Assembly (NCBI RefSeq): GCF_024055665.1
Contig: NZ_JAMXMC010000001.1
Span: 186,001-250,000 of the forward strand
Source: Ideonella oryzae
Lineage (GTDB): Bacteria; Pseudomonadota; Gammaproteobacteria; Burkholderiales; Burkholderiaceae_C
Length of the DNA stretch: 64,000 bases
Direction: 5' to 3'
The notes beneath the pieces are model-generated. The model saw only the letters and a program-made list of their open reading frames with translations, ran no database searches and was not told where the DNA came from. Below are positions 1 to 64,000 of this stretch, in pieces; position 1 is the first letter of the stretch; every line of letters begins with the position of its first letter. Both the position numbers and the translations under genes were made by a program.

Positions 1-1
1 C

Positions 2-649
2 ATTCTGGACACCGGCGCCCAGCTGACGGTGCATGGCAGCCACTGGGCCGAGGCCCACGCACTGGCCGAAGAACTGACCGGGCCGCAAGACGCCTTCGTG
101 CATCCCTTCGATGACCCCCTGCTCTGGCAAGGCCATGCCGTCCTGGTGGACGAGATGGCCGAACAAGGCCCCAAGCCAGACGTGGTGGTGCTCTCCGTCG
201 GCGGAGGCGGCCTCTTGTGCGGTGTGCTGGAGGGCCTGTGGCGCAACGGCTGGTTCGACGTCCCCGTCCTGGCGGTCGAGACCGTCGGCGCCGACAGCTA
301 CGCCCAATCGCTGAAGGCGGGCCATCCGGTGGCCCTGCCCCGGATCACCAGCATCGCCACCACCTTGGGGGCCAAGCAACCCTGTGACGAATCCGTGCAC
401 CGGGCACAGCGCCACCCGGTCCATTCCCTGGTGGTGAGCGATGCCGAGGCCGTCGCTGCGGCGGTTCGCCTCATGGACGACCACCGGCTGGTGGTGGAGC
501 CTGCTTGCGGCGCCGCCTTGGCCGCACTGACGCAGGGGCACCCTCTGCTGAACGTGGCACGGTCCATCGCGGTGGTCGTCTGTGGCGGTGTGACCACGCC
601 CGACACCGAGCTGCGTGCGCTGCACGCCCGCCTGTCAGCCCCACACTGA
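2..649 (+). CDS. PLP-dependent serine/threonine dehydratase-like enzyme, 3' part
   Basis: The gene enters the window already in frame (first full codon at base 2), so only the C-terminal 215 or so residues are visible. Seen: a glycine-rich phosphate-binding loop (VGGGGLL, residues 66-72 counted from the GTG at 29), followed by a beta-family fold II C-terminus with VEPACGAAL and a terminal VVVCGGVTT strand. These features are typical of L-serine dehydratase / threonine deaminase-like enzymes that convert serine or threonine to a 2-oxoacid plus ammonia. The Schiff-base lysine lies upstream of the window, so substrate preference cannot be judged. The GTG at 29 is an internal valine codon, not a convincing start. 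The gene stands alone; the next gene begins 134 bases later. Confidence 0.75.
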   Translation: MLDTGAQLTVHGSHWAEAHALAEELTGPQDAFVHPFDDPLLWQGHAVLVDEMAEQGPKPDVVVLSVGGGGLLCGVLEGLWRNGWFDVPVLAVETVGADSYAQSLKAGHPVALPRITSIATTLGAKQPCDESVHRAQRHPVHSLVVSDAEAVAAAVRLMDDHRLVVEPACGAALAALTQGHPLLNVARSIAVVVCGGVTTPDTELRALHARLSAPH

Positions 650-783
650 CCACGTCAGCGCGCTCCCGGCATGCACACACCGGTCGGCGCGAACAGCCAC
701 GTTCCCCCTCCAGCCGGGCCCTACCGTGGCAAGGTACCTCAGCGCCAGCCGCCGTCCGGCGAGAGTTCATTGGACAATCGCGC

Positions 784-2199
784 ATGACCCGCACCGACAC
801 GACCGGCGCTCCGGCGCCCGCCGCCGCCTCCTTCGCCAGCCTGCCCCTGCCCCCGGCCATGCAGGCCAATCTGCAGCAACTGGGCTACCTGGCCATGACG
901 CCCATCCAGGCCGCCAGCCTGCCGCTGGCCCTGGCCGGGGCCGACCTGATCGCCCAGGCCAAGACCGGCAGCGGCAAGACCGCCGCCTTCACCCTGCCCC
1001 TGCTGGCCAACCTGAACCCGCGCCGCTTTGCCGTGCAGGCCCTGGTGCTGTGCCCCACCCGTGAGCTGGCCGAGCAGGTCACGCAGGAGATCCGCCGCCT
1101 GGCCCGGGCCGAGGACAACATCAAGACCCTGACCCTGTGCGGGGGCGCGCCCATCCGCAACCAGCTGGCCAGCCTGGCGCACGGCGCCCACATCGTGGTG
1201 GGCACGCCCGGCCGCATCCTGGACCACCTCTCGCGCGACACGCTGGCGCTGGACGCCCTGAACACCCTGGTGCTGGACGAGGCCGACCGCATGCTGGACA
1301 TGGGCTTTGCCGAAGACATCGCCCAGGTGGTGGAACGCTGCCCCAAGGCGCGCCAGACCCTGCTGTTCTCGGCCACCTACCCGGAGGGCGTGGCCAAGCT
1401 GGCCGGGCGCTTCATGCGCGACCCGAAGGAAGTGAAGCTCACCGAGCGCCACGCCGAAACCAAGATCCGCCAGCGCTTCTATGAGGTGAAGGACAGCGAG
1501 CGCCTGCACGCGGTGAGCCTGCTGCTCAAGCACTTCCGCCCGGTCAGCACGCTGGCCTTCTGCAACACCAAGCAGCAATGCCGCGACCTGGTGGCCGTGC
1601 TGCAGGCCCAGGGCTTCGTGGCGCTGGAACTGCACGGCGACCTGGACCAGCGCGAGCGCGATCAGGTGCTGGTGCGCTTTGCCAACCGCAGCTGCAGCGT
1701 GCTGGTGGCCACCGACGTGGCCGCCCGCGGCCTGGACATCGCCCAGCTCGAGGCTGTCATCAACGTGGACATCACCCCCGACCCCGAGGTGCATGTGCAC
1801 CGCGTGGGCCGCACCGGCCGGGCCGATGCCGAGGGCTGGGCCTTCAGCCTGGCCAGCCTGGACGAGATGGGCAGCGTGGGCCGCATCGACGAGATGCAAG
1901 GCCGCCCCAGCGAATGGCACCCGCTGAGCGAACTGGCCGACGCCGCCGACGCCCCGGCCTTGCTGCCCCCGATGGCGACGCTGCAGATCCTGGGCGGGCG
2001 CAAGGAGAAGATCCGCCCCGGCGACGTGCTGGGCGCGCTGACCAAGGACCTGGGTTTTGACGGCGCGAAGATCGGCAAGATCAACGTCAACGACTTCTCC
2101 ACCTACGTGGCGGTGGACCGCAGCATCGCCGACGCGGCGCTGCGCGGACTGTCTGACGGCAAGGTCAAGGGCCGTGCGGTGAAGGTGAGGCTGCTGTGA
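784..2199 (+). CDS. dbpA: ATP-dependent RNA helicase DbpA (DEAD-box)
   Basis: DEAD-box helicase of 471 residues. Motifs in order: AKTGSGKT (59-66), PTREL (91-95), TPGR (141-144), DEAD (165-168), SAT (196-198), and ARGLD plus HRVGRTGR in the second RecA lobe. The last 70 residues (from about RPGDVLGALTKDLG) are the DbpA-type RNA-binding domain, which in E. coli targets hairpin 92 of 23S rRNA during 50S assembly. That domain separates it from other DEAD-box paralogues. The reading frame stays open upstream to base 505, but that stretch overlaps the previous gene and is low in helicase character, so I chose the ATG at 784, giving the usual DbpA length. The stop overlaps the GTG of the next helicase (GTGA), so the two are probably translated together. 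Confidence 0.92.
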   Translation: MTRTDTTGAPAPAAASFASLPLPPAMQANLQQLGYLAMTPIQAASLPLALAGADLIAQAKTGSGKTAAFTLPLLANLNPRRFAVQALVLCPTRELAEQVTQEIRRLARAEDNIKTLTLCGGAPIRNQLASLAHGAHIVVGTPGRILDHLSRDTLALDALNTLVLDEADRMLDMGFAEDIAQVVERCPKARQTLLFSATYPEGVAKLAGRFMRDPKEVKLTERHAETKIRQRFYEVKDSERLHAVSLLLKHFRPVSTLAFCNTKQQCRDLVAVLQAQGFVALELHGDLDQRERDQVLVRFANRSCSVLVATDVAARGLDIAQLEAVINVDITPDPEVHVHRVGRTGRADAEGWAFSLASLDEMGSVGRIDEMQGRPSEWHPLSELADAADAPALLPPMATLQILGGRKEKIRPGDVLGALTKDLGFDGAKIGKINVNDFSTYVAVDRSIADAALRGLSDGKVKGRAVKVRLL

Positions 2200-3512
2200 G
2201 CGAATCGCCGATGAACACGCCTGAGGTGGCCGGCTGGGACGCCCTGGGGCTGTCGCCCCGGCTGCTGCGCGCCGTCCAGGCCCTGAGCCTGGACGCCCCC
2301 ACCCCCGTGCAGGCCGCGGCCATTCCGGCCGCTCTGGCCGGACAGGACGTGCAGGCCTGCGCGCCCACCGGTTCGGGCAAGACGGCCGCCTACGCCCTGC
2401 CCCTGCTGCAGCGCCTGGCCGCCCACGCCCCCATCGGCAAGCGTCGGCCCCAGGCCCTGGTGCTGGTGCCCACCCGCGAACTGGCCGCCCAGGTGGGTGA
2501 GACCCTGCAGGCCCTGGCCGAGCATCTGCCCAAGCCGGTCAAGCTCAGCGTGCTGTACGGCGGCGTGTCCATCAACCCGCAGCTGATGGCGCTGCGCGGC
2601 GGTGCCGACGTGGTGGTGGCCACCCCGGGGCGGCTGCTGGACGTGCTGGACCACAACGGCCTGCGCCTGGACGACGTCGCCACCCTGGTGCTGGACGAGG
2701 CCGACCGCCTGCTGGACAGCGGCTTTGCCGAGGAACTGGCCCGCGTGCTGCGCGCGCTGCCGGCGCGGCGCCAGAACCTGCTGTTCTCGGCCACCTTCCC
2801 GGCCGAGGTGGACGCCCTGGCCCAGCGCCTGCTGCACGACCCGCTGCGGGTGGCGCTGGCCCACCAGGCGGCCGGCAGCCTCACTGACGCGGAAGCCGAG
2901 ACCGACGAAGCCGAGGAAGCCAGCGAGCGCCGGCTGACCGAACGCGCCATCGAGGTGGACAGCACCCGCCGCACCCCGCTGCTGCGCCAACTGATCGACC
3001 AGGAAGGCTGGCCGCGGGTGATGGTCTTCGTCGCCACCCGCTATGCCTGCGACCACGTGGCCGACAAGCTGCGCCGCGCCGGCCTGACGGCCGAGGCCTT
3101 CCACGGCGACGCCAGCCAGGGCGCCCGCACACGCCTGCTGGCCGCCTTCAAGGCGGGCGAGCTGCAGGTGCTGGTGGCCACCGACCTGGGCGCACGCGGC
3201 ATCGACATCGCCCAGTTGCCGGTGGTGGTGAACTACGACCTGCCCCGCGCCGCGGCCGACTATGTGCACCGCATCGGCCGCACCGCGCGCGCTGGCGCCA
3301 GCGGCCTGGCGGTGAGCTTCATCAGCCCGGCCACCGAGGCGCACTTCCGCCTGATCGAAAAGCGCCAGGGCCGGCGCGTGCCGCGCGAGCGCATCGAAGG
3401 CTTCGACGTGACCGAGACCGCCCCGGCCGGCGCTGCCACCGGCGGCATCAAGGGCACGCGGCCGAGCAAGAAGGACAAGCTGCGGGCCGCGGCCGCGACG
3501 AACGGCAGCTGA
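2196..3512 (+). CDS. DEAD-box RNA helicase, RhlE-like
   Basis: 438-residue DEAD-box helicase. Seen: APTGSGKT (Walker A), PTRELAAQV, TPGRLLD, VLDEADRLLD (DEAD), FSATF (SAT), and in lobe two GARGIDIAQ and HRIGRTAR. It lacks the DbpA RNA-binding tail and ends in a short basic stretch (KGTRPSKKDK), as RhlE/SrmB-like proteins do. An acidic insertion (about residues 228-245, rich in Glu/Asp/Thr) separates the two RecA lobes. The GTG start at 2196 overlaps the dbpA stop by four bases and has AGGTGAGG just upstream; the ATG at 2211 is an alternative. Likely role: ATP-dependent RNA unwinding in ribosome assembly or RNA turnover. The exact subfamily name is an inference. Confidence 0.85.
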   Translation: MSESPMNTPEVAGWDALGLSPRLLRAVQALSLDAPTPVQAAAIPAALAGQDVQACAPTGSGKTAAYALPLLQRLAAHAPIGKRRPQALVLVPTRELAAQVGETLQALAEHLPKPVKLSVLYGGVSINPQLMALRGGADVVVATPGRLLDVLDHNGLRLDDVATLVLDEADRLLDSGFAEELARVLRALPARRQNLLFSATFPAEVDALAQRLLHDPLRVALAHQAAGSLTDAEAETDEAEEASERRLTERAIEVDSTRRTPLLRQLIDQEGWPRVMVFVATRYACDHVADKLRRAGLTAEAFHGDASQGARTRLLAAFKAGELQVLVATDLGARGIDIAQLPVVVNYDLPRAAADYVHRIGRTARAGASGLAVSFISPATEAHFRLIEKRQGRRVPRERIEGFDVTETAPAGAATGGIKGTRPSKKDKLRAAAATNGS

Positions 3513-3555
3513 GACGGACCCAGGCGCCTGCGGGGCTCCGGGGCCCCGTGTTCGC

Positions 3556-4527
3556 TCAAGGGTGCGCGGCCAGGTCCAGTTCCCAGGTCTCGGCCACCTG
3601 TTCGTGGCCGAAGCCGGTGAAGGGCTCGCTGGTCATCAACCGGTAGCCCGCCTTGGCGTAGAGGTGCCTCGCAGCGCCCAGCTGGCTGTGGGTCCACAGC
3701 CGGATGCGCCGGTAGCCGGCCTCCACGGCAAAGCGGGTGCATTCGGCCACCAACCGCTCGCCCAGCCCCAGCCCGCGGGCCGTGGGCTCCACCAGCAACA
3801 GGCGCAGCTGAGCCGTGCCTTCGATGGGCTGGGCCGAGGCCTCGTCGCGGGCCTGGACCAGACACACACAACCCAGGTTCACGCCATCACGTTCGGCCAT
3901 CCAGCACGCTTCTCGGTGGGGATCAAAGCGGTCGAGGAAGTCCGCCGCGATGCGGGCCACCAGGGCTTCGAACGACATGTCGAACTGGTACTCCCGGGCA
4001 TAGAGCGCGCCGTGGCGCGACACCACCCACCCCATGTCACCGGGCCTCGGTGGCCGCAGGATGAAGCTGCCCCGGGCCGGCTTGGCCTTCGGATCCTCCA
4101 GCAGTGCCTGCACCTGCCGAAAGGCCTGCAGCAAGGCCACCTGCTGGGTGTCGCTCAGGCGTGTCAGGAGGGCATCCGTCTGCTGCTGGGAGCGCTGGTC
4201 CAGTGGCGCAAATGCCGCCCGGCCGGCCGGGCTCAGCTGCAGCAGCCACTGCCGCCCGTCCGCCGCGCTGCGACTGGACTCGATGAGCTCGCGCTCCTTC
4301 AGCGCTTTCAGCAGCCGACTGAGGTAGCCGGCGTTCAGGTCCAGGGTCTGGCCCAGCTCGGTGGCGGTGATACCAGAGCCCTCGTCCAGCCGGGACAGCT
4401 CCCACAGCACCCGAGCTTCCGTCAACGAGAAAGGCGAATCCAGCAGCCCTTCGTTCAGCACGCCCAGATGACGGGTGTAGAAGCGGTTGAAGCGGCGAAC
4501 GGCTTCGATGCGGTCGGCATTGTCCAT
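3556..4527 (-). CDS. MarR-type HTH / GNAT acetyltransferase fusion
   Basis: 323 residues in two domains. Residues 1-150 form a MarR-type winged helix (FNRFYTRHLGVL, then a wing/recognition region with SGITATELGQTLDLNAGYLSRLLK). Residues 160-320 form a GNAT acetyltransferase with motif A (VEPTARGLGLGERL) and the C-terminal GYR/FTGFGHE elements. Such fusions usually use the HTH for self-regulation and acetylate a small amine or amino acid. The substrate cannot be read from sequence. It is convergent with the helicase gene and transcribed from an AT-rich promoter region that is unlike its surroundings. The ATG at 4527 is the only sensible start. Confidence 0.85.
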   Translation of the reverse strand: MDNADRIEAVRRFNRFYTRHLGVLNEGLLDSPFSLTEARVLWELSRLDEGSGITATELGQTLDLNAGYLSRLLKALKERELIESSRSAADGRQWLLQLSPAGRAAFAPLDQRSQQQTDALLTRLSDTQQVALLQAFRQVQALLEDPKAKPARGSFILRPPRPGDMGWVVSRHGALYAREYQFDMSFEALVARIAADFLDRFDPHREACWMAERDGVNLGCVCLVQARDEASAQPIEGTAQLRLLLVEPTARGLGLGERLVAECTRFAVEAGYRRIRLWTHSQLGAARHLYAKAGYRLMTSEPFTGFGHEQVAETWELDLAAHP

Positions 4528-4530
4528 GGC

Positions 4531-4571
4531 CCAAAATTTTGCGCCATTTAGTTGCCAAAAGCAATTAATTG
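4531..4571. promoter_or_regulatory. AT-rich promoter region with three small dyads, upstream of the MarR-GNAT gene
   Basis: Immediately 5' of the MarR-GNAT start lie CAAAATTTTG (4532-4541), the inverted repeat TTGC-N5-GCAA (4552-4564) and the perfect palindrome CAATTAATTG (4562-4571). The local base composition drops sharply compared with the roughly 70% G+C flanks. MarR proteins typically bind palindromes overlapping their own promoter, so autoregulation here is a reasonable inference. Confidence 0.45.
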
Positions 4572-4639
4572 AATTTCAAAGAAAACCATCCGAGCCTGCG
4601 CGCCCAGGCGATCGGTGCCTGGTGGCCTGCTGCCAGCCC

Positions 4640-5509
4640 TCATCCTCCTGCGGAGGGCAGCGAGGCTGGCCGCCCTGCCAGCGGCACCACCAGGTCCGCC
4701 AGCTTCCTGAGCTCCTGAGGGTTGGCATCCGACACAAAGCAGTAGGCCAGCCCGCCCAGCGTGCGCTCGATCACGTTGAAGCCGCGCACCACGCGGGTGG
4801 CCTCGGCGGCACGCGGCGCGGTGGGGTCCACCGGCCGCACGAACACCGACACCACATGCGCCCCGTGGCGATACACCAGCGCGGCAGCGGTCTCCCCCGA
4901 CAACACGTCCCGCCGCGCCCCCAGCAAGGCATAGCCTTCGGGCGCAAAGTCGGTCACCGGCGGCACGAAGTTGAGCCGGGCCGACAACCAGGGACGCACG
5001 GTGTGCTGGTCCGAGCTGGCCACCTCGATCGGATGATCGACCAGCAGGGCGCGGGTGTGCGCGCTCACGGCTTCGGAGGCCTCCGCCGTCTGCAGTGCCG
5101 CCAGGGCGCTGTCACCACGCCACCCCAGCGCGCCTGGATCCACCACCGCCAGCGTGCCCAGCGTGGCCAGCACCATTCCACCGAAAGCACTGCCCAGCCC
5201 CAGGACCCAAGGCGACCCGAACGAGGATCGACGGCGCGGGGGTGCTGTTGGCGCCGGCACCGGACCCGCGCCGCGCAGGTCGTTCGCGGTGCCGGCGGGC
5301 GCCAAGCCCACCAGCAGGTTGGCACGCAACGCATCCGGCGCAGCATGCCGCGTGGCCTGCTGGCGGACAGCGTCGCGCAGGGCCCGGCGCGCGTCCAGCC
5401 GCTGCTGCAAGGCGGGCTCCGCCGCCAGGCGCCGTTGCAGTGCCAGGCTGGCCGAGACGTCCAGCTCATCGTCCAGCAGCGCGTCCAGCCAAAGATCGTC
5501 GTCGTTCAT
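4640..5509 (-). CDS. Transmembrane anti-sigma factor (partner of the adjacent ECF sigma factor)
   Basis: 289 residues. Seen: an acidic N-terminus (MNDDDLWLDALLDDEL) leading into helical repeats, one transmembrane segment (about 98-123), then a periplasmic domain of about 165 residues. It starts four bases inside the sigma-factor stop (ATGA), the classic layout for a sigma/anti-sigma pair. The N-terminal region has no HxxxCxxC zinc motif, so it is not a ZAS-type zinc anti-sigma factor. Expected role: it holds the ECF sigma factor at the inner membrane until a periplasmic signal releases it. It is the last gene of a four-gene operon that also makes a periplasmic cupredoxin and a metallophosphoesterase, so the signal may relate to redox or copper stress; this last point is conjecture. 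Confidence 0.8.
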   Translation of the reverse strand: MNDDDLWLDALLDDELDVSASLALQRRLAAEPALQQRLDARRALRDAVRQQATRHAAPDALRANLLVGLAPAGTANDLRGAGPVPAPTAPPRRRSSFGSPWVLGLGSAFGGMVLATLGTLAVVDPGALGWRGDSALAALQTAEASEAVSAHTRALLVDHPIEVASSDQHTVRPWLSARLNFVPPVTDFAPEGYALLGARRDVLSGETAAALVYRHGAHVVSVFVRPVDPTAPRAAEATRVVRGFNVIERTLGGLAYCFVSDANPQELRKLADLVVPLAGRPASLPSAGG

Positions 5510-6045
5510 GAAAGTGTCCTCGCTGGCGCGGGCCGCAGGGCCACGGCCAACAGGTTCCGTGCCCGCGACAGCCGCGACATCACGGTGCCGATGGGGACGT
5601 CAGTGATCCGCGCGATGTCGCGGTAGGACAGCTCCTCCAGTTCCCGCAGCACCACGACTTCCCGAAATGCCACCGGCAGCGCGGCGATGGCGGCATCGAT
5701 CTCGCGCCGCTCGGCACGCTGGATGGCCAGGGTTTCGGGATCATTGGCCGACGCGCCGATGGCCAGGGCGGCATCCAGCTCATGTTCCAGCTCGGAAAAA
5801 TCGACCTCTGCAGGTCGCCTCGCGCCCAGCCAGGCCAGCGCGGCATTGCGCACAATGGCCAGCAGCCAGGGGCGGGGATCTGTGCCGCGAAAGCCATCGA
5901 AATGCCGCAGCGCGCGCACGAGCGCATCCTGCACGACGTCCTGGGCGTCGTGCGCATCACGCACCAGCCAGCGCGCCAGGTTGTAGGCCGCATCCAGGTG
6001 CGGCAGCACGGACGCCGCGAAGCGCCCCTGACCGTCATCCGCCAC
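5506..6045 (-). CDS. RNA polymerase ECF-family sigma factor
   Basis: About 179 residues with both conserved ECF regions. Region 2 contains NLARWLVRDAHDAQDVVQDA and region 4 contains LPVAFREVVVLRELEELSY followed by an HTH (IGTVMSRLSRARN). The frame is open upstream to 6111, which would overlap the cupredoxin gene by about 60 bases. I prefer the GTG at 6045 because it lies two bases after the cupredoxin stop and gives the usual ECF length. Expected to direct transcription of this operon and perhaps a small regulon, held in check by the overlapping downstream anti-sigma gene. Confidence 0.85.
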   Translation of the reverse strand: MADDGQGRFAASVLPHLDAAYNLARWLVRDAHDAQDVVQDALVRALRHFDGFRGTDPRPWLLAIVRNAALAWLGARRPAEVDFSELEHELDAALAIGASANDPETLAIQRAERREIDAAIAALPVAFREVVVLRELEELSYRDIARITDVPIGTVMSRLSRARNLLAVALRPAPARTLS

Positions 6046-6047
6046 GT

Positions 6048-6407
6048 TCAAGCCTGGACGATGAGTTGCCCATTCATTCCCTCGTGCCCATCGCCGCAGA
6101 ATACATCGCACAGGAAGTCGAAGCGGCCCACCTTGTCAGCGGTGAAGGGCACTTTGGCCACCTCGCCTGGCACGATCAACGCGCGCAAACCCAGCTGCGG
6201 GGCGAAGAAGCCCATCACCACCTCGGGCGCGGTGAACTCCAGCACGACCGATTCACCCCGCCGCACGGTGATCTCCCGCGGGATGAACACGAACTTGCGC
6301 GCCACCACGGGAATACGGCGAGGCTCCCCGCCGCTCGCGGCACGCGAGGCTGCGGCCACCAGCGTGGCCGCGAATCCAGCCAGCACAAGGCGTCGGTCCA
6401 TGGTCAT
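6048..6407 (-). CDS. Periplasmic cupredoxin with CuA-like copper loop
   Basis: 119 residues: a signal-like N-terminus (MTMDRRLVLAG then an Ala-rich core to about residue 25) followed by a cupredoxin beta-barrel. The ligand loop reads C100-x3-C104-x3-H108-x2-M111, exactly the spacing of the CuA site of cytochrome oxidase subunit II and nitrous oxide reductase. The fifth ligand position, normally the His of a VxHSF-type motif, is Met65 here (VVMGFFAP). I chose the ATG at 6407 because it overlaps the metallophosphoesterase stop (ATGA); an upstream start at 6473 lies wholly inside that gene. It may be an electron-transfer or copper-handling protein. Its redox partner is unknown. Confidence 0.8.
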   Translation of the reverse strand: MTMDRRLVLAGFAATLVAAASRAASGGEPRRIPVVARKFVFIPREITVRRGESVVLEFTAPEVVMGFFAPQLGLRALIVPGEVAKVPFTADKVGRFDFLCDVFCGDGHEGMNGQLIVQA

Positions 6408-7294
6408 GCCCCTTTCACGCCATGCTGGTCCAGCGCGTAGTCGCCGGCACCATGCCGCTGCACATCCCGCCAACCCAGGCCACGGAAGGGCTGCGCGGCA
6501 TCCCAGGGGATGGGCGCACGCGAGGGTTGCGAGCCCGGCGCCGGCAAGGGAAAGATCAGCGAGGTGGCCGCATGGTGCGCGATGTGGGCGCTCTGGTGGT
6601 GGTGTTCCTGGTGGATGTGGCCGTAGAACACGGTGACATGGGCATGCGGCATCAGCTGCGCCAGCACCTGGCTTCCGTCACGCGTGGCCCAATCCCACTG
6701 GGGCGCCAGGTCGAACAAGGGGCGGTGGGTGAAGACGACGATCGGCGCCTCCTTGTCCAGACCGGACAGGTCTTGCGCCAGCCAGGCCAGTTGCGCCTCG
6801 CCCAGACGGGCCGCGGGATCGGACACATTGTCCAGGGCGATGAAATGCACCCCCTTGTGATCGAAGCTGTAATGCGTCGGCCCGAAGAACTCCTGGAACG
6901 CGGCCCCCTGGTCCAGCGAGGCGTCGTGCTCACCGGGCAGAAAGTGGATGTCTTGCACCTTCAGGTCGGCCACGATGGCCTTGAACTCGCGCAGGCGCTT
7001 GCGGCGCTCCTGGGGGTCGTCCGTGGTGTGGGTGAGGTCGCCCGTGAAGACGATGAAGTCGGGCGGCATGGGCAAGGCGTTGACCTCCGCCACCGCACGG
7101 GCCAAGGTGGTCTTGGCCTCCGGGTTGGCGGCCCCGGCGTAGCCCCAATGGGTGTCCGACAGCTGGACGAAGTGGAAGTCGCGGGACGGCGCCGTGGCCC
7201 AGGCCGTGCAGCCGGACAGGCCGGACGCGAAGACAGCGCCAACCCCGACGCCGGCCAGGCGCAGGAAATGCCGTCGATCCAACTGTGCAGACAT
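6404..7294 (-). CDS. Tat-exported calcineurin-like metallophosphoesterase
   Basis: 296 residues. The N-terminus carries a twin-arginine signal (RRHFLRLAGVG) ending in a lipobox-like SGC. The catalytic domain shows the metallophosphoesterase signature: SDTHWG, TGDLTH, GEHD (in place of the common GNHD/E), FTHRPL and GHIHQEHHH with several extra histidines. The family hydrolyses phosphate mono- or diesters with a dinuclear metal centre; CpdA-like and UshA-like roles are possible. First gene of the operon MPE-cupredoxin-sigma-anti-sigma, each joined by overlaps or a two-base gap, so it may be controlled by the sigma factor encoded downstream. Confidence 0.85.
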   Translation of the reverse strand: MSAQLDRRHFLRLAGVGVGAVFASGLSGCTAWATAPSRDFHFVQLSDTHWGYAGAANPEAKTTLARAVAEVNALPMPPDFIVFTGDLTHTTDDPQERRKRLREFKAIVADLKVQDIHFLPGEHDASLDQGAAFQEFFGPTHYSFDHKGVHFIALDNVSDPAARLGEAQLAWLAQDLSGLDKEAPIVVFTHRPLFDLAPQWDWATRDGSQVLAQLMPHAHVTVFYGHIHQEHHHQSAHIAHHAATSLIFPLPAPGSQPSRAPIPWDAAQPFRGLGWRDVQRHGAGDYALDQHGVKGA

Positions 7295-7356
7295 GCGAGC
7301 TCCTCGGAGTGAATGAAGGTGTGAATGGATGTCTGCAAGATCGGCGGCGGTCCGCC

Positions 7357-7365
7357 TTTATTCCC
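7357..7365 (-). promoter_or_regulatory. Candidate ECF-type -35 element (GGGAATAAA)
   Basis: On the minus strand GGGAATAAA lies about 63-71 bases upstream of the metallophosphoesterase start. Its GGAAT core resembles the -35 elements bound by many ECF sigma factors. No clear -10 box could be assigned. It is a weak prediction that the operon is autoregulated by its own sigma factor. Confidence 0.3.
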
Positions 7366-7517
7366 GCCTGGAACCGAAACCTGCAAAAGAAGCTTGGGCG
7401 TTGATGGCGCGCCTTTTGCAACGCCTGGGCTCGGACCCGGCTTTGTCGGCTTTGGAACAGGGCCTGCCTGTCACGCCTCATGTCACTCCGCCGGTTTCGC
7501 GCAAGGAGCCTTGCCCC

Positions 7518-7865
7518 ATGAGCTTTCAGACGCTGTGCAAACAACGCTACCTGGGCGAAGGCGAAGCCGTGCCCTTCCTGCTCGACGGCCACGAAGTGCT
7601 GGTGATCTGGCCCGACGGCGGCCAGCCCCGCGCGTTCACGGGTCTGTGCCCGCATGAGCAGCAGTCGCTGGTCAACAACTCACAGTTCAACGGCCGCACC
7701 CTGACCTGCACCGTGCACGGCTGGGTGTTTGACGGCCGCAATGGCGAAGGCCTGCGACCCGAGGGCTGCGCACTGGACGAATACCCGCTTCGCCTGACCC
7801 ACGATGGTCGGGTGGAACTCGACCTGCAAGGCCCGGCCACGGCCAACGATGGAGCGACGACATGA
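7518..7865 (+). CDS. Rieske [2Fe-2S] ferredoxin
   Basis: 115-residue soluble Rieske protein. Ligands are intact: C44-P-H46 and C64-T-V-H67, in a context (HGWVFDGRNGEG) like the ferredoxin components of ring-hydroxylating and toluene-4-monooxygenase systems (TmoC/BphF type). No signal peptide or membrane anchor, so it is cytoplasmic. The ATG at 7518 follows AAGGAG at 7503-7508. The frame is open further upstream to 7329, but that stretch overlaps the divergent promoter region. No oxygenase or reductase is nearby. Its only partner is the overlapping small gene downstream, so it probably feeds electrons to an enzyme encoded elsewhere. Confidence 0.88.
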   Translation: MSFQTLCKQRYLGEGEAVPFLLDGHEVLVIWPDGGQPRAFTGLCPHEQQSLVNNSQFNGRTLTCTVHGWVFDGRNGEGLRPEGCALDEYPLRLTHDGRVELDLQGPATANDGATT

Positions 7866-8110
7866 GCAGCACCCCGGAAGGATTCTTTGTGGACTGGGAC
7901 GGCCAATTGCGCAGCACCACCGACTGCGGTGGCGGCTACCGCTGCGAGGTGGACCTGCCCGCCAAATACGTGGCCGTCATGTCGCCCAAGGGCGCGCTGG
8001 TGCACGAGGCCACCTTCTACAAGGACCAGGCCGCCGTGGAGAAAGCCGGCATCAGGGCCGGCCTGGTGCCAGGCAGCGTGCCCTGGGGAAGCAAGAGCGA
8101 AGGGTTCTGA
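7862..8110 (+). CDS. Small protein of unknown function coupled to the Rieske ferredoxin
   Basis: 82 residues, acidic to neutral, no membrane segment. It starts in an ATGA overlap with the Rieske stop, so co-translation is very likely. It has two closely spaced cysteines (C22 and C28 in TDCGGGYRCEV) and a conserved-looking core (LPAKYVAVMSPKGALVHEATFYKDQ). I do not recognise the family. Because of the coupling, a role as an electron-transfer partner, maturation factor or small subunit for the ferredoxin is plausible but unproven. Confidence 0.65.
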   Translation: MSSTPEGFFVDWDGQLRSTTDCGGGYRCEVDLPAKYVAVMSPKGALVHEATFYKDQAAVEKAGIRAGLVPGSVPWGSKSEGF

Positions 8111-8137
8111 GGGCCGGCGCCCATGGGGCCGCCTCCG

Positions 8138-9064
8138 TCAACGCACGGCCAGCGCGGGCACCAACCGTTCGACCAAGAGGTCGATCAGCACCCGCGTCTT
8201 GAGCGGCATGGCGCGGGCGTGCGGCCACACGGCGTGGACGGCATAGCCAAAGGCCTGGGGCTCCTCGAACACACGCACCAGGCGGCCCTGGTCCAGGGCC
8301 TCGCGCACCAGCCAGACCGGCAGCCGCGCAATGCCTGCCCCTTGCATGGCCGCCATGGCCGCAATCTCCAGGCTGTTGCAGCCGAAGTCGAACTGGCTGG
8401 AGGGCGTGAACGCCACCGCCTGGCCCTTGGCATCCCGGAACTGCCAGGGAGGCCGGCCACTGTCGCGCACATAGCCCACGAAGCGATGCGCCGACGCCTG
8501 GGCGAGCAGCGCTTCCAGGCTGGCGGGCCGGCCACGTGCGGCCAGGTAGGCCGGTGAGGCGAACATGCCCATCCACTGGTGCCCCATCGGCCGGGCCGCC
8601 AGGGCCGTGCTGTCGTCCAGCGGGCCACTGCGGATGGCCAGGTCCAGGCCCTCTTCCACCAGGTCCACCCGCCGGTCGTTGAAGGCAGCGTCGAAGGACA
8701 GCTCGGGGTACTGCGCCCCCAGCTCCAACAGCAGAGGTGCCACCAGCACCCGGCCCAGCACCTCGGGCATGGTGATGCGCAGCCGCCCCGAGGGCGTGAG
8801 CCGGCCCGCCTCCAAGGCGGCATCGGCGGCATCCAGTTCAGCCAGCGCCCTGCGGCAACGCTCGTAATAGGCCTGCCCGTCCTCGGTCAGGCTCTGGCTG
8901 CGGGTGGTGCGGTGGAACAAGCGCGTGCCCAGCCGTGCCTCCAGCCGGGCCACGCTCTTGCCCACGGCCGAACGGGTCAGCCCCAACCGCTGTGCCGCCA
9001 AGGCGAAATTGCCCGCCTCCACCGCAGCGACAAAGGCCTCAATGCCATTCAGACGTTCGCTCAT
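8138..9064 (-). CDS. LysR-family transcriptional regulator
   Basis: 308 residues. The N-terminal winged HTH is clear (MSERLNGIEAFVAAVEAGNF, then AAQRLGLTRSAVGKSVARLE), followed by a type 2 periplasmic-binding-like effector domain. The frame continues far upstream to 10228, but that extension is antisense to the oxidoreductase gene; the ATG at 9064 gives the normal LysR length. It is divergently transcribed from the quinone-oxidoreductase-like gene, the usual arrangement when a LysR protein controls its neighbour. Effector unknown. Confidence 0.9.
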   Translation of the reverse strand: MSERLNGIEAFVAAVEAGNFALAAQRLGLTRSAVGKSVARLEARLGTRLFHRTTRSQSLTEDGQAYYERCRRALAELDAADAALEAGRLTPSGRLRITMPEVLGRVLVAPLLLELGAQYPELSFDAAFNDRRVDLVEEGLDLAIRSGPLDDSTALAARPMGHQWMGMFASPAYLAARGRPASLEALLAQASAHRFVGYVRDSGRPPWQFRDAKGQAVAFTPSSQFDFGCNSLEIAAMAAMQGAGIARLPVWLVREALDQGRLVRVFEEPQAFGYAVHAVWPHARAMPLKTRVLIDLLVERLVPALAVR

Positions 9065-9071
9065 TGACGCT

Positions 9072-9085
9072 ATTTTGGCGCCAAT
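9072..9085. promoter_or_regulatory. Candidate LysR operator in the divergent promoter
   Basis: The 99-base gap between the LysR gene and the oxidoreductase gene contains ATTTTGGCGCCAAT, with a perfect 10-bp core TTGGCGCCAA (9075-9084). Its position 8-21 bases upstream of the lysR ATG would suit autorepression. Dyad seen directly; function inferred. Confidence 0.4.
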
Positions 9086-9163
9086 CTTCGGAAGAAATGG
9101 CTTCACTGCGCCGTCAGTGGCATCAATAGCATCTCTCTCCGTTGTCTTCCCGAGGAACATCAC

Positions 9164-10168
9164 ATGAGCGACCTGCTGCGCCAATGGCAACTCACCGCCC
9201 CCGGCCTGGATCACCTGAGCTGCATCGGATCCCCCATGCCCCAGCCCGGCCCCGGCCAGGTGCTGGTGCGGGTGGAAGCCGCTGCCCTGAACTACCGCGA
9301 CCTGATGGTCACCACCGGTGATTACGGCCGCAGCATGCCGCACCCGCTGGTGCCGGCGTCGGACTTTGCGGGCACGGTCACTGCCGTGGGGGCGGGGGTG
9401 AGCCGCTGGCAAGGCGGCGAGCGGGTCATCAGCACCTTTGTCGGAGGGTGGATCGACGGGCAGGCGCCCGCCGATGTGACCATCCTGGGGGCGCCGGGGC
9501 CGGGCGGCCTGGCCTCGAACGTGCTGCTGGATGCCCAATGGCTGGTGGCCGCGCCGGCCAACGCATCCGCGGTGCAAGCCAGCACCCTGCCCTGCGCCGG
9601 GCTGACCGCCTGGTTCGCCTTGGTGGAACAGGGCGGGCTGCGCGCGGGCCAGACCGTGTTGGTCCACGGCACCGGCGGGGTTGCACTGTTCGGCGTACAA
9701 CTGGCCCGGCTGCACGGGGCGCAGGCCATCGTGGTGTCCGGCAGCGCGGACAAGCGCGAACGCGCGCTGGCGCTGGGCGCTCACCACGCGCTGCCGCGCG
9801 ACAGCGACTGGCCGGCGGAGATCCGCCGCCTCACCGGCGGGCACGGCGTGGACCAGGTGCTGGAAACCGTGGGCGGCGCCAACGTCGCGCGCTCCATGGC
9901 CGTGCTGGCCCAGGGCGGCCGGCTGTCCATGATCGGCGTGCTGGACGGCGGCGAGTTCACCGCGTCCACCTACGACACCCTGCTGCAGCGCGCCGTGGTT
10001 CAGGGCATCAGCGTGGGCCACCGGCGCGCGCTGGAAGACCTGGTCCGCGCGGTTGAACTGAACCGCCTGCAACCGGTGATCGCCGCCGAATACGGCTTCG
10101 AGGAGGTGCCGGCAGCCTTCGCACACCTGACCCGAGGGGCCTTCGGCAAGGTGGTGGTGCGGATGTGA
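9164..10168 (+). CDS. NAD(P)-dependent medium-chain alcohol dehydrogenase / quinone oxidoreductase
   Basis: 334 residues, medium-chain dehydrogenase fold. Seen: a GroES-like N-terminal half (EAAALNYRDLMVTTGDYG, VPASDFAGTV) and a Rossmann half with VHGTGGVALFGVQLA as the nucleotide-binding motif. The structural-zinc cysteine cluster of classical zinc ADHs is absent, pointing to the zinc-independent quinone-oxidoreductase branch. GAGGA at 9151-9155 supports the ATG at 9164. Probably regulated by the divergent LysR protein. The substrate is likely an enone, quinone or alcohol, but cannot be specified. Confidence 0.85.
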   Translation: MSDLLRQWQLTAPGLDHLSCIGSPMPQPGPGQVLVRVEAAALNYRDLMVTTGDYGRSMPHPLVPASDFAGTVTAVGAGVSRWQGGERVISTFVGGWIDGQAPADVTILGAPGPGGLASNVLLDAQWLVAAPANASAVQASTLPCAGLTAWFALVEQGGLRAGQTVLVHGTGGVALFGVQLARLHGAQAIVVSGSADKRERALALGAHHALPRDSDWPAEIRRLTGGHGVDQVLETVGGANVARSMAVLAQGGRLSMIGVLDGGEFTASTYDTLLQRAVVQGISVGHRRALEDLVRAVELNRLQPVIAAEYGFEEVPAAFAHLTRGAFGKVVVRM

Positions 10169-10176
10169 AGACTGCC

Positions 10177-10223
10177 AGGCCCCAACGAAGGGCCTGCGCC
10201 AGTGTGCGGCGACATGCGCCGCA
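10177..10223. terminator. Two hairpins between convergent genes (candidate terminators)
   Basis: After the oxidoreductase stop there is a 6-bp stem AGGCCC/GGGCCT (10177-10195) and a 7-bp stem TGCGGCG/CGCCGCA with a 5-base loop (10205-10223). Neither has a T tract, so termination efficiency is uncertain. The location between convergent genes fits a transcription barrier. Confidence 0.4.
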
Positions 10224-10339
10224 TCCATCCACAGCTTAAGACCCTGCCATATGCCCGCAAGGAGATCAAGGCATCCACATCGCCGCAGACCGGAGCGCTG
10301 GCCTCGCCAGCGTCAAGATGACTTCGCCGGACGTCCCGC

Positions 10340-11008
10340 TCAAGTGGCAAGCCAGTCCCGCAATTCCTCGGCATGGGCTTGCTCGACACCCAGGATGTCC
10401 TCGACCAGCCGGCGCGTCGTCGAATCCTTGTCGCCGATCAGCGCAATCATCTGGCTGTAGCTCTCGATAGCCACCCGTTCAGCGATCAGGTTCGCCGTGA
10501 TCATGGCCCTCAGTTCCTCGGAGGTGTCGTAGACCGCATGGCTGCGCTGCGACAGTGAGTCGGGCGACAAGTCCGGCAGGCCACCCAGTTGGACGATGCG
10601 CCTGGCCAGCATGTCGGCATGTGCGAGTTCCTCATCGGCATGGATCAGGAACTCCTCGGCGATCTTGGGCGAGGCCAGGCCCTGTGCAGTGAAATGGTGG
10701 CGCCTGTACCGCAACGCGCACACCAGTTCGGTGGCGAGGGCGTCGTTCAGGAGTTGGACGATGTCCATGCGCCAGGGGCCGTAATGCGGTGTCACGGCGC
10801 CCTGGTCCAGGCCGCTCCTGGCCTCTTCGATCGCCTTCATGTCCAGCACCAGGTGCGGGGCGACAGGCTCCGCGGCGCCCTTGGGCTCTTGCTGGGCCGG
10901 CATGCCCAAGGGAGGAGGCGAGCCCTCCGAAGTGAAGGCCAGTTCCTGGAGGGCCGTGCTCGTCGGTGCCGGACTGCGACCCTTGGCTCGGGTGTGGTGA
11001 AGGTTCAT
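10340..11008 (-). CDS. Ferritin-like / bacterioferritin-type di-iron protein
   Basis: 222 residues. The core four-helix bundle (about residues 75-222) keeps a ferroxidase-type ligand set: Glu in ALATELVCALRYRRHHF, ExxH in ADEELAHADM, Glu in LIAERVAIESY, and ExxH in VEQAHAEELRDWL. Compared with the 150-160 residues usual for bacterioferritin, it has an N-terminal extension of about 65 residues, rich in Pro/Ala/Glu and probably disordered. Expected function: iron oxidation and storage or peroxide detoxification in the cytoplasm. Neighbouring stress-type proteins are consistent with this. A palindrome lies just upstream of its start. Confidence 0.8.
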   Translation of the reverse strand: MNLHHTRAKGRSPAPTSTALQELAFTSEGSPPPLGMPAQQEPKGAAEPVAPHLVLDMKAIEEARSGLDQGAVTPHYGPWRMDIVQLLNDALATELVCALRYRRHHFTAQGLASPKIAEEFLIHADEELAHADMLARRIVQLGGLPDLSPDSLSQRSHAVYDTSEELRAMITANLIAERVAIESYSQMIALIGDKDSTTRRLVEDILGVEQAHAEELRDWLAT

Positions 11009-11050
11009 GGAGAACTCCTGCTGTGAACGAGGTGCCGCGAGTGCAGGGAA

Positions 11051-11066
11051 CTCCCTCGCGAGGGAG
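11051..11066. repeat. 16-bp perfect palindrome upstream of the ferritin-like gene
   Basis: CTCCCTCGCGAGGGAG is perfectly self-complementary and lies 43 bases upstream of the ferritin-like start and about 180 bases past the 3' end of the next minus-strand gene. It could be an operator for the ferritin gene or a G+C-rich terminator stem without a T tract. Confidence 0.4.
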
Positions 11067-11243
11067 CTCCCCGCTCAACTCGGGCGCCCGGAGTCTCTGC
11101 CTTCGTGACGAGGTCGTCTGTGGTCCAGCGAACGGACCCCCTCCCATGCCCGGAGCCCTCCGGCGGCAGAGCGGATCGGCATGGTGGGGCGGGTCACGGC
11201 CTGCCGCAAGAACGGACGGGGGAGCGGACGGGGGCTCGCCGGA

Positions 11244-11774
11244 TCAGCCCTGCGTGACCGACACATCCTGAGATTGGCCGACCGCGGTCTGGATCACCTC
11301 CCGGGCCATGGCCGACTCCTGCTCAGACTGGGTTCGCACCACCAGGACGATCTGACCGGCCGCGATGGCGTCGCGCACCAACGCCGACAGCGTGCCCTCC
11401 TTCTTGGCTGATGCGCTGACTGCACCGACGGCCGCCCCCACGGTCGCGCCCAGGCTGGCGCCCCAGCCCAACATGACCAGCGGGGCGACCAGCGGACTGG
11501 CCACGAACAGGCTGACGTTGGCTGCCACCAGCGCCACCTGCCCGATGGCGCCCAGGCTGGTGCCCACGGCCGTGCCGATGGCGCCGTCCACCAGGATGTC
11601 CTTCAGGATCGCATTACTGCGGCCCTGCTCCGGCGTGTCCGGGTGGGCGGGGTCGGAGGAGTAGATGCTTTGCCTCTCGCGCGGAATGCCGCATTCGAAG
11701 AGGCGGTGCGAGGCCTGCTCTGCCGCGCCGCGGTCGAGGAAGATGCCGGAAACGTGGTGACGGTATTCATTCAT
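11244..11774 (-). CDS. Glycine-zipper membrane protein with general-stress-protein-like N-terminus
   Basis: 176 residues. Residues 1-55 resemble the small alpha/beta domain seen in YflT/GSP17M-like stress proteins (HHVSGIFLDRGAAEQASHRLF). Residues 58-125 form a hydrophobic Gly/Ala-zipper region with two probable membrane segments (GAIGTAVGTSLGAIG; GWGASLGATVGAAVGAVSAS). A C-terminal alpha/beta segment follows (IVLVVRTQSEQESAMAREVI). Minus-strand GGAG precedes the ATG at 11774. Function unknown; proximity to the ferritin-like gene suggests a stationary-phase or stress role. The match to the stress-protein family is my reading of the sequence pattern. Confidence 0.7.
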   Translation of the reverse strand: MNEYRHHVSGIFLDRGAAEQASHRLFECGIPRERQSIYSSDPAHPDTPEQGRSNAILKDILVDGAIGTAVGTSLGAIGQVALVAANVSLFVASPLVAPLVMLGWGASLGATVGAAVGAVSASAKKEGTLSALVRDAIAAGQIVLVVRTQSEQESAMAREVIQTAVGQSQDVSVTQG

Positions 11775-12176
11775 GGCGAGGCTCCTGTGTCACCCCTGGT
11801 CAGGGGCGGTGGCGCAAGCGTGGGGCCGGAAGATGCGGGCATCTGTTCGGTGTCGCACCCGGGGACGCAATTCACCGAGCCGCGGAACATCACCATGGAC
11901 GGGGGCGCCGGACAACTGAGAGCTGCGGTCAATCTGGGCAGGAGCTGCCTCTGCGGCATCCTGGACCTCTCATGGCACCAGGCGCGGTTCAAGTGCGCGA
12001 TCTCGTTGCCCCATGGCCTGCAATTTGCCTCTCCCGCGCCCAAAGCACTGCCTGGGAGCCAACGCCATGGCCTTCACCCCTGTTTGTCGCCAGGACGCCA
12101 TCGCCAAGGGGGCATGGGCCTGTGAAACCGCCGGCCGCCCGCGCCGGCCGACTGTCGGATTTGTCCGTTTCTGCCC
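11775..12176. other. 402-base intergenic region, no gene recognised
   Basis: This gap separates divergent genes. It contains the dyad CCCCTG-GT-CAGGGG (11793-11806), 19-32 bases upstream of the glycine-zipper gene start, a possible operator. Short frames here on both strands have no recognisable motif or ribosome-binding site and I do not call them. Confidence 0.6.
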
Positions 12177-13709
12177 ATGATGGCCGATACCTTGCCTCCC
12201 CTGGACGATGCCGACGTGCGCCGGTGGCGGGCCTGCGTGCGCCGCTTCTGGCTGCACCGACACGCGGGGGCCAGCGCAACGGCAGCTGCCACCACCGAGC
12301 CCGCCGACAGCGATGTGGTCCAGGGGCCGGCGCTGCCTGTGGCGCTGCGCGCCTCCTTCCCGGCCGGGGTGACGCTGTCAGCGTCGCAGACGCAAGTCGA
12401 TTGGACCCGGGCCGTGGAACGCACCCACATCGCCCTGGCTCAGGCCACGCCCGAAGCCGAAGGCTGGGCCCTGTTCGGCGCCTGCCTGTCCAGTGACGAC
12501 GGTGCGCGTGCGTGGATCGACCTCATCACCCGAGGCGCGCACGGCTGGCGCCTGTTCAAGCTGCGCTACGCCACCGTGGGCACCGAAGCCGACGTAGACG
12601 CGGTGGCGCTGTGGGCCCATGTGGCTGCGCGCTGCGGGCTGCGCGTGCAGAGCGTGGGCCTGCTGCTGGTGGACACCGGCTTCATCTACCCCGGCCACGG
12701 CTGCTACGCCGGCCTGCTGCGGGAGGTGGACCTTGGCCCCACGCTGGGTTCACGGCCCGTGGGCACGTGGCTGGCAGCCATGCAGGCCTGTGCCCGAGGA
12801 GCCGCGCCCCCTGTGCCCCCGGGCGCTCCCTGCACCCAGCCTCACCCTTGTGAACAGCTGCCGCACTGCGCCCTGCCGCAAGCGTCCGTCCGCAGGACCG
12901 ACGCGCGTGCGCGCCTGGAAGTTGTCGGCCGCGAGATGGCCAGCCAACTGCGCGCTGCCGGCCATGCAGACCTGCACAGCGTCCCGCTGGAGGCCCTGCC
13001 CGACGCCCGCTTGCGCCGCGCCACCCGCGCGGTGCAGCAGGATGCGCCCGTGCTGGAGCCTGAAGCGGCCGCTGTGTTGCGGGCCCTGCCCTACCCACGC
13101 CACTTCCTGCGCTTCGAGACCATCGGCTTTGCGGTGCCGGTGTGGGCTGGCACGCGGCCCTACCAGGTGTTGCCCTTCCAGTGGAGCTGCGACACGGTGG
13201 CCGCAGCAGGGCAGCCGCCACAGCCGCTGGGTTTTCTGGCCGGTCCGACGGGCGATCCCGGCCGCGCCTTTGCACAGAGTCTGCTGCAGGCACTGGGCGC
13301 CGAAGGGGCCATCCTGGCCTACAACGCCGGCTTCGAGCGCAACCGCCTGCGCGAGCTGGCGGCCCAGTTCGAGGACATGGGCCCTGCGCTGTTGGCGCTG
13401 GCCGAGCGCATCGTCGATCTGTTCCAGATCGCCCGCGCCCACTACTACCACCCGGCCATGGCCGGCTCCTGGTCGGCCAAGTCGGTGTTTGCCGCCATCG
13501 CACCCGACCTGGGCGCCGAACGCTTTGACTGCGAAGGGCAGGGCACGCCGCTGGAGGCGTTTGCCCGTTCCCTGCAGCCCGGCCTACCTGCGGCCGAACT
13601 GCAGCGCCTGCGCGCGGCCCTGCACGCCCATGGCCAGCGGCAGACGGCGGCGCTGCGCCGCTTGGTGGCGTTGTTCGAGCACCGACGCGAAAGCGCGAAC
13701 CCGCCATGA
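12177..13709 (+). CDS. DUF2779 domain protein (Fe-S/RecB-like plus RNase H-like fold)
   Basis: 510 residues. Seen: an N-terminal RACVRRFWLHR element resembling the start of Cas4/RecB-like nucleases, and a cysteine cluster C219-x5-C225-x5-C231 of the kind that binds a 4Fe-4S cluster in this family. A DUF2779 exonuclease-like domain runs from about residue 309 (FETIGFAVPVWAGTRPYQ, PFQWS, ILAYNAGFERNRLRELA, RIVDLFQIARAHYYHP, GSWSAKSVFAAI). The usual DxE start of that domain reads R312-F-E314 here, so the first acidic residue is missing. DUF2779 proteins are poorly characterised and often considered nucleases. It is a single gene convergent with the SDR gene. Confidence 0.8.
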   Translation: MMADTLPPLDDADVRRWRACVRRFWLHRHAGASATAAATTEPADSDVVQGPALPVALRASFPAGVTLSASQTQVDWTRAVERTHIALAQATPEAEGWALFGACLSSDDGARAWIDLITRGAHGWRLFKLRYATVGTEADVDAVALWAHVAARCGLRVQSVGLLLVDTGFIYPGHGCYAGLLREVDLGPTLGSRPVGTWLAAMQACARGAAPPVPPGAPCTQPHPCEQLPHCALPQASVRRTDARARLEVVGREMASQLRAAGHADLHSVPLEALPDARLRRATRAVQQDAPVLEPEAAAVLRALPYPRHFLRFETIGFAVPVWAGTRPYQVLPFQWSCDTVAAAGQPPQPLGFLAGPTGDPGRAFAQSLLQALGAEGAILAYNAGFERNRLRELAAQFEDMGPALLALAERIVDLFQIARAHYYHPAMAGSWSAKSVFAAIAPDLGAERFDCEGQGTPLEAFARSLQPGLPAAELQRLRAALHAHGQRQTAALRRLVALFEHRRESANPP

Positions 13710-13734
13710 CCGCCCAGCCACGGCTCCAACAGCG

Positions 13735-14490
13735 TCAGTGGCCGGCGGGCAGCGCGGCCAACGCCACCGCATTCGGGCCCGCCGGGTAGCGCATCCGGTC
13801 CGAGGTGTCGTGGACAGCCTGCCAGACGACCTCGGCCACATCGGTCGCCTCGGTCTTCGGCGCGTCCCCCATGAACTGGGCGAACACGCCCTGCGCATAG
13901 GCGGCATAGGGCTCGGTGACGAGCCCCTGCATACGCTGCTGGCCGTTGCTGGCAAAGCGGGTCTGGGGGCCGTGACCAGGCTCCACCAGCTTCACCCGCA
14001 CGCCCAACGGTGCCAGCTCCAGCGCCAGGGAGGCGCTGAAGCCCTCGATGGCCGTCTTGCTGGCGGTGTAGGCCGCCACCAGGGGCATGGGTGCCAGCAC
14101 GGCGCTGGAGGTGACATTGATGAGCGTGCCGGCCCCACGGGCCCGAAACTGCGGAATGACGGCCTGGCACATCGCCATGGTGCCGAAGGTGTTGGTCTCG
14201 AAGAGCTCCCGCACGGTGGCCATCGGCGTTGCCTCGAAGGCGCCGAACAGGCCGATGCCGGCGTTGTTCACCAGCACATCGATGGGGCCGGCCGCCTCCA
14301 GCGCCTGGGCAATGCTCTCCGAACGGGTCACATCCAGCGGCAGCACGCGCAGCCGGTCCGACACGGGCAGAAAGCTGTCGTCACGGGGCTGACGCATCGT
14401 CGCGATGACCGACCAGCCCAGGGCGTGGAAGTGGCGGGCCGTCTCGAGCCCATAGCCGGACGAACAGCCGGTGATCAGCACGGTTTTCAT
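13735..14490 (-). CDS. Short-chain dehydrogenase/reductase (SDR)
   Basis: 251 residues, classical SDR. Seen: the nucleotide-binding motif TGCSSGYGLETA (residues 8-19), NNAG (about 94-97), and catalytic Ser with the YTASK motif (Tyr/Lys) near residue 160. It is divergent from an AraC-family gene across a 100-base gap and is probably regulated by it. Such AraC-SDR pairs are common in Burkholderiales. The substrate is unknown. Confidence 0.88.
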   Translation of the reverse strand: MKTVLITGCSSGYGLETARHFHALGWSVIATMRQPRDDSFLPVSDRLRVLPLDVTRSESIAQALEAAGPIDVLVNNAGIGLFGAFEATPMATVRELFETNTFGTMAMCQAVIPQFRARGAGTLINVTSSAVLAPMPLVAAYTASKTAIEGFSASLALELAPLGVRVKLVEPGHGPQTRFASNGQQRMQGLVTEPYAAYAQGVFAQFMGDAPKTEATDVAEVVWQAVHDTSDRMRYPAGPNAVALAALPAGH

Positions 14491-14590
14491 GATTCATCTC
14501 CTGATGCGTGGAACATGAGATGAACGATAGGGGCGCCAGACCGGACTTCCAATCGTCTACAGTCCGTCAAACTTCATTGATCGTCCAGAC

Positions 14591-15508
14591 ATGCACGATC
14601 CCCTGTCCGACGTCGTCCGCCTGCTGCGCCCCCGTGCGGTGATGGCCAACCCCATCACGGCCAAGGGCGCCTGGGCCGTGCGCTATGCGGAGTACGGCCT
14701 GCCCAGCTTCTGCATCCTGCTGGCGGGCAGTTGCCGACTCAGCGTCGACGGCCACGCTCCCTTCACCCTGCAAGCCGGGGACTTCGTGCTGCTGCCCCGC
14801 ACGCCGGGTTTCACGCTCTCCAGCCCGGGCGAGGCCCCGCCGCCCATGCCCCTGGACCCGCAGGCCGCCGCCAACACGCGGGGCGGCCTGCGCTACGGGG
14901 AGCGGCGCGGGCGCCCGGACATGCGCTCGCTGGGCGGCGCCTTCGCCTTCGATGGCGGCGACGCCGCGCTGCTGGCCGCCATGCTGCCCGGCGTGGTCCA
15001 TGTGCGGGGCTCGGCCCGACTGGCGCAGCTGGTGCGCATGGTGGGTGAGGAGGCGGCCGACGGCCGACCCGGCGCGGACTTCGCACTCACCCGCTTGGTG
15101 GAGCTGCTGCTCATCGAATCGATGCGCATGGCGGCCACCGACACCGCGCCCCCCGGGCTGTTGCGCGGCCTGGCCGATGCGCGTCTGGCCCGCGTGCTCA
15201 GCCAGTTGCACGCCCAGGTCGATCGGCCCTGGACCAGCGAACAGCTGGCAAAGCTGGCGGCTCTGTCCCGTTCCGCCTTCTTCGAGCGCTTTCGGCGCGT
15301 GATGGGCCAGGGGCCGATGGAATACCTGCTGGCCTGGCGCATGGAAATCGCCAAGGCCCTGCTGCGCGAAGACCGGCTGCCCGTGGCCGAAGTGGCCGAG
15401 CGCGTCGGCTACGGCTCTGCCAGCGCCTTCAGCCTGGCCTTCACCCGACAGGTGGGGCAGGCCCCCGGGCGCTACGCCCGTGCAGGGGCGCCATCCCCCT
15501 CACGCTGA
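14591..15508 (+). CDS. AraC-family transcriptional regulator with cupin sensor domain
   Basis: 305 residues. The N-terminal half is a cupin-type AraC-binding domain ([15 protein letters not shown]), and the C-terminal 100 residues hold two HTH motifs ([21 protein letters not shown] and [20 protein letters not shown]) typical of AraC/XylS activators. It is divergent from the SDR gene. Its last 9 bases overlap the 3' end of cobQ on the other strand, so there is no room for a terminator between the two converging transcripts. Confidence 0.9.
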
Positions 15509-17041
15509 GCGCGGGGTCTCGGCCACCACCCGCCACAGCGTGTCGGCGTCCAGGTGCTCTTCGAGCACATCGGCCAGCCGGTCCAGGCTGGCTTCGCGCA
15601 GCGCAGCCAGGTCCACTGCGGCGGCGTCGCGCAGGCCGGCCCAGCGCAGCAGCGCGGCCTGGGCCTGCGGGTCGTCGAACAGGCCATGCACATAGCTGCC
15701 CAGCACCTGGCCGTCGGGGCTCAGCGCGCCATCGGGGCGCGGGGCGACGGCATCGTCGTCCACAGGTTGCAGCCAGGCCGCGGGCTGCTGCAGCGCCGGG
15801 CCCTGGCTGATGCCCAGGTGGATCTCGTAGCCCTGCACGGCGGCGGGCGCGTCATCGGCCGCACCCAACGCCGCCAGCCGCCCCTGCACCCGGCGCAGCT
15901 GCTTGTCGGCCGCCAGCGTGGTCGTCATGTCCAGCAGGCCCAGGCCGGCCGCCTGGCTGCCGGCGGGGCCTTCCAGGCCCAGCGGGTCGTGCAGCGCGCG
16001 GCCCAGCATCTGGAAGCCGCCGCAGATGCCGATGAGCTTGCCGCCATAGCGCAGGTGACGGGCGATGGCCGCCTCGTGGCCCTGCTCGCGCAGCCAGCGC
16101 AGGTCGGCCAGGGTGTTCTTGCTGCCAGGCAGGACGATCAGGTCGCAGGCCGGCAGCGCCTGGCCGGGGCCGACGAAGCGCAGGTCCACCTGCGGGTGGG
16201 CGCGCAGGGCGTCGAAGTCGGTGTGGTTGCTGATGCGCGGGAACACCGGCACCGCCACCACCAGCCGCGGGCCGTGGGCGGCCGCGGCCTGCTGGGCGTC
16301 CACCGCATCCTCAGCGTCCAGGTGCAGGCCGTGCAGGTAGGGCAGCACCGCCAGCGTGGGCTTGTCCGTGCGCTGCTGCAGCCAGTCCAGCCCGGGCGTC
16401 AGCAAGCTCACATCGCCGCGGAAGCGGTTGATGACGAAGCCGCGGACCAGGGCCTGCTCCTGGGGCGACAGGCAGGCCAGGGTGCCGGTCAGGTGGGCGA
16501 AGACACCGCCGCGGTCGATGTCGGCCACCAGCAGCACCGGCACCCGGTAGGGCAGCGCAAAGCCCATGTTGGCGATGTCGCGGTCGCGCAAGTTCACCTC
16601 GGCCGGGCTGCCGGCGCCTTCCACCAGCACCAGGTCGTGCGCGGCGCGCAGGCGCTCGAAGCTCTCGCGCACTGCCTCGAAGGCGATGGGCTTGTACTGG
16701 TGGTAGGCGCGGGCGTCCATGTCGCTGCGCACCCGGCCGTGGATGATGATCTGCGCGCCGGTGTCGCTGCTGGGCTTGAGCAGCACCGGGTTCATGTCGG
16801 TGGTGGGCGGCACGCGGGCGGCCAGGGCCTGCAGGGCCTGGGCGCGGCCGATCTCGCCGCCGTCCACCGTCACCGCGCTGTTCAGGGCCATGTTCTGCGG
16901 CTTGAAGGGCGCCACCCGGGCGCCCTGGCGCACCAGCCAGCGGGCCAGGCCGGCCACCAACGTGCTCTTGCCCGCGTCCGAGGTGGTGCCCTGCACCATC
17001 AGCGCCCGGCTGGGAATGCCGAGCCAGGGCGCGGCGCTCAT
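15500..17041 (-). CDS. cobQ: Cobyric acid synthase
   Basis: 513 residues, glutamine-dependent amidotransferase that amidates positions b, d, e and g of adenosylcobyrinic acid a,c-diamide. Seen: an N-terminal ATP-binding domain with [10 protein letters not shown] (18-27) and [10 protein letters not shown], and a C-terminal triad-type glutamine amidotransferase domain with the nucleophile in ICGGFQML. The frame is open upstream to 17197 but that part lies inside btuF; the ATG at 17041 overlaps the btuF stop (ATGA). It is the last gene of the cobalamin operon. Also called CbiP. Confidence 0.93.
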
Positions 17042-17940
17042 GGCTTGGCCGCCAGGTCGGTGCGCACCTTGTCCAGGCCTTCGCAGAGCTGCTGCGCACC
17101 ATCGACGATGCGCGGGCCCTGGCGGCTGATCAGGTCGGTGTTGAGCCACACCACATGGTGGCGGGCGATGGGCTCGAACTGCTTGAACGGCGCCCACAGG
17201 GCCAGGCTGTCATCGGGCTGGCCGCCCACGCTGGCGGCCACCAGCACCTGCGGCTGGGCAGCCAGCACCGCCTCGGGGCTGACGGTGGGCACCAGTGCGG
17301 TCTGCTGGGCGAAGACGTTGACGCCGCCGCACAGGCGGATGGCGTCGCTGATCAGGTGCTGCTTGTTCAGCGTGAGCAGCGGCTGCTGCCACACCTGGTA
17401 GAAGACCTTGAGCGGCGTGCGTTGGCTGTAGCGGGCCCGCAGCGACGTCACCCGCTGGGCGTAGGCGTTGGCCGCAGCGTTGGCCACGTCCGCGGTACCG
17501 GCCAGCACGCCCAGGCGGCGGATGCCCTCACCCACGTCCTCCAGCCTGTGCGCCTCGCTGTGGAAGAGCGGGATCTTCAGCGCGCGCAGGCGCTCGATCT
17601 GCCGGGCCGAGCTGCCGTGCATCCACACCACGATCAAATCGGGCTTGAGCGCGACGATCCGTTCCAGGTCCAGCGCGTGGGCGTCGCCCACCTGCGGCAG
17701 GGCCTTGGCCTCGGGCGGGTAATCGGCGTAGCGCACGGTGGCCACGATGCGGGCGCCGGCGCCGGCCGCGTAGAGCAGCTCGGTGGTGTGCGGCGCCAGG
17801 CTGATGATGCGCCGCGCCGGCGCGGGCAGCGTCACGGTGCGGCCGTCATCGTCCTGTGCGCTGACGCTGGCCCTGGCGGGGCCGCTCAACACCATCGTGG
17901 CGGCCAGCAGGCCGGCACAGCACAAACTCAGCGTCTTCAT
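17038..17940 (-). CDS. btuF: Periplasmic cobalamin-binding protein, BtuF-like
   Basis: 300 residues: a cleavable signal peptide ([20 protein letters not shown], cut near ARA), then a helical-backbone metal-receptor fold with typical motifs ([41 protein letters not shown]). BtuF delivers vitamin B12 or cobinamide to the BtuCD importer. No btuC or btuD is present here, so either the permease is elsewhere or the protein serves another transporter. Its place inside the biosynthetic operon puts uptake/salvage and synthesis under the same riboswitch. Confidence 0.87.
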
Positions 17941-17941
17941 C

Positions 17942-18517
17942 TCACCCCTTGAGCGGCAGCACGCAGCCCGCCATCACGAAACGCACCCGGGCGCACTGTG
18001 CGGCCAGGGCCTGGTGCAGGCGGCCGCTCTCATCGACGAACAGGCGGTTGACCGCGCCCAGCGGCACGATGCCGTGCCCCACCTCGTTGCCGATCAGCAG
18101 CACCGGGGCCTGCAGCCGGGGCAGCACGGCCAGCAGGGCCGCGCGGCCGGCCTGCCAGCGCGGGCCGGGCTGCAGGGCGCGCACGCTGTCCAGGTCCAGC
18201 TCCGGCGGCAGGTCGGCCAGCAGCAGGTTGGTGAGCCACAGGGTCAGACAGTCCACCAGCAGCAGGCGCTGCGGGCCGTCCGCCGCGGCCAGGGCCTCGG
18301 CCAGCGCCAGCGGCGCCTCCACCGTCTGCCAGCCCACCGGGCGCTGGGCCTGGTGGGCGGCAATGCGGGCGCGCATCTCCTCGTCGCGGGCCTCGCCCGT
18401 GGCGATGACCACCACCTCGCGCCCCGGCGCCTCGGCAGCCCAATCCGCCGCCTGGCGTTCGGCCCAGGCGCTCTTGCCAGAACGGGCGCCGCCCAGGATC
18501 AGGGTGTGTTCGGCCAT
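17942..18517 (-). CDS. cobU: Adenosylcobinamide kinase / adenosylcobinamide-phosphate guanylyltransferase
   Basis: 191 residues. Seen: P-loop GGARSGKS near the N-terminus, VVVIATGEARDEEMRARI, the VDCLTLWLTNLL strand and IGNEVGHGIVPLGAVNRLF, all hallmarks of CobU/CobP. It phosphorylates adenosylcobinamide and then transfers GMP, giving AdoCbi-GDP for CobS. I chose the ATG at 18517, directly before AEHTLILGG; an in-frame ATG at 18535 overlaps the cobC stop and would add six residues. Confidence 0.92.
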   Translation of the reverse strand: MAEHTLILGGARSGKSAWAERQAADWAAEAPGREVVVIATGEARDEEMRARIAAHQAQRPVGWQTVEAPLALAEALAAADGPQRLLLVDCLTLWLTNLLLADLPPELDLDSVRALQPGPRWQAGRAALLAVLPRLQAPVLLIGNEVGHGIVPLGAVNRLFVDESGRLHQALAAQCARVRFVMAGCVLPLKG

Positions 18518-18527
18518 GGGTCGATCT

Positions 18528-19145
18528 TCATGCATTGAGGGCGCGCAGCGCCCAGCCGCCACCGGGCTGCGGGTCCAGCCAGGTCAGGCCGCCGAAGTCC
18601 AGGGACACCGGCGCCTGCTGCGGGTCGGCCGAGGCCACCCAGCCCTGGGCCGCGCCCAGCGCCACGCGCAAGGGCCCGGCATGGGCCACCACCAGCACCG
18701 CCTGGCCGGGCTGGCTGGCAGGGGCGTGCAGCGCGGCCAGGGCGGCCTGCACGCGGGCGATCAGGGCGTTCTGCGTCTCGCCGCCGGGCGGGGCGCGGTG
18801 GTGGGTGTCGGCGGCCCAGGGGTCGCTCTCCACACGGGGGATGTCGTCCCAGCGCCGGCCCTCCCAGGCCCCGAAATGCAGCTCCATCCAGCGCGGGTCC
18901 ACGGCCACGGTCTGGCCATGGTCCGCCGCCAGGTGCTGGGCCAGCAGGCGGGCGCGGCTCAGCGGGCTGCACACCACCGCCCCCACCCGGGCGTCCACCC
19001 CGATGCGGGCCAGCAGCGTGCGCAGGCGCTGGCCCACGCCGTCGAAGGGCGGATCGTGCGGCTGCAGCAGCGGCACATCGGCATGGCCGTAGCACGTGCC
19101 GGCCGGCAGGTCCACGCGGGTGTGGCGAACGAGGATCAGGGCCAT
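18528..19145 (-). CDS. cobC: Alpha-ribazole-5'-phosphate phosphatase, CobC-like
   Basis: 205 residues, histidine phosphatase family. Seen: LVRHTRVDLPAGTCYGHAD (catalytic RH plus the CYG typical of CobC), CSPLSRAR, ELHFGAWEG and the second catalytic His in VAHAGPLR. It removes the 5'-phosphate from alpha-ribazole phosphate or adenosylcobalamin phosphate in nucleotide loop assembly. It sits between cobS and cobU, the genes for the same late steps. Confidence 0.9.
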   Translation of the reverse strand: MALILVRHTRVDLPAGTCYGHADVPLLQPHDPPFDGVGQRLRTLLARIGVDARVGAVVCSPLSRARLLAQHLAADHGQTVAVDPRWMELHFGAWEGRRWDDIPRVESDPWAADTHHRAPPGGETQNALIARVQAALAALHAPASQPGQAVLVVAHAGPLRVALGAAQGWVASADPQQAPVSLDFGGLTWLDPQPGGGWALRALNA

Positions 19146-19149
19146 GGGC

Positions 19150-19992
19150 TCAGGGGAAGCGACTCAGCTGCGCCACGGCGGGCGGCACCGACAACAGGGA
19201 CAGCAGCACCACCAGCTCGGTGATCTGCTGGGTGGCGCCCAGGGCATCGCCCACATAGCCGCCCAGGCGCCGGCGCAGGTAGCGGATGGCGAACCAGGCC
19301 ACCAGGGCGGCGGACACCGCGGCCGACAGACCCGGCAGGCCCAGCAGCGCCGCCGGCAGCAGGGCCACGACGGAGGCGAACAGCAACGGCCCGCGGCCGA
19401 TGCCCTGGGCGATGGGCTTGGACTTGGACAGCGCGTCCTCGCGCACATAGTCCAGCCGGGCCATCACCCACAGCACGCCCCAGCGGCTCAGGGTGTGGGC
19501 GGCAATGGTCACGCACAGCAGCGGCGCCAGGCCCCAGGCCCGCTCGGCCAGCAGGCTCAACAGTTGCGCCTTCAGGCCCAGGGTGATGACCACGCCCAGG
19601 GTGGCGTAGCTGCCCACCCGCGAATCCTTCATGATGGCCAGCACCTGATCGCGCTGCCAGCCACCGCCGAAGCCGTCGCAGCTGTCGGCCAGGCCGTCCT
19701 CGTGGAAGGCGCCGGTCAGCAGCACGCCCGCGGCAATGGCCAGCCAGGCCGCCACGCCGGGCGTCCACAGCTGGGTGGCGCCCCACAGCACCGCGCCCAC
19801 CACGGCGCCCACCACCCAGCCCACGCTGGGGAAGTGCCGGGCCGAGGCATTGAGCTGCGCAGCCGACCAACCCACCCAGGCGGGCACCGGCACGCGGGTG
19901 AAAAACTGCAGCGCGGTGAAGAACAGGCGCAACTCGCCTCGCAGCGCGCCTTCCTGGCGCGGGGTCTCGGGCCCCGGTGCGGTGGTGTTCAT
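19150..19992 (-). CDS. cobS: Adenosylcobinamide-GDP ribazoletransferase (cobalamin synthase)
   Basis: 280 residues, polytopic inner-membrane enzyme that joins AdoCbi-GDP with alpha-ribazole. Seen: LQFFTRVPVPAW near the N-terminus, the family signature HEDGLADSCDGFGGG (metal-binding Asp residues) around residues 100-115, and several hydrophobic helices through the C-terminus. It overlaps the upstream cobD-type gene by ATGA. Confidence 0.93.
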   Translation of the reverse strand: MNTTAPGPETPRQEGALRGELRLFFTALQFFTRVPVPAWVGWSAAQLNASARHFPSVGWVVGAVVGAVLWGATQLWTPGVAAWLAIAAGVLLTGAFHEDGLADSCDGFGGGWQRDQVLAIMKDSRVGSYATLGVVITLGLKAQLLSLLAERAWGLAPLLCVTIAAHTLSRWGVLWVMARLDYVREDALSKSKPIAQGIGRGPLLFASVVALLPAALLGLPGLSAAVSAALVAWFAIRYLRRRLGGYVGDALGATQQITELVVLLSLLSVPPAVAQLSRFP

Positions 19993-21071
19993 GCGCCCTC
20001 GCCTTCCTCGCCCTTCCAGCGGCTGTCATGCCAGACCAGGGCCAGCGCGGCCTGGGCGTCGGGCGACTGGGTGGACACGCGCACCCAGCCCGGCAGGCCG
20101 AAAGAGCTGGCGTCGCGCAGCTTGAGGCCGGCGCTGCGCAGCTGACGCAGGCGCAGTTCCAGCAGGCGGGCCGGCAGCGGCGGGCGCGCCAGCCAGAAAG
20201 GGGTGACCGTGGCGCGCTGGGCCCAGCCCAGGTCGCTCAAGAGGTTGCGTTGCATGGTGCGCCATTGTTCCAGGGTGCGGCGGCTGTCGGCCAACCAGGC
20301 CTGCACCGCCTCGCCCCACCAGGCCAGCAGCATCTGCTCGCCTTCGGCCGACAGCACCCAGCTGGGCGCCAGCGCGCGCAGCCGCTGGCCCAGGCCCTCG
20401 GCGGCCTCGGTCGGCGCCAGCACATAGCCGGCGCGGATGCCCGTCAGCCCCAGCGCCTTGTTGGGCGACCACAGCTGCCAGGCGCGCGCGGCCATGCCGG
20501 GCAGGATGGGGTCGCGGCCCTCCAGCCGCAGCGGCTCGTAGGCGCGGTCCAGCACCAGCCAGTGGCCCTTGGCCCAGGCGATCTCGGCCAGCGACTGCCA
20601 GAAGCTGTGCGGCAGGCTGACACCGGTGGGATTGCAGGGTTCGTTGAGCCAGACCAGGGCCGGGTGGTGGGCGCGGTCAAGCGCCTCCAGCAGCGTGGCC
20701 GGGGCCGGCCAGCCATGCACCTTCAGGCCCAGGGCGTAGGCCGCGGCGGCATAGTCGCCATAGCCGGGCGCGGGCACCCAGGCCTCGCCCAGGCCCTGCA
20801 GATGGGCCAGCAGGGTCAGGCGGCGGATGGCCTCGCTGCTGCCGGCGGTGGGCAGCACGCGGTGGGCGGGCACGCCGTGGTGGGCCGCCAGCCGCTCGCA
20901 CAGGCGGCCGTAGTGCGGGTCGGGGTAGCGGCGCCGGTCGGTGGCGGCCAGGGCGTTCACCAAGGGCTCGGGCAGGGGCAGCGGGTTGGCGTTGGTGGAG
21001 AAGTCGTGCAGGATGGCCGGCCCGCCATCGGGGCCACCATGTTCGGGCCAGGGCATGGGGGCGAGGCTCAT
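19989..21071 (-). CDS. cobD: Threonine-phosphate decarboxylase (CobD/CobC-type aminotransferase fold)
   Basis: 360 residues, PLP-dependent class I/II aminotransferase fold. Seen: DFSTNANPLPLP (family N-terminal motif), PTAGSSEAI, NEPCNPTG, LVLDRAYEP and the lysine motif SPNKALGLTGIRAGY. It makes (R)-1-amino-2-propanol phosphate, the linker of the nucleotide loop, from threonine phosphate. The neighbour CbiB uses this product. The open frame extends to 21881 only antisense of cbiB codons; the ATG at 21071 overlaps the cbiB stop. It is called CobC in Pseudomonas nomenclature and CobD in Salmonella. Confidence 0.9.
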   Translation of the reverse strand: MSLAPMPWPEHGGPDGGPAILHDFSTNANPLPLPEPLVNALAATDRRRYPDPHYGRLCERLAAHHGVPAHRVLPTAGSSEAIRRLTLLAHLQGLGEAWVPAPGYGDYAAAAYALGLKVHGWPAPATLLEALDRAHHPALVWLNEPCNPTGVSLPHSFWQSLAEIAWAKGHWLVLDRAYEPLRLEGRDPILPGMAARAWQLWSPNKALGLTGIRAGYVLAPTEAAEGLGQRLRALAPSWVLSAEGEQMLLAWWGEAVQAWLADSRRTLEQWRTMQRNLLSDLGWAQRATVTPFWLARPPLPARLLELRLRQLRSAGLKLRDASSFGLPGWVRVSTQSPDAQAALALVWHDSRWKGEEGEGA

Positions 21072-22027
21072 GCGCGCGCCCCGCCGAGCAACAAGGCCAG
21101 GCCCGCCAAGGCGGCCAGGGCGCCCACCACGCGGCCACACCAGCGCAGCGCCTGCGGCACATCGGCCGCCGCCGGCACGGGGTGGCCCTCGTTCAGCACA
21201 TAGACGCCGGGCTTGCCCAGGCGGCGGCCCAGCAGCAGGGCCAGCGCGCCCATGGGCCAGCCGCTGTTGGGCGAGGCGGTGCGCCGGGCCTGGCCACGCA
21301 GCCGCGCCGCGCCGGGCCAGCGGCCGGCCGCCGCGCACAGGGCCAGCGCCGTCAGGCGGGCGGGCAGCCAGTTCAGCACATCGTCCGCCCGGGCGGCCCA
21401 TTTGCCGCCCCACTCGCGGTGGTCGCGGTAGCCCCACATCGCATCGGCGGTGTTGGCAAAGCGGTAGAGGGCCGCACCCGGCAGGCCGGCCACGGCAAAC
21501 CAGAACAGCGGCGCCACCACCGAATCGCTGAGGTTCTCGGCCAGGGTTTCCAGCGCGCTCTCGCGCACCTCGTCGGCGCTCAGGCGGTTCACCGGCCGGC
21601 TCACCAGCCAGGACAGGCGCTGGCGCCCCTCGGCCAGCGAACGGTCCAGCGCCGCCTGTACCGCGCCCACCTCGTCGCGCAGCATGCGCCAGGCCAGCAG
21701 GGGCTTGAGCAGCACGCCCAGCAGCAGGCCCTGGGCCAGGGCGCGCCAGGGCCCGGTCCCCAGCCAGGCGGACGACAGCAGGCCCGCCTGCAAGAGGCCA
21801 TACACCCCCGCCACTGCCACAGCGCCCAGCCCCCAGGCCAGCGCGCCCGCGACGAAAGCCCGGCGCGGTGCCAGCGGCCACAGCCGGGGACCGACGGCGC
21901 CCAGGGCCCGGCCCATGGCCACCACCGGGTGCCAGCGCGCCGGGGGCTCGCCCAGCACCCGGTCCCAGGCCAGGGCAACCAGCACCGCCACGGCGGCCAC
22001 CGGCCAGGAGAGATCCAGTCCGATCAC
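21068..22027 (-). CDS. cbiB: Adenosylcobinamide-phosphate synthase
   Basis: 319 residues, integral membrane. Seen: a hydrophobic N-terminal helix, then LAWDRVLGEPPARWHPVVAMG (the family signature), and later SRPVNRLSADEVRESALETLAENLSDSVVAPLF. It attaches aminopropanol phosphate to cobyric acid. A GTG at 22027 overlaps the ferredoxin stop (GTGA) and gives the normal length; no ATG fits as well. Confidence 0.92.
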   Translation of the reverse strand: MIGLDLSWPVAAVAVLVALAWDRVLGEPPARWHPVVAMGRALGAVGPRLWPLAPRRAFVAGALAWGLGAVAVAGVYGLLQAGLLSSAWLGTGPWRALAQGLLLGVLLKPLLAWRMLRDEVGAVQAALDRSLAEGRQRLSWLVSRPVNRLSADEVRESALETLAENLSDSVVAPLFWFAVAGLPGAALYRFANTADAMWGYRDHREWGGKWAARADDVLNWLPARLTALALCAAAGRWPGAARLRGQARRTASPNSGWPMGALALLLGRRLGKPGVYVLNEGHPVPAAADVPQALRWCGRVVGALAALAGLALLLGGARA

Positions 22028-22452
22028 GCCGCGCGGTCTCCTTCCAGGCCCAGGGTCTCGTCGTCGGCGCCGGTGGCCGCGCAGCCCGGTCCCTGGTGGA
22101 ACACCCGGTCGGCCACGGGCCGGCCGTGGCGCAGGTGTTCGTCGATGATGCGGTCCATGGTCTCGGGGGTCACGTTGTCGTACCAGGTGCCGTCGGGCTG
22201 CACGCAGAGGATGGGGCCGCCCTTGCACGCGGCAAAGCAGCTCACCCGGCTGCGCTTGACCCGCAGGGCGCCTTCGTTCAGCCCGGCGGCCTTGAGCTTG
22301 TCGCCCAGGCTGTCGAACAAGGCCTGCGATTGTCCCTCCTGCGCGCAACGCGGGCCGGTGCACACCAGCAGATGGCGGGCATAGGCGGCGATGCGCGGGC
22401 GCGGCAGCGGGTCGGCCGGGACGATGGGCACGGGGTTCGGCGCGTCACTCAT
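22024..22452 (-). CDS. Thioredoxin-fold (2Fe-2S) ferredoxin
   Basis: 142 residues. Seen: HLLVCTGPRCAQEG with two cysteines, followed by a third and fourth in VSCFAACKGGPILCV, the pattern of COG3411-type thioredoxin-like [2Fe-2S] ferredoxins. Overlapping starts and stops with cbiH upstream and cbiB downstream place it firmly in the cobalamin operon. In anaerobic-type pathways, ring contraction and cobalt reduction need low-potential electrons, so this protein may supply them. That link is an inference. Confidence 0.85.
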   Translation of the reverse strand: MSDAPNPVPIVPADPLPRPRIAAYARHLLVCTGPRCAQEGQSQALFDSLGDKLKAAGLNEGALRVKRSRVSCFAACKGGPILCVQPDGTWYDNVTPETMDRIIDEHLRHGRPVADRVFHQGPGCAATGADDETLGLEGDRAA

Positions 22453-23450
22453 GCCTCACCCTCCTCGGCCACCGCCGCCGTGGTGGCCTCGGCCGGCACC
22501 AACAGGGCCTGCACGATGTAGTCGGCCGGCAGGCGGTGGCGGCGGGCCAGCTCGTCCGGGGTGGCGCCGGCCTGGTGTTCGGCCTGCAGGGCCTGCAGCC
22601 AGCCCAGCAGGCCGGTGGAGAGGGACCGCCCGGCCTGCTCGCCGGCGCGGGTGGCGCCGCCCTCTTCCAGCGCGTACTTGTGGGCGTAGCCGCGCGGGGT
22701 GACCATGCGGCCCTCGCGCACAAAGGTCTGGCTGTTGCCGATCAGCACGGTGCTGAGCATGCCGATCTCGGCCTCGGCCATCTGGTCCAGCGTGGTGAAG
22801 CTGATCTGCTCGCGGCGGCGGTAGGCGCTCTTGACGATGGCCACCGGCGTGTCCGGCCGGCGGTGGCGCAGCAAGAGCTGCTGGGCCTGGACGATCTGCT
22901 GGGTGCGCCGCCCGCTCTTGGGGTTGTAGAGCGCGACGACGAAGTCGGCCTGGGCCACCGCGTCCAGCCGGCGGGCGATGACCGGCCAGGGGGTGAGCAG
23001 GTCCGACAGCGAGATGGCGCAGAAGTCGTGCGTCAGCGGCGCGCCCACAAGCGCAGCACAGCTGTTGAGCGCCGAGGCGCCGGGCACGATCTCGACCTCG
23101 ATGCCCGAGTCGGGTGTCCAGCCGGCCTCGAACAGCACCTCGTAGGTGGGGCCGGCCATGCCGTAGACGCCGGCATCGCCCGAGGACACCAGGGCCACCT
23201 TCTTGCCGGCGCGGGCGCGGGCCAGGGCCTCGATGGCGCGGTCGAGCTCCTCGGTCATGCTCTTGCGGATGACCTCCTTGCCCTCGATCAGGTCGGCCAC
23301 CAGCTTGATGTAGGTGACGTAGCCGATGATGGTGTCGGCCTCGGCGATGGCCGCGCGGGCGCGGCCGGTCATGTGCTCCACGCTGCCGGGGCCGATGCCC
23401 ACCAGCATGATCTTGCCCGCGGGCGCGGGCGTCTCTGTCACATCGTTCAT
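22449..23450 (-). CDS. cobJ: (Cobalt-)precorrin-3B C17-methyltransferase with C-terminal extension
   Basis: 333 residues. The first 245 or so are a SAM-dependent tetrapyrrole methylase: GIGPGSVEHMTGRARAAI, VSSGDAGVYGMAGP, VEIVPGASALNSCAALVGAPL, LYNPKSGRR. CobJ/CbiH methylates C17 and drives ring contraction. The remaining 85 or so residues are an extension not found in minimal CbiH; part of it (ATPDELARRHRLPADYIVQ) looks like a helix-turn-helix. The start at 23450 overlaps the CobE-like stop (ATGA). Confidence 0.9.
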   Translation of the reverse strand: MNDVTETPAPAGKIMLVGIGPGSVEHMTGRARAAIAEADTIIGYVTYIKLVADLIEGKEVIRKSMTEELDRAIEALARARAGKKVALVSSGDAGVYGMAGPTYEVLFEAGWTPDSGIEVEIVPGASALNSCAALVGAPLTHDFCAISLSDLLTPWPVIARRLDAVAQADFVVALYNPKSGRRTQQIVQAQQLLLRHRRPDTPVAIVKSAYRRREQISFTTLDQMAEAEIGMLSTVLIGNSQTFVREGRMVTPRGYAHKYALEEGGATRAGEQAGRSLSTGLLGWLQALQAEHQAGATPDELARRHRLPADYIVQALLVPAEATTAAVAEEGEA

Positions 23451-23878
23451 GCGTTCTCTCCGGGGTTCATGGGTTCGGCCCGGGCCACCGACACGGTGGC
23501 GTTGCGGCCATCGGCGCCCTTCACGCGCAGCTTCTCCAGCAGCAGGGCCTCGGGGCCGCAGGCGCCGGCCACCAGCAGGGCCGCGGCCTCGCTGACCGAG
23601 GGCGTGCCGGTGTGGCGACGCACGGTCTCGGACGGGTTGGGCACCGGCACCGCCGCCAGCACCTGGGGCGTGAAGAAGCGCAGCGGCCAGCCGCGGTCGC
23701 AGGCCAGGGCCAGCATGCCGATCTCGTCGGCCTTGAGGTCGATGCTGCCCATGCCCACCACCTCCAGGTCGGCCCAGCCGTGGCGCAGGCGCACCTCCAC
23801 CAGGGCGCGGGTCACCGCCTGCTCGAAGGTGTCCAGCGGCGTGCCGCGGTCGCAGCCCAAGCCCAGGGCGACTTTCAC
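23447..23878 (-). CDS. CobE / CbiG C-terminal domain protein
   Basis: 143 residues. Seen: VALGLGCDRGTPLDTFEQAV and MGSIDLKADEIGMLALA, typical of the CbiG C-terminal/CobE family, followed by VSEAAALLVAG and a basic LEKLRVKG. In many bacteria this is the second half of CbiG; here it is a separate gene next to the CbiG N-terminal part. A GTG at 23878 overlaps the cbiG stop (GTGA). Its exact role is unclear even in studied organisms; it may help deliver the cobalamin intermediate. Confidence 0.82.
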   Translation of the reverse strand: MKVALGLGCDRGTPLDTFEQAVTRALVEVRLRHGWADLEVVGMGSIDLKADEIGMLALACDRGWPLRFFTPQVLAAVPVPNPSETVRRHTGTPSVSEAAALLVAGACGPEALLLEKLRVKGADGRNATVSVARAEPMNPGENA

Positions 23879-24636
23879 GACCGATCCTCCAGCGGCGGCC
23901 GATAGACCACCAGGCGCTGGTCCAGCCACTGCCACAGCTCGGGCGGCACCGGCGCGTGGGTGACCCACAGCACGGCGGCGTAGCGGTCCAGGTCCACCGC
24001 CTCGAAACGGTCGAAGCGGTGGATGTGGGCCGGCAGCGGCGTGGGCCGGGTCCACCAGTGCGGGCTGCCGGCCTCCTGCACGAAGGCCACCGGCTCCTCG
24101 TTGACCACCGCCGCCGAGACGCGGGTGATGTTGAGCTTGGGCGCCTCCACCGTCCAGCCCAGCTCCCGGCCCAGGATGTCCACGGCAATGGTCTTGCCCA
24201 CGTCGGAGGCGGTGGTCAGCACCGGCGTGGCGCCCAGCAGCGTGGCCACCGTCTCGGCCATGGCGTTGGCCCCGCCCACATGGCCCGACAGCACCGGAAT
24301 GACGAACTGCGCCGCGTCGTCCACCACCAGCACGCCGGGGTCCTCGTCCTTGCTCTTCAGGTGCGGGGCGATCAGCCGCACCACCGCGCCCAGCGAGACG
24401 AAGAAGACGATCTGGTCGAAGCGCGCGAACAGGCCGGGCACCTCGTCCTTGAAGGCGCCCTCGTAGGCCCGCACCGGGTTGAGCTGGCCGGCGAAGGCGG
24501 CAGCGAACTTGGCCGCCACGCAGACCTCGGCCGCGGGCAGCTGCCGTGCCAGGGCCGCGGCCTGGGCGGCGCCGTGCTTGGTGAGGGCCACCAGCACCAC
24601 GCGGGGCACCGGGGATGAAAGCGACAGGTCGTTCAT
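23875..24636 (-). CDS. cbiG: CbiG-type cobalt-precorrin-5A hydrolase, N-terminal/central part
   Basis: 253 residues. Seen: VVLVALTKHGAAQAAALARQL at the start, FVSLGAVVRLIAPHLKSKDEDPGVLVVDD, and LSGHVGGANAMAETVATLLGATPVLTTASDVG, the strongest CbiG signature. CbiG opens the delta-lactone of cobalt-precorrin-5A with release of acetaldehyde, a step found only in the anaerobic-type route. The C-terminal domain is encoded by the next gene. The frame is open far upstream in the cbiL region, but the ATG at 24636 overlaps the cbiL stop. Confidence 0.9.
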   Translation of the reverse strand: MNDLSLSSPVPRVVLVALTKHGAAQAAALARQLPAAEVCVAAKFAAAFAGQLNPVRAYEGAFKDEVPGLFARFDQIVFFVSLGAVVRLIAPHLKSKDEDPGVLVVDDAAQFVIPVLSGHVGGANAMAETVATLLGATPVLTTASDVGKTIAVDILGRELGWTVEAPKLNITRVSAAVVNEEPVAFVQEAGSPHWWTRPTPLPAHIHRFDRFEAVDLDRYAAVLWVTHAPVPPELWQWLDQRLVVYRPPLEDRS

Positions 24637-25439
24637 GGGGTGACGGGGGCGTTCGGGGTGGGCGGCGTCTTCTTCAGGCAGCCGCGGATGCGCTCGCCGC
24701 GCAGGCGCTGCCCATGGCGCACCAGCAGCAGCGACAGGTAGCTGACCGGCTGACCGCGCAGGGCCAGCATCTCGGCGCCGCGGTAGACCCGTTCGTCGGG
24801 CGCGCCGCAGCGCTCGATGAAGTCGGCGCCGTCCAGCAGGCCGCGCTCGCCCAGCCAGTCGAACAGGGGCTCGATCAGCGGCTTGACCTTCATGAGCACC
24901 AGGGTGTCGAACTCGGGCAGCAGCCGGTCCAGCGCGGCCACGCCATAGGCCGCAGGCACGATGGCCACCGTGTCGTCCTGCTCGGACAGCGGCCGGCCCA
25001 GGCGCGCACAGGCCGCCGTGAAGGCGTTGACGCCAGCCAGCGTGCGCACCGGCAGGCCCTGCGCCAGGGCCTGCAGCGTGCGGGCCAGGTGGCCAAAGGT
25101 GGCGTAGGTGCTGGCGTCGCCCTCCACCAGGAAGAGCACGTCGCGCCCGGCCTGCAGCCAGGGCAGCACGGTCTCGGCCGCGCGCTGCCAGTGGCGCAGC
25201 AGCTTCTCGGCGTCGTGCGTCATCGGGAACAGCAGGGCCTGGTGCTCGACCGGCGGCACCAGGCCCGCGCGCTGGGCGATGTCGAAGGCGTAGCTGGGCG
25301 TCTTGGTGCTGCGGGCCGGGTAGACCCACACCGCATCACGCCGCTGCAGCTGGGCCCAGGCGGCGCGGGTGATGAGTTCCGGGTCACCCGGACCCAGGCT
25401 GACACCGATCAGGGTGCCGGGAGTCACGGGGACCGTCAT
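24633..25439 (-). CDS. cobI: (Cobalt-)precorrin-2 C20-methyltransferase
   Basis: 268 residues, SAM-dependent tetrapyrrole methylase. Seen: GVSLGPGDPELITRAA, FLVEGDASTYATFGHLART, VRTLAGVNAFTAACARLGRPL, and VLMKVKPL. It introduces the C20 methyl group (CobI in the aerobic scheme, CbiL in the anaerobic one; this operon suggests the CbiL role). The start at 25439 overlaps the cbiET stop (ATGA). Confidence 0.91.
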   Translation of the reverse strand: MTVPVTPGTLIGVSLGPGDPELITRAAWAQLQRRDAVWVYPARSTKTPSYAFDIAQRAGLVPPVEHQALLFPMTHDAEKLLRHWQRAAETVLPWLQAGRDVLFLVEGDASTYATFGHLARTLQALAQGLPVRTLAGVNAFTAACARLGRPLSEQDDTVAIVPAAYGVAALDRLLPEFDTLVLMKVKPLIEPLFDWLGERGLLDGADFIERCGAPDERVYRGAEMLALRGQPVSYLSLLLVRHGQRLRGERIRGCLKKTPPTPNAPVTP

Positions 25440-26773
25440 GTGCTCGCCTCCTCAGGCGCTGCACCGCGCTGGGCGCAGACGATCCACACCGGGTTCTCGG
25501 CGGCCATGCGGTGCATCTGCAGGATGGGCTTGCTGCGCGCCGCCTGCAGCTGCAACACGTCCCAACTCGCCCCAGCGTCGGTCAAGGCCTGGGTGGCCGT
25601 GGCCAGGTTCTCCAGCGTGACGAAGTTCATCACCAGCCAGCCGCCCGGGCGAAGGCGGCCCAGGCACAGGGCGATCAGCCCGGCCAGCTCGCCGCCGGAG
25701 CCGCCGATGAAGACGGCGTCCGGGTCGGGCCAGCGGTCCAGGGGCTCGGGCGCCTTGCCGTGCACCAGGGTGTGGTTGCTCAGGCCCATGGCGGCGCGGT
25801 TGCGGGCGGCAATGGCCACGTCCTCGGCGTTCTTCTCGATGGCCCAGACATGGCCCTGCGGGCACAGGCGCGCCGCCTCCAGGCCCACCGAGCCGCTGCC
25901 CGCGCCCAGGTCCCAGACGCGGCTGTCGGCCCGCAGCTGCAGCCTTGCCAGGCTGACGGCACGCACCTCCTGTTTGGTGATCAGACCCTTGTCAGGCTGG
26001 CGCTGGGCATAGGCCGCATCGGCCAGGCCGAAGCGCACGGGCTGCTGGCGCGGCTGCACCCGCCACAGCAGCAGCACATTGGGGTCGGCAAAGCGCAGCG
26101 TGGCGGCCTCGGCCGCGCTCAGACCGCTGCGCACCCGCTCGCCGGGCTGCAGCAGGCACTCGGCCACCGCCAGCTGAAAGTCCTCGCCCAGGCCCTCGGC
26201 CAGCAGCAGGCGGGCCACCCGGTCGGGGCTGTTGTCGGGGCTGGTGAGCACCAGCAGGCGCTCGTGCTGGCGCAGGGCCTGGGCCAGCGGATACAGGCCG
26301 TGGTCGGGCTCGGCGCCCACCGCCCACTCGCCGGCATCGCGGGCATGGATGGAGACGATGGTGGCGTCCTGCCAGGCCAGGCCGACACGGGCGCAGGCCA
26401 GCTGCAGCGTGGAACGGTTGGGCAGCACCTCCAGCGCGTCCAGGCACAGGCGTGCGCCCAGGTAGGCGGCGATGCCGTGGCACAGCGGGTCGCCGCTGGC
26501 CAGCACCACCACCCGCTGGCCCTCGGCCCGGGCCGCGCGCACCCAGTCGGGCACCCGGGCCAACTGGCCGCCCAGGTCGAGCCGGCGCGCCTCGGGGCGG
26601 ATCTCCCCGGCCAGGCTCTGCAGCGGCCGGGTGGCGCCGATCACCACATCGGCCGTGCGCAGATGGGCCAGGGCCGTGGCGTCCAGGCTGGCGGCGCCAT
26701 CGTCCAGCACGCCGATCACGCGGCAGGGGTTGGGGTCGCGGAACCCCGGTTCCAGGGAGTCTTTCATGGGCAT
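25436..26773 (-). CDS. cobL: Fused CbiE-CbiT (cobalt-)precorrin methyltransferase/decarboxylase
   Basis: 445 residues made of two enzymes. CbiE (about 1-200) has VIGVLDDGAASL and VVVLASGDPLCHGIAAYLG, plus IVSIHARDAGEW. CbiT (about 235-445) has KGLITKQEVRAVSLARLQL, the SAM motif VWDLGAGSGSVGLEAARL, and FIGGSGGELAGLI. The fused enzyme methylates C5 and C15 and decarboxylates the C12 acetate side chain. It is called CobL when fused. The ATG at 26773 is one base after the cbiD stop. Confidence 0.92.
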   Translation of the reverse strand: MPMKDSLEPGFRDPNPCRVIGVLDDGAASLDATALAHLRTADVVIGATRPLQSLAGEIRPEARRLDLGGQLARVPDWVRAARAEGQRVVVLASGDPLCHGIAAYLGARLCLDALEVLPNRSTLQLACARVGLAWQDATIVSIHARDAGEWAVGAEPDHGLYPLAQALRQHERLLVLTSPDNSPDRVARLLLAEGLGEDFQLAVAECLLQPGERVRSGLSAAEAATLRFADPNVLLLWRVQPRQQPVRFGLADAAYAQRQPDKGLITKQEVRAVSLARLQLRADSRVWDLGAGSGSVGLEAARLCPQGHVWAIEKNAEDVAIAARNRAAMGLSNHTLVHGKAPEPLDRWPDPDAVFIGGSGGELAGLIALCLGRLRPGGWLVMNFVTLENLATATQALTDAGASWDVLQLQAARSKPILQMHRMAAENPVWIVCAQRGAAPEEAST

Positions 26774-26774
26774 C

Positions 26775-27893
26775 TCAACAACAGGGGTCGGAGGCGGCCT
26801 CGGCCAGCTTCCGGCCCTCGAAATCACAGACCAGCACCTGCAGGCGGAAGCGCCCGCCGTAGCGGGCCGGGTCGCTCAGGGTGGCCACCACGGCCTGGGC
26901 CAGCCGGGTGTGGAAGGCGTCGACCAGGCCCAGCGCCGCCATGCTTTCGGCGGCGAAGCGGGCGGTCTCGGCGGCGGCGATGGCCGCGCATTCGTCGGGC
27001 GGCGCGCCGACCTCGGCCGCCAGCCGGGCCAGCAGCGCGGTGTCCACCTCGGCCCGGTTGGCGTGGGTGATGGTCTCGCCCTGGGCGATCTTGGTGAGCT
27101 TGCCCACCATGCCGGCGATCACCACCTCGCGCAGGCCGCGGGCCACCGCCTCGTCCAGCGCGTAGCGCAGGAAGTCGCCCATCTGCACGAAGCAGGCTGC
27201 GGGCAGCTGCGGCCGCTCGGCCATCGCGAACTTCTCGGTGCGCCCGCCGGTGGTGAGCACCACCACGCCGTGCGACAGCGTGGCCGCCAGCTGCACGCCC
27301 TGCACCACGCTGGCCCGCCAGGCCGAGGTGCTGTAGGGCTTGACGATGCCGGTGGTGCCCAGGATGGAGATGCCGCCGAGGATGCCCAGCCGGGCGTTGT
27401 GGGTCTTGCGGGCCATGGCTTCGCCCTGCGGCACGGAGACAGTCGCTTCCAGCCCGTCACGGGCCAGCAGCGCGGCCGCGACTTCGCGCAGGTTGTCCTC
27501 GATGTTGCGGCGGGGCACCGGGTTGATGGCGGGGCCGCCCACCTCGAGGCCCAGGCCCGCCATCGTGACCGTGCCCACGCCCGCACCGCCGCGCAGCGTC
27601 ACCACGCCGGCCTGGCCCGGCAGGCGGCGCAGGTCCACGGTCAGGTGGGCGCCGTCGGTGCAGTCGGGGTCGTCGCCCGCGAACTTGACCACCATGGCGT
27701 GGGCGCTCTGTCCATCCGCGCGTCCGTCCTGCACGGCGAACACCACCCGCTGGCCGTTGGGCAGCAGGCTCTCCACCGTGGCCGGCACCGCGCCCGTCAC
27801 CAGCCCCAGCGCCGCCGCCCGCGCGGCTGCGGCCGTGCAGGCACCGGTGGTGAAGCCGGTGCGCTCGCCGCGCCGGACGGTCTTCTCCATCAT
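26775..27893 (-). CDS. cbiD: Cobalt-precorrin-5B C1-methyltransferase
   Basis: 372 residues. Seen: the CbiD N-terminus RRGERTGFTTGACTAAAARAA, VTLRGGAGVGTVTMAGLGLEVGGPAINPVPR, and LGGISILGTTGIVKPYSTSAW. CbiD is diagnostic of the anaerobic (early cobalt insertion) pathway. The start at 27893 overlaps the cbiC stop (ATGA). The C-terminus carries a CDFEGRKLAEAASDPCC tail with two terminal cysteines, whose role is unknown. Confidence 0.93.
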   Translation of the reverse strand: MMEKTVRRGERTGFTTGACTAAAARAAALGLVTGAVPATVESLLPNGQRVVFAVQDGRADGQSAHAMVVKFAGDDPDCTDGAHLTVDLRRLPGQAGVVTLRGGAGVGTVTMAGLGLEVGGPAINPVPRRNIEDNLREVAAALLARDGLEATVSVPQGEAMARKTHNARLGILGGISILGTTGIVKPYSTSAWRASVVQGVQLAATLSHGVVVLTTGGRTEKFAMAERPQLPAACFVQMGDFLRYALDEAVARGLREVVIAGMVGKLTKIAQGETITHANRAEVDTALLARLAAEVGAPPDECAAIAAAETARFAAESMAALGLVDAFHTRLAQAVVATLSDPARYGGRFRLQVLVCDFEGRKLAEAASDPCC

Positions 27894-28573
27894 GCCGGGG
27901 CGCGCTCCGCGGCTTCGGCCAGGGCCAGCAGCGCATGCAGGGCCGCCACCACCAGGGTGGAGCCGCCCTTGCGGCCGCGGATGACGATCCAGGGCACCTC
28001 GGCCACCTCGGCCATCAGCGCCTTGGACTCGGCCGCCGAGACGAAGCCCACCGGCATGCCGATGACCAGGGCCGGGCGCAGGCCCTCCTCGCGGATCAGG
28101 CGCACCAGCTCGATCAGCGCGGTGGGCGCATTGCCGATGCCGACGATGGCGCCCTGCAGCAGGCCCAGGCGGTGCGCCTTGCGCATGGCCTGCACGGCGC
28201 GGGTGGTGTCCTCGGCCTGGGCCGCGGCGATCACATCGGCGTCGCTGATGAACTGATGGGGAACCATGCCGAAGTGCGCCAGGCGCGGCGCCGACAGGCC
28301 CGAGCAGATCATCTCCACATCGGCCACCACCGGCGTGCCGCCGCGGCGGATGGCGGCAATGCCGGCGGCCACCGCCTCGGGGTGGAAGTCGGTCAGACCG
28401 TTGAACTCGAAATCGGCATTGGCATGGATCATCCGCCGCACGATGGGCCATTGCTCCGCACGGTAGCGGTGCGGGCCGGCCTCAGCGTCGATGATGGCGA
28501 AGCTGTCGTGCTCGATGGCCTGGCCGGCGCGGGTCAGCTGTTCCGTGACGGTGTTGGCCTGGGGGACGCTCAT
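27890..28573 (-). CDS. cbiC: (Cobalt-)precorrin-8 methylmutase
   Basis: 227 residues. Seen: VRRMIHANADFEFNGLTDF, VVADVEMICSGLSAPRL, VGIGNAPTALIELVRLI, VIGMPVGFVSAAESK and VIRGRKGGSTLVVAALHALL, all CobH/CbiC landmarks. It moves the methyl group from C11 to C12 to give cobyrinic acid. It overlaps cbiX upstream and cbiD downstream by four bases each. Confidence 0.93.
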   Translation of the reverse strand: MSVPQANTVTEQLTRAGQAIEHDSFAIIDAEAGPHRYRAEQWPIVRRMIHANADFEFNGLTDFHPEAVAAGIAAIRRGGTPVVADVEMICSGLSAPRLAHFGMVPHQFISDADVIAAAQAEDTTRAVQAMRKAHRLGLLQGAIVGIGNAPTALIELVRLIREEGLRPALVIGMPVGFVSAAESKALMAEVAEVPWIVIRGRKGGSTLVVAALHALLALAEAAERAPA

Positions 28574-29475
28574 GCCATCACCACCGGTGCGTGGTCGTGA
28601 GCGTGACCATGGGTGTGTTCGTGGCTGTGCCCATGCCCCAGGTCGTGGGCGATCTCGCGGAAGCGGCAGCCGTCACAGCTCAGCGCGCTGTCCTGGCGCC
28701 CGGCCACCAGGTCGGCCACGCGCTGTTCCAGCAGGGCGAAGATCTCGGGCTCGAAGCCGAAGTGCGTGCCCAGGGCAAAGCGGATCTGTGGGTACTGCGC
28801 GCGCAGATGCTCGACCTGGCGGCCGATGCGCTGCATCAGCGTGCCGGTGTAGAGGTAGTACGGCAGCACCACGATCTGCGTCATGCCGATGCGGGCCTGG
28901 CGCTGCACCACCCGCTCCAGGCGCGGAAAGGTGATGCCGGTGAAGGCCAGGTCCACCAGCTCGTGGTCGCCGGCCTCCTGCAGCCAGCGGGCCATCTTGG
29001 CCATGTCGCCGTTGGCGCCGCGGTCCGAGGAGCCCCGGCCCAGCAGCACCACGCCGGTGGTGGTGGGGTCGGGCATGTCCAGCGCGGCCATGGCGCGGCG
29101 CAACTGGCGCTTCAGGATGTCCAGGATGGGATCGCAAGCCGTCAGATGCGGGCCATAGAGGAACTCGACCTGCGGGCGGTCGGCCCGGGCGTGCTCGATG
29201 GCCTCGGGGATCTCCATCTTCACGTGGCCGGCGGCGTTCAGGATGAGCGGCAGCACCAGCACGCGGCGCGCGCCCTGGGCGGCGGCCCCCAGGCCGTCGT
29301 GCAGCGACGGGGAGGCGAACTCGATGAAGCACACCTCGATGCGCCAGCCGGGCTGGCGGGCCCGCCACTGGGCGACGAAGTCGCGGATCTCCTGGTTGCC
29401 ACTCTCTTCGCGCGAGCCGTGGCCCACGATCAGGATGGTGGTGTCGCGCAGGGCCGTGTTCAGGTCGGGGTTCAT
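28570..29475 (-). CDS. cbiX: Sirohydrochlorin cobaltochelatase with Cys pair and His-rich tail
   Basis: 301 residues, long-form CbiX. Two chelatase-type halves: GHGSREESGNQEI with LPLILNAAGHVKMEIPEAI, then LGRGSSDRGANGDMAKMA with LPYYLYTGTLMQRI. The tail has a CDGC pair (ALSCDGCRFRE) and ends in a histidine-rich stretch (GHGHSHEHTHGHAHDH). In Bacillus megaterium CbiX an MxCxxC motif binds an Fe-S cluster and a His-rich tail is also present. It inserts cobalt early, at sirohydrochlorin. The ATG at 29475 overlaps the cobM stop. Confidence 0.92.
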   Translation of the reverse strand: MNPDLNTALRDTTILIVGHGSREESGNQEIRDFVAQWRARQPGWRIEVCFIEFASPSLHDGLGAAAQGARRVLVLPLILNAAGHVKMEIPEAIEHARADRPQVEFLYGPHLTACDPILDILKRQLRRAMAALDMPDPTTTGVVLLGRGSSDRGANGDMAKMARWLQEAGDHELVDLAFTGITFPRLERVVQRQARIGMTQIVVLPYYLYTGTLMQRIGRQVEHLRAQYPQIRFALGTHFGFEPEIFALLEQRVADLVAGRQDSALSCDGCRFREIAHDLGHGHSHEHTHGHAHDHAPVVMA

Positions 29476-30281
29476 GCGCTGGCCTTTCGGAAGCGGTGGG
29501 TGAAGGTGGGGTCGTAAAGCTTGGAGCGGGTCAGCTCGGACCAGTGGCGTGCGCCCAGCGTGGGGCTGGCGATGACCATGGCCTGGCTGACGATGCCGGC
29601 GTCGCGACACTGCTGCTTGAGGGTGGCCAGGGTGCCGCGCACGATCTGCTCCTCGCCCGGCCAGCTGGCCTTGTGGACGACGAGCATGGGCGCGTCCTCC
29701 GGCCAGCCGGCCGCGCGCAGCCCGGCCTCAACCTTGTGCAGCAGGGTGATGGACAGGAAGATGCACAGCGTGCTGCGGTGCGCGGCCAGGGCCGCCAGAT
29801 CCTCCCCGGCAGGCATGGGCGTGCGCCCTTCCACGCGGGTGAAGATGGTGGTCTGCGTCACCTCGGGCAGGGTAAAGCTTTCCACCGCGGCCGCCGCCGA
29901 GGCCATGGCCGAGGACACGCCCGGCACCACCCGCAACGGCACGCCCGCGGCGTCCAGCGGCTGCACCAGCTCGATCAGCGCGCCATAGAGCGCTGGGTCA
30001 CCGGTCTGCAGGCGCACCACGGTCTCGCAGCGCCCGGCCTGCTCGATCAGCCAGGCGGCCATCTGCTCGAGCGTCATGTCCTTGCTGTCGGCGATGACGC
30101 AGCCCGGCGGGGCCCAGCGGGTGGCCGCCACGTTCACCAGCGAGCCGGCGAACAGGATGGCGCCCGCGCGGGCGATCAGGTCCCGGCCCTTGACGGTGAG
30201 CAGGTCCGGGTCCCCCGGGCCCGCACCGACGAACCAGACCGTGCCGCGGCCTGCCGGCGCGGCGCTGTCCTGGGCGGCCAT
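29472..30281 (-). CDS. cobM: (Cobalt-)precorrin-4 C11-methyltransferase
   Basis: 269 residues. Seen: VWFVGAGPGDPDLLTVKGRDL, YAG-type variant LFAGSLVN, RLQTGDPALYGAL, VVPGVSSAMASAAAAVESFTLPEVTQTTI and FLSITLLHKV, the complete CobM/CbiF pattern. SAM-dependent methylation at C11. Second gene of the riboswitch-controlled operon, two bases after cbiM. Confidence 0.92.
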   Translation of the reverse strand: MAAQDSAAPAGRGTVWFVGAGPGDPDLLTVKGRDLIARAGAILFAGSLVNVAATRWAPPGCVIADSKDMTLEQMAAWLIEQAGRCETVVRLQTGDPALYGALIELVQPLDAAGVPLRVVPGVSSAMASAAAAVESFTLPEVTQTTIFTRVEGRTPMPAGEDLAALAAHRSTLCIFLSITLLHKVEAGLRAAGWPEDAPMLVVHKASWPGEEQIVRGTLATLKQQCRDAGIVSQAMVIASPTLGARHWSELTRSKLYDPTFTHRFRKASA

Positions 30282-30283
30282 GC

Positions 30284-30916
30284 TCAGGCGCGGCTCAGGC
30301 GTTCGTCAAAGCACAGGCGCAGCCAGGCCGGCGGGTTCAGGCGCTGCAGGCCGGTCAGCACGGACAGCGTGAACATGGGCTCCAGCACCACCAGGCTCAG
30401 GTAGCTGCTGGCAAACCACAGCCAGTCGGACAGCGGGGTGCGGATCTCGGCCATCGACAGCCAGAAACCCACCATCAGCGTGACGCCGGCGTAGTAGACC
30501 GCGTCCAGCCGCAGCACCCGGGCCACGGTGAGCGCCTGCGGGCGGCGGCCCAGCGTGGCGTGCAGCGCCATCAGCGGCACCATCAGCGACAGCGAGTTGA
30601 CCCCCAGGTGCAGCAGGTCCTGCGGCTCGAACACCAGGCCCTGCAGCAGCAGGCCGGCGGCAAAGCCGAACAGCGTGGGCAGGTAGCCCAGGGTCAGGTA
30701 GATGGGCATGGCGCCCACGAAATGCAGCTCCGACGGCCCCACCTGCAGGTGGAACATCTGCATGAACAGCGTGAAGAACACGGTGGCCAGCAGCGTGCGC
30801 AGCCACAGCACCGGGCGGCGCAGCAGCGCGGGCGCATGGCTGGCCAGCACGGCGGCGGCCACGCCGTTGGCAGCCAGGATCTTGGTCTGGGCCAGCAGGC
30901 CGGGTTCGATGTGCAT
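30284..30916 (-). CDS. cbiM: CbiM-family cobalt transport membrane protein
   Basis: 210 residues with about six membrane helices. It begins MHIEPGLL; in CbiM the N-terminal His2 after Met takes part in cobalt coordination. Also seen: HLQVGPSELHFVGAMPIYLTLGYLPTLFGFAAGLLLQGLVF, in which the VGPSELH/GAMP elements are characteristic of CbiM. No cbiN, cbiQ or cbiO lies nearby, so it is either a solo CbiM-like importer or shares an ECF module encoded elsewhere. First gene of the operon, preceded by a cobalamin riboswitch and a GGAAAGAG ribosome-binding site. Confidence 0.85.
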   Translation of the reverse strand: MHIEPGLLAQTKILAANGVAAAVLASHAPALLRRPVLWLRTLLATVFFTLFMQMFHLQVGPSELHFVGAMPIYLTLGYLPTLFGFAAGLLLQGLVFEPQDLLHLGVNSLSLMVPLMALHATLGRRPQALTVARVLRLDAVYYAGVTLMVGFWLSMAEIRTPLSDWLWFASSYLSLVVLEPMFTLSVLTGLQRLNPPAWLRLCFDERLSRA

Positions 30917-30952
30917 GGGTCTCTCTTTCCTGCGCCCCCACCGGGCGCGACG

Positions 30953-30976
30953 TTGACGGCGACATCAGCCCGTCAA
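30953..30976 (-). promoter_or_regulatory. Hairpin between riboswitch and cbiM (candidate expression platform)
   Basis: TTGACGG (30953-30959) and CCGTCAA (30970-30976) form a 7-bp stem with a 10-base loop, 37 bases upstream of the cbiM start. It lies downstream of the riboswitch aptamer in transcription order. It is not followed by a T tract, so it would act, if at all, by affecting translation or Rho access. Confidence 0.35.
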
Positions 30977-31097
30977 GGCGGAAAGAGGGATGAGCGGCCG
31001 GCACGAAGGCGACACCCGGCCAGGTGAGAAGGGATGTGACCCGACAGGGCCCGACCGGCGGCACGCACACCCCACCACCCACCGTGACGGACTGTTC

Positions 31098-31318
31098 CTG
31101 TGCGACAGGCCGGTCTCCGGGCTCACGAGGGACCGGGTGCCAAACACCCGGCCCGAACCCGATCACCTTCCCATGTCCCGCAGGACACAGTGGCGGGACC
31201 GGCATTGGTCATGCCGGCCGATCGGGCCACGGACTCGCTTACCGTTGCGGGGGCAGCGCCGGCCTTGCGGCTCGCAAAGCGAGCCACGCACCGGCTTCCC
31301 GTTTCACTCCTGCCGCAT
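31098..31318 (-). promoter_or_regulatory. Cobalamin riboswitch
   Basis: On the minus strand, in order: GGGAAGCCGGTG (5' part), CCCCCGCAACGGTAAG, GCCACTG, GGGAAGGTGA, and the B12-box-type sequence GCCCGGAGACCGGCCTG at 31106-31125. These are the conserved blocks of the AdoCbl-class aptamer in the right order and spacing. It lies in the 460-base gap between the MFS gene and cbiM and should repress the 18-gene cobalamin operon when adenosylcobalamin is abundant. Boundaries are approximate. Confidence 0.9.
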
Positions 31319-31376
31319 GAACAGCCGGCAGAAGCACCTGAAGCGAGGGGCAGTGTAGCAGCGCGGTCGGGCGCCT

Positions 31377-32633
31377 TCAGCCCGCCAACGCGGTGCCGGG
31401 CGCCTGCGCCGCGCGCCGCGCGTCCTGCCGGGCCCACCAGAACACGCCGAAGCCGCCCAGCGACAGCAGCGTGCCCACCCAGCCGGTGGACGGGTAGCCC
31501 AGGCCGGCGTCGATGGCCAGGCCGCCCAGCCAGGCGCCCAGCGCATTGGCCAGGTTGAAGGCCGAGTGGTTGAGCGCCGCGGCCAGGGCCTGGGCATCGC
31601 CGGCCACGTCCATCAGGCGGATCTGCAGCGCCGGGCCGATGGCCACCGCGCTGCCCACCAGCACCACGGTCAGCGCGGCCGCCACCGGGTGGTGGCAGGT
31701 CAGCACGTACAGCAGCTGGATGGCGGCAGACCAGAGCAGCAGCCCGCCGATGGTGGGCATCAGCGCCTTGTCGGCCAGGCGCGAGCCGATCAGGTTGCCG
31801 CCCACCATGCCCACGCCGAACAGCGAGAGCACCACCGGCATCCAGCCCAGCGGCATGCCCGCCACCTGCAGCAGCGTGGGCTTGACGTAGCTGAAGACCG
31901 AGAACATGCCGCCGAAACCGATGGCCGCGATGCCCAGCGTGAGCCAGACCTGCTTGCGCCCCAGGGCGCCCAGCTCACGCAACGGACTGGCCCCGGGCGG
32001 CGGCGCCAGGTTGGGCACCCAGGCGCGGATCATGCCCACCGAGAGCAGGGCTGCCACGCCGACGAACACGAAGGCGGCCCGCCAACCCAGCCATTGCCCC
32101 AGAGCGGAAGCCACCGGCACGCCCAGCAGCGTGCCGCTGGTCAGCCCCAGCATGACCAGGCCCACGGCGCGGGCCCGCTGGTGGGGCTCGCTCAGCGCGG
32201 CGGCCACCAGCGCGGCCATGCCGAAGTAGCTGCCATGCGGCAGGCCGGCGCACAGGCGCAGCAGGTTGAGCGACAGATAGCCCGGCGCCAGCGCGCTGGC
32301 CAGGTTGCCCAGGCCGAAGATCAGCATCAGCACCATCAGCAGCGTGCGGCGGTGCCAGCCGGCGGTCAGTACCGCCAGCAGCGGCGCGCCCAACACCACG
32401 CCCAACGCATAGGCGCTGATCACATGGCCGGCCTGCGGGATGGAGACGGCCAGATCGCGCGCCACCTCGGGCAGCAGGCCCATGATGACGAACTCGCCGG
32501 TGCCGATGGCGAAGCCGCCCGCCGCCAGGGCCAGCACGGTGCTGAGCAACAGACGGTCCTGGGCGGGACGATGGGCAGCGTGGTCCTGCAGCTTCTCGGG
32601 GTGATGTGGTGAGAGGTCGGGAGGCAAAGACAT
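31377..32633 (-). CDS. MFS transporter, DHA1 family drug/sugar efflux type
   Basis: 418 residues with about 12 membrane helices. Seen: the motif-C-like GVVLGAPLLAVLTAGWHRRTLL after helix 2 and the helix 5 motif LGLTSGTLLGVPVASALGQWLGWR. It resembles AraJ/YdhP-type arabinose or drug exporters. I chose the ATG at 32633 (MSLPPDL); an in-frame ATG at 32657 adds eight residues. It precedes the riboswitch on the same strand but has its own promoter region shared with dacB. Substrate unknown; the closeness to the cobalamin operon may be chance. Confidence 0.82.
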   Translation of the reverse strand: MSLPPDLSPHHPEKLQDHAAHRPAQDRLLLSTVLALAAGGFAIGTGEFVIMGLLPEVARDLAVSIPQAGHVISAYALGVVLGAPLLAVLTAGWHRRTLLMVLMLIFGLGNLASALAPGYLSLNLLRLCAGLPHGSYFGMAALVAAALSEPHQRARAVGLVMLGLTSGTLLGVPVASALGQWLGWRAAFVFVGVAALLSVGMIRAWVPNLAPPPGASPLRELGALGRKQVWLTLGIAAIGFGGMFSVFSYVKPTLLQVAGMPLGWMPVVLSLFGVGMVGGNLIGSRLADKALMPTIGGLLLWSAAIQLLYVLTCHHPVAAALTVVLVGSAVAIGPALQIRLMDVAGDAQALAAALNHSAFNLANALGAWLGGLAIDAGLGYPSTGWVGTLLSLGGFGVFWWARQDARRAAQAPGTALAG

Positions 32634-32825
32634 GGCGTGGGATGGGATCGGCAACAATCGGCGCCTCGCGGGAGCCCAGTGGCTGCAATGCGGCAGGCGT
32701 GCAGCCTAGCAGGACCATCAAGCCCTTGCCGCTCACCGCCCAAGCGCCCCCCTCCGCGCCGCACATGGCCCATGCACAGGCATGCTTGATGCATGCCGCC
32801 CGTCCGCCACTCCTTCCTGCCCTGA

Positions 32826-34322
32826 ATGCCAATCGCCCCTGCCCGCATCCTGCTGATCACTGCATGCGCCTTGAGTCTGCTGGGGTGCGCCCACCCGGCC
32901 TCGCCGCCCTTGCTCACCAGCCCGCCTACGCCGATCGCCCAGGCACTCGCAGGCAGTGGCTGGACCGACCAGGCAGTGGCTCTGGCCGCCTATCCGCTGG
33001 GCCACCCCGAGAAGGGGGTGTACTGGCGCAGCGATGTGCCCATGCAGCCGGCCTCGACCATGAAGGTCGTCACGGCGGCTGTTGCGCTTGACCGGCTGGG
33101 GCCGGCCAGCCAAGGCTGGACGGAGCTGCGCATCGAGGGAGCGCCCCAGGGCGGCGTGCTGAAGGGCCCGCTCTTCCTGCGTGGAGGCGGTGATACGGCG
33201 CTTGACTGGGGCGCGCTCTGGACCTTGCTCAGCCAGCTGCGCGCCCGTGGGATCGACACGCTGGACGACGGTGTGGTCGTGGACCGCACGCTGTTCCAAC
33301 CAGCGCGCATGGAACTTGGCGTTCCGCCTTTCGATGACGCTCCGGAGTTCGACTACAACGTCATTCCCGATGCACTGGACTTCAACCAGCATCTGCTGCT
33401 GATCCAGTTGCAAAGCGACGCACAGGCATTGCGGGCCAGCGTCTGGCCACCCCTGCCCGGCGTGCATTTCGACGCCCGGGCGGTCACGCTGATCGACGCA
33501 CCGTGTGAGGATTGGGACGCCCAATGGCGCACACCCGTGGCGCACACCGACGGGCAAGGCGAGGTCACCCTCGCGCTGCAAGGCAGCTTCCCACGCGATT
33601 GCACCCAGCGCAATGGGCTGAACCTGGTGGACAGCCAGTGGCTGGTGGACAGTGCGGTTCGCCTGCTCTGGCACGAACTGGGCGGCCACTGGGGAACCAC
33701 CGCCACGGTTCGCGAAGGCCGCACGCCAGAGGACACCCAGGTGGTGGCCCTGCATCAGGACGCCGCGCTGGCCGACGTGTTGCGCAACACCCTCAAGCGT
33801 TCCGACAACATCCTGGCCCGCCTGGTCTTCTTGCGCCTGGGCCGCCAACAGATCGATCTCGAAGCGCTCCGCCGGCCTGCGCCAGCAGAGCTGTCACCCG
33901 ACACCCGAGAAGCCGCCGGTCGGGCGGTGCGGGCCTGGATGCAGGCCCAAGACATCCCCACGGATGGCCTGGTGCTGGAGAACGGCTCTGGCCTCTCCCG
34001 CGCCGAACGCATCACGCCAGCCACGATGGCCAGGCTGCTGGCCGCCGTCGACCGCGCGCCCTACGCCCCCGAGCTGCGCAGCGGCTTGCCGCTGGCCGGT
34101 GTGGATGGCACCCTGCGCCGCCGCTTTCAGAACCAGCCTGCGCAAGGCCGAGCCCGGCTCAAGTCCGGCACGCTGAGCAATGTGGTGGCTGTGGCGGGCT
34201 ATGTGCGCGACCGCGCAGAACGCGACTGGGTGGTGGTGGCGATGGTCAACCAGCCCGATGCCTCCAGCCACGGCACCCAGGTCGTGGACCGGCTGGTGAA
34301 CTGGGTCGCCGAACAGCGCTGA
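32826..34322 (+). CDS. dacB: D-alanyl-D-alanine carboxypeptidase/endopeptidase, DacB (PBP4)-type lipoprotein
   Basis: 498 residues, peptidase family S13. Seen: a lipoprotein signal with cleavage before C21 (SLLGC), SxxK at S77-T-M-K80 (PASTMK), an SxN motif (KRSDN, about 315), and KSG (LKSGTLSN, about 446) in place of KTG. The family trims the terminal D-Ala and cuts DD cross-links in the periplasm; the lipid anchor places it at a membrane. It is convergent with the TonB receptor gene, at the left edge of the murein-peptide island, and may generate D-Ala and cut peptides for it. Confidence 0.9.
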   Translation: MPIAPARILLITACALSLLGCAHPASPPLLTSPPTPIAQALAGSGWTDQAVALAAYPLGHPEKGVYWRSDVPMQPASTMKVVTAAVALDRLGPASQGWTELRIEGAPQGGVLKGPLFLRGGGDTALDWGALWTLLSQLRARGIDTLDDGVVVDRTLFQPARMELGVPPFDDAPEFDYNVIPDALDFNQHLLLIQLQSDAQALRASVWPPLPGVHFDARAVTLIDAPCEDWDAQWRTPVAHTDGQGEVTLALQGSFPRDCTQRNGLNLVDSQWLVDSAVRLLWHELGGHWGTTATVREGRTPEDTQVVALHQDAALADVLRNTLKRSDNILARLVFLRLGRQQIDLEALRRPAPAELSPDTREAAGRAVRAWMQAQDIPTDGLVLENGSGLSRAERITPATMARLLAAVDRAPYAPELRSGLPLAGVDGTLRRRFQNQPAQGRARLKSGTLSNVVAVAGYVRDRAERDWVVVAMVNQPDASSHGTQVVDRLVNWVAEQR

Positions 34323-34338
34323 GGCCTCCAGCAAAGAT

Positions 34339-34364
34339 CCCCGCCACCGTGACCGGAGGCGGGG
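34339..34364. terminator. Hairpin between convergent dacB and TonB-receptor genes
   Basis: CCCCGCC (34339-34345) pairs with GGCGGGG (34358-34364) across a 12-base loop, 17 bases past the dacB stop. No T tract. A bidirectional terminator is likely given the convergent genes. Confidence 0.5.
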
Positions 34365-34404
34365 AAGCGGTCATGGACCACCGGCACACCGGCCGGCGCC
34401 AGGT

Positions 34405-37227
34405 TCAGAACTTGTGGTTCACACGCAGGGTGAAGGAGCGCATGCGCGGATCACCAACCCGCCCATCCCAACCGGCCCCCACCACGTTGTCCACGTTGTG
34501 CGCGCTGTACGAAGGCTTGGTGTCGAACAGGTTCTTCACACCGAAGGTCACGCTGGTGTCCTTGAAGCCCGTGTAGGTGGCCGACAGGTGGTACAGCGTG
34601 TAGCTCTTGACCCAGGTGGGCGCGTTGGGCGAGGTAACCCCGGAGCCAAAGCCGTCGACTTCGTCGCGGTAGTGACCTGTGAAGGACTGGACACCGGTGA
34701 CACTCCAGTCGCCGCGCGACCAGGTCAGCATGGCCTGATGCTTCCAGCGCACGTGCAGATCGTAGCCGTAGATCGCGTCCCCGAAGGAACCCACCAGTTC
34801 GGTCCACGGGTCGTTGGCACTGAAGCGCGACTTGTAGCTGTCGGTGTAGGTGCCATCGAGGCTGGCCACCCAGGTGTCCGGACCATCCTTCACATTGGCC
34901 GTCACGTTCAAGTCGACGCCGCGTGTCTTGGCCCCGGCCTGGTTCATGATCGGGGCATCGACCTCGGTGATGTAGCCATTTTCGTCGCGGACCACGTACT
35001 GTGAGTACTGGTCGTAGTGGGCCATCAGGGCCTGACCGGACAGCGCGGCGATCTTGTTGTTGATCTCGATGTTCCAGAAGTCGATGCTGGAAGTCAGCCA
35101 GGGAAGCGGCGAGGCCACCAAGCCGATGGACCATTGCTTGGAGGTCTCCGGCTTCAACTGGGGGTTGCTGGTGGTGACGATGTCCGGGCGGATGCCGCAG
35201 GCATTGGCATCGGTGCCGCCATTAGGGCACAACACCGGGTCGTTGATGTCGCTGTTGAACTGTCCAGTGCTGCTGCCACCATAGAGCTGCTCGAAGCCCG
35301 GTGCGTGGAAGCCCTTGCTGTAGGATGTGCGAAAGGCCAGTTCCGGCAGGGGTTGCCAGCGCAAGGCCACCTTCGGGTTGGTGGTGGAGCCAAAGTCGTT
35401 GTAGTGGTCGTAGCGCAGTGCCGTCTGCAGATCCAGGCTCTTCATGAGCGGAACGTCCAGCTCACCGAACACCGCGCTGATGTCGCGGCTGGCCTGGTCC
35501 AGCGAAGCCGGTGCGCTCACGCCATTGATCGTGGGATAGCTCGACTCGGATTCGTTGAACTTGTACTTCTCATTGCGGAGGTCCAATCCCAGCGCCATCG
35601 AGACGGCCCCCGCTGGCAGGCTGTAGATCTCATGCGACACGGTGGCGTCAAGCTCCGCCACGCTGGCCTGTCCACCGTAGAGCTTGGCGCCACGCGCCTT
35701 GGCGGCCTCCAGCAAAGCCATGGCCTCCGGTGTCTGGCTCTCGCCAGCCTTCAGGAAGGGGTTGATCAGCCCGGTGGCCATGGCCGCGCTCAGCTGGTCC
35801 TGGTACAAGTAGCCGTCACCCAGCGTGGTGTCGGCCTTGCTCTGGGCATAGGACAGACCCGTCTTGTAGTCCCAGTCGCCGGCCAGTACGCCCTCCAGGC
35901 CCAGCAGCACACGGTAGGCGTCGGTCTTGGTGTTCTGCTGACGCGGACCACATTCCAGGCAGCGCCACCGGATCAGTTCATCTTTGGTGTTGTCGAAGCC
36001 AGGCACCAGACCGGTCAGGTCCTGGTAATAGGGCGAACGCACCAGATTGCCGTTGGCATCCTTGATGTACGCCGGGTACAGCGCGCCGGCTGACTTGGTG
36101 GTGAGCTGGATCGGGGTGTATTCCACCGCAGATTCGGTGTGGGAAGCCACCACCTCCGCCGTCAGCATGTGATCGGGCGACAGCCGGAAGTTGGCCTTGG
36201 ACACCAGGTTGAAGCGATCCACCGGCTGCATCAGGCTCCACTGCTTGCCGTAGTCGTAGGCACAAGCCTTGTTGTTGTTGTTGAAGCCGGTGATGTCGCC
36301 TCGGTAGGCGACCATGTCGGTGCCCGCAGAGCAATCCCCTTGCAGGGCCAGCAGGTTGGCCTTGTTGTAGGACTGGGTGTCCCCGGGCAGGGTGTAGTAG
36401 CCCGACAGCGCCGTGCCGGACGATGCGCCGATGGTGGCGAACGGCGTGCCGGTGGTGTCCGGCGCCAGGCCACGGTCGGGCTGGTAGCCGTTCTGGAACG
36501 AACGCTGGGTACCCCGCAGGCGGTTGTTGGTGTCGTAGGTCAGGCTGAACAGTGCGTTGTAGCCATCGGCCTCGTAGTCACCCACCCCACCCAACACCGA
36601 GAGGCGGTACATGTCACCGCCCCCATGCTGGGTCTTGTCGGCCGAGGCCGTCATCTCCAGGCCCTGGTAGTCACGCTTCAGGATGAAGTTGATCACCCCC
36701 CCAATGGCATCGGTCCCGTAGATGGCGGAGGCCCCGTCCTTGAGCACCTCGATCCGATCAACCGCCGCCATCGGAATGGAGTTCAAGTCGACCGAGGTGC
36801 CATTCAACCCATGGGTGGAGAGACGCCGGCCGTTGAGCAGCACCAGCGTGTACTGTGCGCCCAGGCCCCGCAGCGAAGCGCTGGCGGCACCGTTGTTGTG
36901 GGGGCGGTCGGCCGTGCTGTTGAGGAAGTCCCCGCCCTGGTTGGTCGTCATGTTGTCGACGCCATTGCCGTTCGACGACAGGGTCGCAACAAACTGCTCG
37001 GCACTGGTGATGCCCTGCTTGACCAGGTCCTGCGCCTGGATGACCTGCAAGGCCACGGCCCCTTCGTCCCGCACCCGCTTGATGCTGGAACCCGTGACCT
37101 CGATGCGCTGAGGCTTGCCCTCGTCCTTCTTCGGCGTGGGCGGAGCATCCTGGGCGTAAGCCATCGCAGGGAGCACCAAACCCACCATGACCAGGCTCTG
37201 CGTGAGCCGATTCAGCTTGAACAACAA
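34405..37227 (-). CDS. TonB-dependent outer-membrane receptor
   Basis: About 940 residues: signal peptide (FKLNRLTQSLVMVGLVLPAMAYA), a TonB-box-like QRIEVTGSSIKR, a plug domain (SASLRGLGAQYTLVLLNGRRLS, YGTDAIGGVINFILK), then a 22-strand barrel ending in the C-terminal FTLRVNHKF. Paired cysteines in predicted loops (CSAGTD..C, RCLECG, CPNGGTDANACG) suggest extracellular disulfides. No ATG suits the start: the best ribosome-binding site, GAGGAGAGG, precedes TTG codons at 37227 and 37224; the ATG at 37275 would add 16 residues before the signal peptide. Located beside a peptide/murein recycling operon, so a peptide substrate is possible; siderophore or B12 use cannot be excluded. Confidence 0.85.
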   Translation of the reverse strand: MLFKLNRLTQSLVMVGLVLPAMAYAQDAPPTPKKDEGKPQRIEVTGSSIKRVRDEGAVALQVIQAQDLVKQGITSAEQFVATLSSNGNGVDNMTTNQGGDFLNSTADRPHNNGAASASLRGLGAQYTLVLLNGRRLSTHGLNGTSVDLNSIPMAAVDRIEVLKDGASAIYGTDAIGGVINFILKRDYQGLEMTASADKTQHGGGDMYRLSVLGGVGDYEADGYNALFSLTYDTNNRLRGTQRSFQNGYQPDRGLAPDTTGTPFATIGASSGTALSGYYTLPGDTQSYNKANLLALQGDCSAGTDMVAYRGDITGFNNNNKACAYDYGKQWSLMQPVDRFNLVSKANFRLSPDHMLTAEVVASHTESAVEYTPIQLTTKSAGALYPAYIKDANGNLVRSPYYQDLTGLVPGFDNTKDELIRWRCLECGPRQQNTKTDAYRVLLGLEGVLAGDWDYKTGLSYAQSKADTTLGDGYLYQDQLSAAMATGLINPFLKAGESQTPEAMALLEAAKARGAKLYGGQASVAELDATVSHEIYSLPAGAVSMALGLDLRNEKYKFNESESSYPTINGVSAPASLDQASRDISAVFGELDVPLMKSLDLQTALRYDHYNDFGSTTNPKVALRWQPLPELAFRTSYSKGFHAPGFEQLYGGSSTGQFNSDINDPVLCPNGGTDANACGIRPDIVTTSNPQLKPETSKQWSIGLVASPLPWLTSSIDFWNIEINNKIAALSGQALMAHYDQYSQYVVRDENGYITEVDAPIMNQAGAKTRGVDLNVTANVKDGPDTWVASLDGTYTDSYKSRFSANDPWTELVGSFGDAIYGYDLHVRWKHQAMLTWSRGDWSVTGVQSFTGHYRDEVDGFGSGVTSPNAPTWVKSYTLYHLSATYTGFKDTSVTFGVKNLFDTKPSYSAHNVDNVVGAGWDGRVGDPRMRSFTLRVNHKF

Positions 37228-37614
37228 CGTACCTCTCCTCTCAGATGAACAAAATCCCTGTTTCAATTCATTCACCTGTCATCAGCAGGTTCTGGCTTTC
37301 AGCGTAGGCAAGGCCGTGCACGAACAACAATGCCGACTTGTGCCGGGGCAATAACCTGGACTCATACCCCGCGATGCGACCACCGGCCGTGACAAGCCGT
37401 TTTGGTGCGGTCACTCGGGCCTCGCCGAGGAGGCCTGCCCCAAGACGGCGCGAAGACATGTCCCAAACGAACAGAAACATGCTTCGTGTTTCGCAAAATC
37501 TGGACCACAAACCCAGATTGCACGTTTCTGGTTCATGTCGGATCGTTTGGCTCAGCCCGTCCCATCGCCGCCAGAAATCAACCACCATTCGTGCGGTCTG
37601 TCGCGCCACGGCAC
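37228..37614. other. Intergenic/promoter region upstream of the TonB receptor, no gene recognised
   Basis: About 390 bases of lower G+C between the receptor start and the terminator of the preceding operon. It contains the ribosome-binding site GAGGAGAGG (37232-37240) and an interrupted repeat CATGT...ACATG around 37457-37481. A 120-residue open frame here on the minus strand has no recognisable motif. I could not identify a Fur box or riboswitch. Confidence 0.55.
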
Positions 37615-37639
37615 AAAAAAGCCGACGCACTGCGTCGGC
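37615..37639 (-). terminator. Strong intrinsic terminator after the aspartoacylase-type gene
   Basis: On the minus strand GCCGACGCA-G-TGCGTCGGC (stem about 9 bp, positions 37621-37639) is followed directly by TTTTTT (37620-37615). It lies 22 bases past the stop of the 37661-38605 gene. It ends the Dpp/amidase operon and separates it from the TonB receptor, which must have its own promoter. Confidence 0.88.
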
Positions 37640-37660
37640 CGGTCATGCGTGCTCTGGCAT

Positions 37661-38605
37661 CTAGCGAAAACGCCCGGAAGGGCGTGCCAGGTAGAACCAC
37701 TCCTGGCCAACGGGCGCCCGATCATTGGGAAACAGCAGAACCACGTCCTCGGTCGCACGCAGCACGACCCCATCGGCCCGGGTGCCGATCACCTCGCCCT
37801 TGGCCACGGGATCGAAACTGCGCCAGGCGCGTGCAAAGGTGTCCCCCTCGCTGGCGCGATCCACCACGTCGAAGATCTGCAAGCCATCCATCGACGCCTG
37901 CGGCGGCGGCGGCGCATCGCGCAACATCCCCAGATGGGCCAGCGCATTGAGGATGGCCCGATAGGCCACCTCGGGCGCCTCAAGCGCCTGGTGCTGCCCA
38001 CACTCCAGCGTCACGCCCCAGCCGCCCTGGCGGCGCATGTACTCGGTCGTACCCACGCCATAGTCCACCGACAGGTCGCCCCCGGTGACCCCGGCGGCGG
38101 CCCGGCGCTCCACGCCCGCGGCGTAGGTGGACAACCAGCCCCACACGCCTCGCCCCACCCCGAGGGCGCGGGCGAAGGCCTGTTCCTTGGCCTCATGGAC
38201 GAAGGGCTCGATGGCGCCCGTGTTGTCACGCGGGCCCACCATCACGAAGCCCGGCCCGCCCCCCTGGAAGGAATGCAGGTCCAGCAGCACCTCGTGCTCG
38301 GACAGCAGCGGGCACAGCCAGTTGGCCACCTGGTCCTCGAACTCGACCGGCGTGGCGGTCGGCATCAGCCGGCGGTTGAGGTTGCGGTCACCGTTGCGCT
38401 CGCCCTTCTGGAAGGCCAGCGGGTTGCTGATGGGCACCAGGGTCAGCGTGCCGCAGTCCAGTGCCATTTCGCCGCGGTCCAGCGCGTCGATGAGGCGCCG
38501 GATGGCGATGCCGCCGCAGACCTCGTTGCCGTGCACCGTGCCCAGCACCAGCAGCCGCGGCCCGGGCCGCGGCGAGACATATTGAACCGACTTGAAGGAC
38601 AGCAT
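37661..38605 (-). CDS. Succinylglutamate desuccinylase/aspartoacylase-family metallohydrolase
   Basis: 314 residues, M14-like zinc hydrolase. Seen: LGTVHGNEVCGG (zinc ligands H25 and E28), NLNRRLMP, and DLHSFQGGG (third ligand His, about 120). The C-terminal third is a barrel-sandwich-like domain (VDRASEGDTFARAW, KGEVIGTRADG). AstE-type enzymes cleave acyl-amino acids; related M14 proteins (MpaA) cleave the gamma-D-Glu-DAP bond of murein peptides. It is the last gene of the operon with the peptide ABC transporter and AmiD-type amidase, so an amidase/peptidase role on imported peptides is a reasonable inference. Confidence 0.82.
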   Translation of the reverse strand: MLSFKSVQYVSPRPGPRLLVLGTVHGNEVCGGIAIRRLIDALDRGEMALDCGTLTLVPISNPLAFQKGERNGDRNLNRRLMPTATPVEFEDQVANWLCPLLSEHEVLLDLHSFQGGGPGFVMVGPRDNTGAIEPFVHEAKEQAFARALGVGRGVWGWLSTYAAGVERRAAAGVTGGDLSVDYGVGTTEYMRRQGGWGVTLECGQHQALEAPEVAYRAILNALAHLGMLRDAPPPPQASMDGLQIFDVVDRASEGDTFARAWRSFDPVAKGEVIGTRADGVVLRATEDVVLLFPNDRAPVGQEWFYLARPSGRFR

Positions 38606-38648
38606 GGCAGGGCGCCTCCTTGCGCGCCCGGAGAAGAGAGCACGGGGT

Positions 38649-39611
38649 TCAGACCCGGTGACAGGCCAGATGGCGACCCTGCACTTCGCGCCAGACCGGC
38701 ACCTGGGCTGCGCACTCGGCCGTGGCCCGGGGACAGCGCTGGTGGAAGGCACAGCCGGAAGGCGGCGCCAGCGGGCTGGGCAGCTCGCCTTGCAGGTGGA
38801 TGCGCTGCACCTTGGCCGAGGCTGGGGCCAGCGTGGGCGCCGCGCTGAGCAAGGCCTGGGTGTAGGGGTGCAGCGGCGCCTGCAGCACCGCGTCACGCGG
38901 GCCCTGCTCCACCGCGCGGCCCAGGTACATCACCATCACCTCGTCGGCCATGTGCTCCACCACGCCCAGGTTGTGCGAGATGAACACATAGCCGGTGCCA
39001 TTGGCCGCCTGCAGGTCCTTGAACAGGTTGAGGATCTGGGCCTGCACCGAGACATCCAGCGCCGAGGTGGGCTCGTCGGCCACCACCACGCGCGGGTTGA
39101 GGATCATGGCGCGGGCGATGGCGATGCGCTGACGCTGCCCGCCCGAGAACATGTGCGGATAGCGCAGCAGATGGCCTTCGGCCAGGCCGACCTCGCGAAT
39201 CATGCGGGCCATGCGCTCCCAGCGGGCGGCGCGGTCCAGCGGCGTGTTCAGCAGCAGCGGCTCGGCCAGCGTCGCGGCAATGCTCTTGCGCGGGTTGAGG
39301 GCCGCGAACGGGTTCTGGAACACCATCTGCACCTGGCGGCGCAGTGTGGCCCGGGCCGCGGCGTCGGCCTGGCCGACCGGCTGACCGTCCAGCCACAGCT
39401 CGCCGGCCGTGGGCGTCTCGATCAGCGCCAGCTGGCGCGCCAGCGTGGACTTGCCGCAGCCCGATTCACCCACCACCGCCAGCGTGCGACCGGGCTGCAC
39501 CGCAAAGCTCACACCGTCCAACGCCTTCAGCAGCCGGGGTGTCTGCCACCAGTGCGCACGCACCGGGTAGTGCCGGGCCAGGCCGCGGGCTTCCAGCAGG
39601 ATCTCGCTCAT
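38649..39611 (-). CDS. dppF: Peptide ABC transporter ATP-binding protein, DppF-type
   Basis: 320 residues. Seen: Walker [10 protein letters not shown] (49-57), [16 protein letters not shown], signature [14 protein letters not shown], Walker [13 protein letters not shown], and an oligopeptide-type C-terminal region with three cysteines ([16 protein letters not shown]). The last element is the Fe-S-like C-terminal domain of the OppF/DppF subfamily. Energises the importer with DppD. The start overlaps the dppD stop (ATGA). Confidence 0.9.
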
Positions 39612-40561
39612 GCCGTGGCCTCCTCGTCCTGCGGCACCCGGGGATGCAGGCAGCGCACCACGCCCTGCCAGGCCGGCCGGGCGGCATGGCAGTCGGCCCG
39701 GACCGCCGCGCAGCGCGGTGCAAACAGGCAGCCTGCGGGGCGGTCCACGCCAGCCGGCACGCTGCCCGGCAAGGCCGGCAGGCGGGCCTGGCCCCGGCTG
39801 CGCTCGGGCAGCGCGGCCAGCAAAGCCGCCGTGTAGGGGTGACGCGGCTGGTCGAACAGCGTGTCGGCCGGCCCGGTCTCGATGATCTGGCCGGCGTACA
39901 TCACGGCCACCCGCTGGGCCAGTTCGGCCACCACGCCCAGATCGTGCGTGATCATGATCAGCCCCATGCCCTGCTCTTTCTGCAGCCGGCGCAGCAGGTC
40001 CAGGATCTGGGCCTGGATGGTCACATCCAGCGCGGTGGTGGGTTCGTCAGCGATCAAGAGCCGCGGCTGGCAGGCCACCGCCATCGCGATCATCACCCGC
40101 TGGTTCATGCCGCCCGAAAGCTCATGCGGGTAGGCGCGCAGGCGGCTGCGCGCATCCGGGATCTCGACCTGCTCCAGCAGTTCCAGCGTGCGCTGGCGCT
40201 GCGCCGCGCCGCGCAGGCCCAGGTGGGCGCGCAGCACCTCGGCGATCTGGTCGCCCACGCGGTAGGCCGGGTTCAGCGCCGTCAGCGCGTCCTGGAACAC
40301 CATCGCGATCTCGCGGCCGATCACCTGCCGGCGCTCGCGCGGGCGCAGGCGCAGCAGGTCGCGGCCCATGAACTCCACCGCCTCGGCCTGGACCTGGCCC
40401 GGCGGATCGATCAGGCCCATCAGCGCCATCATGCTGACCGACTTGCCCGAGCCCGATTCGCCCACCAGGCCCAGCACCTCGCCGGCGGCCACGTCCAGGT
40501 CCAGGCCCTCGACGGCCACCGAGTCGCCAAAGCGCACGCCCAGGTTTCGCACACGCAGCAT
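39608..40561 (-). CDS. dppD: Peptide ABC transporter ATP-binding protein, DppD-type
   Basis: 317 residues. Seen: [18 protein letters not shown] (Walker A), [29 protein letters not shown] (signature), [13 protein letters not shown] (Walker B), and the C-terminal cysteine-containing tail [14 protein letters not shown] typical of OppD/DppD. The frame is open upstream through dppC; the ATG at 40561 overlaps the dppC stop by one base. Confidence 0.9.
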
Positions 40562-41487
40562 CAGCGGGCCTTTCGCAGCTTGGGGTCCAGCGCATCGCGC
40601 AGGCCATCGCCCAGCAGGTTCACGCACAGCACCGTGACCAGGATCACCAGGCCCGGCAGCATCACCACCCAGGGTGCGCGCACCAGGTAGTCCCGGGCGG
40701 CCGACAGCATGGTGCCCCACTCGGGCGTGGGCGCCTGCACGCCCAGGCCCAGGAAGCCCAGGCCGGCCACCTCCAGGATCGACGAGGAGAAACTCAGCGT
40801 CGCGTTGACCAGCAGCGGCGCCATGCAGTTGGGCAGCACGGTGTTGAACATCAGCCGCGCGTTGCCCGCGCCGGCCAGGCGGCTGGCGGTCACGTAGTCC
40901 TTGGGCAGTTCGCCCAGCGCCGCGGCCCGGGTCAGCCGCACATAGCCCGGCAGTGCGCCGATCGCGATCGCCAGCACGGTGTTGATCGCCCCCGGGCCCA
41001 GCACCGTGATGACGCAGATGGCCAGCAGCAGGCCGGGCAAGGCCAGCATCACATCCATCACCCGCATCACCGCCGGGGCCAGCCAGCGCGGATGGAACGC
41101 CGCCAACAGGCCCAGGGCCACCCCGGGCAGCAGCGACAACAGCACCGAGGCCAGGCCGATGCCCAGCGAGATGCGGCCGCCCCACAGCAGGCGCGAGAGG
41201 ATGTCGCGGCCCAGCTCATCGGTGCCCAGCGGAAAGCGGGCCTGTCCACCCACCTGCCAGACCGGGGGGGTCAGCAAGGCATCGCGGTACTGCTGCACCG
41301 GGTCGTGTGGCGCCAGCCAGGGCGCCAGCAGCACGGCCAGGCCGATCAGCGCCAGCACCGCCAGTGCCACCACGGCGCCGCGGTGGGCGGTGAAGGCGCG
41401 GGTGACGTCGCGGCCGGCCGCCAGGCGGGCCTGCCAGCGGGCCCAGCCGCCCGGTGCCTGCACGGCGGAAATGTCGGTCGTGCTCAT
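40561..41487 (-). CDS. dppC: Peptide ABC transporter permease, DppC-type
   Basis: 308 residues with about six helices. It starts with a 28-residue polar N-terminus ([10 protein letters not shown]), then the OppC-N helix. Also seen: [22 protein letters not shown] and the EAA loop region ([26 protein letters not shown]), which contacts the ATPases. It pairs with DppB, whose stop overlaps its start by four bases. Confidence 0.9.
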
Positions 41488-42497
41488 GCCTGCCCCCGGA
41501 TGCGCGGGTTGACCACGCCGTAGAGAAGATCGACCACCAGATTCACCGCAATGAAGGTGCAGGCGGCCATCAGGATGCCGGTCTGGATCACCGGGTAGTC
41601 GCGCCGGGCGATGGCCTCGATCAGCCACTTGCCGATGCCGGGCCAGGAGAAGATGGTTTCGGTCAGCACCGCGCCGGCCAGCAGGCTGCCGGTCTGCATG
41701 CCGATCACCGTCAGCACCGGCACCAAGGCATTGCGCAGGCCGTGCACCACGACCACCCGCCAGGGCGACAGGCCCTTGGCCCGCGCGGTGCGCATGTAGT
41801 CCTCGCGCAGCACCTCCAGCATGCTGGAGCGGCTCATGCGCGCGATCACCGCCATCGAGCTGGTGCCCAGCACGATGGCCGGCAGCAGCAGGTGCAGCAG
41901 GGCCGAGCCGAAGGCACCGGCCTGGCCGGAGGCCAGCGCGTCCCACAGCAAGAAGCCGGTCACCACCGGGATGTCGTACTCGACGCTGATCCGGCCCGTC
42001 ACCGGTGTCCAGCCCAGCGTGACCGAGAAGTACATGATGAGGATCAGCCCCCACCAGAACACCGGCATCGAGTAGCCCACGGTGGCCAGGCCCATCACGC
42101 CATGGTCCAGAAAGCTGCCGCGGCGCAGCGCGGCGGTCACGCCGAGCAGCCCGCCCACCAGCACCGCCACCAGCAGCGCCGCCAGCGCCAGCTCCACCGT
42201 GGCCGGGAACAGCGCGGCGAACTCCTGCGCCACCGGCTGGTGGCTGACCAGCGAGTCGCCCAGGTTGCCATGCGCCAGCTGGCCCAGGTAGTCCAGGTAC
42301 TGCTGCCACAGCGGCTGGTCCAGCCCCAGCCGGTGCAGCAGCGCCGCATGGGCCTGCGGGTCCAGATGACGCTCGCCCATCATGATCTCGACCGGGTCGC
42401 CCGGCACCAGCCGGATCAGGCCGAAGGCCACCAGGGTCACCCCCAGCACCGTGGGCACCAGGGTCAGCAGTTTGCGCAGCAGGAATTGGAACAGCAT
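41484..42497 (-). CDS. dppB: Peptide ABC transporter permease, DppB-type
   Basis: 337 residues. Seen: the conserved N-terminus LFQFLLRKLLTLVPTVLGVTLVAF with IRLVPGDPVEIMMGE, the loop GLDQPLWQQYLDYLGQLAHGNLGDSL, and the EAA motif REDYMRTARAKGLSPWRVVVVHGLRNAL. Together with DppC it forms the channel. First transporter gene after the amidase gene, 47 bases downstream. Confidence 0.9.
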   Translation of the reverse strand: MLFQFLLRKLLTLVPTVLGVTLVAFGLIRLVPGDPVEIMMGERHLDPQAHAALLHRLGLDQPLWQQYLDYLGQLAHGNLGDSLVSHQPVAQEFAALFPATVELALAALLVAVLVGGLLGVTAALRRGSFLDHGVMGLATVGYSMPVFWWGLILIMYFSVTLGWTPVTGRISVEYDIPVVTGFLLWDALASGQAGAFGSALLHLLLPAIVLGTSSMAVIARMSRSSMLEVLREDYMRTARAKGLSPWRVVVVHGLRNALVPVLTVIGMQTGSLLAGAVLTETIFSWPGIGKWLIEAIARRDYPVIQTGILMAACTFIAVNLVVDLLYGVVNPRIRGQA

Positions 42498-42544
42498 CGG
42501 GTCAGCCGGGGCGCGAGAGTCGTCAGGCAGTCATCAGGCCGGCC

Positions 42545-43447
42545 TCAGGGCGTGGCGTCCGCGCCCAGCATGCGCATGCCGCCGGGCGTGTTGGCCACCG
42601 ACAGCAGTGCGGCGCTCTGCGCATCGGGCAGGCCATCGTAACGGCCGGGCCGGTACTTCATCTGGAAGGCCGACAGCACGCGGCGCGTGGCGTGGTCGAG
42701 CTGGCCGCTGCGCTCCAGCCCGTAGCCAAAGGCGATCAGCTGGTCCTGGAACCAGCCCACATCGGGCAGCTGGGCTGCAAAGCGGGGCTGGGCCGCCGCC
42801 ACCTGGGCCGCATCGGGCCAGGGGATCAGGTCGGCCTCGGCCAGCCGGTGCCAAGGGAAGGACGGCCCCGGGTCCTGCTTGGACTGGGGCTGGATGTCGC
42901 TGTGGCCCAGGATGCGATCGGGCCGGATGTGGTGGCGCGCGACGATCTCCTTGCACAGCTGGATGACCTGCTGGATCTGCTCTTCCGGAAAGGGCACGAA
43001 ATCCTGGTCGCCCGGCTCGGCCGGCTCGCGCCGCGGGCCGCTGTTGACGATCTCGATGCCGATGCTGCTGGAGTTGAGCAGCGAAGCACCCTTCCAGTAG
43101 CTGGGGCCGGCATGCCAGGCCCGCTGGCCCTCATCGACCAGCTGGTAGACCTCGACCGGGGTCTCGCGCACCAGGTAATGGGCGCTGACCGGCGGCCGAT
43201 CCGGACGCTCGGTGGTCAGGATGTCCATCGAGTGGTCGAAATTGGCCTCGGTGTAGTGCAGGATCAGGTACAGCACCCGGCTGTCCTGGTTCTGCGAGAC
43301 ATGGCTGCGATCGATCCTCAGTGCCGAAGGCAGGGCCTGGATGGTTGTCGGCCCCGACACCGGCGTGGCGCATCCGGTCAGCATGGCCAGGGCCGACAGC
43401 CCCAGCACGGCAGCGGCGCGGCGCGCCCGTTCACTACGTTGTTGCAT
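42545..43447 (-). CDS. amiD: N-acetylmuramoyl-L-alanine amidase, AmiD-type lipoprotein
   Basis: 300 residues. Seen: a lipoprotein signal with lipobox LTGC (Cys26), an amidase_2 domain with zinc ligands in LILHYTEAN (His) and LGHSDIQPQSKQDPG (His, Asp/Lys), and SIGIEIVNSG (Glu). A C-terminal peptidoglycan-binding-like domain follows (FQDQLIAFGYGLERSGQLDHATRRVLSAFQMKYRP). AmiD is an outer-membrane lipoprotein that removes the peptide from MurNAc, including anhydro forms. Here it heads the operon of the peptide importer and would release stem peptides for it. Confidence 0.9.
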   Translation of the reverse strand: MQQRSERARRAAAVLGLSALAMLTGCATPVSGPTTIQALPSALRIDRSHVSQNQDSRVLYLILHYTEANFDHSMDILTTERPDRPPVSAHYLVRETPVEVYQLVDEGQRAWHAGPSYWKGASLLNSSSIGIEIVNSGPRREPAEPGDQDFVPFPEEQIQQVIQLCKEIVARHHIRPDRILGHSDIQPQSKQDPGPSFPWHRLAEADLIPWPDAAQVAAAQPRFAAQLPDVGWFQDQLIAFGYGLERSGQLDHATRRVLSAFQMKYRPGRYDGLPDAQSAALLSVANTPGGMRMLGADATP

Positions 43448-43535
43448 TACCCGTGATTGTGGTCTGAGCCCTGAGTGGACTGCAGCTTAGGAGCCGCCAG
43501 CCGCCGGGGGCCAATGTCAATCCGCGCCGAGGGTA

Positions 43536-43620
43536 TAACCCCCGGTTAAGGCCACCCCGTCGAGAACGACCCGCTCGCCCCAGACCGGAGCAATGATCAT
43601 GCCCTGAGGTTATGGGAACC
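43536..43620. promoter_or_regulatory. LysR-type T-N11-A box and second dyad in the divergent amiD/dadA promoter
   Basis: The 245-base gap between the two murein-peptide operons contains TAACCCCCGGTTA (43536-43548), a 5-bp inverted repeat that fits the T-N11-A rule for LysR sites. The related dyad GGTT-N5-AACC lies at 43608-43620. The plus-strand operon encodes a LysR protein (48743-49642). This regulator probably binds here to control both operons together. Confidence 0.55.
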
Positions 43621-43692
43621 CCTCGCGCTTTCATTGGCCCCGCACCGGCAGGCTCCGTACCCTTGGCTCCGTTGCAGATTCTTGTTGCGGAG

Positions 43693-44946
43693 ATGAAGAC
43701 AGTCGTCGTGATCGGTGGGGGAATCATTGGCCTGACCACGGCCTGGTCCCTGGTGGAAGCGGGATTCAACGTCCGCGTGATCGAACGCAGCAAGACCCCT
43801 GCAACCGGTGCCAGCCACGCCAACGGCGGGCAGCTGAGCTACCGGTACGTCTCACCCCTGGCCGATCAGGGTGTGCCGCTGAAGGCGCTCAAGTGGCTGC
43901 TGGACCGCGACGGGCCGCTGCGTTGGCGACCCGAAGCCGATGCACATCAGTGGCGCTGGCTGGCGTCCTTCCTGGCCCACTGCAGGGCCCCGGTCAACCG
44001 GCAGACGACTGCACGGCTGTTGGCCCTGGGCGCCCTGAGCCAGGCCGCCTGTGCAGAGTTCGGTGCCCGGTTGCCGCTGGCCGAAGCCCATTGGCGCGCC
44101 CCCGGCAAGCTGGTGCTGTACCGGCACCAGAAGGACTTCGACCATGCCCGCGCCCGCGTCGAGCGCCAGGCTGAGGGGCCGGAACAGGCCCTGGGGCCGC
44201 ACGACTGCCGTCGCGTCGAGCCGGCCCTGGCCCACAGCCCGGTGGCCTGGGCCGGTGGCATCTTCACCGAGGGCGAGGCCGTGGCCGACTGCCACGCCGT
44301 CTGCCTGCAGCTGGCCTCGGCCCTGGCCCAGCATCCGAACTTCGACGGCTTCGTGCAGGCCGAGGTGACGGGCTTCCAGCTGCAACAGCGGCAGGCCCGG
44401 GCGGTGCTGACCGACCAAGGCCCCATCGGCGGCGATGCGTTCGTGCTGGCGGCCGGGATTGGCAGCCGCCCCCTGGCCGAATCGGTGGGCATCCGCCTGC
44501 CGCTCTACCCGCTCAAGGGCTACAGTCTGAGCGCTCCCATCGCCGCGCACCACCATCCGCCGGAGGTGAGCGTCACGGATTTCGAGAAGAAAGTGCTGTA
44601 CACCCGGATCGGACGCCAGCTGCGCGTGGCAGCGATGGTGGACCTGGTCGGTCTCCACGAAGAGATCGATCCACAACGCCTGGCGGCCCTGCAACGGGCC
44701 GTGCATGCCACCCTGCCCGACGCAGCCGACTATGAGCAGGCCGAGCCCTGGTCCGGCCTGCGCCCGGCCACGCCTGCGGGTGCGCCCATCCTGGGTGCCA
44801 GCCCCATTGAAGGCCTCTGGCTCAACGTGGGTCACGGCGCCTTGGGCTTCACCTTCTCGTTCGGCTCGGCCCGCATCCTGAGCCGCCTGATCGCCGGCCA
44901 ACCCAGCCCGCTGCCCCTGGACGGGCTGCAACTGCAAACTGCATGA
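43693..44946 (+). CDS. dadA: D-amino acid dehydrogenase, DadA-type
   Basis: 417 residues, FAD-dependent. Seen: VVVIGGGIIGLTTAWSLVEAGF (dinucleotide motif), SHANGGQLSYRYVSPLADQG (DadA-typical, contacts FAD), and the C-terminal WSGLRPATPAGAPILG and NVGHGALGFTFSFGSARIL. It oxidises D-alanine and other D-amino acids to 2-oxoacids plus ammonia, passing electrons to the respiratory chain. It would consume the D-Ala released by the peptidases encoded downstream. The frame is open upstream to 43612 but the ATG at 43693 fits the family. Confidence 0.9.
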   Translation: MKTVVVIGGGIIGLTTAWSLVEAGFNVRVIERSKTPATGASHANGGQLSYRYVSPLADQGVPLKALKWLLDRDGPLRWRPEADAHQWRWLASFLAHCRAPVNRQTTARLLALGALSQAACAEFGARLPLAEAHWRAPGKLVLYRHQKDFDHARARVERQAEGPEQALGPHDCRRVEPALAHSPVAWAGGIFTEGEAVADCHAVCLQLASALAQHPNFDGFVQAEVTGFQLQQRQARAVLTDQGPIGGDAFVLAAGIGSRPLAESVGIRLPLYPLKGYSLSAPIAAHHHPPEVSVTDFEKKVLYTRIGRQLRVAAMVDLVGLHEEIDPQRLAALQRAVHATLPDAADYEQAEPWSGLRPATPAGAPILGASPIEGLWLNVGHGALGFTFSFGSARILSRLIAGQPSPLPLDGLQLQTA

Positions 44947-46232
44947 GCGCCCCCACCCTGCCCCCCCTGACCGCCGAGGCGCTGGCCGAGGCCTTGCGCC
45001 AGGCCGTGCTTGCACGCGACTTTGGTGCCACACCCGATGCGCTGGAAGGCGGCGGACCGGTGCGCCACTGTCCCAGCCTGGACCTGGCGGTGGTGGCCTT
45101 CCCGGAGGGGGGGGCGCCGGTGGCGGCCAACGTGCTGTTCTCGCGCGATCTGCCGCAGGGCTGGGTGGCCCGCCACGAGCCCGGCTGCGGCCCGGTGGCC
45201 AATGTGCGCTACCTGGCCGATCAGACCGATGCGCTGTTCAACTCCGTGGCCTGGCAGCCCGAGGCCCAGTGGAACGCGATGGCCTGGACCCCGCTGCCCA
45301 CGGGCGCCCGCCAGACCGATCCGCAGGCGCCCCGCTTCGTCCAACCCTATCCGGCCTCGCTGCTCAAGCTGATGGTGCTGGTGGCTGTGGCCCGCTGTGT
45401 GGACCGCGACGAGGTGCGCTGGGACGACGGCTTCGGCTTTGCCGAGATGACCCGCCCGGTGCGCACCTGGGCCATGGACATGATGGCCCAGAGCAGCAAC
45501 GAGGCCACCTCGGCCATGGTGGCGCTGCTGCACCGCTGCGGCATGATCCGCCGCGAAGGCGGCGTCGAAGTGCACAACGGCTGGCACGACTGGATGGCCC
45601 GCCACGGCCTGCACACCCTGCGCCTGGCCGACACCACACCCGAAGGCGGCTGGCAGAACCGGACCGGTGCCGGCGTGGGTCACTTGCAGATGACCGCCTG
45701 GGACACGGTGCGCCTGTTGTGGCTGCTCGACCCGCTGGCCCCACCCGCCCCCTGGCCGCGCCAGGACAACGGCCCGCTGCTGAGCGCGCCGCAGCTGAAG
45801 GTGGTGCTGGACTGCCTGGCCGCCCAGGGCGTGCACGGCATCCTGTCTTCGGCCCTGCTCGCCGGCCTGCCCGGTTGGGTGCCCGGCATCCCGGCCCAGT
45901 TGCCGGCGCAATGGATCGACCGCCAGGGCGACGGCCAGGTGGCCGGCGACTGCTACCCCGGCGACCTGCGCGCGGCCCAGGCGGAGGCCCCGCTGCGCTT
46001 TGCCCACAAGACCGGCACCACCGAGAACTACGCTTCCGACGCGGGCATCGTGACCGGCCGGCCGGGCTTGGCCCGGCGCCATTACCTGGTGGCGGTGCTG
46101 ACCAATCTGGGGACCCGCTACGCCCCGCACCCACTGGCCTTCAGCACCTGGCGCCTGCCGGCCCTGGGCGCAGCCATCGACGCCTTTCTGGCCCCTCACC
46201 TGGAACCGAAAGTGGAGCCGGGCGCGTCATGA
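44943..46232 (+). CDS. Serine hydrolase of the class A beta-lactamase/PBP-like fold, no signal peptide
   Basis: 429 residues. The three active-site motifs are present: S139-L-L-K142 (PASLLK), S184-S-N186 (SSNEA), and K356-T-G358 (HKTGTTENY). No N-terminal signal peptide or membrane anchor is visible, so the protein looks cytoplasmic, unusual for this fold. The N-terminal 110 residues do not match a family I recognise. The start overlaps dadA and the stop overlaps the LD-carboxypeptidase gene (both ATGA), so it belongs to the murein-peptide operon. Likely an aminopeptidase, amidase or esterase acting on imported D-peptides; a drug-resistance role is less likely here. Confidence 0.8.
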   Translation: MSAPTLPPLTAEALAEALRQAVLARDFGATPDALEGGGPVRHCPSLDLAVVAFPEGGAPVAANVLFSRDLPQGWVARHEPGCGPVANVRYLADQTDALFNSVAWQPEAQWNAMAWTPLPTGARQTDPQAPRFVQPYPASLLKLMVLVAVARCVDRDEVRWDDGFGFAEMTRPVRTWAMDMMAQSSNEATSAMVALLHRCGMIRREGGVEVHNGWHDWMARHGLHTLRLADTTPEGGWQNRTGAGVGHLQMTAWDTVRLLWLLDPLAPPAPWPRQDNGPLLSAPQLKVVLDCLAAQGVHGILSSALLAGLPGWVPGIPAQLPAQWIDRQGDGQVAGDCYPGDLRAAQAEAPLRFAHKTGTTENYASDAGIVTGRPGLARRHYLVAVLTNLGTRYAPHPLAFSTWRLPALGAAIDAFLAPHLEPKVEPGAS

Positions 46233-47137
46233 GCCGCCACACCTGGATCCCGCCGCTGCCGTCTGGTGCCTGCCTGGGCCTGGTGGCGCCGGCCGGCCCG
46301 ACGCCCGGCGAGCTGCTGGCCCCGGTGCAGGCCCTGCTGCACGCGCAGGGCTGGCAGGTCCGGGTCTATCCCGGCTGCCACGGCCCTGCCCATCTGGACC
46401 ACCTGGCCGCTGACGACGGCCAGCGCCTGGCCGATCTGCACGCTGCTTGGGCCGACCCGACCGTGCACGCCGTGCTGGCCCTGCGCGGCGGCTACGGTTG
46501 CGACCGCCTGCTCGACCGCATCGACCCGGCGTTGATGCGCGCCCATGCCAAGCCGCTGATCGGCTACAGCGACCTGACCGCCCTGCACCTGCTGCGTGAC
46601 CGATGGGGCCTGCCCGGCCTGCACGCGCCCATGCCGGGCTCGGACGGCCTGAAGGCGCCGGAGGACTGGGCCCGGCTGAGCGAAGCCCTGCGGCAAGGCT
46701 GGCACGCCGGCGATCTGCTGGTGCCATCGGTGGCACCCCATCCACTCAACCGGCCCGGCGTCGCCCGTGGCCGGCTGATCGGCGGCAACCTGACGGTGCT
46801 GACCTCGCTGGTGGGTACACCGTTTGCGGCACGCACCGAAGGCGCCATCCTGTTCCTGGAAGACGTCGGCGAGCCACCCTACCGCATCGACCGGCTGCTG
46901 GCGCAGCTGCGGCTGTCCGGGGCCTTGCAGGGCGTGGCCGGCTTCTTGCTGGGTGGATTCACCGAAGCCGACAATGCCGACGCCGTGCTGGCCGACTACC
47001 TGCACCCGCTGGGACGGCCGGTGCTGGCCGGCTGGCCCGCCGGCCACACCGTGCCGAACCACGCGCTGCCGCTGGGCGTGCCGGTCGAGATGGATGTGGC
47101 GGCAGGCACGCTGCGGCTGCTCGACCCCCTGCCCTGA
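46229..47137 (+). CDS. ldcA: LD-carboxypeptidase, cytosolic LdcA-type
   Basis: 302 residues, family S66 (LdcA/MccF). Catalytic triad seen: Ser114 in IGYSDLTAL, Glu211 in FLEDVGEPPYRIDR and His273 in AGHTVPNH. It cleaves the L-DAP-D-Ala bond of cytosolic tetrapeptides. No signal peptide. Translationally coupled to the serine hydrolase gene upstream; the binding-protein gene begins 20 bases after its stop. Confidence 0.9.
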   Translation: MSRHTWIPPLPSGACLGLVAPAGPTPGELLAPVQALLHAQGWQVRVYPGCHGPAHLDHLAADDGQRLADLHAAWADPTVHAVLALRGGYGCDRLLDRIDPALMRAHAKPLIGYSDLTALHLLRDRWGLPGLHAPMPGSDGLKAPEDWARLSEALRQGWHAGDLLVPSVAPHPLNRPGVARGRLIGGNLTVLTSLVGTPFAARTEGAILFLEDVGEPPYRIDRLLAQLRLSGALQGVAGFLLGGFTEADNADAVLADYLHPLGRPVLAGWPAGHTVPNHALPLGVPVEMDVAAGTLRLLDPLP

Positions 47138-47156
47138 TGCCCCACCTCTGCTGCCG

Positions 47157-48746
47157 ATGAAGTTCCCCCCCCTGCCGCTGCTGACCCTGGGCTGCCTGTT
47201 GTTGGCGCTGGCCGGTCAGCCGGCCCTGGCCGCCCGGCCGCTGGTCTACTGCGCCGACGCCAGCCCCGAGGGCTTCGATCCCTCGCTGTGGGACTCGGCC
47301 AGCACCCACAACGTCACCACCCAGATGTTCGAGGGCCTGCTGGCCTTCGAGCGTGGCAGCTCCAGGCTGGTGCCAGCGCTGGCCCAAAGCTGGCAGATCT
47401 CGCCCGACGCCCGCACGGTCGAGTTCCATCTGCGGCCGGGCGTGCACTTCCACACCGAGCCCTACTTCACCCCCACGCGGGACTTCAACGCGGACGATGT
47501 GCTGTTCACCTTCGGCCGCATGATCGACAAGCAGCACCCGTTCAACCAGGCCTTCCCCGCCACCTTCGTCTACCCGGAGAACCTGGGCCTGGCCCAGATG
47601 GTCGAGCGCATCGAGAAGGTGGATGCGATGACCGTGCGCTTTCACCTGACGCGGCCCAACGTCAGCTTCCAGAACTACTTCGCGATGGGCTTTGCAGGCA
47701 TCCACTCGGCCGAATACGGCGCGCAGCTGCTGCGCCAGGGCCGAGCCAAGCAGATCAACAACCAGCCCATCGGCACCGGCCCCTACCAATTCAAGTCTTA
47801 TGCCAAGGACGATGTGGTGCGCATGCAGCCGCACCCGGGCTACTGGGGTGGCCGACAAGCCTCACCAGGGCTGATCTACAGCATCACCACCGAGCCCAAT
47901 GTGCGGGTGCAGAAGCTGCTGGCCGGTGAATGCCAGGTCAGCGCGCCGATCCGCGACGTGGACATCGCCGCCATCCAGCGCCGGCCCGACATCCGGCTGA
48001 TGCAGACCCAGGCGCTCAATGTCTCCTACCTGTCGTTCAACCTGCGCAAGGCCCCGACGAACAACCGCCTGGTGCGCGAAGCGCTGGACATTGCGGTGGA
48101 CCGCGACACCCTCTTCAAGGTGCTGTTCCCGCGTGGCGACGCAACCCAGGCCGTGAGCGCCTTCCCGCCCATGGTGCCGGGCTACAACCGCACGCTGAAG
48201 AACGAATACAACCCCACCCGCGCCAAGGCCCTGCTGGCCCAGGCGGGCTATGCCCAGGGCATGGACATCGACCTCTGGGCCCTGCCGGTGAGCCGCCCCA
48301 CCAACCCCAACGGGCAGCTGCTGGCCCAGCTGATCCAGGCCGACTGGGCGCGCATCGGCGTGCGGGCCCACATCAAGACCTACGAGTGGGGCGAGTACCT
48401 CAAGCGCGCCAACAACGGTGAGCATGACGTCTACATGAGCGGCTGGTCGGGCGACACCGCCGACCCCGACGACTTCCTCAGCCCCAACCTGTCCTGCGCA
48501 GCCAACCGCAGCGGCGTGAAATTCTGCAACCCGGACTTCGACCGCCTGCTGGACCAAGCCCGCGCCACGCCGGATGCGACGCGCCGCGCCGCGCTCTACG
48601 AGCAGGCCCAGCTGATCTTCCACCACGAGCGGCCCTGGATCCCGATCGCCCACTCCACCGTCTACATCCCGGTGCGCCAAGGCGTGACGGGCTTCGTGAT
48701 GTCGCCCGACGGCAGCGTGGACTTCAAGGACGTCGTACGCCAATGA
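47157..48746 (+). CDS. Periplasmic peptide-binding protein of the Dpp/Ddp/Opp type
   Basis: 529 residues, SBP family 5. Seen: signal peptide (MKFPPLPLLTLGCLLLALAG, cleaved near ALA), LVYCADASPEGFDPSLWDSAS typical of DppA/DdpA, IGTGPYQFKSY and the LRKAPTNNRLVREALDIAVDRDTL hinge region. It is the binding protein missing from the minus-strand dppBCDF operon, encoded on the other side of the shared promoter. The D,D-dipeptide specificity suggested by the neighbours (DdpX, DadA) is an inference. Confidence 0.88.
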   Translation: MKFPPLPLLTLGCLLLALAGQPALAARPLVYCADASPEGFDPSLWDSASTHNVTTQMFEGLLAFERGSSRLVPALAQSWQISPDARTVEFHLRPGVHFHTEPYFTPTRDFNADDVLFTFGRMIDKQHPFNQAFPATFVYPENLGLAQMVERIEKVDAMTVRFHLTRPNVSFQNYFAMGFAGIHSAEYGAQLLRQGRAKQINNQPIGTGPYQFKSYAKDDVVRMQPHPGYWGGRQASPGLIYSITTEPNVRVQKLLAGECQVSAPIRDVDIAAIQRRPDIRLMQTQALNVSYLSFNLRKAPTNNRLVREALDIAVDRDTLFKVLFPRGDATQAVSAFPPMVPGYNRTLKNEYNPTRAKALLAQAGYAQGMDIDLWALPVSRPTNPNGQLLAQLIQADWARIGVRAHIKTYEWGEYLKRANNGEHDVYMSGWSGDTADPDDFLSPNLSCAANRSGVKFCNPDFDRLLDQARATPDATRRAALYEQAQLIFHHERPWIPIAHSTVYIPVRQGVTGFVMSPDGSVDFKDVVRQ

Positions 48747-49642
48747 GACTGCGCCACATCGAGGTCTTCCACGCCATCATGCAGGCCGGCTCGGTCAGCG
48801 GGGCCGCCCAGCTGTTGCACATCTCGCAGCCGGCCGTCACCAAGGTGCTGCAGCACTGCGAACTGCAGTTGGGCATGCCACTGTTCGAGCGCACCCCCGG
48901 CAAACTGCACCCGACGCCGGAGGCACACCGTCTGTTCACCGAAGTGGACCGGCTGCACCGCGACCTGCTGGGCGTGCGCCGCCTGGCTGCCAACCTGCGC
49001 ACCGGCCAGGCCGAGCGGGTGCGCATCGGCATCACCCCCTCGCTGGGGGTGGACCTGCTGCCCGAGGCCCTGGTTCGCTGGCGCAAGCTGGCGCCGCACA
49101 CGCCGGTGGACCTGAGCACCAACCACACCACCGAGATCGTCAGCGCACTGTTGAGTGGCGACATCGACCTGGGCCTGTCGCTGCAGAACCCGCACCACCC
49201 CGGCCTGCGCGCCGAGGCACTGGCCAGCAGCACGATGATGGCGCTGTGCCCGGTCAGCAGCCCCGAGGCCCGCCAGGCCGGCCCGCTGCCCATCAGCGAC
49301 ATCACCAGCGAGCTGATCGGCCTGGGCGACGACGACCCGATGGGCCACGCCGTGATGAACCTGGCCAGCGATGGCGAGGCCGCGCCGCAGCCGCTGGTCA
49401 CCGTCAAGACCTACCAGCTGGCGCGGGCGCTGGTCGAATCCGGCATGGGCCTGAGCCTGGTGGACCCGTTCACCGCGGCCTCGGCCCATCCCCAACGCAT
49501 CCGTGTGCGGCGGCTCACCCCCGCCGTGCCGGTGCAGCTCTACCTGCTGACGCTGGCCAAGGCCCCGCTGGGCCTGCCCGCCCGCAAGCTGGTCCGGGTG
49601 CTGGGCGACGTGGCCCAGGAGAGCCTGGCCCGGCTGCCCTGA
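48743..49642 (+). CDS. LysR-family regulator of the murein-peptide operons
   Basis: 299 residues. Seen: MRLRHIEVFHAIMQAGSVSGAAQLLHISQPAVTKVLQHCE (HTH) and an effector-binding domain. Its start overlaps the binding-protein stop (ATGA), embedding it in the operon rather than divergent from it. It is the obvious candidate to bind the T-N11-A box at 43536-43548. The ligand could be a D-amino acid or D-Ala-containing dipeptide; not determinable here. Confidence 0.88.
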   Translation: MRLRHIEVFHAIMQAGSVSGAAQLLHISQPAVTKVLQHCELQLGMPLFERTPGKLHPTPEAHRLFTEVDRLHRDLLGVRRLAANLRTGQAERVRIGITPSLGVDLLPEALVRWRKLAPHTPVDLSTNHTTEIVSALLSGDIDLGLSLQNPHHPGLRAEALASSTMMALCPVSSPEARQAGPLPISDITSELIGLGDDDPMGHAVMNLASDGEAAPQPLVTVKTYQLARALVESGMGLSLVDPFTAASAHPQRIRVRRLTPAVPVQLYLLTLAKAPLGLPARKLVRVLGDVAQESLARLP

Positions 49643-49645
49643 ACC

Positions 49646-50263
49646 ATGCCATCCCCCTTGACCCTGCCCTGTGCGGACGTGCCCGGCCACCCGGACTTCC
49701 AGGCTTTGGCTGCATTGCCCGACATCGCCGTCGAGCTGCGCTACGCCACCGCCGACAACTTCGTCGGCACCAATGTCTATGGCACGCTGGACCTGGCCTA
49801 CCTGCGGCGCGAAGCGGCCCAGGCGCTGGACAACGCCGCCACCTGGCTGGCCGGGCGGCGCCCAGGCTACCGGCTGCTGGTGCTGGACGCGCTGCGACCG
49901 CAGCAGGTGCAGGAGCGGCTCTATGCCCAACTGGCCGGCACGCCGCTGGTGCGCTACCTGGCGAATCCGCAGATCGGCTCCATCCATTCCTTCGGCATGG
50001 CGGTGGACGTGACGCTGCTGGACCCGCAGGGCCGCGAGGTGGACATGGGCACCGGCTTCGATGCGATGGAACCCGGCTCCCACCCCGAGTACGAGGTGGA
50101 GCACCTGGCCCAGGGCTGGCTGAACGCCCAGCACCTGGTGGAGCGCGGCTGGTTGCGCGCGGCCATGCGCCAGGCCGGCTTCCACGGCATCAGCACCGAG
50201 TGGTGGCATTTCGATTTTGGCGACCGCGCCCAGGTGCGCGCCACCCTGCCCCGCGTGCTCTGA
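49646..50263 (+). CDS. ddpX: D-alanyl-D-alanine dipeptidase, DdpX/VanX-type
   Basis: 205 residues, peptidase M15D. Seen: the zinc and catalytic motif SIHSFGMAVDVTLLD (His114, Asp121), EWWHF (Glu185 base, His188), and an Arg in LDALRP (R84) equivalent to the VanX substrate arginine. It hydrolyses D-Ala-D-Ala. No signal peptide, so cytoplasmic, as for E. coli DdpX. The E. coli ddpXABCDF system couples the same dipeptidase to a D,D-dipeptide importer. Three bases after the LysR stop. Confidence 0.92.
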   Translation: MPSPLTLPCADVPGHPDFQALAALPDIAVELRYATADNFVGTNVYGTLDLAYLRREAAQALDNAATWLAGRRPGYRLLVLDALRPQQVQERLYAQLAGTPLVRYLANPQIGSIHSFGMAVDVTLLDPQGREVDMGTGFDAMEPGSHPEYEVEHLAQGWLNAQHLVERGWLRAAMRQAGFHGISTEWWHFDFGDRAQVRATLPRVL

Positions 50264-50287
50264 CCCTTCATCCCGACGAGGCCCGCC

Positions 50288-51340
50288 ATGACCGCCGCCA
50301 GCCGCCGCCTGTTTCTGCAAATCGCCTCCGCCAGCGGGGCCAGCCTGGGTACGGGTGCAGTGGCAGCCGCCACACCGGCCCGGCCGGTGCTCACGCCACG
50401 CCGCCTGCGCCCTGGCGACACGGTGGGCTTGGTCAGCCCGGCCAACGCCACCTATGAGCAGGAACCGATCACGATCGCGATCGAGTCGCTGCAGGCTCTG
50501 GGCTTTCAGGTGAAGGAAGGCCGCCACCTGCGGGCCCGGCGCGGCCAGTTCGCCGGCACCGATGCGCAGCGCGCCGAGGACATCAACGCGATGTTCGCCG
50601 ATGACAGCGTGGCCGGTATCTTCGCGCTGACCGGCGGCTCGGGCTGCACCCGCATCGTCGACCAGCTCGACTACGCCAGCATCCGCCGCCACCCCAAGTT
50701 CTTCGGCGGCTTCTCGGACATCACCTGCCTGCTCAATGCCATCCAGCAGCAGACCGGGCTGGTGACCTTCCACGGCCCGGTGGCCAGCTCGGAATGGAAC
50801 CCCTACAGCGTGGCCAACTTCCGCGCGCTGGTGATGGACGGCCAGGCCGCGCTGCTGCGCAACCCGGTCGACAGCGCACCGGCCGGCCTGGTGCCGACCG
50901 AACACCGCATCGCCACGCTGCGCCCCGGCAAGGCGACCGGCCGGCTGGTGGGCGGCAACCTGACGGTGCTGGCGGCGCTGGCCGGCTCGCGCTACTGGCC
51001 CGACTTCCGCGGCGCCATCCTGTTCCTGGAAGACATCAACGAGTTCATCTACCGGGTGGACCGCACCCTGTCCACGTTGCGCCTGGCCGGCGCGCTGGAC
51101 GCACTGGCCGGCGTGGTGCTGGGCCAGTTCACGAACTGCGAGCCGGGCGACGGCTACGGCACGCTGACGCTCGACGAGGTGTTCGAAGACTACTTCGGCG
51201 GCCTGGGCGTGCCGGTCTACCGCGGCGCCCAATTCGGCCATGTGAGACTCAAACTGACACTGCCGGTCGGGGCGATGGTCGAGATGGACGCCCAGGCCGG
51301 CACGCTTCGCTGCCTGGCACCGGTGGTCGCATCGACCTGA
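50288..51340 (+). CDS. LD-carboxypeptidase with twin-arginine signal
   Basis: 350 residues, family S66. It has a Tat-type signal (SRRLFLQIASASGAS) not present in the paralogue at 46229. Triad residues are visible: Ser in GGFSDITCL, Glu in FLEDINEFIYRVD, His in FGHVRLKL. It would act in the periplasm on stem peptides ending in D-Ala, while the paralogue acts in the cytosol. Last gene of the operon, 24 bases after ddpX, with a palindrome following. Confidence 0.88.
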   Translation: MTAASRRLFLQIASASGASLGTGAVAAATPARPVLTPRRLRPGDTVGLVSPANATYEQEPITIAIESLQALGFQVKEGRHLRARRGQFAGTDAQRAEDINAMFADDSVAGIFALTGGSGCTRIVDQLDYASIRRHPKFFGGFSDITCLLNAIQQQTGLVTFHGPVASSEWNPYSVANFRALVMDGQAALLRNPVDSAPAGLVPTEHRIATLRPGKATGRLVGGNLTVLAALAGSRYWPDFRGAILFLEDINEFIYRVDRTLSTLRLAGALDALAGVVLGQFTNCEPGDGYGTLTLDEVFEDYFGGLGVPVYRGAQFGHVRLKLTLPVGAMVEMDAQAGTLRCLAPVVAST

Positions 51341-51373
51341 ACCCAACAACACCACACCGACAACAGCAGACGC

Positions 51374-51387
51374 GCGCTCATGAGCGC
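51374..51387. terminator. 14-bp palindrome after the murein-peptide operon
   Basis: GCGCTCATGAGCGC is a perfect palindrome 34 bases past the stop of the Tat LD-carboxypeptidase gene. It could help end the operon transcript but has no T tract. Confidence 0.35.
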
Positions 51388-51514
51388 TGACGTCAACGTG
51401 AAATCCGTCATGCCTGACTGGACCACGGTGACGTTACAGGCCAGCAGGAATGTCCCAGGCCACGCGCCGCGACAGGAAGGCATACTCGTTTCGCCATCCT
51501 GAGAGGGGTCTGCC

Positions 51515-51769
51515 ATGCAGCTGTCCGCCCACCACGACCTGCCGGAGCTGTTCTGCCAGCTGGGCCTGCCCAGCGAGGGCAGCGCCATTGAGCGATTCAT
51601 CGACGCCCACCGGCCGCTGTCCCTGCAGCTGCGCCTGTGCGAAGCCCCGTTCTGGAGCCCCCAGCAGGCCCACGCGCTGGAGACCATGATGGACGCCTCC
51701 GGCGAATGGACCGAGGTGGTGGACGACCTGAACGTCCGCCTGCGCTACCGGGCTTGCGACCTGTTCTGA
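51515..51769 (+). CDS. DUF2789 family small protein
   Basis: 84 residues. It matches the pattern of the DUF2789 family: HHDLPELFCQLGLPSEGSAIERFIDAHRPL at the start, then LCEAPFWSPQQAHALETMMDASGEW and VDDLNVRLRYRA. The family is widespread in beta- and gammaproteobacteria and has no known function. A GAGAGG ribosome-binding site lies before the ATG at 51515. Single gene, just upstream of the FMN riboswitch. Confidence 0.82.
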   Translation: MQLSAHHDLPELFCQLGLPSEGSAIERFIDAHRPLSLQLRLCEAPFWSPQQAHALETMMDASGEWTEVVDDLNVRLRYRACDLF

Positions 51770-51832
51770 CCCTGCGTCCCCGGGGGCTGTCTTCTCCTGC
51801 CTAGAATGGCCGGGCCGGTCTTGTGCCGGCAG

Positions 51833-51982
51833 CGTTCTCAGGGCGGGGTGGAATTCCCCACCGGCGGTATCCGTGCACGTCACGGGAGCCCGCGAGCGCC
51901 CCGTGGCTCACCATGGCCGCGGGGGTCAGCAGACCTGGTGAGAGGCCAGGGCCGACGGTCACAGTCCGGATGAAAGAGACCG
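51833..51982 (+). promoter_or_regulatory. FMN riboswitch (RFN element)
   Basis: The conserved RFN blocks occur in order: TTCTCAGGGCGGGGTGGAAT, TCCCCACCGGCGGTA, AGCCCGCGAGCG, GGTCAGCAGACCTGGTGAGA and GGTCACAGTCCGGATGAAAGAGA. This is the classical FMN aptamer. It lies about 85 bases upstream of ribH and should reduce its expression when FMN is plentiful. Confidence 0.95.
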
Positions 51983-51990
51983 CATGTGTT

Positions 51991-52020
51991 CGCCACCGCG
52001 CTGTTCAGGCGCCGGTGGCG
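51991..52020 (+). promoter_or_regulatory. Hairpin of the FMN riboswitch expression platform
   Basis: CGCCACCG (51991-51998) pairs with CGGTGGCG (52013-52020) around a 14-base loop, directly after the aptamer. No T tract follows. It probably mediates the riboswitch decision, by Rho or by occluding translation of the following RNA. Confidence 0.5.
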
Positions 52021-52065
52021 CTGCTGCGTTCGCCCTGATTCTGGCCACTCTCCATGAGGATCACC

Positions 52066-52557
52066 ATGAATCAGCCCCTCAGCTCCCCCCTCGCGCCCGC
52101 CACGGGCGATACCCCGCGCCGCATCGCCGTCGTCAGCGCCAGCTGGCACCGCGACATCGTGCAGAACGCCGTCGAAGGCTTCCGCGCCGAATGCGCGCGA
52201 CAGCGGCCCGGCCAGTGCCAGGTCGAACAGCTCGAAGTGCCCGGCGCCTTCGAGATCCCGCTGCACCTGCAGCGCCTGGCCCGCGGCGGCCGCTACGACG
52301 CCCTGGTGGCCTGCGGCCTGGTGGTCAACGGCGGCATCTACCGCCACGAGTTCGTCGCCAGCGCGGTGATCGACGCGCTGATGCGCATCCAGCTCGACAC
52401 CGGCGTGCCGGTGTTCTCGGTGGTGCTCACCCCGCGGGACTTCCACGCCCACGAGGAACACCTGAGCTTCTTCCGCACCCACTTCGTCACGAAGGGGCAG
52501 GAAGCGGCCCAGGCCTGCCTGGCCACGCTGGACAGCCTGGCGCAGCTGCCGGCCTGA
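52066..52557 (+). CDS. ribH: 6,7-dimethyl-8-ribityllumazine synthase, RibH2-like
   Basis: 163 residues. Seen: VVSASWHRDIVQNAVEGF, EQLEVPGAFEIPLHLQRLA, GGIYRHEFVASAVIDALMRIQLDTGVPVFSVVLTPRDF and the RTHFVTKGQEAAQ C-terminus. The pattern is closer to the RibH2-type (Brucella) than to the E. coli enzyme. It makes the riboflavin precursor from 5-amino-6-ribitylaminouracil and dihydroxybutanone phosphate. I chose the ATG at 52066, preceded by GAGGA; the ATG at 52054 would add four residues. Confidence 0.92.
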   Translation: MNQPLSSPLAPATGDTPRRIAVVSASWHRDIVQNAVEGFRAECARQRPGQCQVEQLEVPGAFEIPLHLQRLARGGRYDALVACGLVVNGGIYRHEFVASAVIDALMRIQLDTGVPVFSVVLTPRDFHAHEEHLSFFRTHFVTKGQEAAQACLATLDSLAQLPA

Positions 52558-52608
52558 AGGCCTGGCGCCTGAAAACCCGACCGACCGGCCCCGCCGACCG
52601 CACCCGCC

Positions 52609-53226
52609 TCAGGCGGGCGGGTCGACCGGACGGTCGGTCGGGGGCAGCGCCGCCAGCACCGCGGCCTGCAGCTCGCGGATCCAGCTGGCATCGCCCACCG
52701 AACGCGCCAGCAGGCCCGTGCCGACCATGGCGGCAAACAGCAGATCCACCTCGGCGTTGGTCAGGGCCTGGCCCTGCGCCGACGCCGGGGCCTTCTGCGC
52801 GGCCGTGCGGAAGCGCTCCAGCAGGGTCTGCGCCCCCTGCCGGTAGGTGGCCATGGCCGGCGCCTGCGGGGCCTGCCCGTCATCGCAGGTCGCGAAGGCC
52901 AGCATCGGGCAACTCCACTCGGCAGGACGGGGGCGGAAGTAGAAGCGCACCAGCGCCGCCAGCGCGCGGTCCTGCCCCGAACGCTCCCGCTGGGCCACCT
53001 GGTCCCAGGCCCCCAACGCCTGCTGGAAGGCCAGCGCGAAAGCCTCGTCGACCAGCGCCTCCTTGCTGGCGAAGTGCTTGTAGAAGCCGCCGGGGGTCAG
53101 GCCCGCCGCCCCCATGATGTCGGCGATGGAGACGCCCTCCACCCCCTGCTGGCGGAACAGCCGGCTGGCCGTCTCGACGATGTGCTGGCGGTTGAGCGCC
53201 GCCTGCGCCTTGGAAACCCGCCCCAT
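52609..53226 (-). CDS. TetR-family transcriptional regulator
   Basis: 205 residues. HTH at about 15-60: IVETASRLFRQQGVEGVSIADIMGAAGLTPGGFYKHFASKEAL. The C-terminal part is a TetR ligand-binding domain with two cysteines (ECS-like WSCPMLAFATCDD). It follows the MaoC gene by three bases, so both come from one transcript; the perfect palindrome before that transcript is its likely operator. Confidence 0.9.
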   Translation of the reverse strand: MGRVSKAQAALNRQHIVETASRLFRQQGVEGVSIADIMGAAGLTPGGFYKHFASKEALVDEAFALAFQQALGAWDQVAQRERSGQDRALAALVRFYFRPRPAEWSCPMLAFATCDDGQAPQAPAMATYRQGAQTLLERFRTAAQKAPASAQGQALTNAEVDLLFAAMVGTGLLARSVGDASWIRELQAAVLAALPPTDRPVDPPA

Positions 53227-53229
53227 CGC

Positions 53230-53682
53230 TCAGCCCGGCCGGCGCAGCACGACCATCTGGGTCACCAGGCGCTGGCAGGTTTCGTCGCGCTGGTTCAGGG
53301 TCAGCGTTTCGACGGTCACCATGCCGCGGTCCGGCCGGGAACGCGAAGGCTTGATCTCCAGCACCTTGCAGACCACGCGCAACGCGTCGCCCGGCCGGGT
53401 GGGCCGGGGCCACTCCACCGTGCCGCCCGCGCCGATCAGGCCGCCGCCCAGCGGCACGCTCTGCACCAGCAGCTTCATGGTGATGGCCGCGGTGTGCCAG
53501 CCGCTGGCGGCCAGGCCCTGGAAGAAGGTGTGGCGGGCCGCCTCGGCATCGGTGTGGAAGGGCTGGGGGTCGAACTGGCGGGCGAAGTCGACGATCTGCG
53601 TTTCGTCGAGCCGGTGCTCGCCGCTGCGAAATTCATCGCCCACGGTCAGGTCTTCAAGATAGACAGCAGCAGTCAGGGACAT
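53230..53682 (-). CDS. MaoC-like hotdog-fold dehydratase
   Basis: 150 residues. Seen: DLTVGDEFRSGEHRLDETQIVDFARQFDPQPFHTDAEAA (MaoC hydratase motif with D-x5-H), ASGWHTAAITMKLL, and the second half with RPGDALRVVCKVLEIKPS. Family members hydrate enoyl-CoA substrates. Transcribed with the TetR regulator behind a dyad operator. Confidence 0.87.
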   Translation of the reverse strand: MSLTAAVYLEDLTVGDEFRSGEHRLDETQIVDFARQFDPQPFHTDAEAARHTFFQGLAASGWHTAAITMKLLVQSVPLGGGLIGAGGTVEWPRPTRPGDALRVVCKVLEIKPSRSRPDRGMVTVETLTLNQRDETCQRLVTQMVVLRRPG

Positions 53683-53739
53683 GGGATCTCCAGAGGCGAT
53701 GCGCAGCCAGCGCGTGAGGGGAACGTCCTCAGCATAGCA

Positions 53740-53765
53740 AAATAGATTTCAAATCAAATCTATTT
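53740..53765. promoter_or_regulatory. Perfect 26-bp dyad operator of the MaoC-TetR transcript
   Basis: AAATAGATTT (53740-53749) and AAATCTATTT (53756-53765) are exact reverse complements separated by six bases. The site lies 58 bases upstream of the MaoC start, in a small A+T-rich island. The TetR protein encoded in the same transcript is the natural candidate to bind it. Confidence 0.75.
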
Positions 53766-53917
53766 AACCTGCTCCGGGACAGGGGCACGCCCTTGGTGCA
53801 GCCCGACCCGCCCGGGTTCACACCGCCGCCGGATGGGCACCGGAACGGCGCATTCCTCCCTGTGCCACTCCATCAAATCCACGCTCAGGCATCCCGAAAA
53901 GCTGGCCCATCGATTGC

Positions 53918-53928
53918 TTGTATACCAA
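53918..53928. promoter_or_regulatory. Candidate GntR/FCD operator upstream of the BMP transporter operon
   Basis: TTGTATACCAA contains a perfect GTATAC core and near-symmetric TTG/CAA flanks, the type of site (TTGTATACAA-like) recognised by FCD-subfamily GntR regulators. It lies 79 bases upstream of the binding-protein start. A GntR/FCD regulator is encoded at the far end of the same operon. Confidence 0.5.
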
Positions 53929-54006
53929 CTAGAACCCCAGAAAGCACACCAAGCGTTGGTGGGCTGGCAGGTTCCCCCAACAGACCTTTTCGACTGGAGC
54001 AGCGTG

Positions 54007-55128
54007 ATGTCCGAAGAAATGCAGTGGAAGCGGCGGGACTGGATCAAGCAGGTGGGCGCCCTGGGCGCGGCCGCCAGTGCCGGTGGCTGGGCCTCCTGGG
54101 CGCAAGCCGCCGCCCCGCTCACCGTGGGCTTCATCTATGTGGGCGCCAAGGACGACTACGGCTACAACCAGGCCCATGCCGAGGCGGCCGCCGTGGTCAA
54201 GACCTGGCCGGGCATCAAGGTGGTGGAAGAGGAGAACGTGCCCGAGACCACCGCGGTGCAGAAGACCATGCAGGGCATGATCGTGCAGGACGGCGCCAAG
54301 CTGCTGTTCCCCACCTCCTTCGGCTACTTCGACCCGCATGTACTGGCCATGGCCGGCAAGTTCCCGGACATCCGCTTCGCCCACTGCGGCGGCCTGTGGA
54401 CCGAGGGCAAGCACCCGAAGAACGTGGGCAGCTTCTTCGGCTACATCGACGAGGCCCAGTACCTCAACGGCGTCATCGCCGGCCACATGAGCAAGAGCAA
54501 GAAGATCGGCTTCGTGGCGGCCAAGCCCATCCCGCAGGTGCTGCGCAACATCAACGCCTTCACGCTGGGCGCGCAGTCGGTGCACCCGGACATCACCTGC
54601 TCGGTGATCTTCACCGGCGACTGGTCCATGCCCGTCAAGGAGGCCGAGGCCACCAACAGCCTGGCCGACCAGGGCGTGGACGTCTTCACCATGCACGTGG
54701 ACGGTCCCAAGGTGATCGTCGAGACCGCGGCCAAGCGCGGCAAGTTCGTCTGCGGCTACCACGCCTCGCAGGCCAAGCTGGCACCGCAGGCCTACCTGAC
54801 CGGGGCCGAGTGGAACTGGGTCACGCCCTACAAGCAGATCGTCGAGGCCGCCAAGAACGGCCAGCCGCACCCGAACTTCGTGCGCGGCGGCCTGAAGGAA
54901 GGCTTCGTGAAGTCCTCGCCCTATGGCGGCATGGTGCCGGAGGCCGCCCGCAAGCAGGCCGAATCCATCCGCGCCGCGATGATGAAGGGCACGTTCGACA
55001 TCTTCAAGGGCGAGCTCAAGGACAACACCGGCAAGGTCGTGATCCCCAAGGGCACGGTGCACAAGCAGACCGACGTGGCCCTGGAAGGCATGAACTACCT
55101 GGTGGCCGGCGTCATCGGCAAGGTCTGA
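54007..55128 (+). CDS. BMP-family ABC transporter substrate-binding protein
   Basis: 373 residues. Tat-type signal (KRRDWIKQVGALGAAASAGG), then the BMP (Bmp/Med) fold: LTVGFIYVGAKDDYGYNQAHAEAAA, MQGMIVQDGAKLLFPTSFGY, FAHCGGLWTEGKHPKNVGSFFGYIDEAQYLNGVIAG, SKKIGFVAAKPIPQVLRNINAFTLGA. BMP proteins usually bind nucleosides or nitrogen heterocycles. The operon context suggests a biuret/urea-type or ring-derived compound. GGAG lies 8 bases before the ATG. Confidence 0.88.
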   Translation: MSEEMQWKRRDWIKQVGALGAAASAGGWASWAQAAAPLTVGFIYVGAKDDYGYNQAHAEAAAVVKTWPGIKVVEEENVPETTAVQKTMQGMIVQDGAKLLFPTSFGYFDPHVLAMAGKFPDIRFAHCGGLWTEGKHPKNVGSFFGYIDEAQYLNGVIAGHMSKSKKIGFVAAKPIPQVLRNINAFTLGAQSVHPDITCSVIFTGDWSMPVKEAEATNSLADQGVDVFTMHVDGPKVIVETAAKRGKFVCGYHASQAKLAPQAYLTGAEWNWVTPYKQIVEAAKNGQPHPNFVRGGLKEGFVKSSPYGGMVPEAARKQAESIRAAMMKGTFDIFKGELKDNTGKVVIPKGTVHKQTDVALEGMNYLVAGVIGKV

Positions 55129-55167
55129 CACCCCCGTCCCACCGCTGAAGACGCCACGGAGAACGCC

Positions 55168-56298
55168 ATGCCCGCTGCTGCCACCCGGCCCTGGCACGTC
55201 GCCGCCGAGAACCTGCTCCTGCCCGTGCTGGCCCTGGCCGGCGCGCTGCTGCTGTTCGGCGGCTTCGTCTGGCTGGGCGGCACCAGCCCGCTGCAGACCT
55301 GGCAGCTGCTCTACGAGGGCGCCTTCGGCTCGGCCTTCTCCTGGCAGAACACCCTGCTGCGCGCCGCGCCGCTGATGCTGACCGCCCTGGCCGTGGCCCT
55401 GCCGGCCCAGGCCGGGTTGGTCGTCATCGGCGGCGAGGGCGCGCTGGCGCTGGGGGCCCTGGGCTGCGCCGCTCTGCCCGGCCTCATCGCGCCGCCGGCC
55501 AACGGCCTGGGCATCGCCATGGTGCTGGCCGCGGGCGCGGCCGCCGGGGCCGCCTGGGTGGCGCTGGCCGGCGCGCTGCGCCAGTACCGCGGCGTCAACG
55601 AGACCATCTCCAGCCTGCTGCTGGGCTACATCGCCATCGCGGTCTTCAAGCATCTGGTCGAAGGCCCGCTGCGCGACCCGGCCAGCCTGAACAAGCCCTC
55701 CACCCCGCCGCTGGCCGAGGCTCTGCGCATCGGCCCCATCATGGGCGAGGCCGCTTTCGACAGCTGGCTGGGCGATGTGCACTGGGGCCTGGTCATCGGC
55801 ACGGTGCTGTGCCTGCTGGCCGGCCTGTGGCTGAGCTTCACCACCCACGGCTTTGCGCTGCGGGTGGTGGGCGGCAACGCCAAGGCCGCCCGCCTGGTCG
55901 GCCTGCCCAGCCACCGGCTGATCCTGGTGGCCTGCGCCGCCGGGGGCGCCTGCGCCGGCCTGGCCGGGGCGGTGGAGGTGGCGGCCGTGCAGGGCGCGGC
56001 CAATGCCTCGGTGCTCTCGGGCCTGGGCTACACCGGCATCCTGGTGGCCTTCGTGGCCCGGCAGAACCCCTGGGCCATTCCGCCGGTGGCCGTGCTCTTC
56101 GGCGGCTTCGGCGCCGCCGGCAGCCTGCTGCAGCGCCGGCTGGACCTGCCCGACGCCTCGGTGCTGGTGCTGCAGGGCTTCGCCTTCGTGTTCATCCTGG
56201 CGGCCGAGGCGCTGCGCGGCCGCATCGCCGCCGGCCTGGCCAACGCCCTGTCCCCCGCCCTGCCGGTCGCCCCGGCCCTGAAGGAGACCACGCCATGA
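55168..56298 (+). CDS. BMP-type ABC transporter permease (1)
   Basis: 376 residues with about 9-10 hydrophobic helices. BPD_transp_2 (branched-chain/ribose-type) permease family: LPAQAGLVVIGGEGALALGALG, YRGVNETISSLLLGYIAIA, FALRVVGGNAKAARLVGLPSHRL. It resembles the first permease of guanosine/BMP-type importers. The stop overlaps the second permease start by ATGA. Confidence 0.87.
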   Translation: MPAAATRPWHVAAENLLLPVLALAGALLLFGGFVWLGGTSPLQTWQLLYEGAFGSAFSWQNTLLRAAPLMLTALAVALPAQAGLVVIGGEGALALGALGCAALPGLIAPPANGLGIAMVLAAGAAAGAAWVALAGALRQYRGVNETISSLLLGYIAIAVFKHLVEGPLRDPASLNKPSTPPLAEALRIGPIMGEAAFDSWLGDVHWGLVIGTVLCLLAGLWLSFTTHGFALRVVGGNAKAARLVGLPSHRLILVACAAGGACAGLAGAVEVAAVQGAANASVLSGLGYTGILVAFVARQNPWAIPPVAVLFGGFGAAGSLLQRRLDLPDASVLVLQGFAFVFILAAEALRGRIAAGLANALSPALPVAPALKETTP

Positions 56299-57215
56299 AC
56301 GCCGACGCCTGGACCACCCTGCTGCTGGCCGTGCTGGGCGGCGCCATCCGCGTGGGCACGCCCTTTCTGTTCGTCAGCCTGGGCGAATGCCTGACCGAGA
56401 AGTCCGGCCGCATCAACCTGGGCCTGGAAGGCGTGCTGGTGCTCTCGGCCATGGCCGGCTTCGGCGGCGCCTACCTCAGCGGCAACGTCTGGCTGGGCGT
56501 GCTGGCCGCGGGGGCCTGCGGCGCGCTGCTGGCCACGCTGCACGGCCTGCTGTGCTCGCTGCCGCGGGTGTCGGACATCGCCACCGGCATCGCGCTGATG
56601 CTGCTGGGCACCGGCCTGGCCTTCTACTTCGGCAAGCCGCTCATCCAGCCGCAGGCGCCGCAGATCCCCGCGCTGGCACTGGGCGCCTGGAGCGCCTCGC
56701 CGCAGGTGCAGACCGCCCTGTCCATCAACGCCCTCTTTCCGCTGGGCGTGCTGCTGGCCGGGCTGATGGCCTGGGGCTTCACCCGCACCCGATGGGGCCT
56801 GGTGGTGCGCATGGCGGGCGACTCCAGCGACGCCGCCCGCGCCCTGGGCTACTCGGTGCACGGCGTGCGCATCGCCGCCACCGCGGCCGGCGGTTTCATC
56901 GCCGGCTTGGGCGGGGCCTCGCTCTCGCTCTACTACCCCGGCAGCTGGAACGAAGGCCTGTCCAGCGGCCAGGGCCTGATCGCGGTGGCCCTGGTCATCT
57001 TCGCCCGCTGGAGCCCCTGGCGCTGCCTGGGCGCGGCCCTGCTGTTCGGCGGTGCCGGCGCCATCGGGCCGGCCCTGCAGTCGGTGGGCATCACCGCCGG
57101 CTACTACCTCTTCAATGCCGTGCCCTACGCGCTGACGCTGCTGATCCTGGTGCTCACCTGCTCGCCCCACCGCTCGCTCAAGGGCGCGCCGGTCGAGCTG
57201 GCCGTCTCGCGCTGA
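56295..57215 (+). CDS. BMP-type ABC transporter permease (2)
   Basis: 306 residues, eight or so helices, same permease family. Seen: LGECLTEKSGRINLGLEGVLVLSAMAGF (family signature), LPRVSDIATGIALMLLG, VVRMAGDSSDAARALGYSVHGVRI. With the first permease it should form a heterodimeric channel. Confidence 0.87.
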   Translation: MNADAWTTLLLAVLGGAIRVGTPFLFVSLGECLTEKSGRINLGLEGVLVLSAMAGFGGAYLSGNVWLGVLAAGACGALLATLHGLLCSLPRVSDIATGIALMLLGTGLAFYFGKPLIQPQAPQIPALALGAWSASPQVQTALSINALFPLGVLLAGLMAWGFTRTRWGLVVRMAGDSSDAARALGYSVHGVRIAATAAGGFIAGLGGASLSLYYPGSWNEGLSSGQGLIAVALVIFARWSPWRCLGAALLFGGAGAIGPALQSVGITAGYYLFNAVPYALTLLILVLTCSPHRSLKGAPVELAVSR

Positions 57216-57242
57216 ACCCTCACCCCCTTGTCGGAGCCCGCC

Positions 57243-57926
57243 ATGCCCACCCTTGCCTCCACCCCCTACGCCTGGCCCTACAACGGCGACCTGCGCCCGG
57301 CCAACACCGCCCTGGTCATCATCGACATGCAGACCGACTTCTGCGGCGTGGGCGGCTATGTGGACAAGATGGGCTACGACCTCTCGCTCACCCGCGCGCC
57401 GATCAAGCCGCTGAAGCGCCTGCTGGCCGAGGCCCGCCGCGTGGGCATGCACGTCATCCACACCCGCGAAGGCCACCGGCCGGACCTCTCCGACCTGCCG
57501 GCCAACAAGCGCTGGCGCTCGCAGCAGATCGGCGCGGGCATCGGCGACATGGGCCCCTGCGGCCGCATCCTGGTGCGGGGCGAGCCCGGCTGGGACATCA
57601 TCCCCGAGCTCTACCCCATCGCCGGCGAACCCATCATCGACAAGCCGGGCAAGGGCAGCTTCTGCGCCACCGACCTGGAGCTGATCCTGCGCGTGCGCGG
57701 CATCGAGAACCTGATCCTCACCGGCATCACCACCGATGTCTGCGTGCACACCACCATGCGCGAGGCCAATGACCGCGGCTTCGAGTGCGTGATGCTGACC
57801 GACTGCACCGGCGCCACCGACCCCACCAACCACGCCGCCGCCTTCCAGATGATCAAGATGCAGGGCGGCGTGTTCGGCGCGGTGGCCGATTCGGCCGCCG
57901 TGCTCGAGGTCCTGCGCACCTTCTGA
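57243..57926 (+). CDS. Biuret-hydrolase-like cysteine hydrolase (1)
   Basis: 227 residues, isochorismatase-like family. Catalytic triad seen: Asp29 in [11 protein letters not shown], Lys134 in [10 protein letters not shown], Cys167 in TTDVCVHTT. The Lys-Cys spacing (33) equals that of Rhizobium biuret hydrolase (K142, C175). It probably hydrolyses an amide or ureido bond, with biuret or ureidoacrylate-like substrates possible. Sits between the permease and ATPase genes. It differs clearly from the second copy at 59542. Confidence 0.82.
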
Positions 57927-57949
57927 CCCAGCCCGGAAGGGAGGCCCCC

Positions 57950-59545
57950 ATGAACGCCGTCCAGCTCGACACCTACCGCCTGACCAAGCGCTTCGGCAGC
58001 TTCACCGCGCTGGGCGATGTCTCGCTCAGCGTGCGGCCCGGCACCGTGCACGCCCTGCTGGGCGAGAACGGCGCGGGCAAGAGCACCCTCGTCAAATGCG
58101 TGGTGGGCTACCAGCCGCCCGACGACGGCGCGGTGCTGGTGGGCGGGCGCGAGCAGGCCATCGGCTCGCCCACCGTGGCGCGCGACCTGGGCATCGGCAT
58201 GGTCTACCAGCACTTCACCGTGGTGCCGGGCATGACGGTGGCCGAAAACCTGCTGCTGGCCCGCGGCCGCCTGCCGGCCGTGGTGCCCTGGAGGCGGGTG
58301 CGCGCCGAGCTGGAGGCCTTCCTGAAGACCACCCCCTTCCGGCTGGACCTGGACGCCACGCCCATGAACCTCTCGGCCGGCGAGAAGCAGAAGCTGGAGA
58401 TCCTCAAGCAGCTCTTCCTCAAGCCGCGCCTGCTGATCCTGGACGAGCCCACCTCGGTGCTGACCCCGCAGGAGGCCGACGAGGTGCTGGGCGCCCTGCG
58501 CGAACGGGCCCATGCGGGCGACTGCTCGGTGCTGATGATCACCCACAAGTTCCGCGAGGTCAGCGCCTATGCCGACGACGTGAGCGTGCTGCGCCGCGGC
58601 CGCCTGGTGCACACCGGCGCGGTGGCCGACACCACGCCGCAGGCCCTGGCCGAGGCCATGGTGGGCGGGGCCCAGGCCGGCGCCGAGGAGGCCCGCGAGG
58701 AGCTGGCCAGCCGCCCCGCCGCCGCGCTGGCGCCGCACACGCCCGGCGAGGTGCAGCTGGACATCCGCGGCCTGACCGTGCGCGGCGACCGCGGCGAGCC
58801 GGCGGTGCGGGCCCTGAGCCTGGCGGTGCGCGCGGGCGAGATCGTCGGCGTGGCCGGGGTCTCGGGCAATGGCCAGCGCGAGCTGATGGAGGCCCTGGTG
58901 GGACAGCGCGCCCGCGAATCCGGCCAGGTGCGGGTGGCCGACCAGCCCTTTGCCGCCACCCGGGCCGAGAACCAGCGCCTGGGCGTGCGCGCCCTGCCGG
59001 AAGAACCGCTGCGCAATGCCTGCGTGGGCGCGCTGAGCGTGGCCGACAACATGGGCCTGCGCAACTTCGACCAGGCGCCCTTCGCCCGCGGCGGCTGGCG
59101 CCTGGGTGGCCGCCTGCGCGCCCAGGCCCGCGCCTGGATCGGCGAGTACGGCGTCAAGACCCAGGGCGAACGCGCGCCCATCCGCAGCCTGTCCGGCGGC
59201 AATGTGCAGCGCGCCGTGCTGGCCCGCGAACTGGCCGGCGAGCCGCGCCTGCTGCTGGTCTCCAACCCGGTGTTCGGCCTGGACTTCGCCGCCGTGGCCG
59301 ACATCCACGCCCGGCTGCGCGTCGCCCGCGCCCGCGGCTGCGCGGTGCTGCTGGTCAGCGAGGACCTGGACGAGCTGCTGGCCCTGGCCGACCGCATCGT
59401 CGTGATGAGCGAAGGCCGGATCGTGCTGGACCTGCCCGCCGACCAGGCCGACCGCCAGGCCCTGGGTGCCCACATGGGCGGCGGCCACGGCGATCACAGC
59501 GACCCAGGCGCCCACCCCACCTCTGCCGAACTGGAGGCCGCATGA
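57950..59545 (+). CDS. BMP-type ABC transporter ATPase (fused double ABC)
   Basis: 531 residues with two ATP-binding halves. First half complete: GENGAGKST (Walker A), [11 protein letters not shown] (signature), [11 protein letters not shown] (Walker B). Second half degenerate: GVSGNGQRE instead of Walker [18 protein letters not shown], and VSNPVFGLD in place of Walker B; this asymmetry is normal for sugar/BMP-type fused ATPases. Powers the importer made of the three preceding transporter genes. The GGAAGGGAGG-type ribosome-binding site lies just upstream of the ATG at 57950. Confidence 0.9.
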
Positions 59546-60219
59546 AACCGCCCCCCCGCACCCTGGACGCCCAGCCCTTCGCCTACCGCTACGAGCTGCC
59601 CCACACCGCGCTGGTCATCATCGACATGCAGCGCGACTTCGTGGAGCCCGGCGGTTTCGGCGAAAGCCTGGGCAACGACGTGACCAAGCTGCAGTCCATC
59701 ATCCCCACCTGCCAGGCGGTGCTGTCGGCCTGGCGCCAGGCCGGCGGCCTGGTGGTGCACACCCGCGAAGCGCACGCCCCCGACCTGTCGGACTGCCCGC
59801 CGGCCAAGCGCCTGCGCGGCGAGCCCCGGCTGCGCATCGGCGACGACGGGCCCATGGGCCGCATCCTGATCGCCGGCGAGCCCGGCAACCAGATCGTGCC
59901 GCAGCTGGCCCCGCGGGTGGGCGAGTTCGTGATCGACAAGCCGGGCAAGGGCGCCTTCTACGCCACGCCGCTGCACGCCCTGCTGCAGGGCCGCGGCATC
60001 ACCCACCTGGTCTTCATGGGCGTGACCACCGAGGTCTGCGTGCAGACCTCGATGCGCGAGGCCAACGACCGCGGCTACGACTGCCTGCTGGTCGAGGACG
60101 GCACCGCCAGCTACTTCCCGGAATTCAAGCAGGCCACCCTGGACATGATCCGCGCCCAGGGCGCCATCGTCGGCTGGACCAGTCCCGCCGCCCCCCTGAT
60201 CGAAAGCCTCTACACATGA
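59542..60219 (+). CDS. Biuret-hydrolase-like cysteine hydrolase (2)
   Basis: 225 residues, same family as the copy at 57243 but only moderately similar. Triad: Asp29 (IIDMQRDF), Lys133 (IDKPGKGAF), Cys166 (TTEVCVQTS). The C-terminal [19 protein letters not shown] and the [13 protein letters not shown] ending are the elements I associate with biuret amidohydrolase. It is coupled by ATGA to the ATPase upstream and to atzF downstream, so this copy is the likelier allophanate producer. Confidence 0.85.
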
Positions 60220-62015
60220 ACACCCCCGTCACCCTGGCCGACTGGCGCGCCGCCTATGCGGCCGGTGCCCGGCCCGCCGCCCTGCTGGGCGCGCTGCTGG
60301 CCCGCATGGCGCCCGACGACCCGGCCTGGCTCGCCCGGCTGGACGCCGCCGGCCTGGCCACCGAGCTGGCCCGCCTGGACGGACTGGACCCGGCGCAGGC
60401 GCCGCTCTGGGGCATTCCCTTCGCGGTGAAGGACAACATCGACGCCGCCGGCTGGCCCACCACGGCCGCCTGCCCGGCCTTCGCCCACACCGCCGAGGCC
60501 GACGCCACCGTGGTGGCCCGGCTGCGCGCGGCCGGTGCGGTGCTGGTGGGCAAGACCAACCTCGACCAGTTCGCCACCGGCCTGGTGGGCACCCGTTCGC
60601 CCTATGGCGAGGTGCCCAACACCTTCGATGCGGCTTATGTCAGCGGCGGCTCCAGCTCGGGCTCGGCCTCGGTCGTCGCGCGCGGCCTGGTGCCCCTGGC
60701 CCTGGGCACCGACACCGCAGGCTCCGGCCGGGTGCCGGCCGGCTTCAACCAGCTCATCGGCCTCAAGCCCACGCCGCACCGCCTGGGCATGCAGGGCGTG
60801 GTGCCGGCCTGCCGCACGCTGGACGTGGTCAACGTCTTCGCCCTGACCTTGGGCGATGCGGCCGAAGCCGCCGCCATCATCGACGGACCGGACGCCGGCT
60901 CGCCCCTGCCCCGCCCGGTGCTGCAACCGGCCTGGCTGCCCGAGCGGCCGCGCATCGGCATCCCCGCCGTGCCCGAACTGGACGCCGCCCTGGGCTACCC
61001 CGCCCCCTGGGCCGCCGCGCTGGCCCGCGCCCGCGCCCTGGGCGCCGAGCTGGTGCCGGTGGACTTCGGCCCCCTCTTCGCGGTGGCCAGCCTGCTCTAC
61101 GACGGCCCCTGGGTGGCCGAGCGCTACGCCGCCATCCGCACCCTGATGGACGAACAGCCCGAGGCCCTGGACCCGGTGGTGCGCGAGGTCATCGGCCAGG
61201 CCCGGCGCTTCGATGCCGCCCAGGCCTTCGAGGCCCGCTACCGGCTCGATGCCCTGGCCCGCGCCGTGGCCACGCTGTGGCAGGGGCTGGACGCCCTGCT
61301 GGTGCCCACAGCCCCCACCCACCCGATGCGGGCCCAGGTGGCGGCCGAGCCCGTCGCCCGCAACAGCGCGCTGGGCCGCTACACCAACTTCGTCAACCTG
61401 CTGGGCTGGTCGGCCCTGGCCCTGCCCAGCGGCTTCACGGCCGCCGGCCTGCCGTTTGGCATCACGCTGATCGGCCCGGGCGGTGCCGATGCGGCCCTGG
61501 CCCAGTGGGGCCAGCGCTGGGAGGCCGCCCGCCTGGCCGAGCCCGGCGCCTTCCTGGGCGCGCACCTGCGCCCGCCGCGCGAGGACGACCACGCCCTGCG
61601 CCGCCAACCGGCCGCCGCCCCCAGCCTGGTGCTGGCGGTGGTGGGCGCCCATCTGCAGGGCCTGCCGCTGCACGGGCAACTGGTCGAGCGGGGCTGCCGC
61701 CTGCTGGCCCGCACCAGCACCGCAGCGGCCTACCGGCTGCATGCGCTGCCGGGCACCGTGCCGCCCAAGCCGGGCCTGGCCCGCGTGGCGCCCGGCGAGG
61801 CCGGCCACGCCATCGAGGTCGAGGTCTACGAGATGCCGCTGGACCGGGTGGGCTCCTTCCTGGGCCTGATCCCGCCGCCGCTGGGCCTGGGCTCGGTGGA
61901 GCTGCTGGACGGCAGCTGGGTCAAGGGCTTCATCTGCGAAGGCGCGGCCCTGACCGGCGCCCCCGACATCAGCGCCCACGGCGGCTGGCGCGCCTACCTG
62001 GCCAGCCAGCGCTGA
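60216..62015 (+). CDS. atzF: Allophanate hydrolase, AtzF-type
   Basis: 599 residues. Amidase-signature domain (1-450) with the Ser-cisSer-Lys triad: Lys72 (FAVKDNID), the Ser cluster GGSSSGS (145-150), and Ser170 in [13 protein letters not shown]. The C-terminal domain (about 475-599) matches the allophanate hydrolase extension ([45 protein letters not shown]). It converts allophanate to ammonia and CO2, the last step of biuret and cyanuric acid degradation. Length and both domains are typical. Confidence 0.93.
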
Positions 62016-62034
62016 CCCTCAACAAAACACGACC

Positions 62035-62436
62035 ATGACCCTGCCGACCGAACAAATCGACCTGCCCGAGGTGCTGCGCGAGGTGGAAGCCGCCTTCCAT
62101 GCCTACGAGGCGGCGCTGATGGACAACGATGTCGAGGCCCTCAACGCCTTCTTCTGGGCCGACCCGCGCACCACCCGCTACGGCATCGGCGACCGGCAGT
62201 GGGGCCACGCCGAGCTGGTGGCCTACCGCCAGGCCACGCCGGCGCCCAGCTTCACCCGCCGGCTGGAACACCTGCGCCTCTGCGCCTTCGGGCCCGACCA
62301 TGCCGTGGCCCAGGTGGAGTTCGTGCGCAGCGACACCGCGCTGCGCGGCTTCCAGACCCAGACCTGGGTGCGACTGGCCGAGGGCTGGCGCATCGTCAGC
62401 GCCCACGTGAGCATGATCCCCTGGCCCGCGGGCTGA
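62035..62436 (+). CDS. atzH: AtzH-like decarboxylase family protein (DUF3225)
   Basis: 133 residues, SnoaL/NTF2-like small fold. Seen: FHAYEAALMDNDVEALNAFFWADPRTTRYGIGDRQWGHAELVAYRQA, the AtzH family pattern. AtzH of Pseudomonas sp. ADP decarboxylates 1,3-dicarboxyurea to allophanate. As I recall, its key residues are a Tyr (Y22) and an Arg (R46); Tyr24 and Arg48 here are spaced the same way. It follows atzF by 19 bases. No AtzE or AtzG is present, so its substrate here is open. Confidence 0.82.
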   Translation: MTLPTEQIDLPEVLREVEAAFHAYEAALMDNDVEALNAFFWADPRTTRYGIGDRQWGHAELVAYRQATPAPSFTRRLEHLRLCAFGPDHAVAQVEFVRSDTALRGFQTQTWVRLAEGWRIVSAHVSMIPWPAG

Positions 62437-62488
62437 GGGCCGGCCCCCCCGGTTGCCCCCAGACCTGCCCCCGTATGATGACCCTCCG

Positions 62489-63217
62489 ATGAAGCCGCGC
62501 CTGCCGTTCGCCCCCGCCTCCGCCCTCGGCCCTGCGGGCCCCGCACCGGCCGATGCGGCCCCCACCCTGGCCGACCAGGCCTACGACCGCATCAAGGGCC
62601 TGATCTTCGACTTCAGCCTGATGCCGGGCGACCGCTTCAGCGAGACGGAGCTGGCCGAGCATGTGCAGGTCAGCCGCACCCCCTTGCGCCAGGCCCTGCA
62701 GAGGCTGCAGCGCGAAGGCTTTCTGCAGGTCTTTCCCAAGCTGGGCTGGCAGGTCGCGCCGCTGGACTTCGACAAGTTCGACGAGCTCTACGACCTGCGC
62801 ATCCTGCTCGAATGCCATGCGGTGGGCCGCCTGTGCGAAAGCGTGGACCGTGCCGGCCTGGCGGCCCTCAGCGCCCTGTGGGAGGTGGCGCCCGAGCAGC
62901 GCCTGGACACCCCCGCCGCGGTGCGCGACCTGGACGAGGCCTTTCACCGCAGCCTGGTCGAAGGCAGCGGCAACCACGAAATGATGCGCGTGCACGCCGA
63001 GATCACCGACCGCATCCGCATCATCCGGCGGCTGGACTTCACCAAGCCACCGCGCGTCGAAGCCACCTACGACGAGCACGGCGCCATCCTGCGCGCCATC
63101 ACGCGGCGCCGCGCCGCCGAGGCCCAGCGCCTGCTGCGCGCCCACATCGAGCAGAGCAAGCTCGAGGTGCGGCACATCACGCTGGACATGCTCTACCGCG
63201 CCCGGCAGGTCGGCTGA
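62489..63217 (+). CDS. GntR-family regulator, FCD subfamily
   Basis: 242 residues. Winged HTH at about 30-90 (AYDRIKGLIFDFSLMPGDRFSETELAEHVQVSRTPLRQALQRLQ) and an FCD effector domain with metal-type His/Asp residues (DLDEAFHRSLVEGSGN, THEHGAI-like DEHGAILRAI). Last gene of the nitrogen operon; it likely binds the TTGTATACCAA-type site at 53918 and senses the imported compound or a product. Start at 62489 gives the normal FCD length. Confidence 0.88.
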   Translation: MKPRLPFAPASALGPAGPAPADAAPTLADQAYDRIKGLIFDFSLMPGDRFSETELAEHVQVSRTPLRQALQRLQREGFLQVFPKLGWQVAPLDFDKFDELYDLRILLECHAVGRLCESVDRAGLAALSALWEVAPEQRLDTPAAVRDLDEAFHRSLVEGSGNHEMMRVHAEITDRIRIIRRLDFTKPPRVEATYDEHGAILRAITRRRAAEAQRLLRAHIEQSKLEVRHITLDMLYRARQVG

Positions 63218-63388
63218 ACCGCGTGTTTCGTGGCCTGGGTGTGCCTGGCTGACCACAGCCCTGTCCTTGATTCAGGGGACGGCCGGCATGACCTCCCTCA
63301 AATCCGTCTGTTTGCAGTAAGTTACGTCTGACGTTCCGCCCGGGCTGCCGTTGGGAGGCTCTGCCGCAGTGGGCGTCAGGACGGATTG

Positions 63389-64000
63389 GTGATTCCTCAA
63401 GACAGACAAGAAGACGGCGGCAGCTGGCTGGCGGCCGGTGGACCGGGAGGCACCCGGTCCCACCGGGCTTTTCTGCATCTGTTCTGGGGTGGCAGCTTCG
63501 CCCTGTTCCTGCTGCTCGAAGGCTACGCGCTGTGGGTGGGGGGCAACCCGCCGATGCGGCTGGCCTTCAACGCGGTCTTCCTGGCCTGCGCCCTGGTGGC
63601 CCTGGTCCTGCTGCAGCGCGGTCACATCGGGCTGGTGACCCGGATCACCGGCCATCTGCCGCCGATCCTGCTGCTGGCGGTGATCCTCACGGCGCGCTCG
63701 ATCTACATCCCTGCGGTGGTGGCGCTGCCCCCCATGGTGGTGGTCACGGCCTGGCTGCTCGGCCGACGGGCCGCGGTCTGGGTCACCGCAGCCGCCGTGC
63801 TGGAGGTCATGGGCGTGGGCCTGTACCTGCACCTGGGCGGCCAGCCCCGCCTGCCGCCGCCGGAGCCCATCCAGTACGGCATCACGCTGCTGGTCTACCT
63901 GCTGATCAGCCTGTCCATCGGCCTGCTGTCGGAGTCCAGCCACCGGGAACAGATCCGCATCGCACAGGAACACGCCTTCGTCGACGAACTCACCGGCCTG
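63389..64000 (+). CDS. Membrane-anchored GGDEF diguanylate cyclase, 5' part
   Basis: The gene runs off the window end, so only 204 N-terminal residues are seen. They contain five or six predicted membrane helices (FLHLFWGGSFALFLLLEGYALWVG, FNAVFLACALVALVLLQ, ILLLAVILTARSIYIPAVV, VTAAAVLEVMGVGLYLHL, ITLLVYLLISLSIGLLS). The last residues, EHAFVDELTGL, are the N-terminal part of a GGDEF domain (the DxLTGL motif). A GTG start at 63389 has AGGA 8-9 bases upstream. It would make cyclic di-GMP in response to a signal sensed in the membrane. The catalytic GGDEF motif itself lies outside the window. Confidence 0.75.
   Translation, partial: MIPQDRQEDGGSWLAAGGPGGTRSHRAFLHLFWGGSFALFLLLEGYALWVGGNPPMRLAFNAVFLACALVALVLLQRGHIGLVTRITGHLPPILLLAVILTARSIYIPAVVALPPMVVVTAWLLGRRAAVWVTAAAVLEVMGVGLYLHLGGQPRLPPPEPIQYGITLLVYLLISLSIGLLSESSHREQIRIAQEHAFVDELTGL

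Follow-up and report, generated by a model that had tools for sequence, protein, structure and literature searches.

In Bacillus subtilis, ykfA-D adjoin the dppB-E importer (PMC2954226), an arrangement that places a peptide ABC importer next to an S66 LD-carboxypeptidase and other enzymes acting on stem peptides (PMC2954226; PMC3305447). Escherichia coli has two arrangements of related content: ddpXABCDF, which joins an M15 dipeptidase to an SBP_5-type importer, and ycjG-mpaA-pgrR-mppA, in which an M14-superfamily amidase, a LysR regulator and a murein-peptide binding protein lie close together. Murein peptides are a source of nitrogen and carbon wherever bacteria die, and the use of foreign murein peptides by Gram-negative bacteria is little described in the open-access literature searched. 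No description of an island such as the one reported here was found for the Burkholderiales in that literature, as judged by titles and abstract openings.

The island lies in Ideonella oryzae (GCF_024055665.1, contig NZ_JAMXMC010000001.1, positions 186,001 to 250,000); this whole stretch of 64,000 nt is the window that was analyzed. ORF calls and family searches place two divergent operons and their flanks at 32826-51340, with the M15 and SBP genes in the + operon and dppBCDF in the divergent - operon. The following genes are present, and their family names hold; the lipoboxes and the Tat motif were identified by eye.

32826..34322, + strand: S13/PBP4-type (DacB) lipoprotein, DD-carboxypeptidase/endopeptidase family (PF02113, 4.2e-69; lipobox LLGC)
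34405..37275, - strand: TonB-dependent outer-membrane receptor (PF00593, PF07715)
37661..38605, - strand: M14-type AspA/AstE zinc hydrolase (PF24827, 2.8e-15)
38649..39611, - strand: DppF-type ATPase (PF00005, PF08352)
39608..40561, - strand: DppD-type ATPase (PF00005, PF08352)
40561..41487, - strand: DppC-type permease (PF00528, PF12911)
41484..42497, - strand: DppB-type permease (PF00528, PF19300)
42545..43447, - strand: AmiD/AmpDh2-type N-acetylmuramoyl-L-alanine amidase lipoprotein (PF01510, 6.7e-32; PF01471; lipobox LTGC)
43612..44946, + strand: DadA-type D-amino acid dehydrogenase (PRK00711)
44943..46232, + strand: serine hydrolase, class A beta-lactamase/PBP-A fold (motifs SxxK, SxN, KTG)
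46229..47137, + strand: S66 peptidase without export signal, S66a (PF02016, PF17676)
47157..48746, + strand: DppA-like peptide-binding protein (PF00496)
48743..49642, + strand: LysR-type regulator (PF00126, PF03466)
49646..50263, + strand: M15 dipeptidase-like protein (PF01427, 2e-29)
50288..51340, + strand: S66 peptidase, Tat-type signal (PF02016, PF17676; SRRLFLQ)

The families that an earlier note on this DNA had named for the importer, binding protein, DadA, S66 pair, AmiD-type amidase, M14-like hydrolase, LysR regulator, TonB receptor and DacB protein were confirmed at these positions. Its serine hydrolase is also present, corrected to a protein whose N-terminus is not signal-like and whose model (pLDDT 89.7) was given the class A beta-lactamase/PBP-A fold by Foldseek; the gene is single-copy in the genome, and no NCBIfam match was obtained up to E 0.01. 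The S13 protein passes the PBP4 (DacB) model TIGR00666 (183.3 bits, cut-off 107.8) and DadA passes PRK00711 (408.3 bits, cut-off 383). The amidase combines an Amidase_2 domain with a PG-binding domain and its lipobox, and scores 261 bits against AmpDh2 and 167 bits against AmiD among PDB chains. Alternative starts are favored by the in-house caller for the TonB receptor (37224) and for dadA (43693). DppD reaches 411.8 bits with PRK11022, below the cut-off of 541. The binding protein reaches 513 bits with the DppA model, below the cut-off of 1005, and 484-494 bits against E. coli DppA chains. The predicted structure of the M14 protein is nearest to AstE/AspA/EutE, followed by CphZ and Csd4, and its zinc-type residues H25, E28 and H111 are invariant across seven sequences. 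Identification of this protein with MpaA was rejected, as no meaningful alignment with the E. coli protein was obtained, and that of the LysR regulator with PgrR was rejected at 22% identity over part of the protein. No LysR-type palindrome or word common to the island promoters beat shuffled sequence, two 9-base words being all that was shared. A plasmid origin was likewise rejected: 93 plasmid records match, none over more than 80% of the query and the best over 19%.

The grouping of these families is not due to chance. Among the best 80 of 288 M15 loci, which are kin to each other so that the counts are not independent, scanning of 10-kb flanks (18 of the 80 loci are shorter than 20 kb) found S66 at 62, S13 at 55, TonB at 50, DppB and the serine hydrolase at 20 each and M14 at 12, in several gene orders. 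Genes in relatives were called with a simple in-house ORF caller; the score thresholds were chosen after the loci had been inspected, and the profiles were derived from the same 80 loci. At the same thresholds, 19 in-genome control stretches contained no TonB, S66, S13, amidase, SBP, DppB, DppC, LysR, M14 or serine hydrolase match, and DadA exceeded its threshold in one; sub-threshold matches in these stretches were one TonB (50 bits) together with LysR (37-56 bits) and ABC (27-116 bits). One more control, L222, was excluded as it lay about 7 kb from its genome's locus; it contained a 100-bit SBP and a 128-bit ABC match. Twenty controls from phylum genomes gave generic ABC, LysR and GntR matches only, plus one 28-bit DadA match. 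In the phylum survey, 40 of the 48 M15 places outside genome G000 were fetched: one of these distant neighborhoods was a full island and 17 held no other match, so most of the neighbors are absent outside the M15 group. M15 was found in none of 11 listed other same-family genomes in the phylum sample. The earlier proposal of a dedicated murein-peptide catabolic island is supported: relatives retain a large share of these families next to M15 even as the order of the genes shifts, and the TonB receptor in the island of a distant relative is an orthologue of the one here. Separate conservation of the neighbors and ddpX, which the note had named as the finding that would count against it, was not seen within the M15 group.

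These observations make it somewhat more probable than not that the island serves the use of murein stem peptides as food. Also in favor are, as described below, the receptor orthology, the murein-sugar genes in some relatives' islands, the lack of an MR_MLE_C match and the location of Mpl and AmpG elsewhere in the genome; against it stand the low counts of M14, DppB and the serine hydrolase among the 80 loci, the lack of M15 in the 11 same-family genomes, the failure to align M14 with MpaA, the kinship of S66 with MccF-type peptidases and the lack of a shared LysR motif. The TonB receptor, a proposed murein-fragment receptor, would carry murein fragments into the periplasm. There, outside the inner membrane, stem peptides would be opened or trimmed by the PBP4-type lipoprotein and the exported S66 protein, a proposed periplasmic LD-carboxypeptidase, and the amidase would cleave MurNAc from L-Ala to free the stem peptide, which the DppA-like protein and DppBCDF would take up. 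Inside the cell, S66a, proposed as a cytosolic LD-carboxypeptidase, would remove D-Ala from mDAP; the M14 protein, a proposed gamma-D-Glu-mDAP amidase, would cut the D-Glu(gamma)-mDAP bond; and M15 would cut the remaining dipeptide. DadA would convert D-Ala to pyruvate and ammonia, and the LysR protein may govern the island. In relatives, the lipobox pattern was present in 28 of 36 amidases and 36 of 55 S13 proteins, and the Tat pattern in 28 of 79 pooled S66 proteins. The lipobox pattern was also present in 12 of 77 M15 proteins, which counts against a cytosolic M15. Such an island supplies a parts list from outside to inside in bacteria that are not known to be pathogens, and it puts forward an outer-membrane protein as candidate receptor of murein fragments.

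The same enzymes could all act on the cell's own turnover peptides, and the island might therefore recycle endogenous rather than foreign murein, with the receptor importing something else. The ordinary recycling proteins Mpl and AmpG are encoded elsewhere in the genome, implying that the cell does recycle murein, which counts for this explanation. However, the TonB receptor is orthologous to that of the island of a distant relative, Pseudoduganella lurida, so that the island keeps an orthologous receptor in more than one family, and the presence of DadA and three cytosolic hydrolases suggests that peptides are degraded and not reused through Mpl. Endogenous recycling is accordingly regarded as possible, though clearly less probable than the use of murein peptides as food.

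If stem peptides are broken down as food, S66, M14 and M15 would provide one cytosolic hydrolase per stem-peptide bond and might thereby replace the epimerase route. No MR_MLE_C (enolase-superfamily) protein was found in the genome by a search that was positive in 14 of 14 control genomes, which implies that a YcjG/YkfB-type L-Ala-D/L-Glu epimerase is absent; a YcjG search, run without a positive control, also gave no match. The MR_MLE_C search was extended to 40 M15-group genomes (39 from those of the 80 loci not titled MAG, plus G294; one further such locus, L070, was omitted). Eight had no match over the cut-off (five no match at all, three only weak ones, with E values of 3e-4 to 1e-3), at least nine encode a YcjG-like protein, which was located in 15 of 20 candidate regions fetched, and the remaining 23 were counted in neither group. 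MR_MLE_C was also absent from two of 11 own-family genomes without M15, and a YcjG-like protein lies inside the islands of two relatives. Absence of the epimerase was therefore rejected as a mark of the whole M15 group, and an epimerase-free route is not general. A complete epimerase-free digestion, fed by a murein-specific TonB receptor, in which S66 cuts mDAP-D-Ala, M14 cuts D-Glu(gamma)-mDAP and M15, as member of a hitherto undescribed subfamily of dipeptidases, cuts L-Ala-D-Glu, is a tentative proposal and considered rather unlikely. The island does make it testable by what means bacteria without a YcjG/YkfB-type epimerase break down L-Ala-D-Glu.

The substrate of M15 also bears on the earlier view of the island as an expanded Ddp system, centered on D-Ala-D-Ala import and M15 hydrolysis, in which the remaining enzymes would serve to provide D-Ala peptides. 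The protein had been called a DdpX/VanX dipeptidase, and in part this stands: it is an M15 protein with 38% identity to E. coli DdpX over 169 positions, it retains the zinc and catalytic residues of DdpX, and a peptide importer adjoins it; plain M15-SBP-BC(DF) operons were found in nine of the 40 distant neighborhoods. However, it scores 138.5 bits with the DdpX-type NCBIfam model (curated cut-off 176) and 61.9 bits with the VanX model (curated cut-off 320), and its subfamily differs from both proteins by fixed substitutions next to the zinc site. By sequence it is assigned to a subfamily distinct from DdpX and VanX, and the changes beside the zinc site mean that D-Ala-D-Ala need not be its substrate. 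Furthermore, the binding protein is closer to DppA than to DdpA, and S13 and S66 enzymes are generally known to free single D-Ala rather than D-Ala-D-Ala, so they are no obvious source of the free dipeptide. A system centered on D-Ala-D-Ala is therefore doubtful. Defense against a peptide antibiotic, in which the S66 proteins would protect the cell itself in the manner of MccF, next to a peptide importer, is very improbable: MccF-type peptidases, themselves S66 members, are among the closest solved structures to the Tat-type S66, but one S66 is apparently exported, and the amidase, PBP4, M15, DadA and the MurQ and GHL10 of relatives fit murein and not detoxification.

The locus is probably a real catabolic island, of a type known in simpler form from Bacillus, and the suggestion that the assembly is new in kind is weakened by the dppB-E/ykfA-D precedent (PMC2954226). 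Some relatives' islands contain murein-sugar catabolic genes (MurQ, AmpG-like, GHL10, BadF-type kinase and NagX-like), whereas MurQ and GHL10 queries, run without a positive control, gave no match in the I. oryzae genome. The locus resembles E. coli ycjG-mpaA-pgrR-mppA in the proximity of M14, LysR and binding-protein genes, and differs in its lack of the epimerase and in M14 and LysR proteins that are not evident counterparts of MpaA and PgrR. With ddpXABCDF it shares the M15 protein and importer, but the M15 protein is of another subfamily, the binding protein is DppA-like, the M15 gene and the A, B, C, D and F genes do not form a single operon but are split over two divergent ones, and many enzymes are added. 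As in B. subtilis dpp-ykf, a peptide ABC importer lies beside an S66 LD-carboxypeptidase-family protein. In contrast to that system, the YkfB-type epimerase is absent from the genome and no NlpC/P60 protein was found among the island genes scanned, while the island has in addition the amidase, PBP4, Tat-type S66, TonB receptor, DadA, M15, M14 and the class-A-fold hydrolase.

The families that the earlier note had listed for 32.8-51.3 kb of the window (G000:C1:186001-250000, in the 4.70 Mb Ideonella oryzae genome) were borne out by Pfam and NCBIfam scans. The core of this island is formed by two divergent operons:

minus strand: amidase, dppB, dppC, dppD, dppF, M14-type hydrolase
plus strand: dadA, serine hydrolase, S66 peptidase, DppA-like binding protein (SBP), lysR, M15 peptidase, S66 with a Tat-type signal

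The plus-strand genes overlap or lie no more than 24 bases apart, as expected of one transcript. On the other side, 385 bases separate the end of the M14 gene from a TonB receptor gene, towards which the gene of a PBP4-type (S13) lipoprotein is oriented. The eleven island proteins in view are 92-97% identical to those of Ideonella benzenivorans, the top match in the M15 scan. Next to the island lie genes for cobalamin biosynthesis (CbiC, CbiX, tetrapyrrole methylases and CbiM; 25436-30916). Just downstream, a lumazine-synthase family protein (PF00885; 52054-52557) sits beside a TetR regulator, and a 55% identical match to it lies near the M15 of one relative (L066). A PnrA-like binding protein and a BPD_transp_2 permease (53833-56298) probably form a nucleoside-type importer.

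The recurrence of this gene set was surveyed with the M15 peptidase as query. Scanning one genome per species across 84,980 species yielded 288 relatives, and the best 80 of these, all from Burkholderiales or other betaproteobacteria by their titles, were kept. By profile score, the neighbourhoods of these best 80 of 288 contained S66 (62/80), a TonB receptor (50/80) and the amidase (35/80), together with LysR (68/80), S13 (55/80) and SBP (50/80), and also DadA (25/80), DppB (20/80), the class-A-fold serine hydrolase (20/80) and M14 (12/80). At equal thresholds, 19 control regions (each about 20 kb) taken from the group's genomes gave 0/19 for each of these families except DadA (1/19), and 20 stretches from phylum genomes gave just generic ABC, LysR and GntR matches and one 28-bit DadA match. 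Gene order varied: many Roseateles and Mitsuaria loci carry the amidase and dppBCDF upstream of SBP-lysR-M15-S66 on one strand, two loci (L063, L067) have the receptor immediately ahead of lysR-M15, and two (L055, L034) have the importer on the opposite side. Content conserved while order is shuffled argues for a functional link, albeit among 80 loci that are mutually related and not independent.

Because a receptor of the TonB type could turn up beside any gene by chance, it was asked whether the receptor is the same one. The island receptor of Pseudoduganella lurida found the window's receptor as its best match in the I. oryzae genome (785 bits, 45% identity), the second-best match scoring 370 bits. 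The receptor is therefore likely to be orthologous across families and to have stayed near the island. Recurrence, shuffled order and receptor orthology together give the catabolic-island reading good support from comparative genomics.

The earlier note's focus on D-Ala-D-Ala is doubtful. The M15 peptidase shares 38% identity with E. coli DdpX across 169 positions, and its zinc-site and catalytic residues are retained; its scores nonetheless fall below the cut-offs of the DdpX-type model (138.5 bits against 176) and the VanX model (61.9 against 320). An alignment of 79 group M15s (77 relatives, the window's and that of G294, a phylum-survey genome), 10 ddp-type sequences including E. coli DdpX and 30 other M15s identified subfamily residues flanking the zinc ligands. 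Position 83 is Leu in 79/79 of the group, where the 10 ddp-type sequences have Tyr or Phe and VanX has Tyr; position 113 is Ile in 79/79, and Asn, His or Asp in the ddp-type; position 118 is Met in 79/79. The Arg of the HSRG motif, kept in 10/10 ddp-type sequences, 25/30 other M15s and VanX, is replaced in the group by an aromatic residue (Phe 68/79, Tyr 8/79, Trp 3/79), and the group has an extra loop (152-158) absent from the 10 ddp-type sequences. We infer that these residues line the substrate pocket. By sequence, then, the enzyme is not plainly DdpX and belongs to a distinct subfamily. S13 and S66 enzymes are generally known to free D-Ala as the single amino acid, and D-Ala-D-Ala would therefore not be expected among the free products here. 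M15 family members with L-Ala-D-Glu-cleaving activity occur among endolysins and CwlK.

The window would supply one enzyme per stem-peptide bond: the cytosolic S66, the M14 and the M15. The predicted M14 structure most resembles AstE/AspA/EutE; the cyanophycin dipeptide hydrolase CphZ comes next, and the tripeptide-binding Helicobacter Csd4 ranks lower. This likeness makes a gamma-D-Glu-mDAP isopeptidase plausible. In E. coli and B. subtilis, L-Ala-D-Glu is epimerized to L-Ala-L-Glu by YcjG or YkfB before cleavage (PMC2954226). Neither a YcjG match nor an enolase-superfamily MR_MLE_C domain was found in the 99% complete I. oryzae genome; the same MR_MLE_C search was positive in 14/14 control genomes. 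Among 40 other genomes with group M15s, 8 had no MR_MLE_C over cut-off, 9 had a YcjG-like protein (35.6-43.5% identity) and 23 could not be placed in either class. In two islands (L064, 6-917; L065, 122-1090) a YcjG relative (29% identity) is encoded beside the sugar kinase gene, an argument against digestion without an epimerase as a general route. The candidate receptor merits specialist attention, as does the possibility that stem peptides are digested without an epimerase and with an M15 of a distinct subfamily.

The least explained part of the island is the serine hydrolase, a 429-residue, single-copy protein in which no signal-like N-terminus was seen. SxxK and KTG are invariant and SxN nearly so across 18 sequences. 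Its confidently predicted model (pLDDT 89.7) has a class A beta-lactamase/PBP-A fold, with 12-18% identity among the 50 matches listed; a PDB sequence search up to E 1 gave no match. Our guess would be a cytosolic penicillin-fold peptidase for D-Ala-ended peptides.

Clustering of neighbouring genes in the relatives' islands also revealed a BadF-type sugar kinase (26 loci), an AmpG-family permease (22), a MurQ etherase (19) and a GHL10 glycosidase-like lipoprotein (19), with a NagX-like protein, a GntR regulator and a second SBP in some; G294 has a long version with murein-sugar genes around its M15. The wider theme thus appears to be use of murein, both sugar and peptide. Searches of the I. 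oryzae genome for MurQ and GHL10, run without a positive control, gave no match to either, and AmpG (over the family cut-off) and Mpl are sited outside the island; this genome seems to keep the peptide half.

M15 relatives (E <=1e-10) occur in 46 of 398 phylum-sample genomes, I. oryzae counted, and in none of the 11 other own-family genomes listed there. The neighbourhoods of 40 of 48 M15 places were covered: 17 had the M15 without any other match, one was a full island, and nine had M15, SBP and BC(DF), including, from another family of the same order, a plain ddp-type operon with S66 (L103). Outside the order, a distant M15 (L122) lies near an amidase (237 bits) and MurQ (319 bits). The earlier note's view of the assembly as new in kind is not supported, as this kind is already known from B. 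subtilis.
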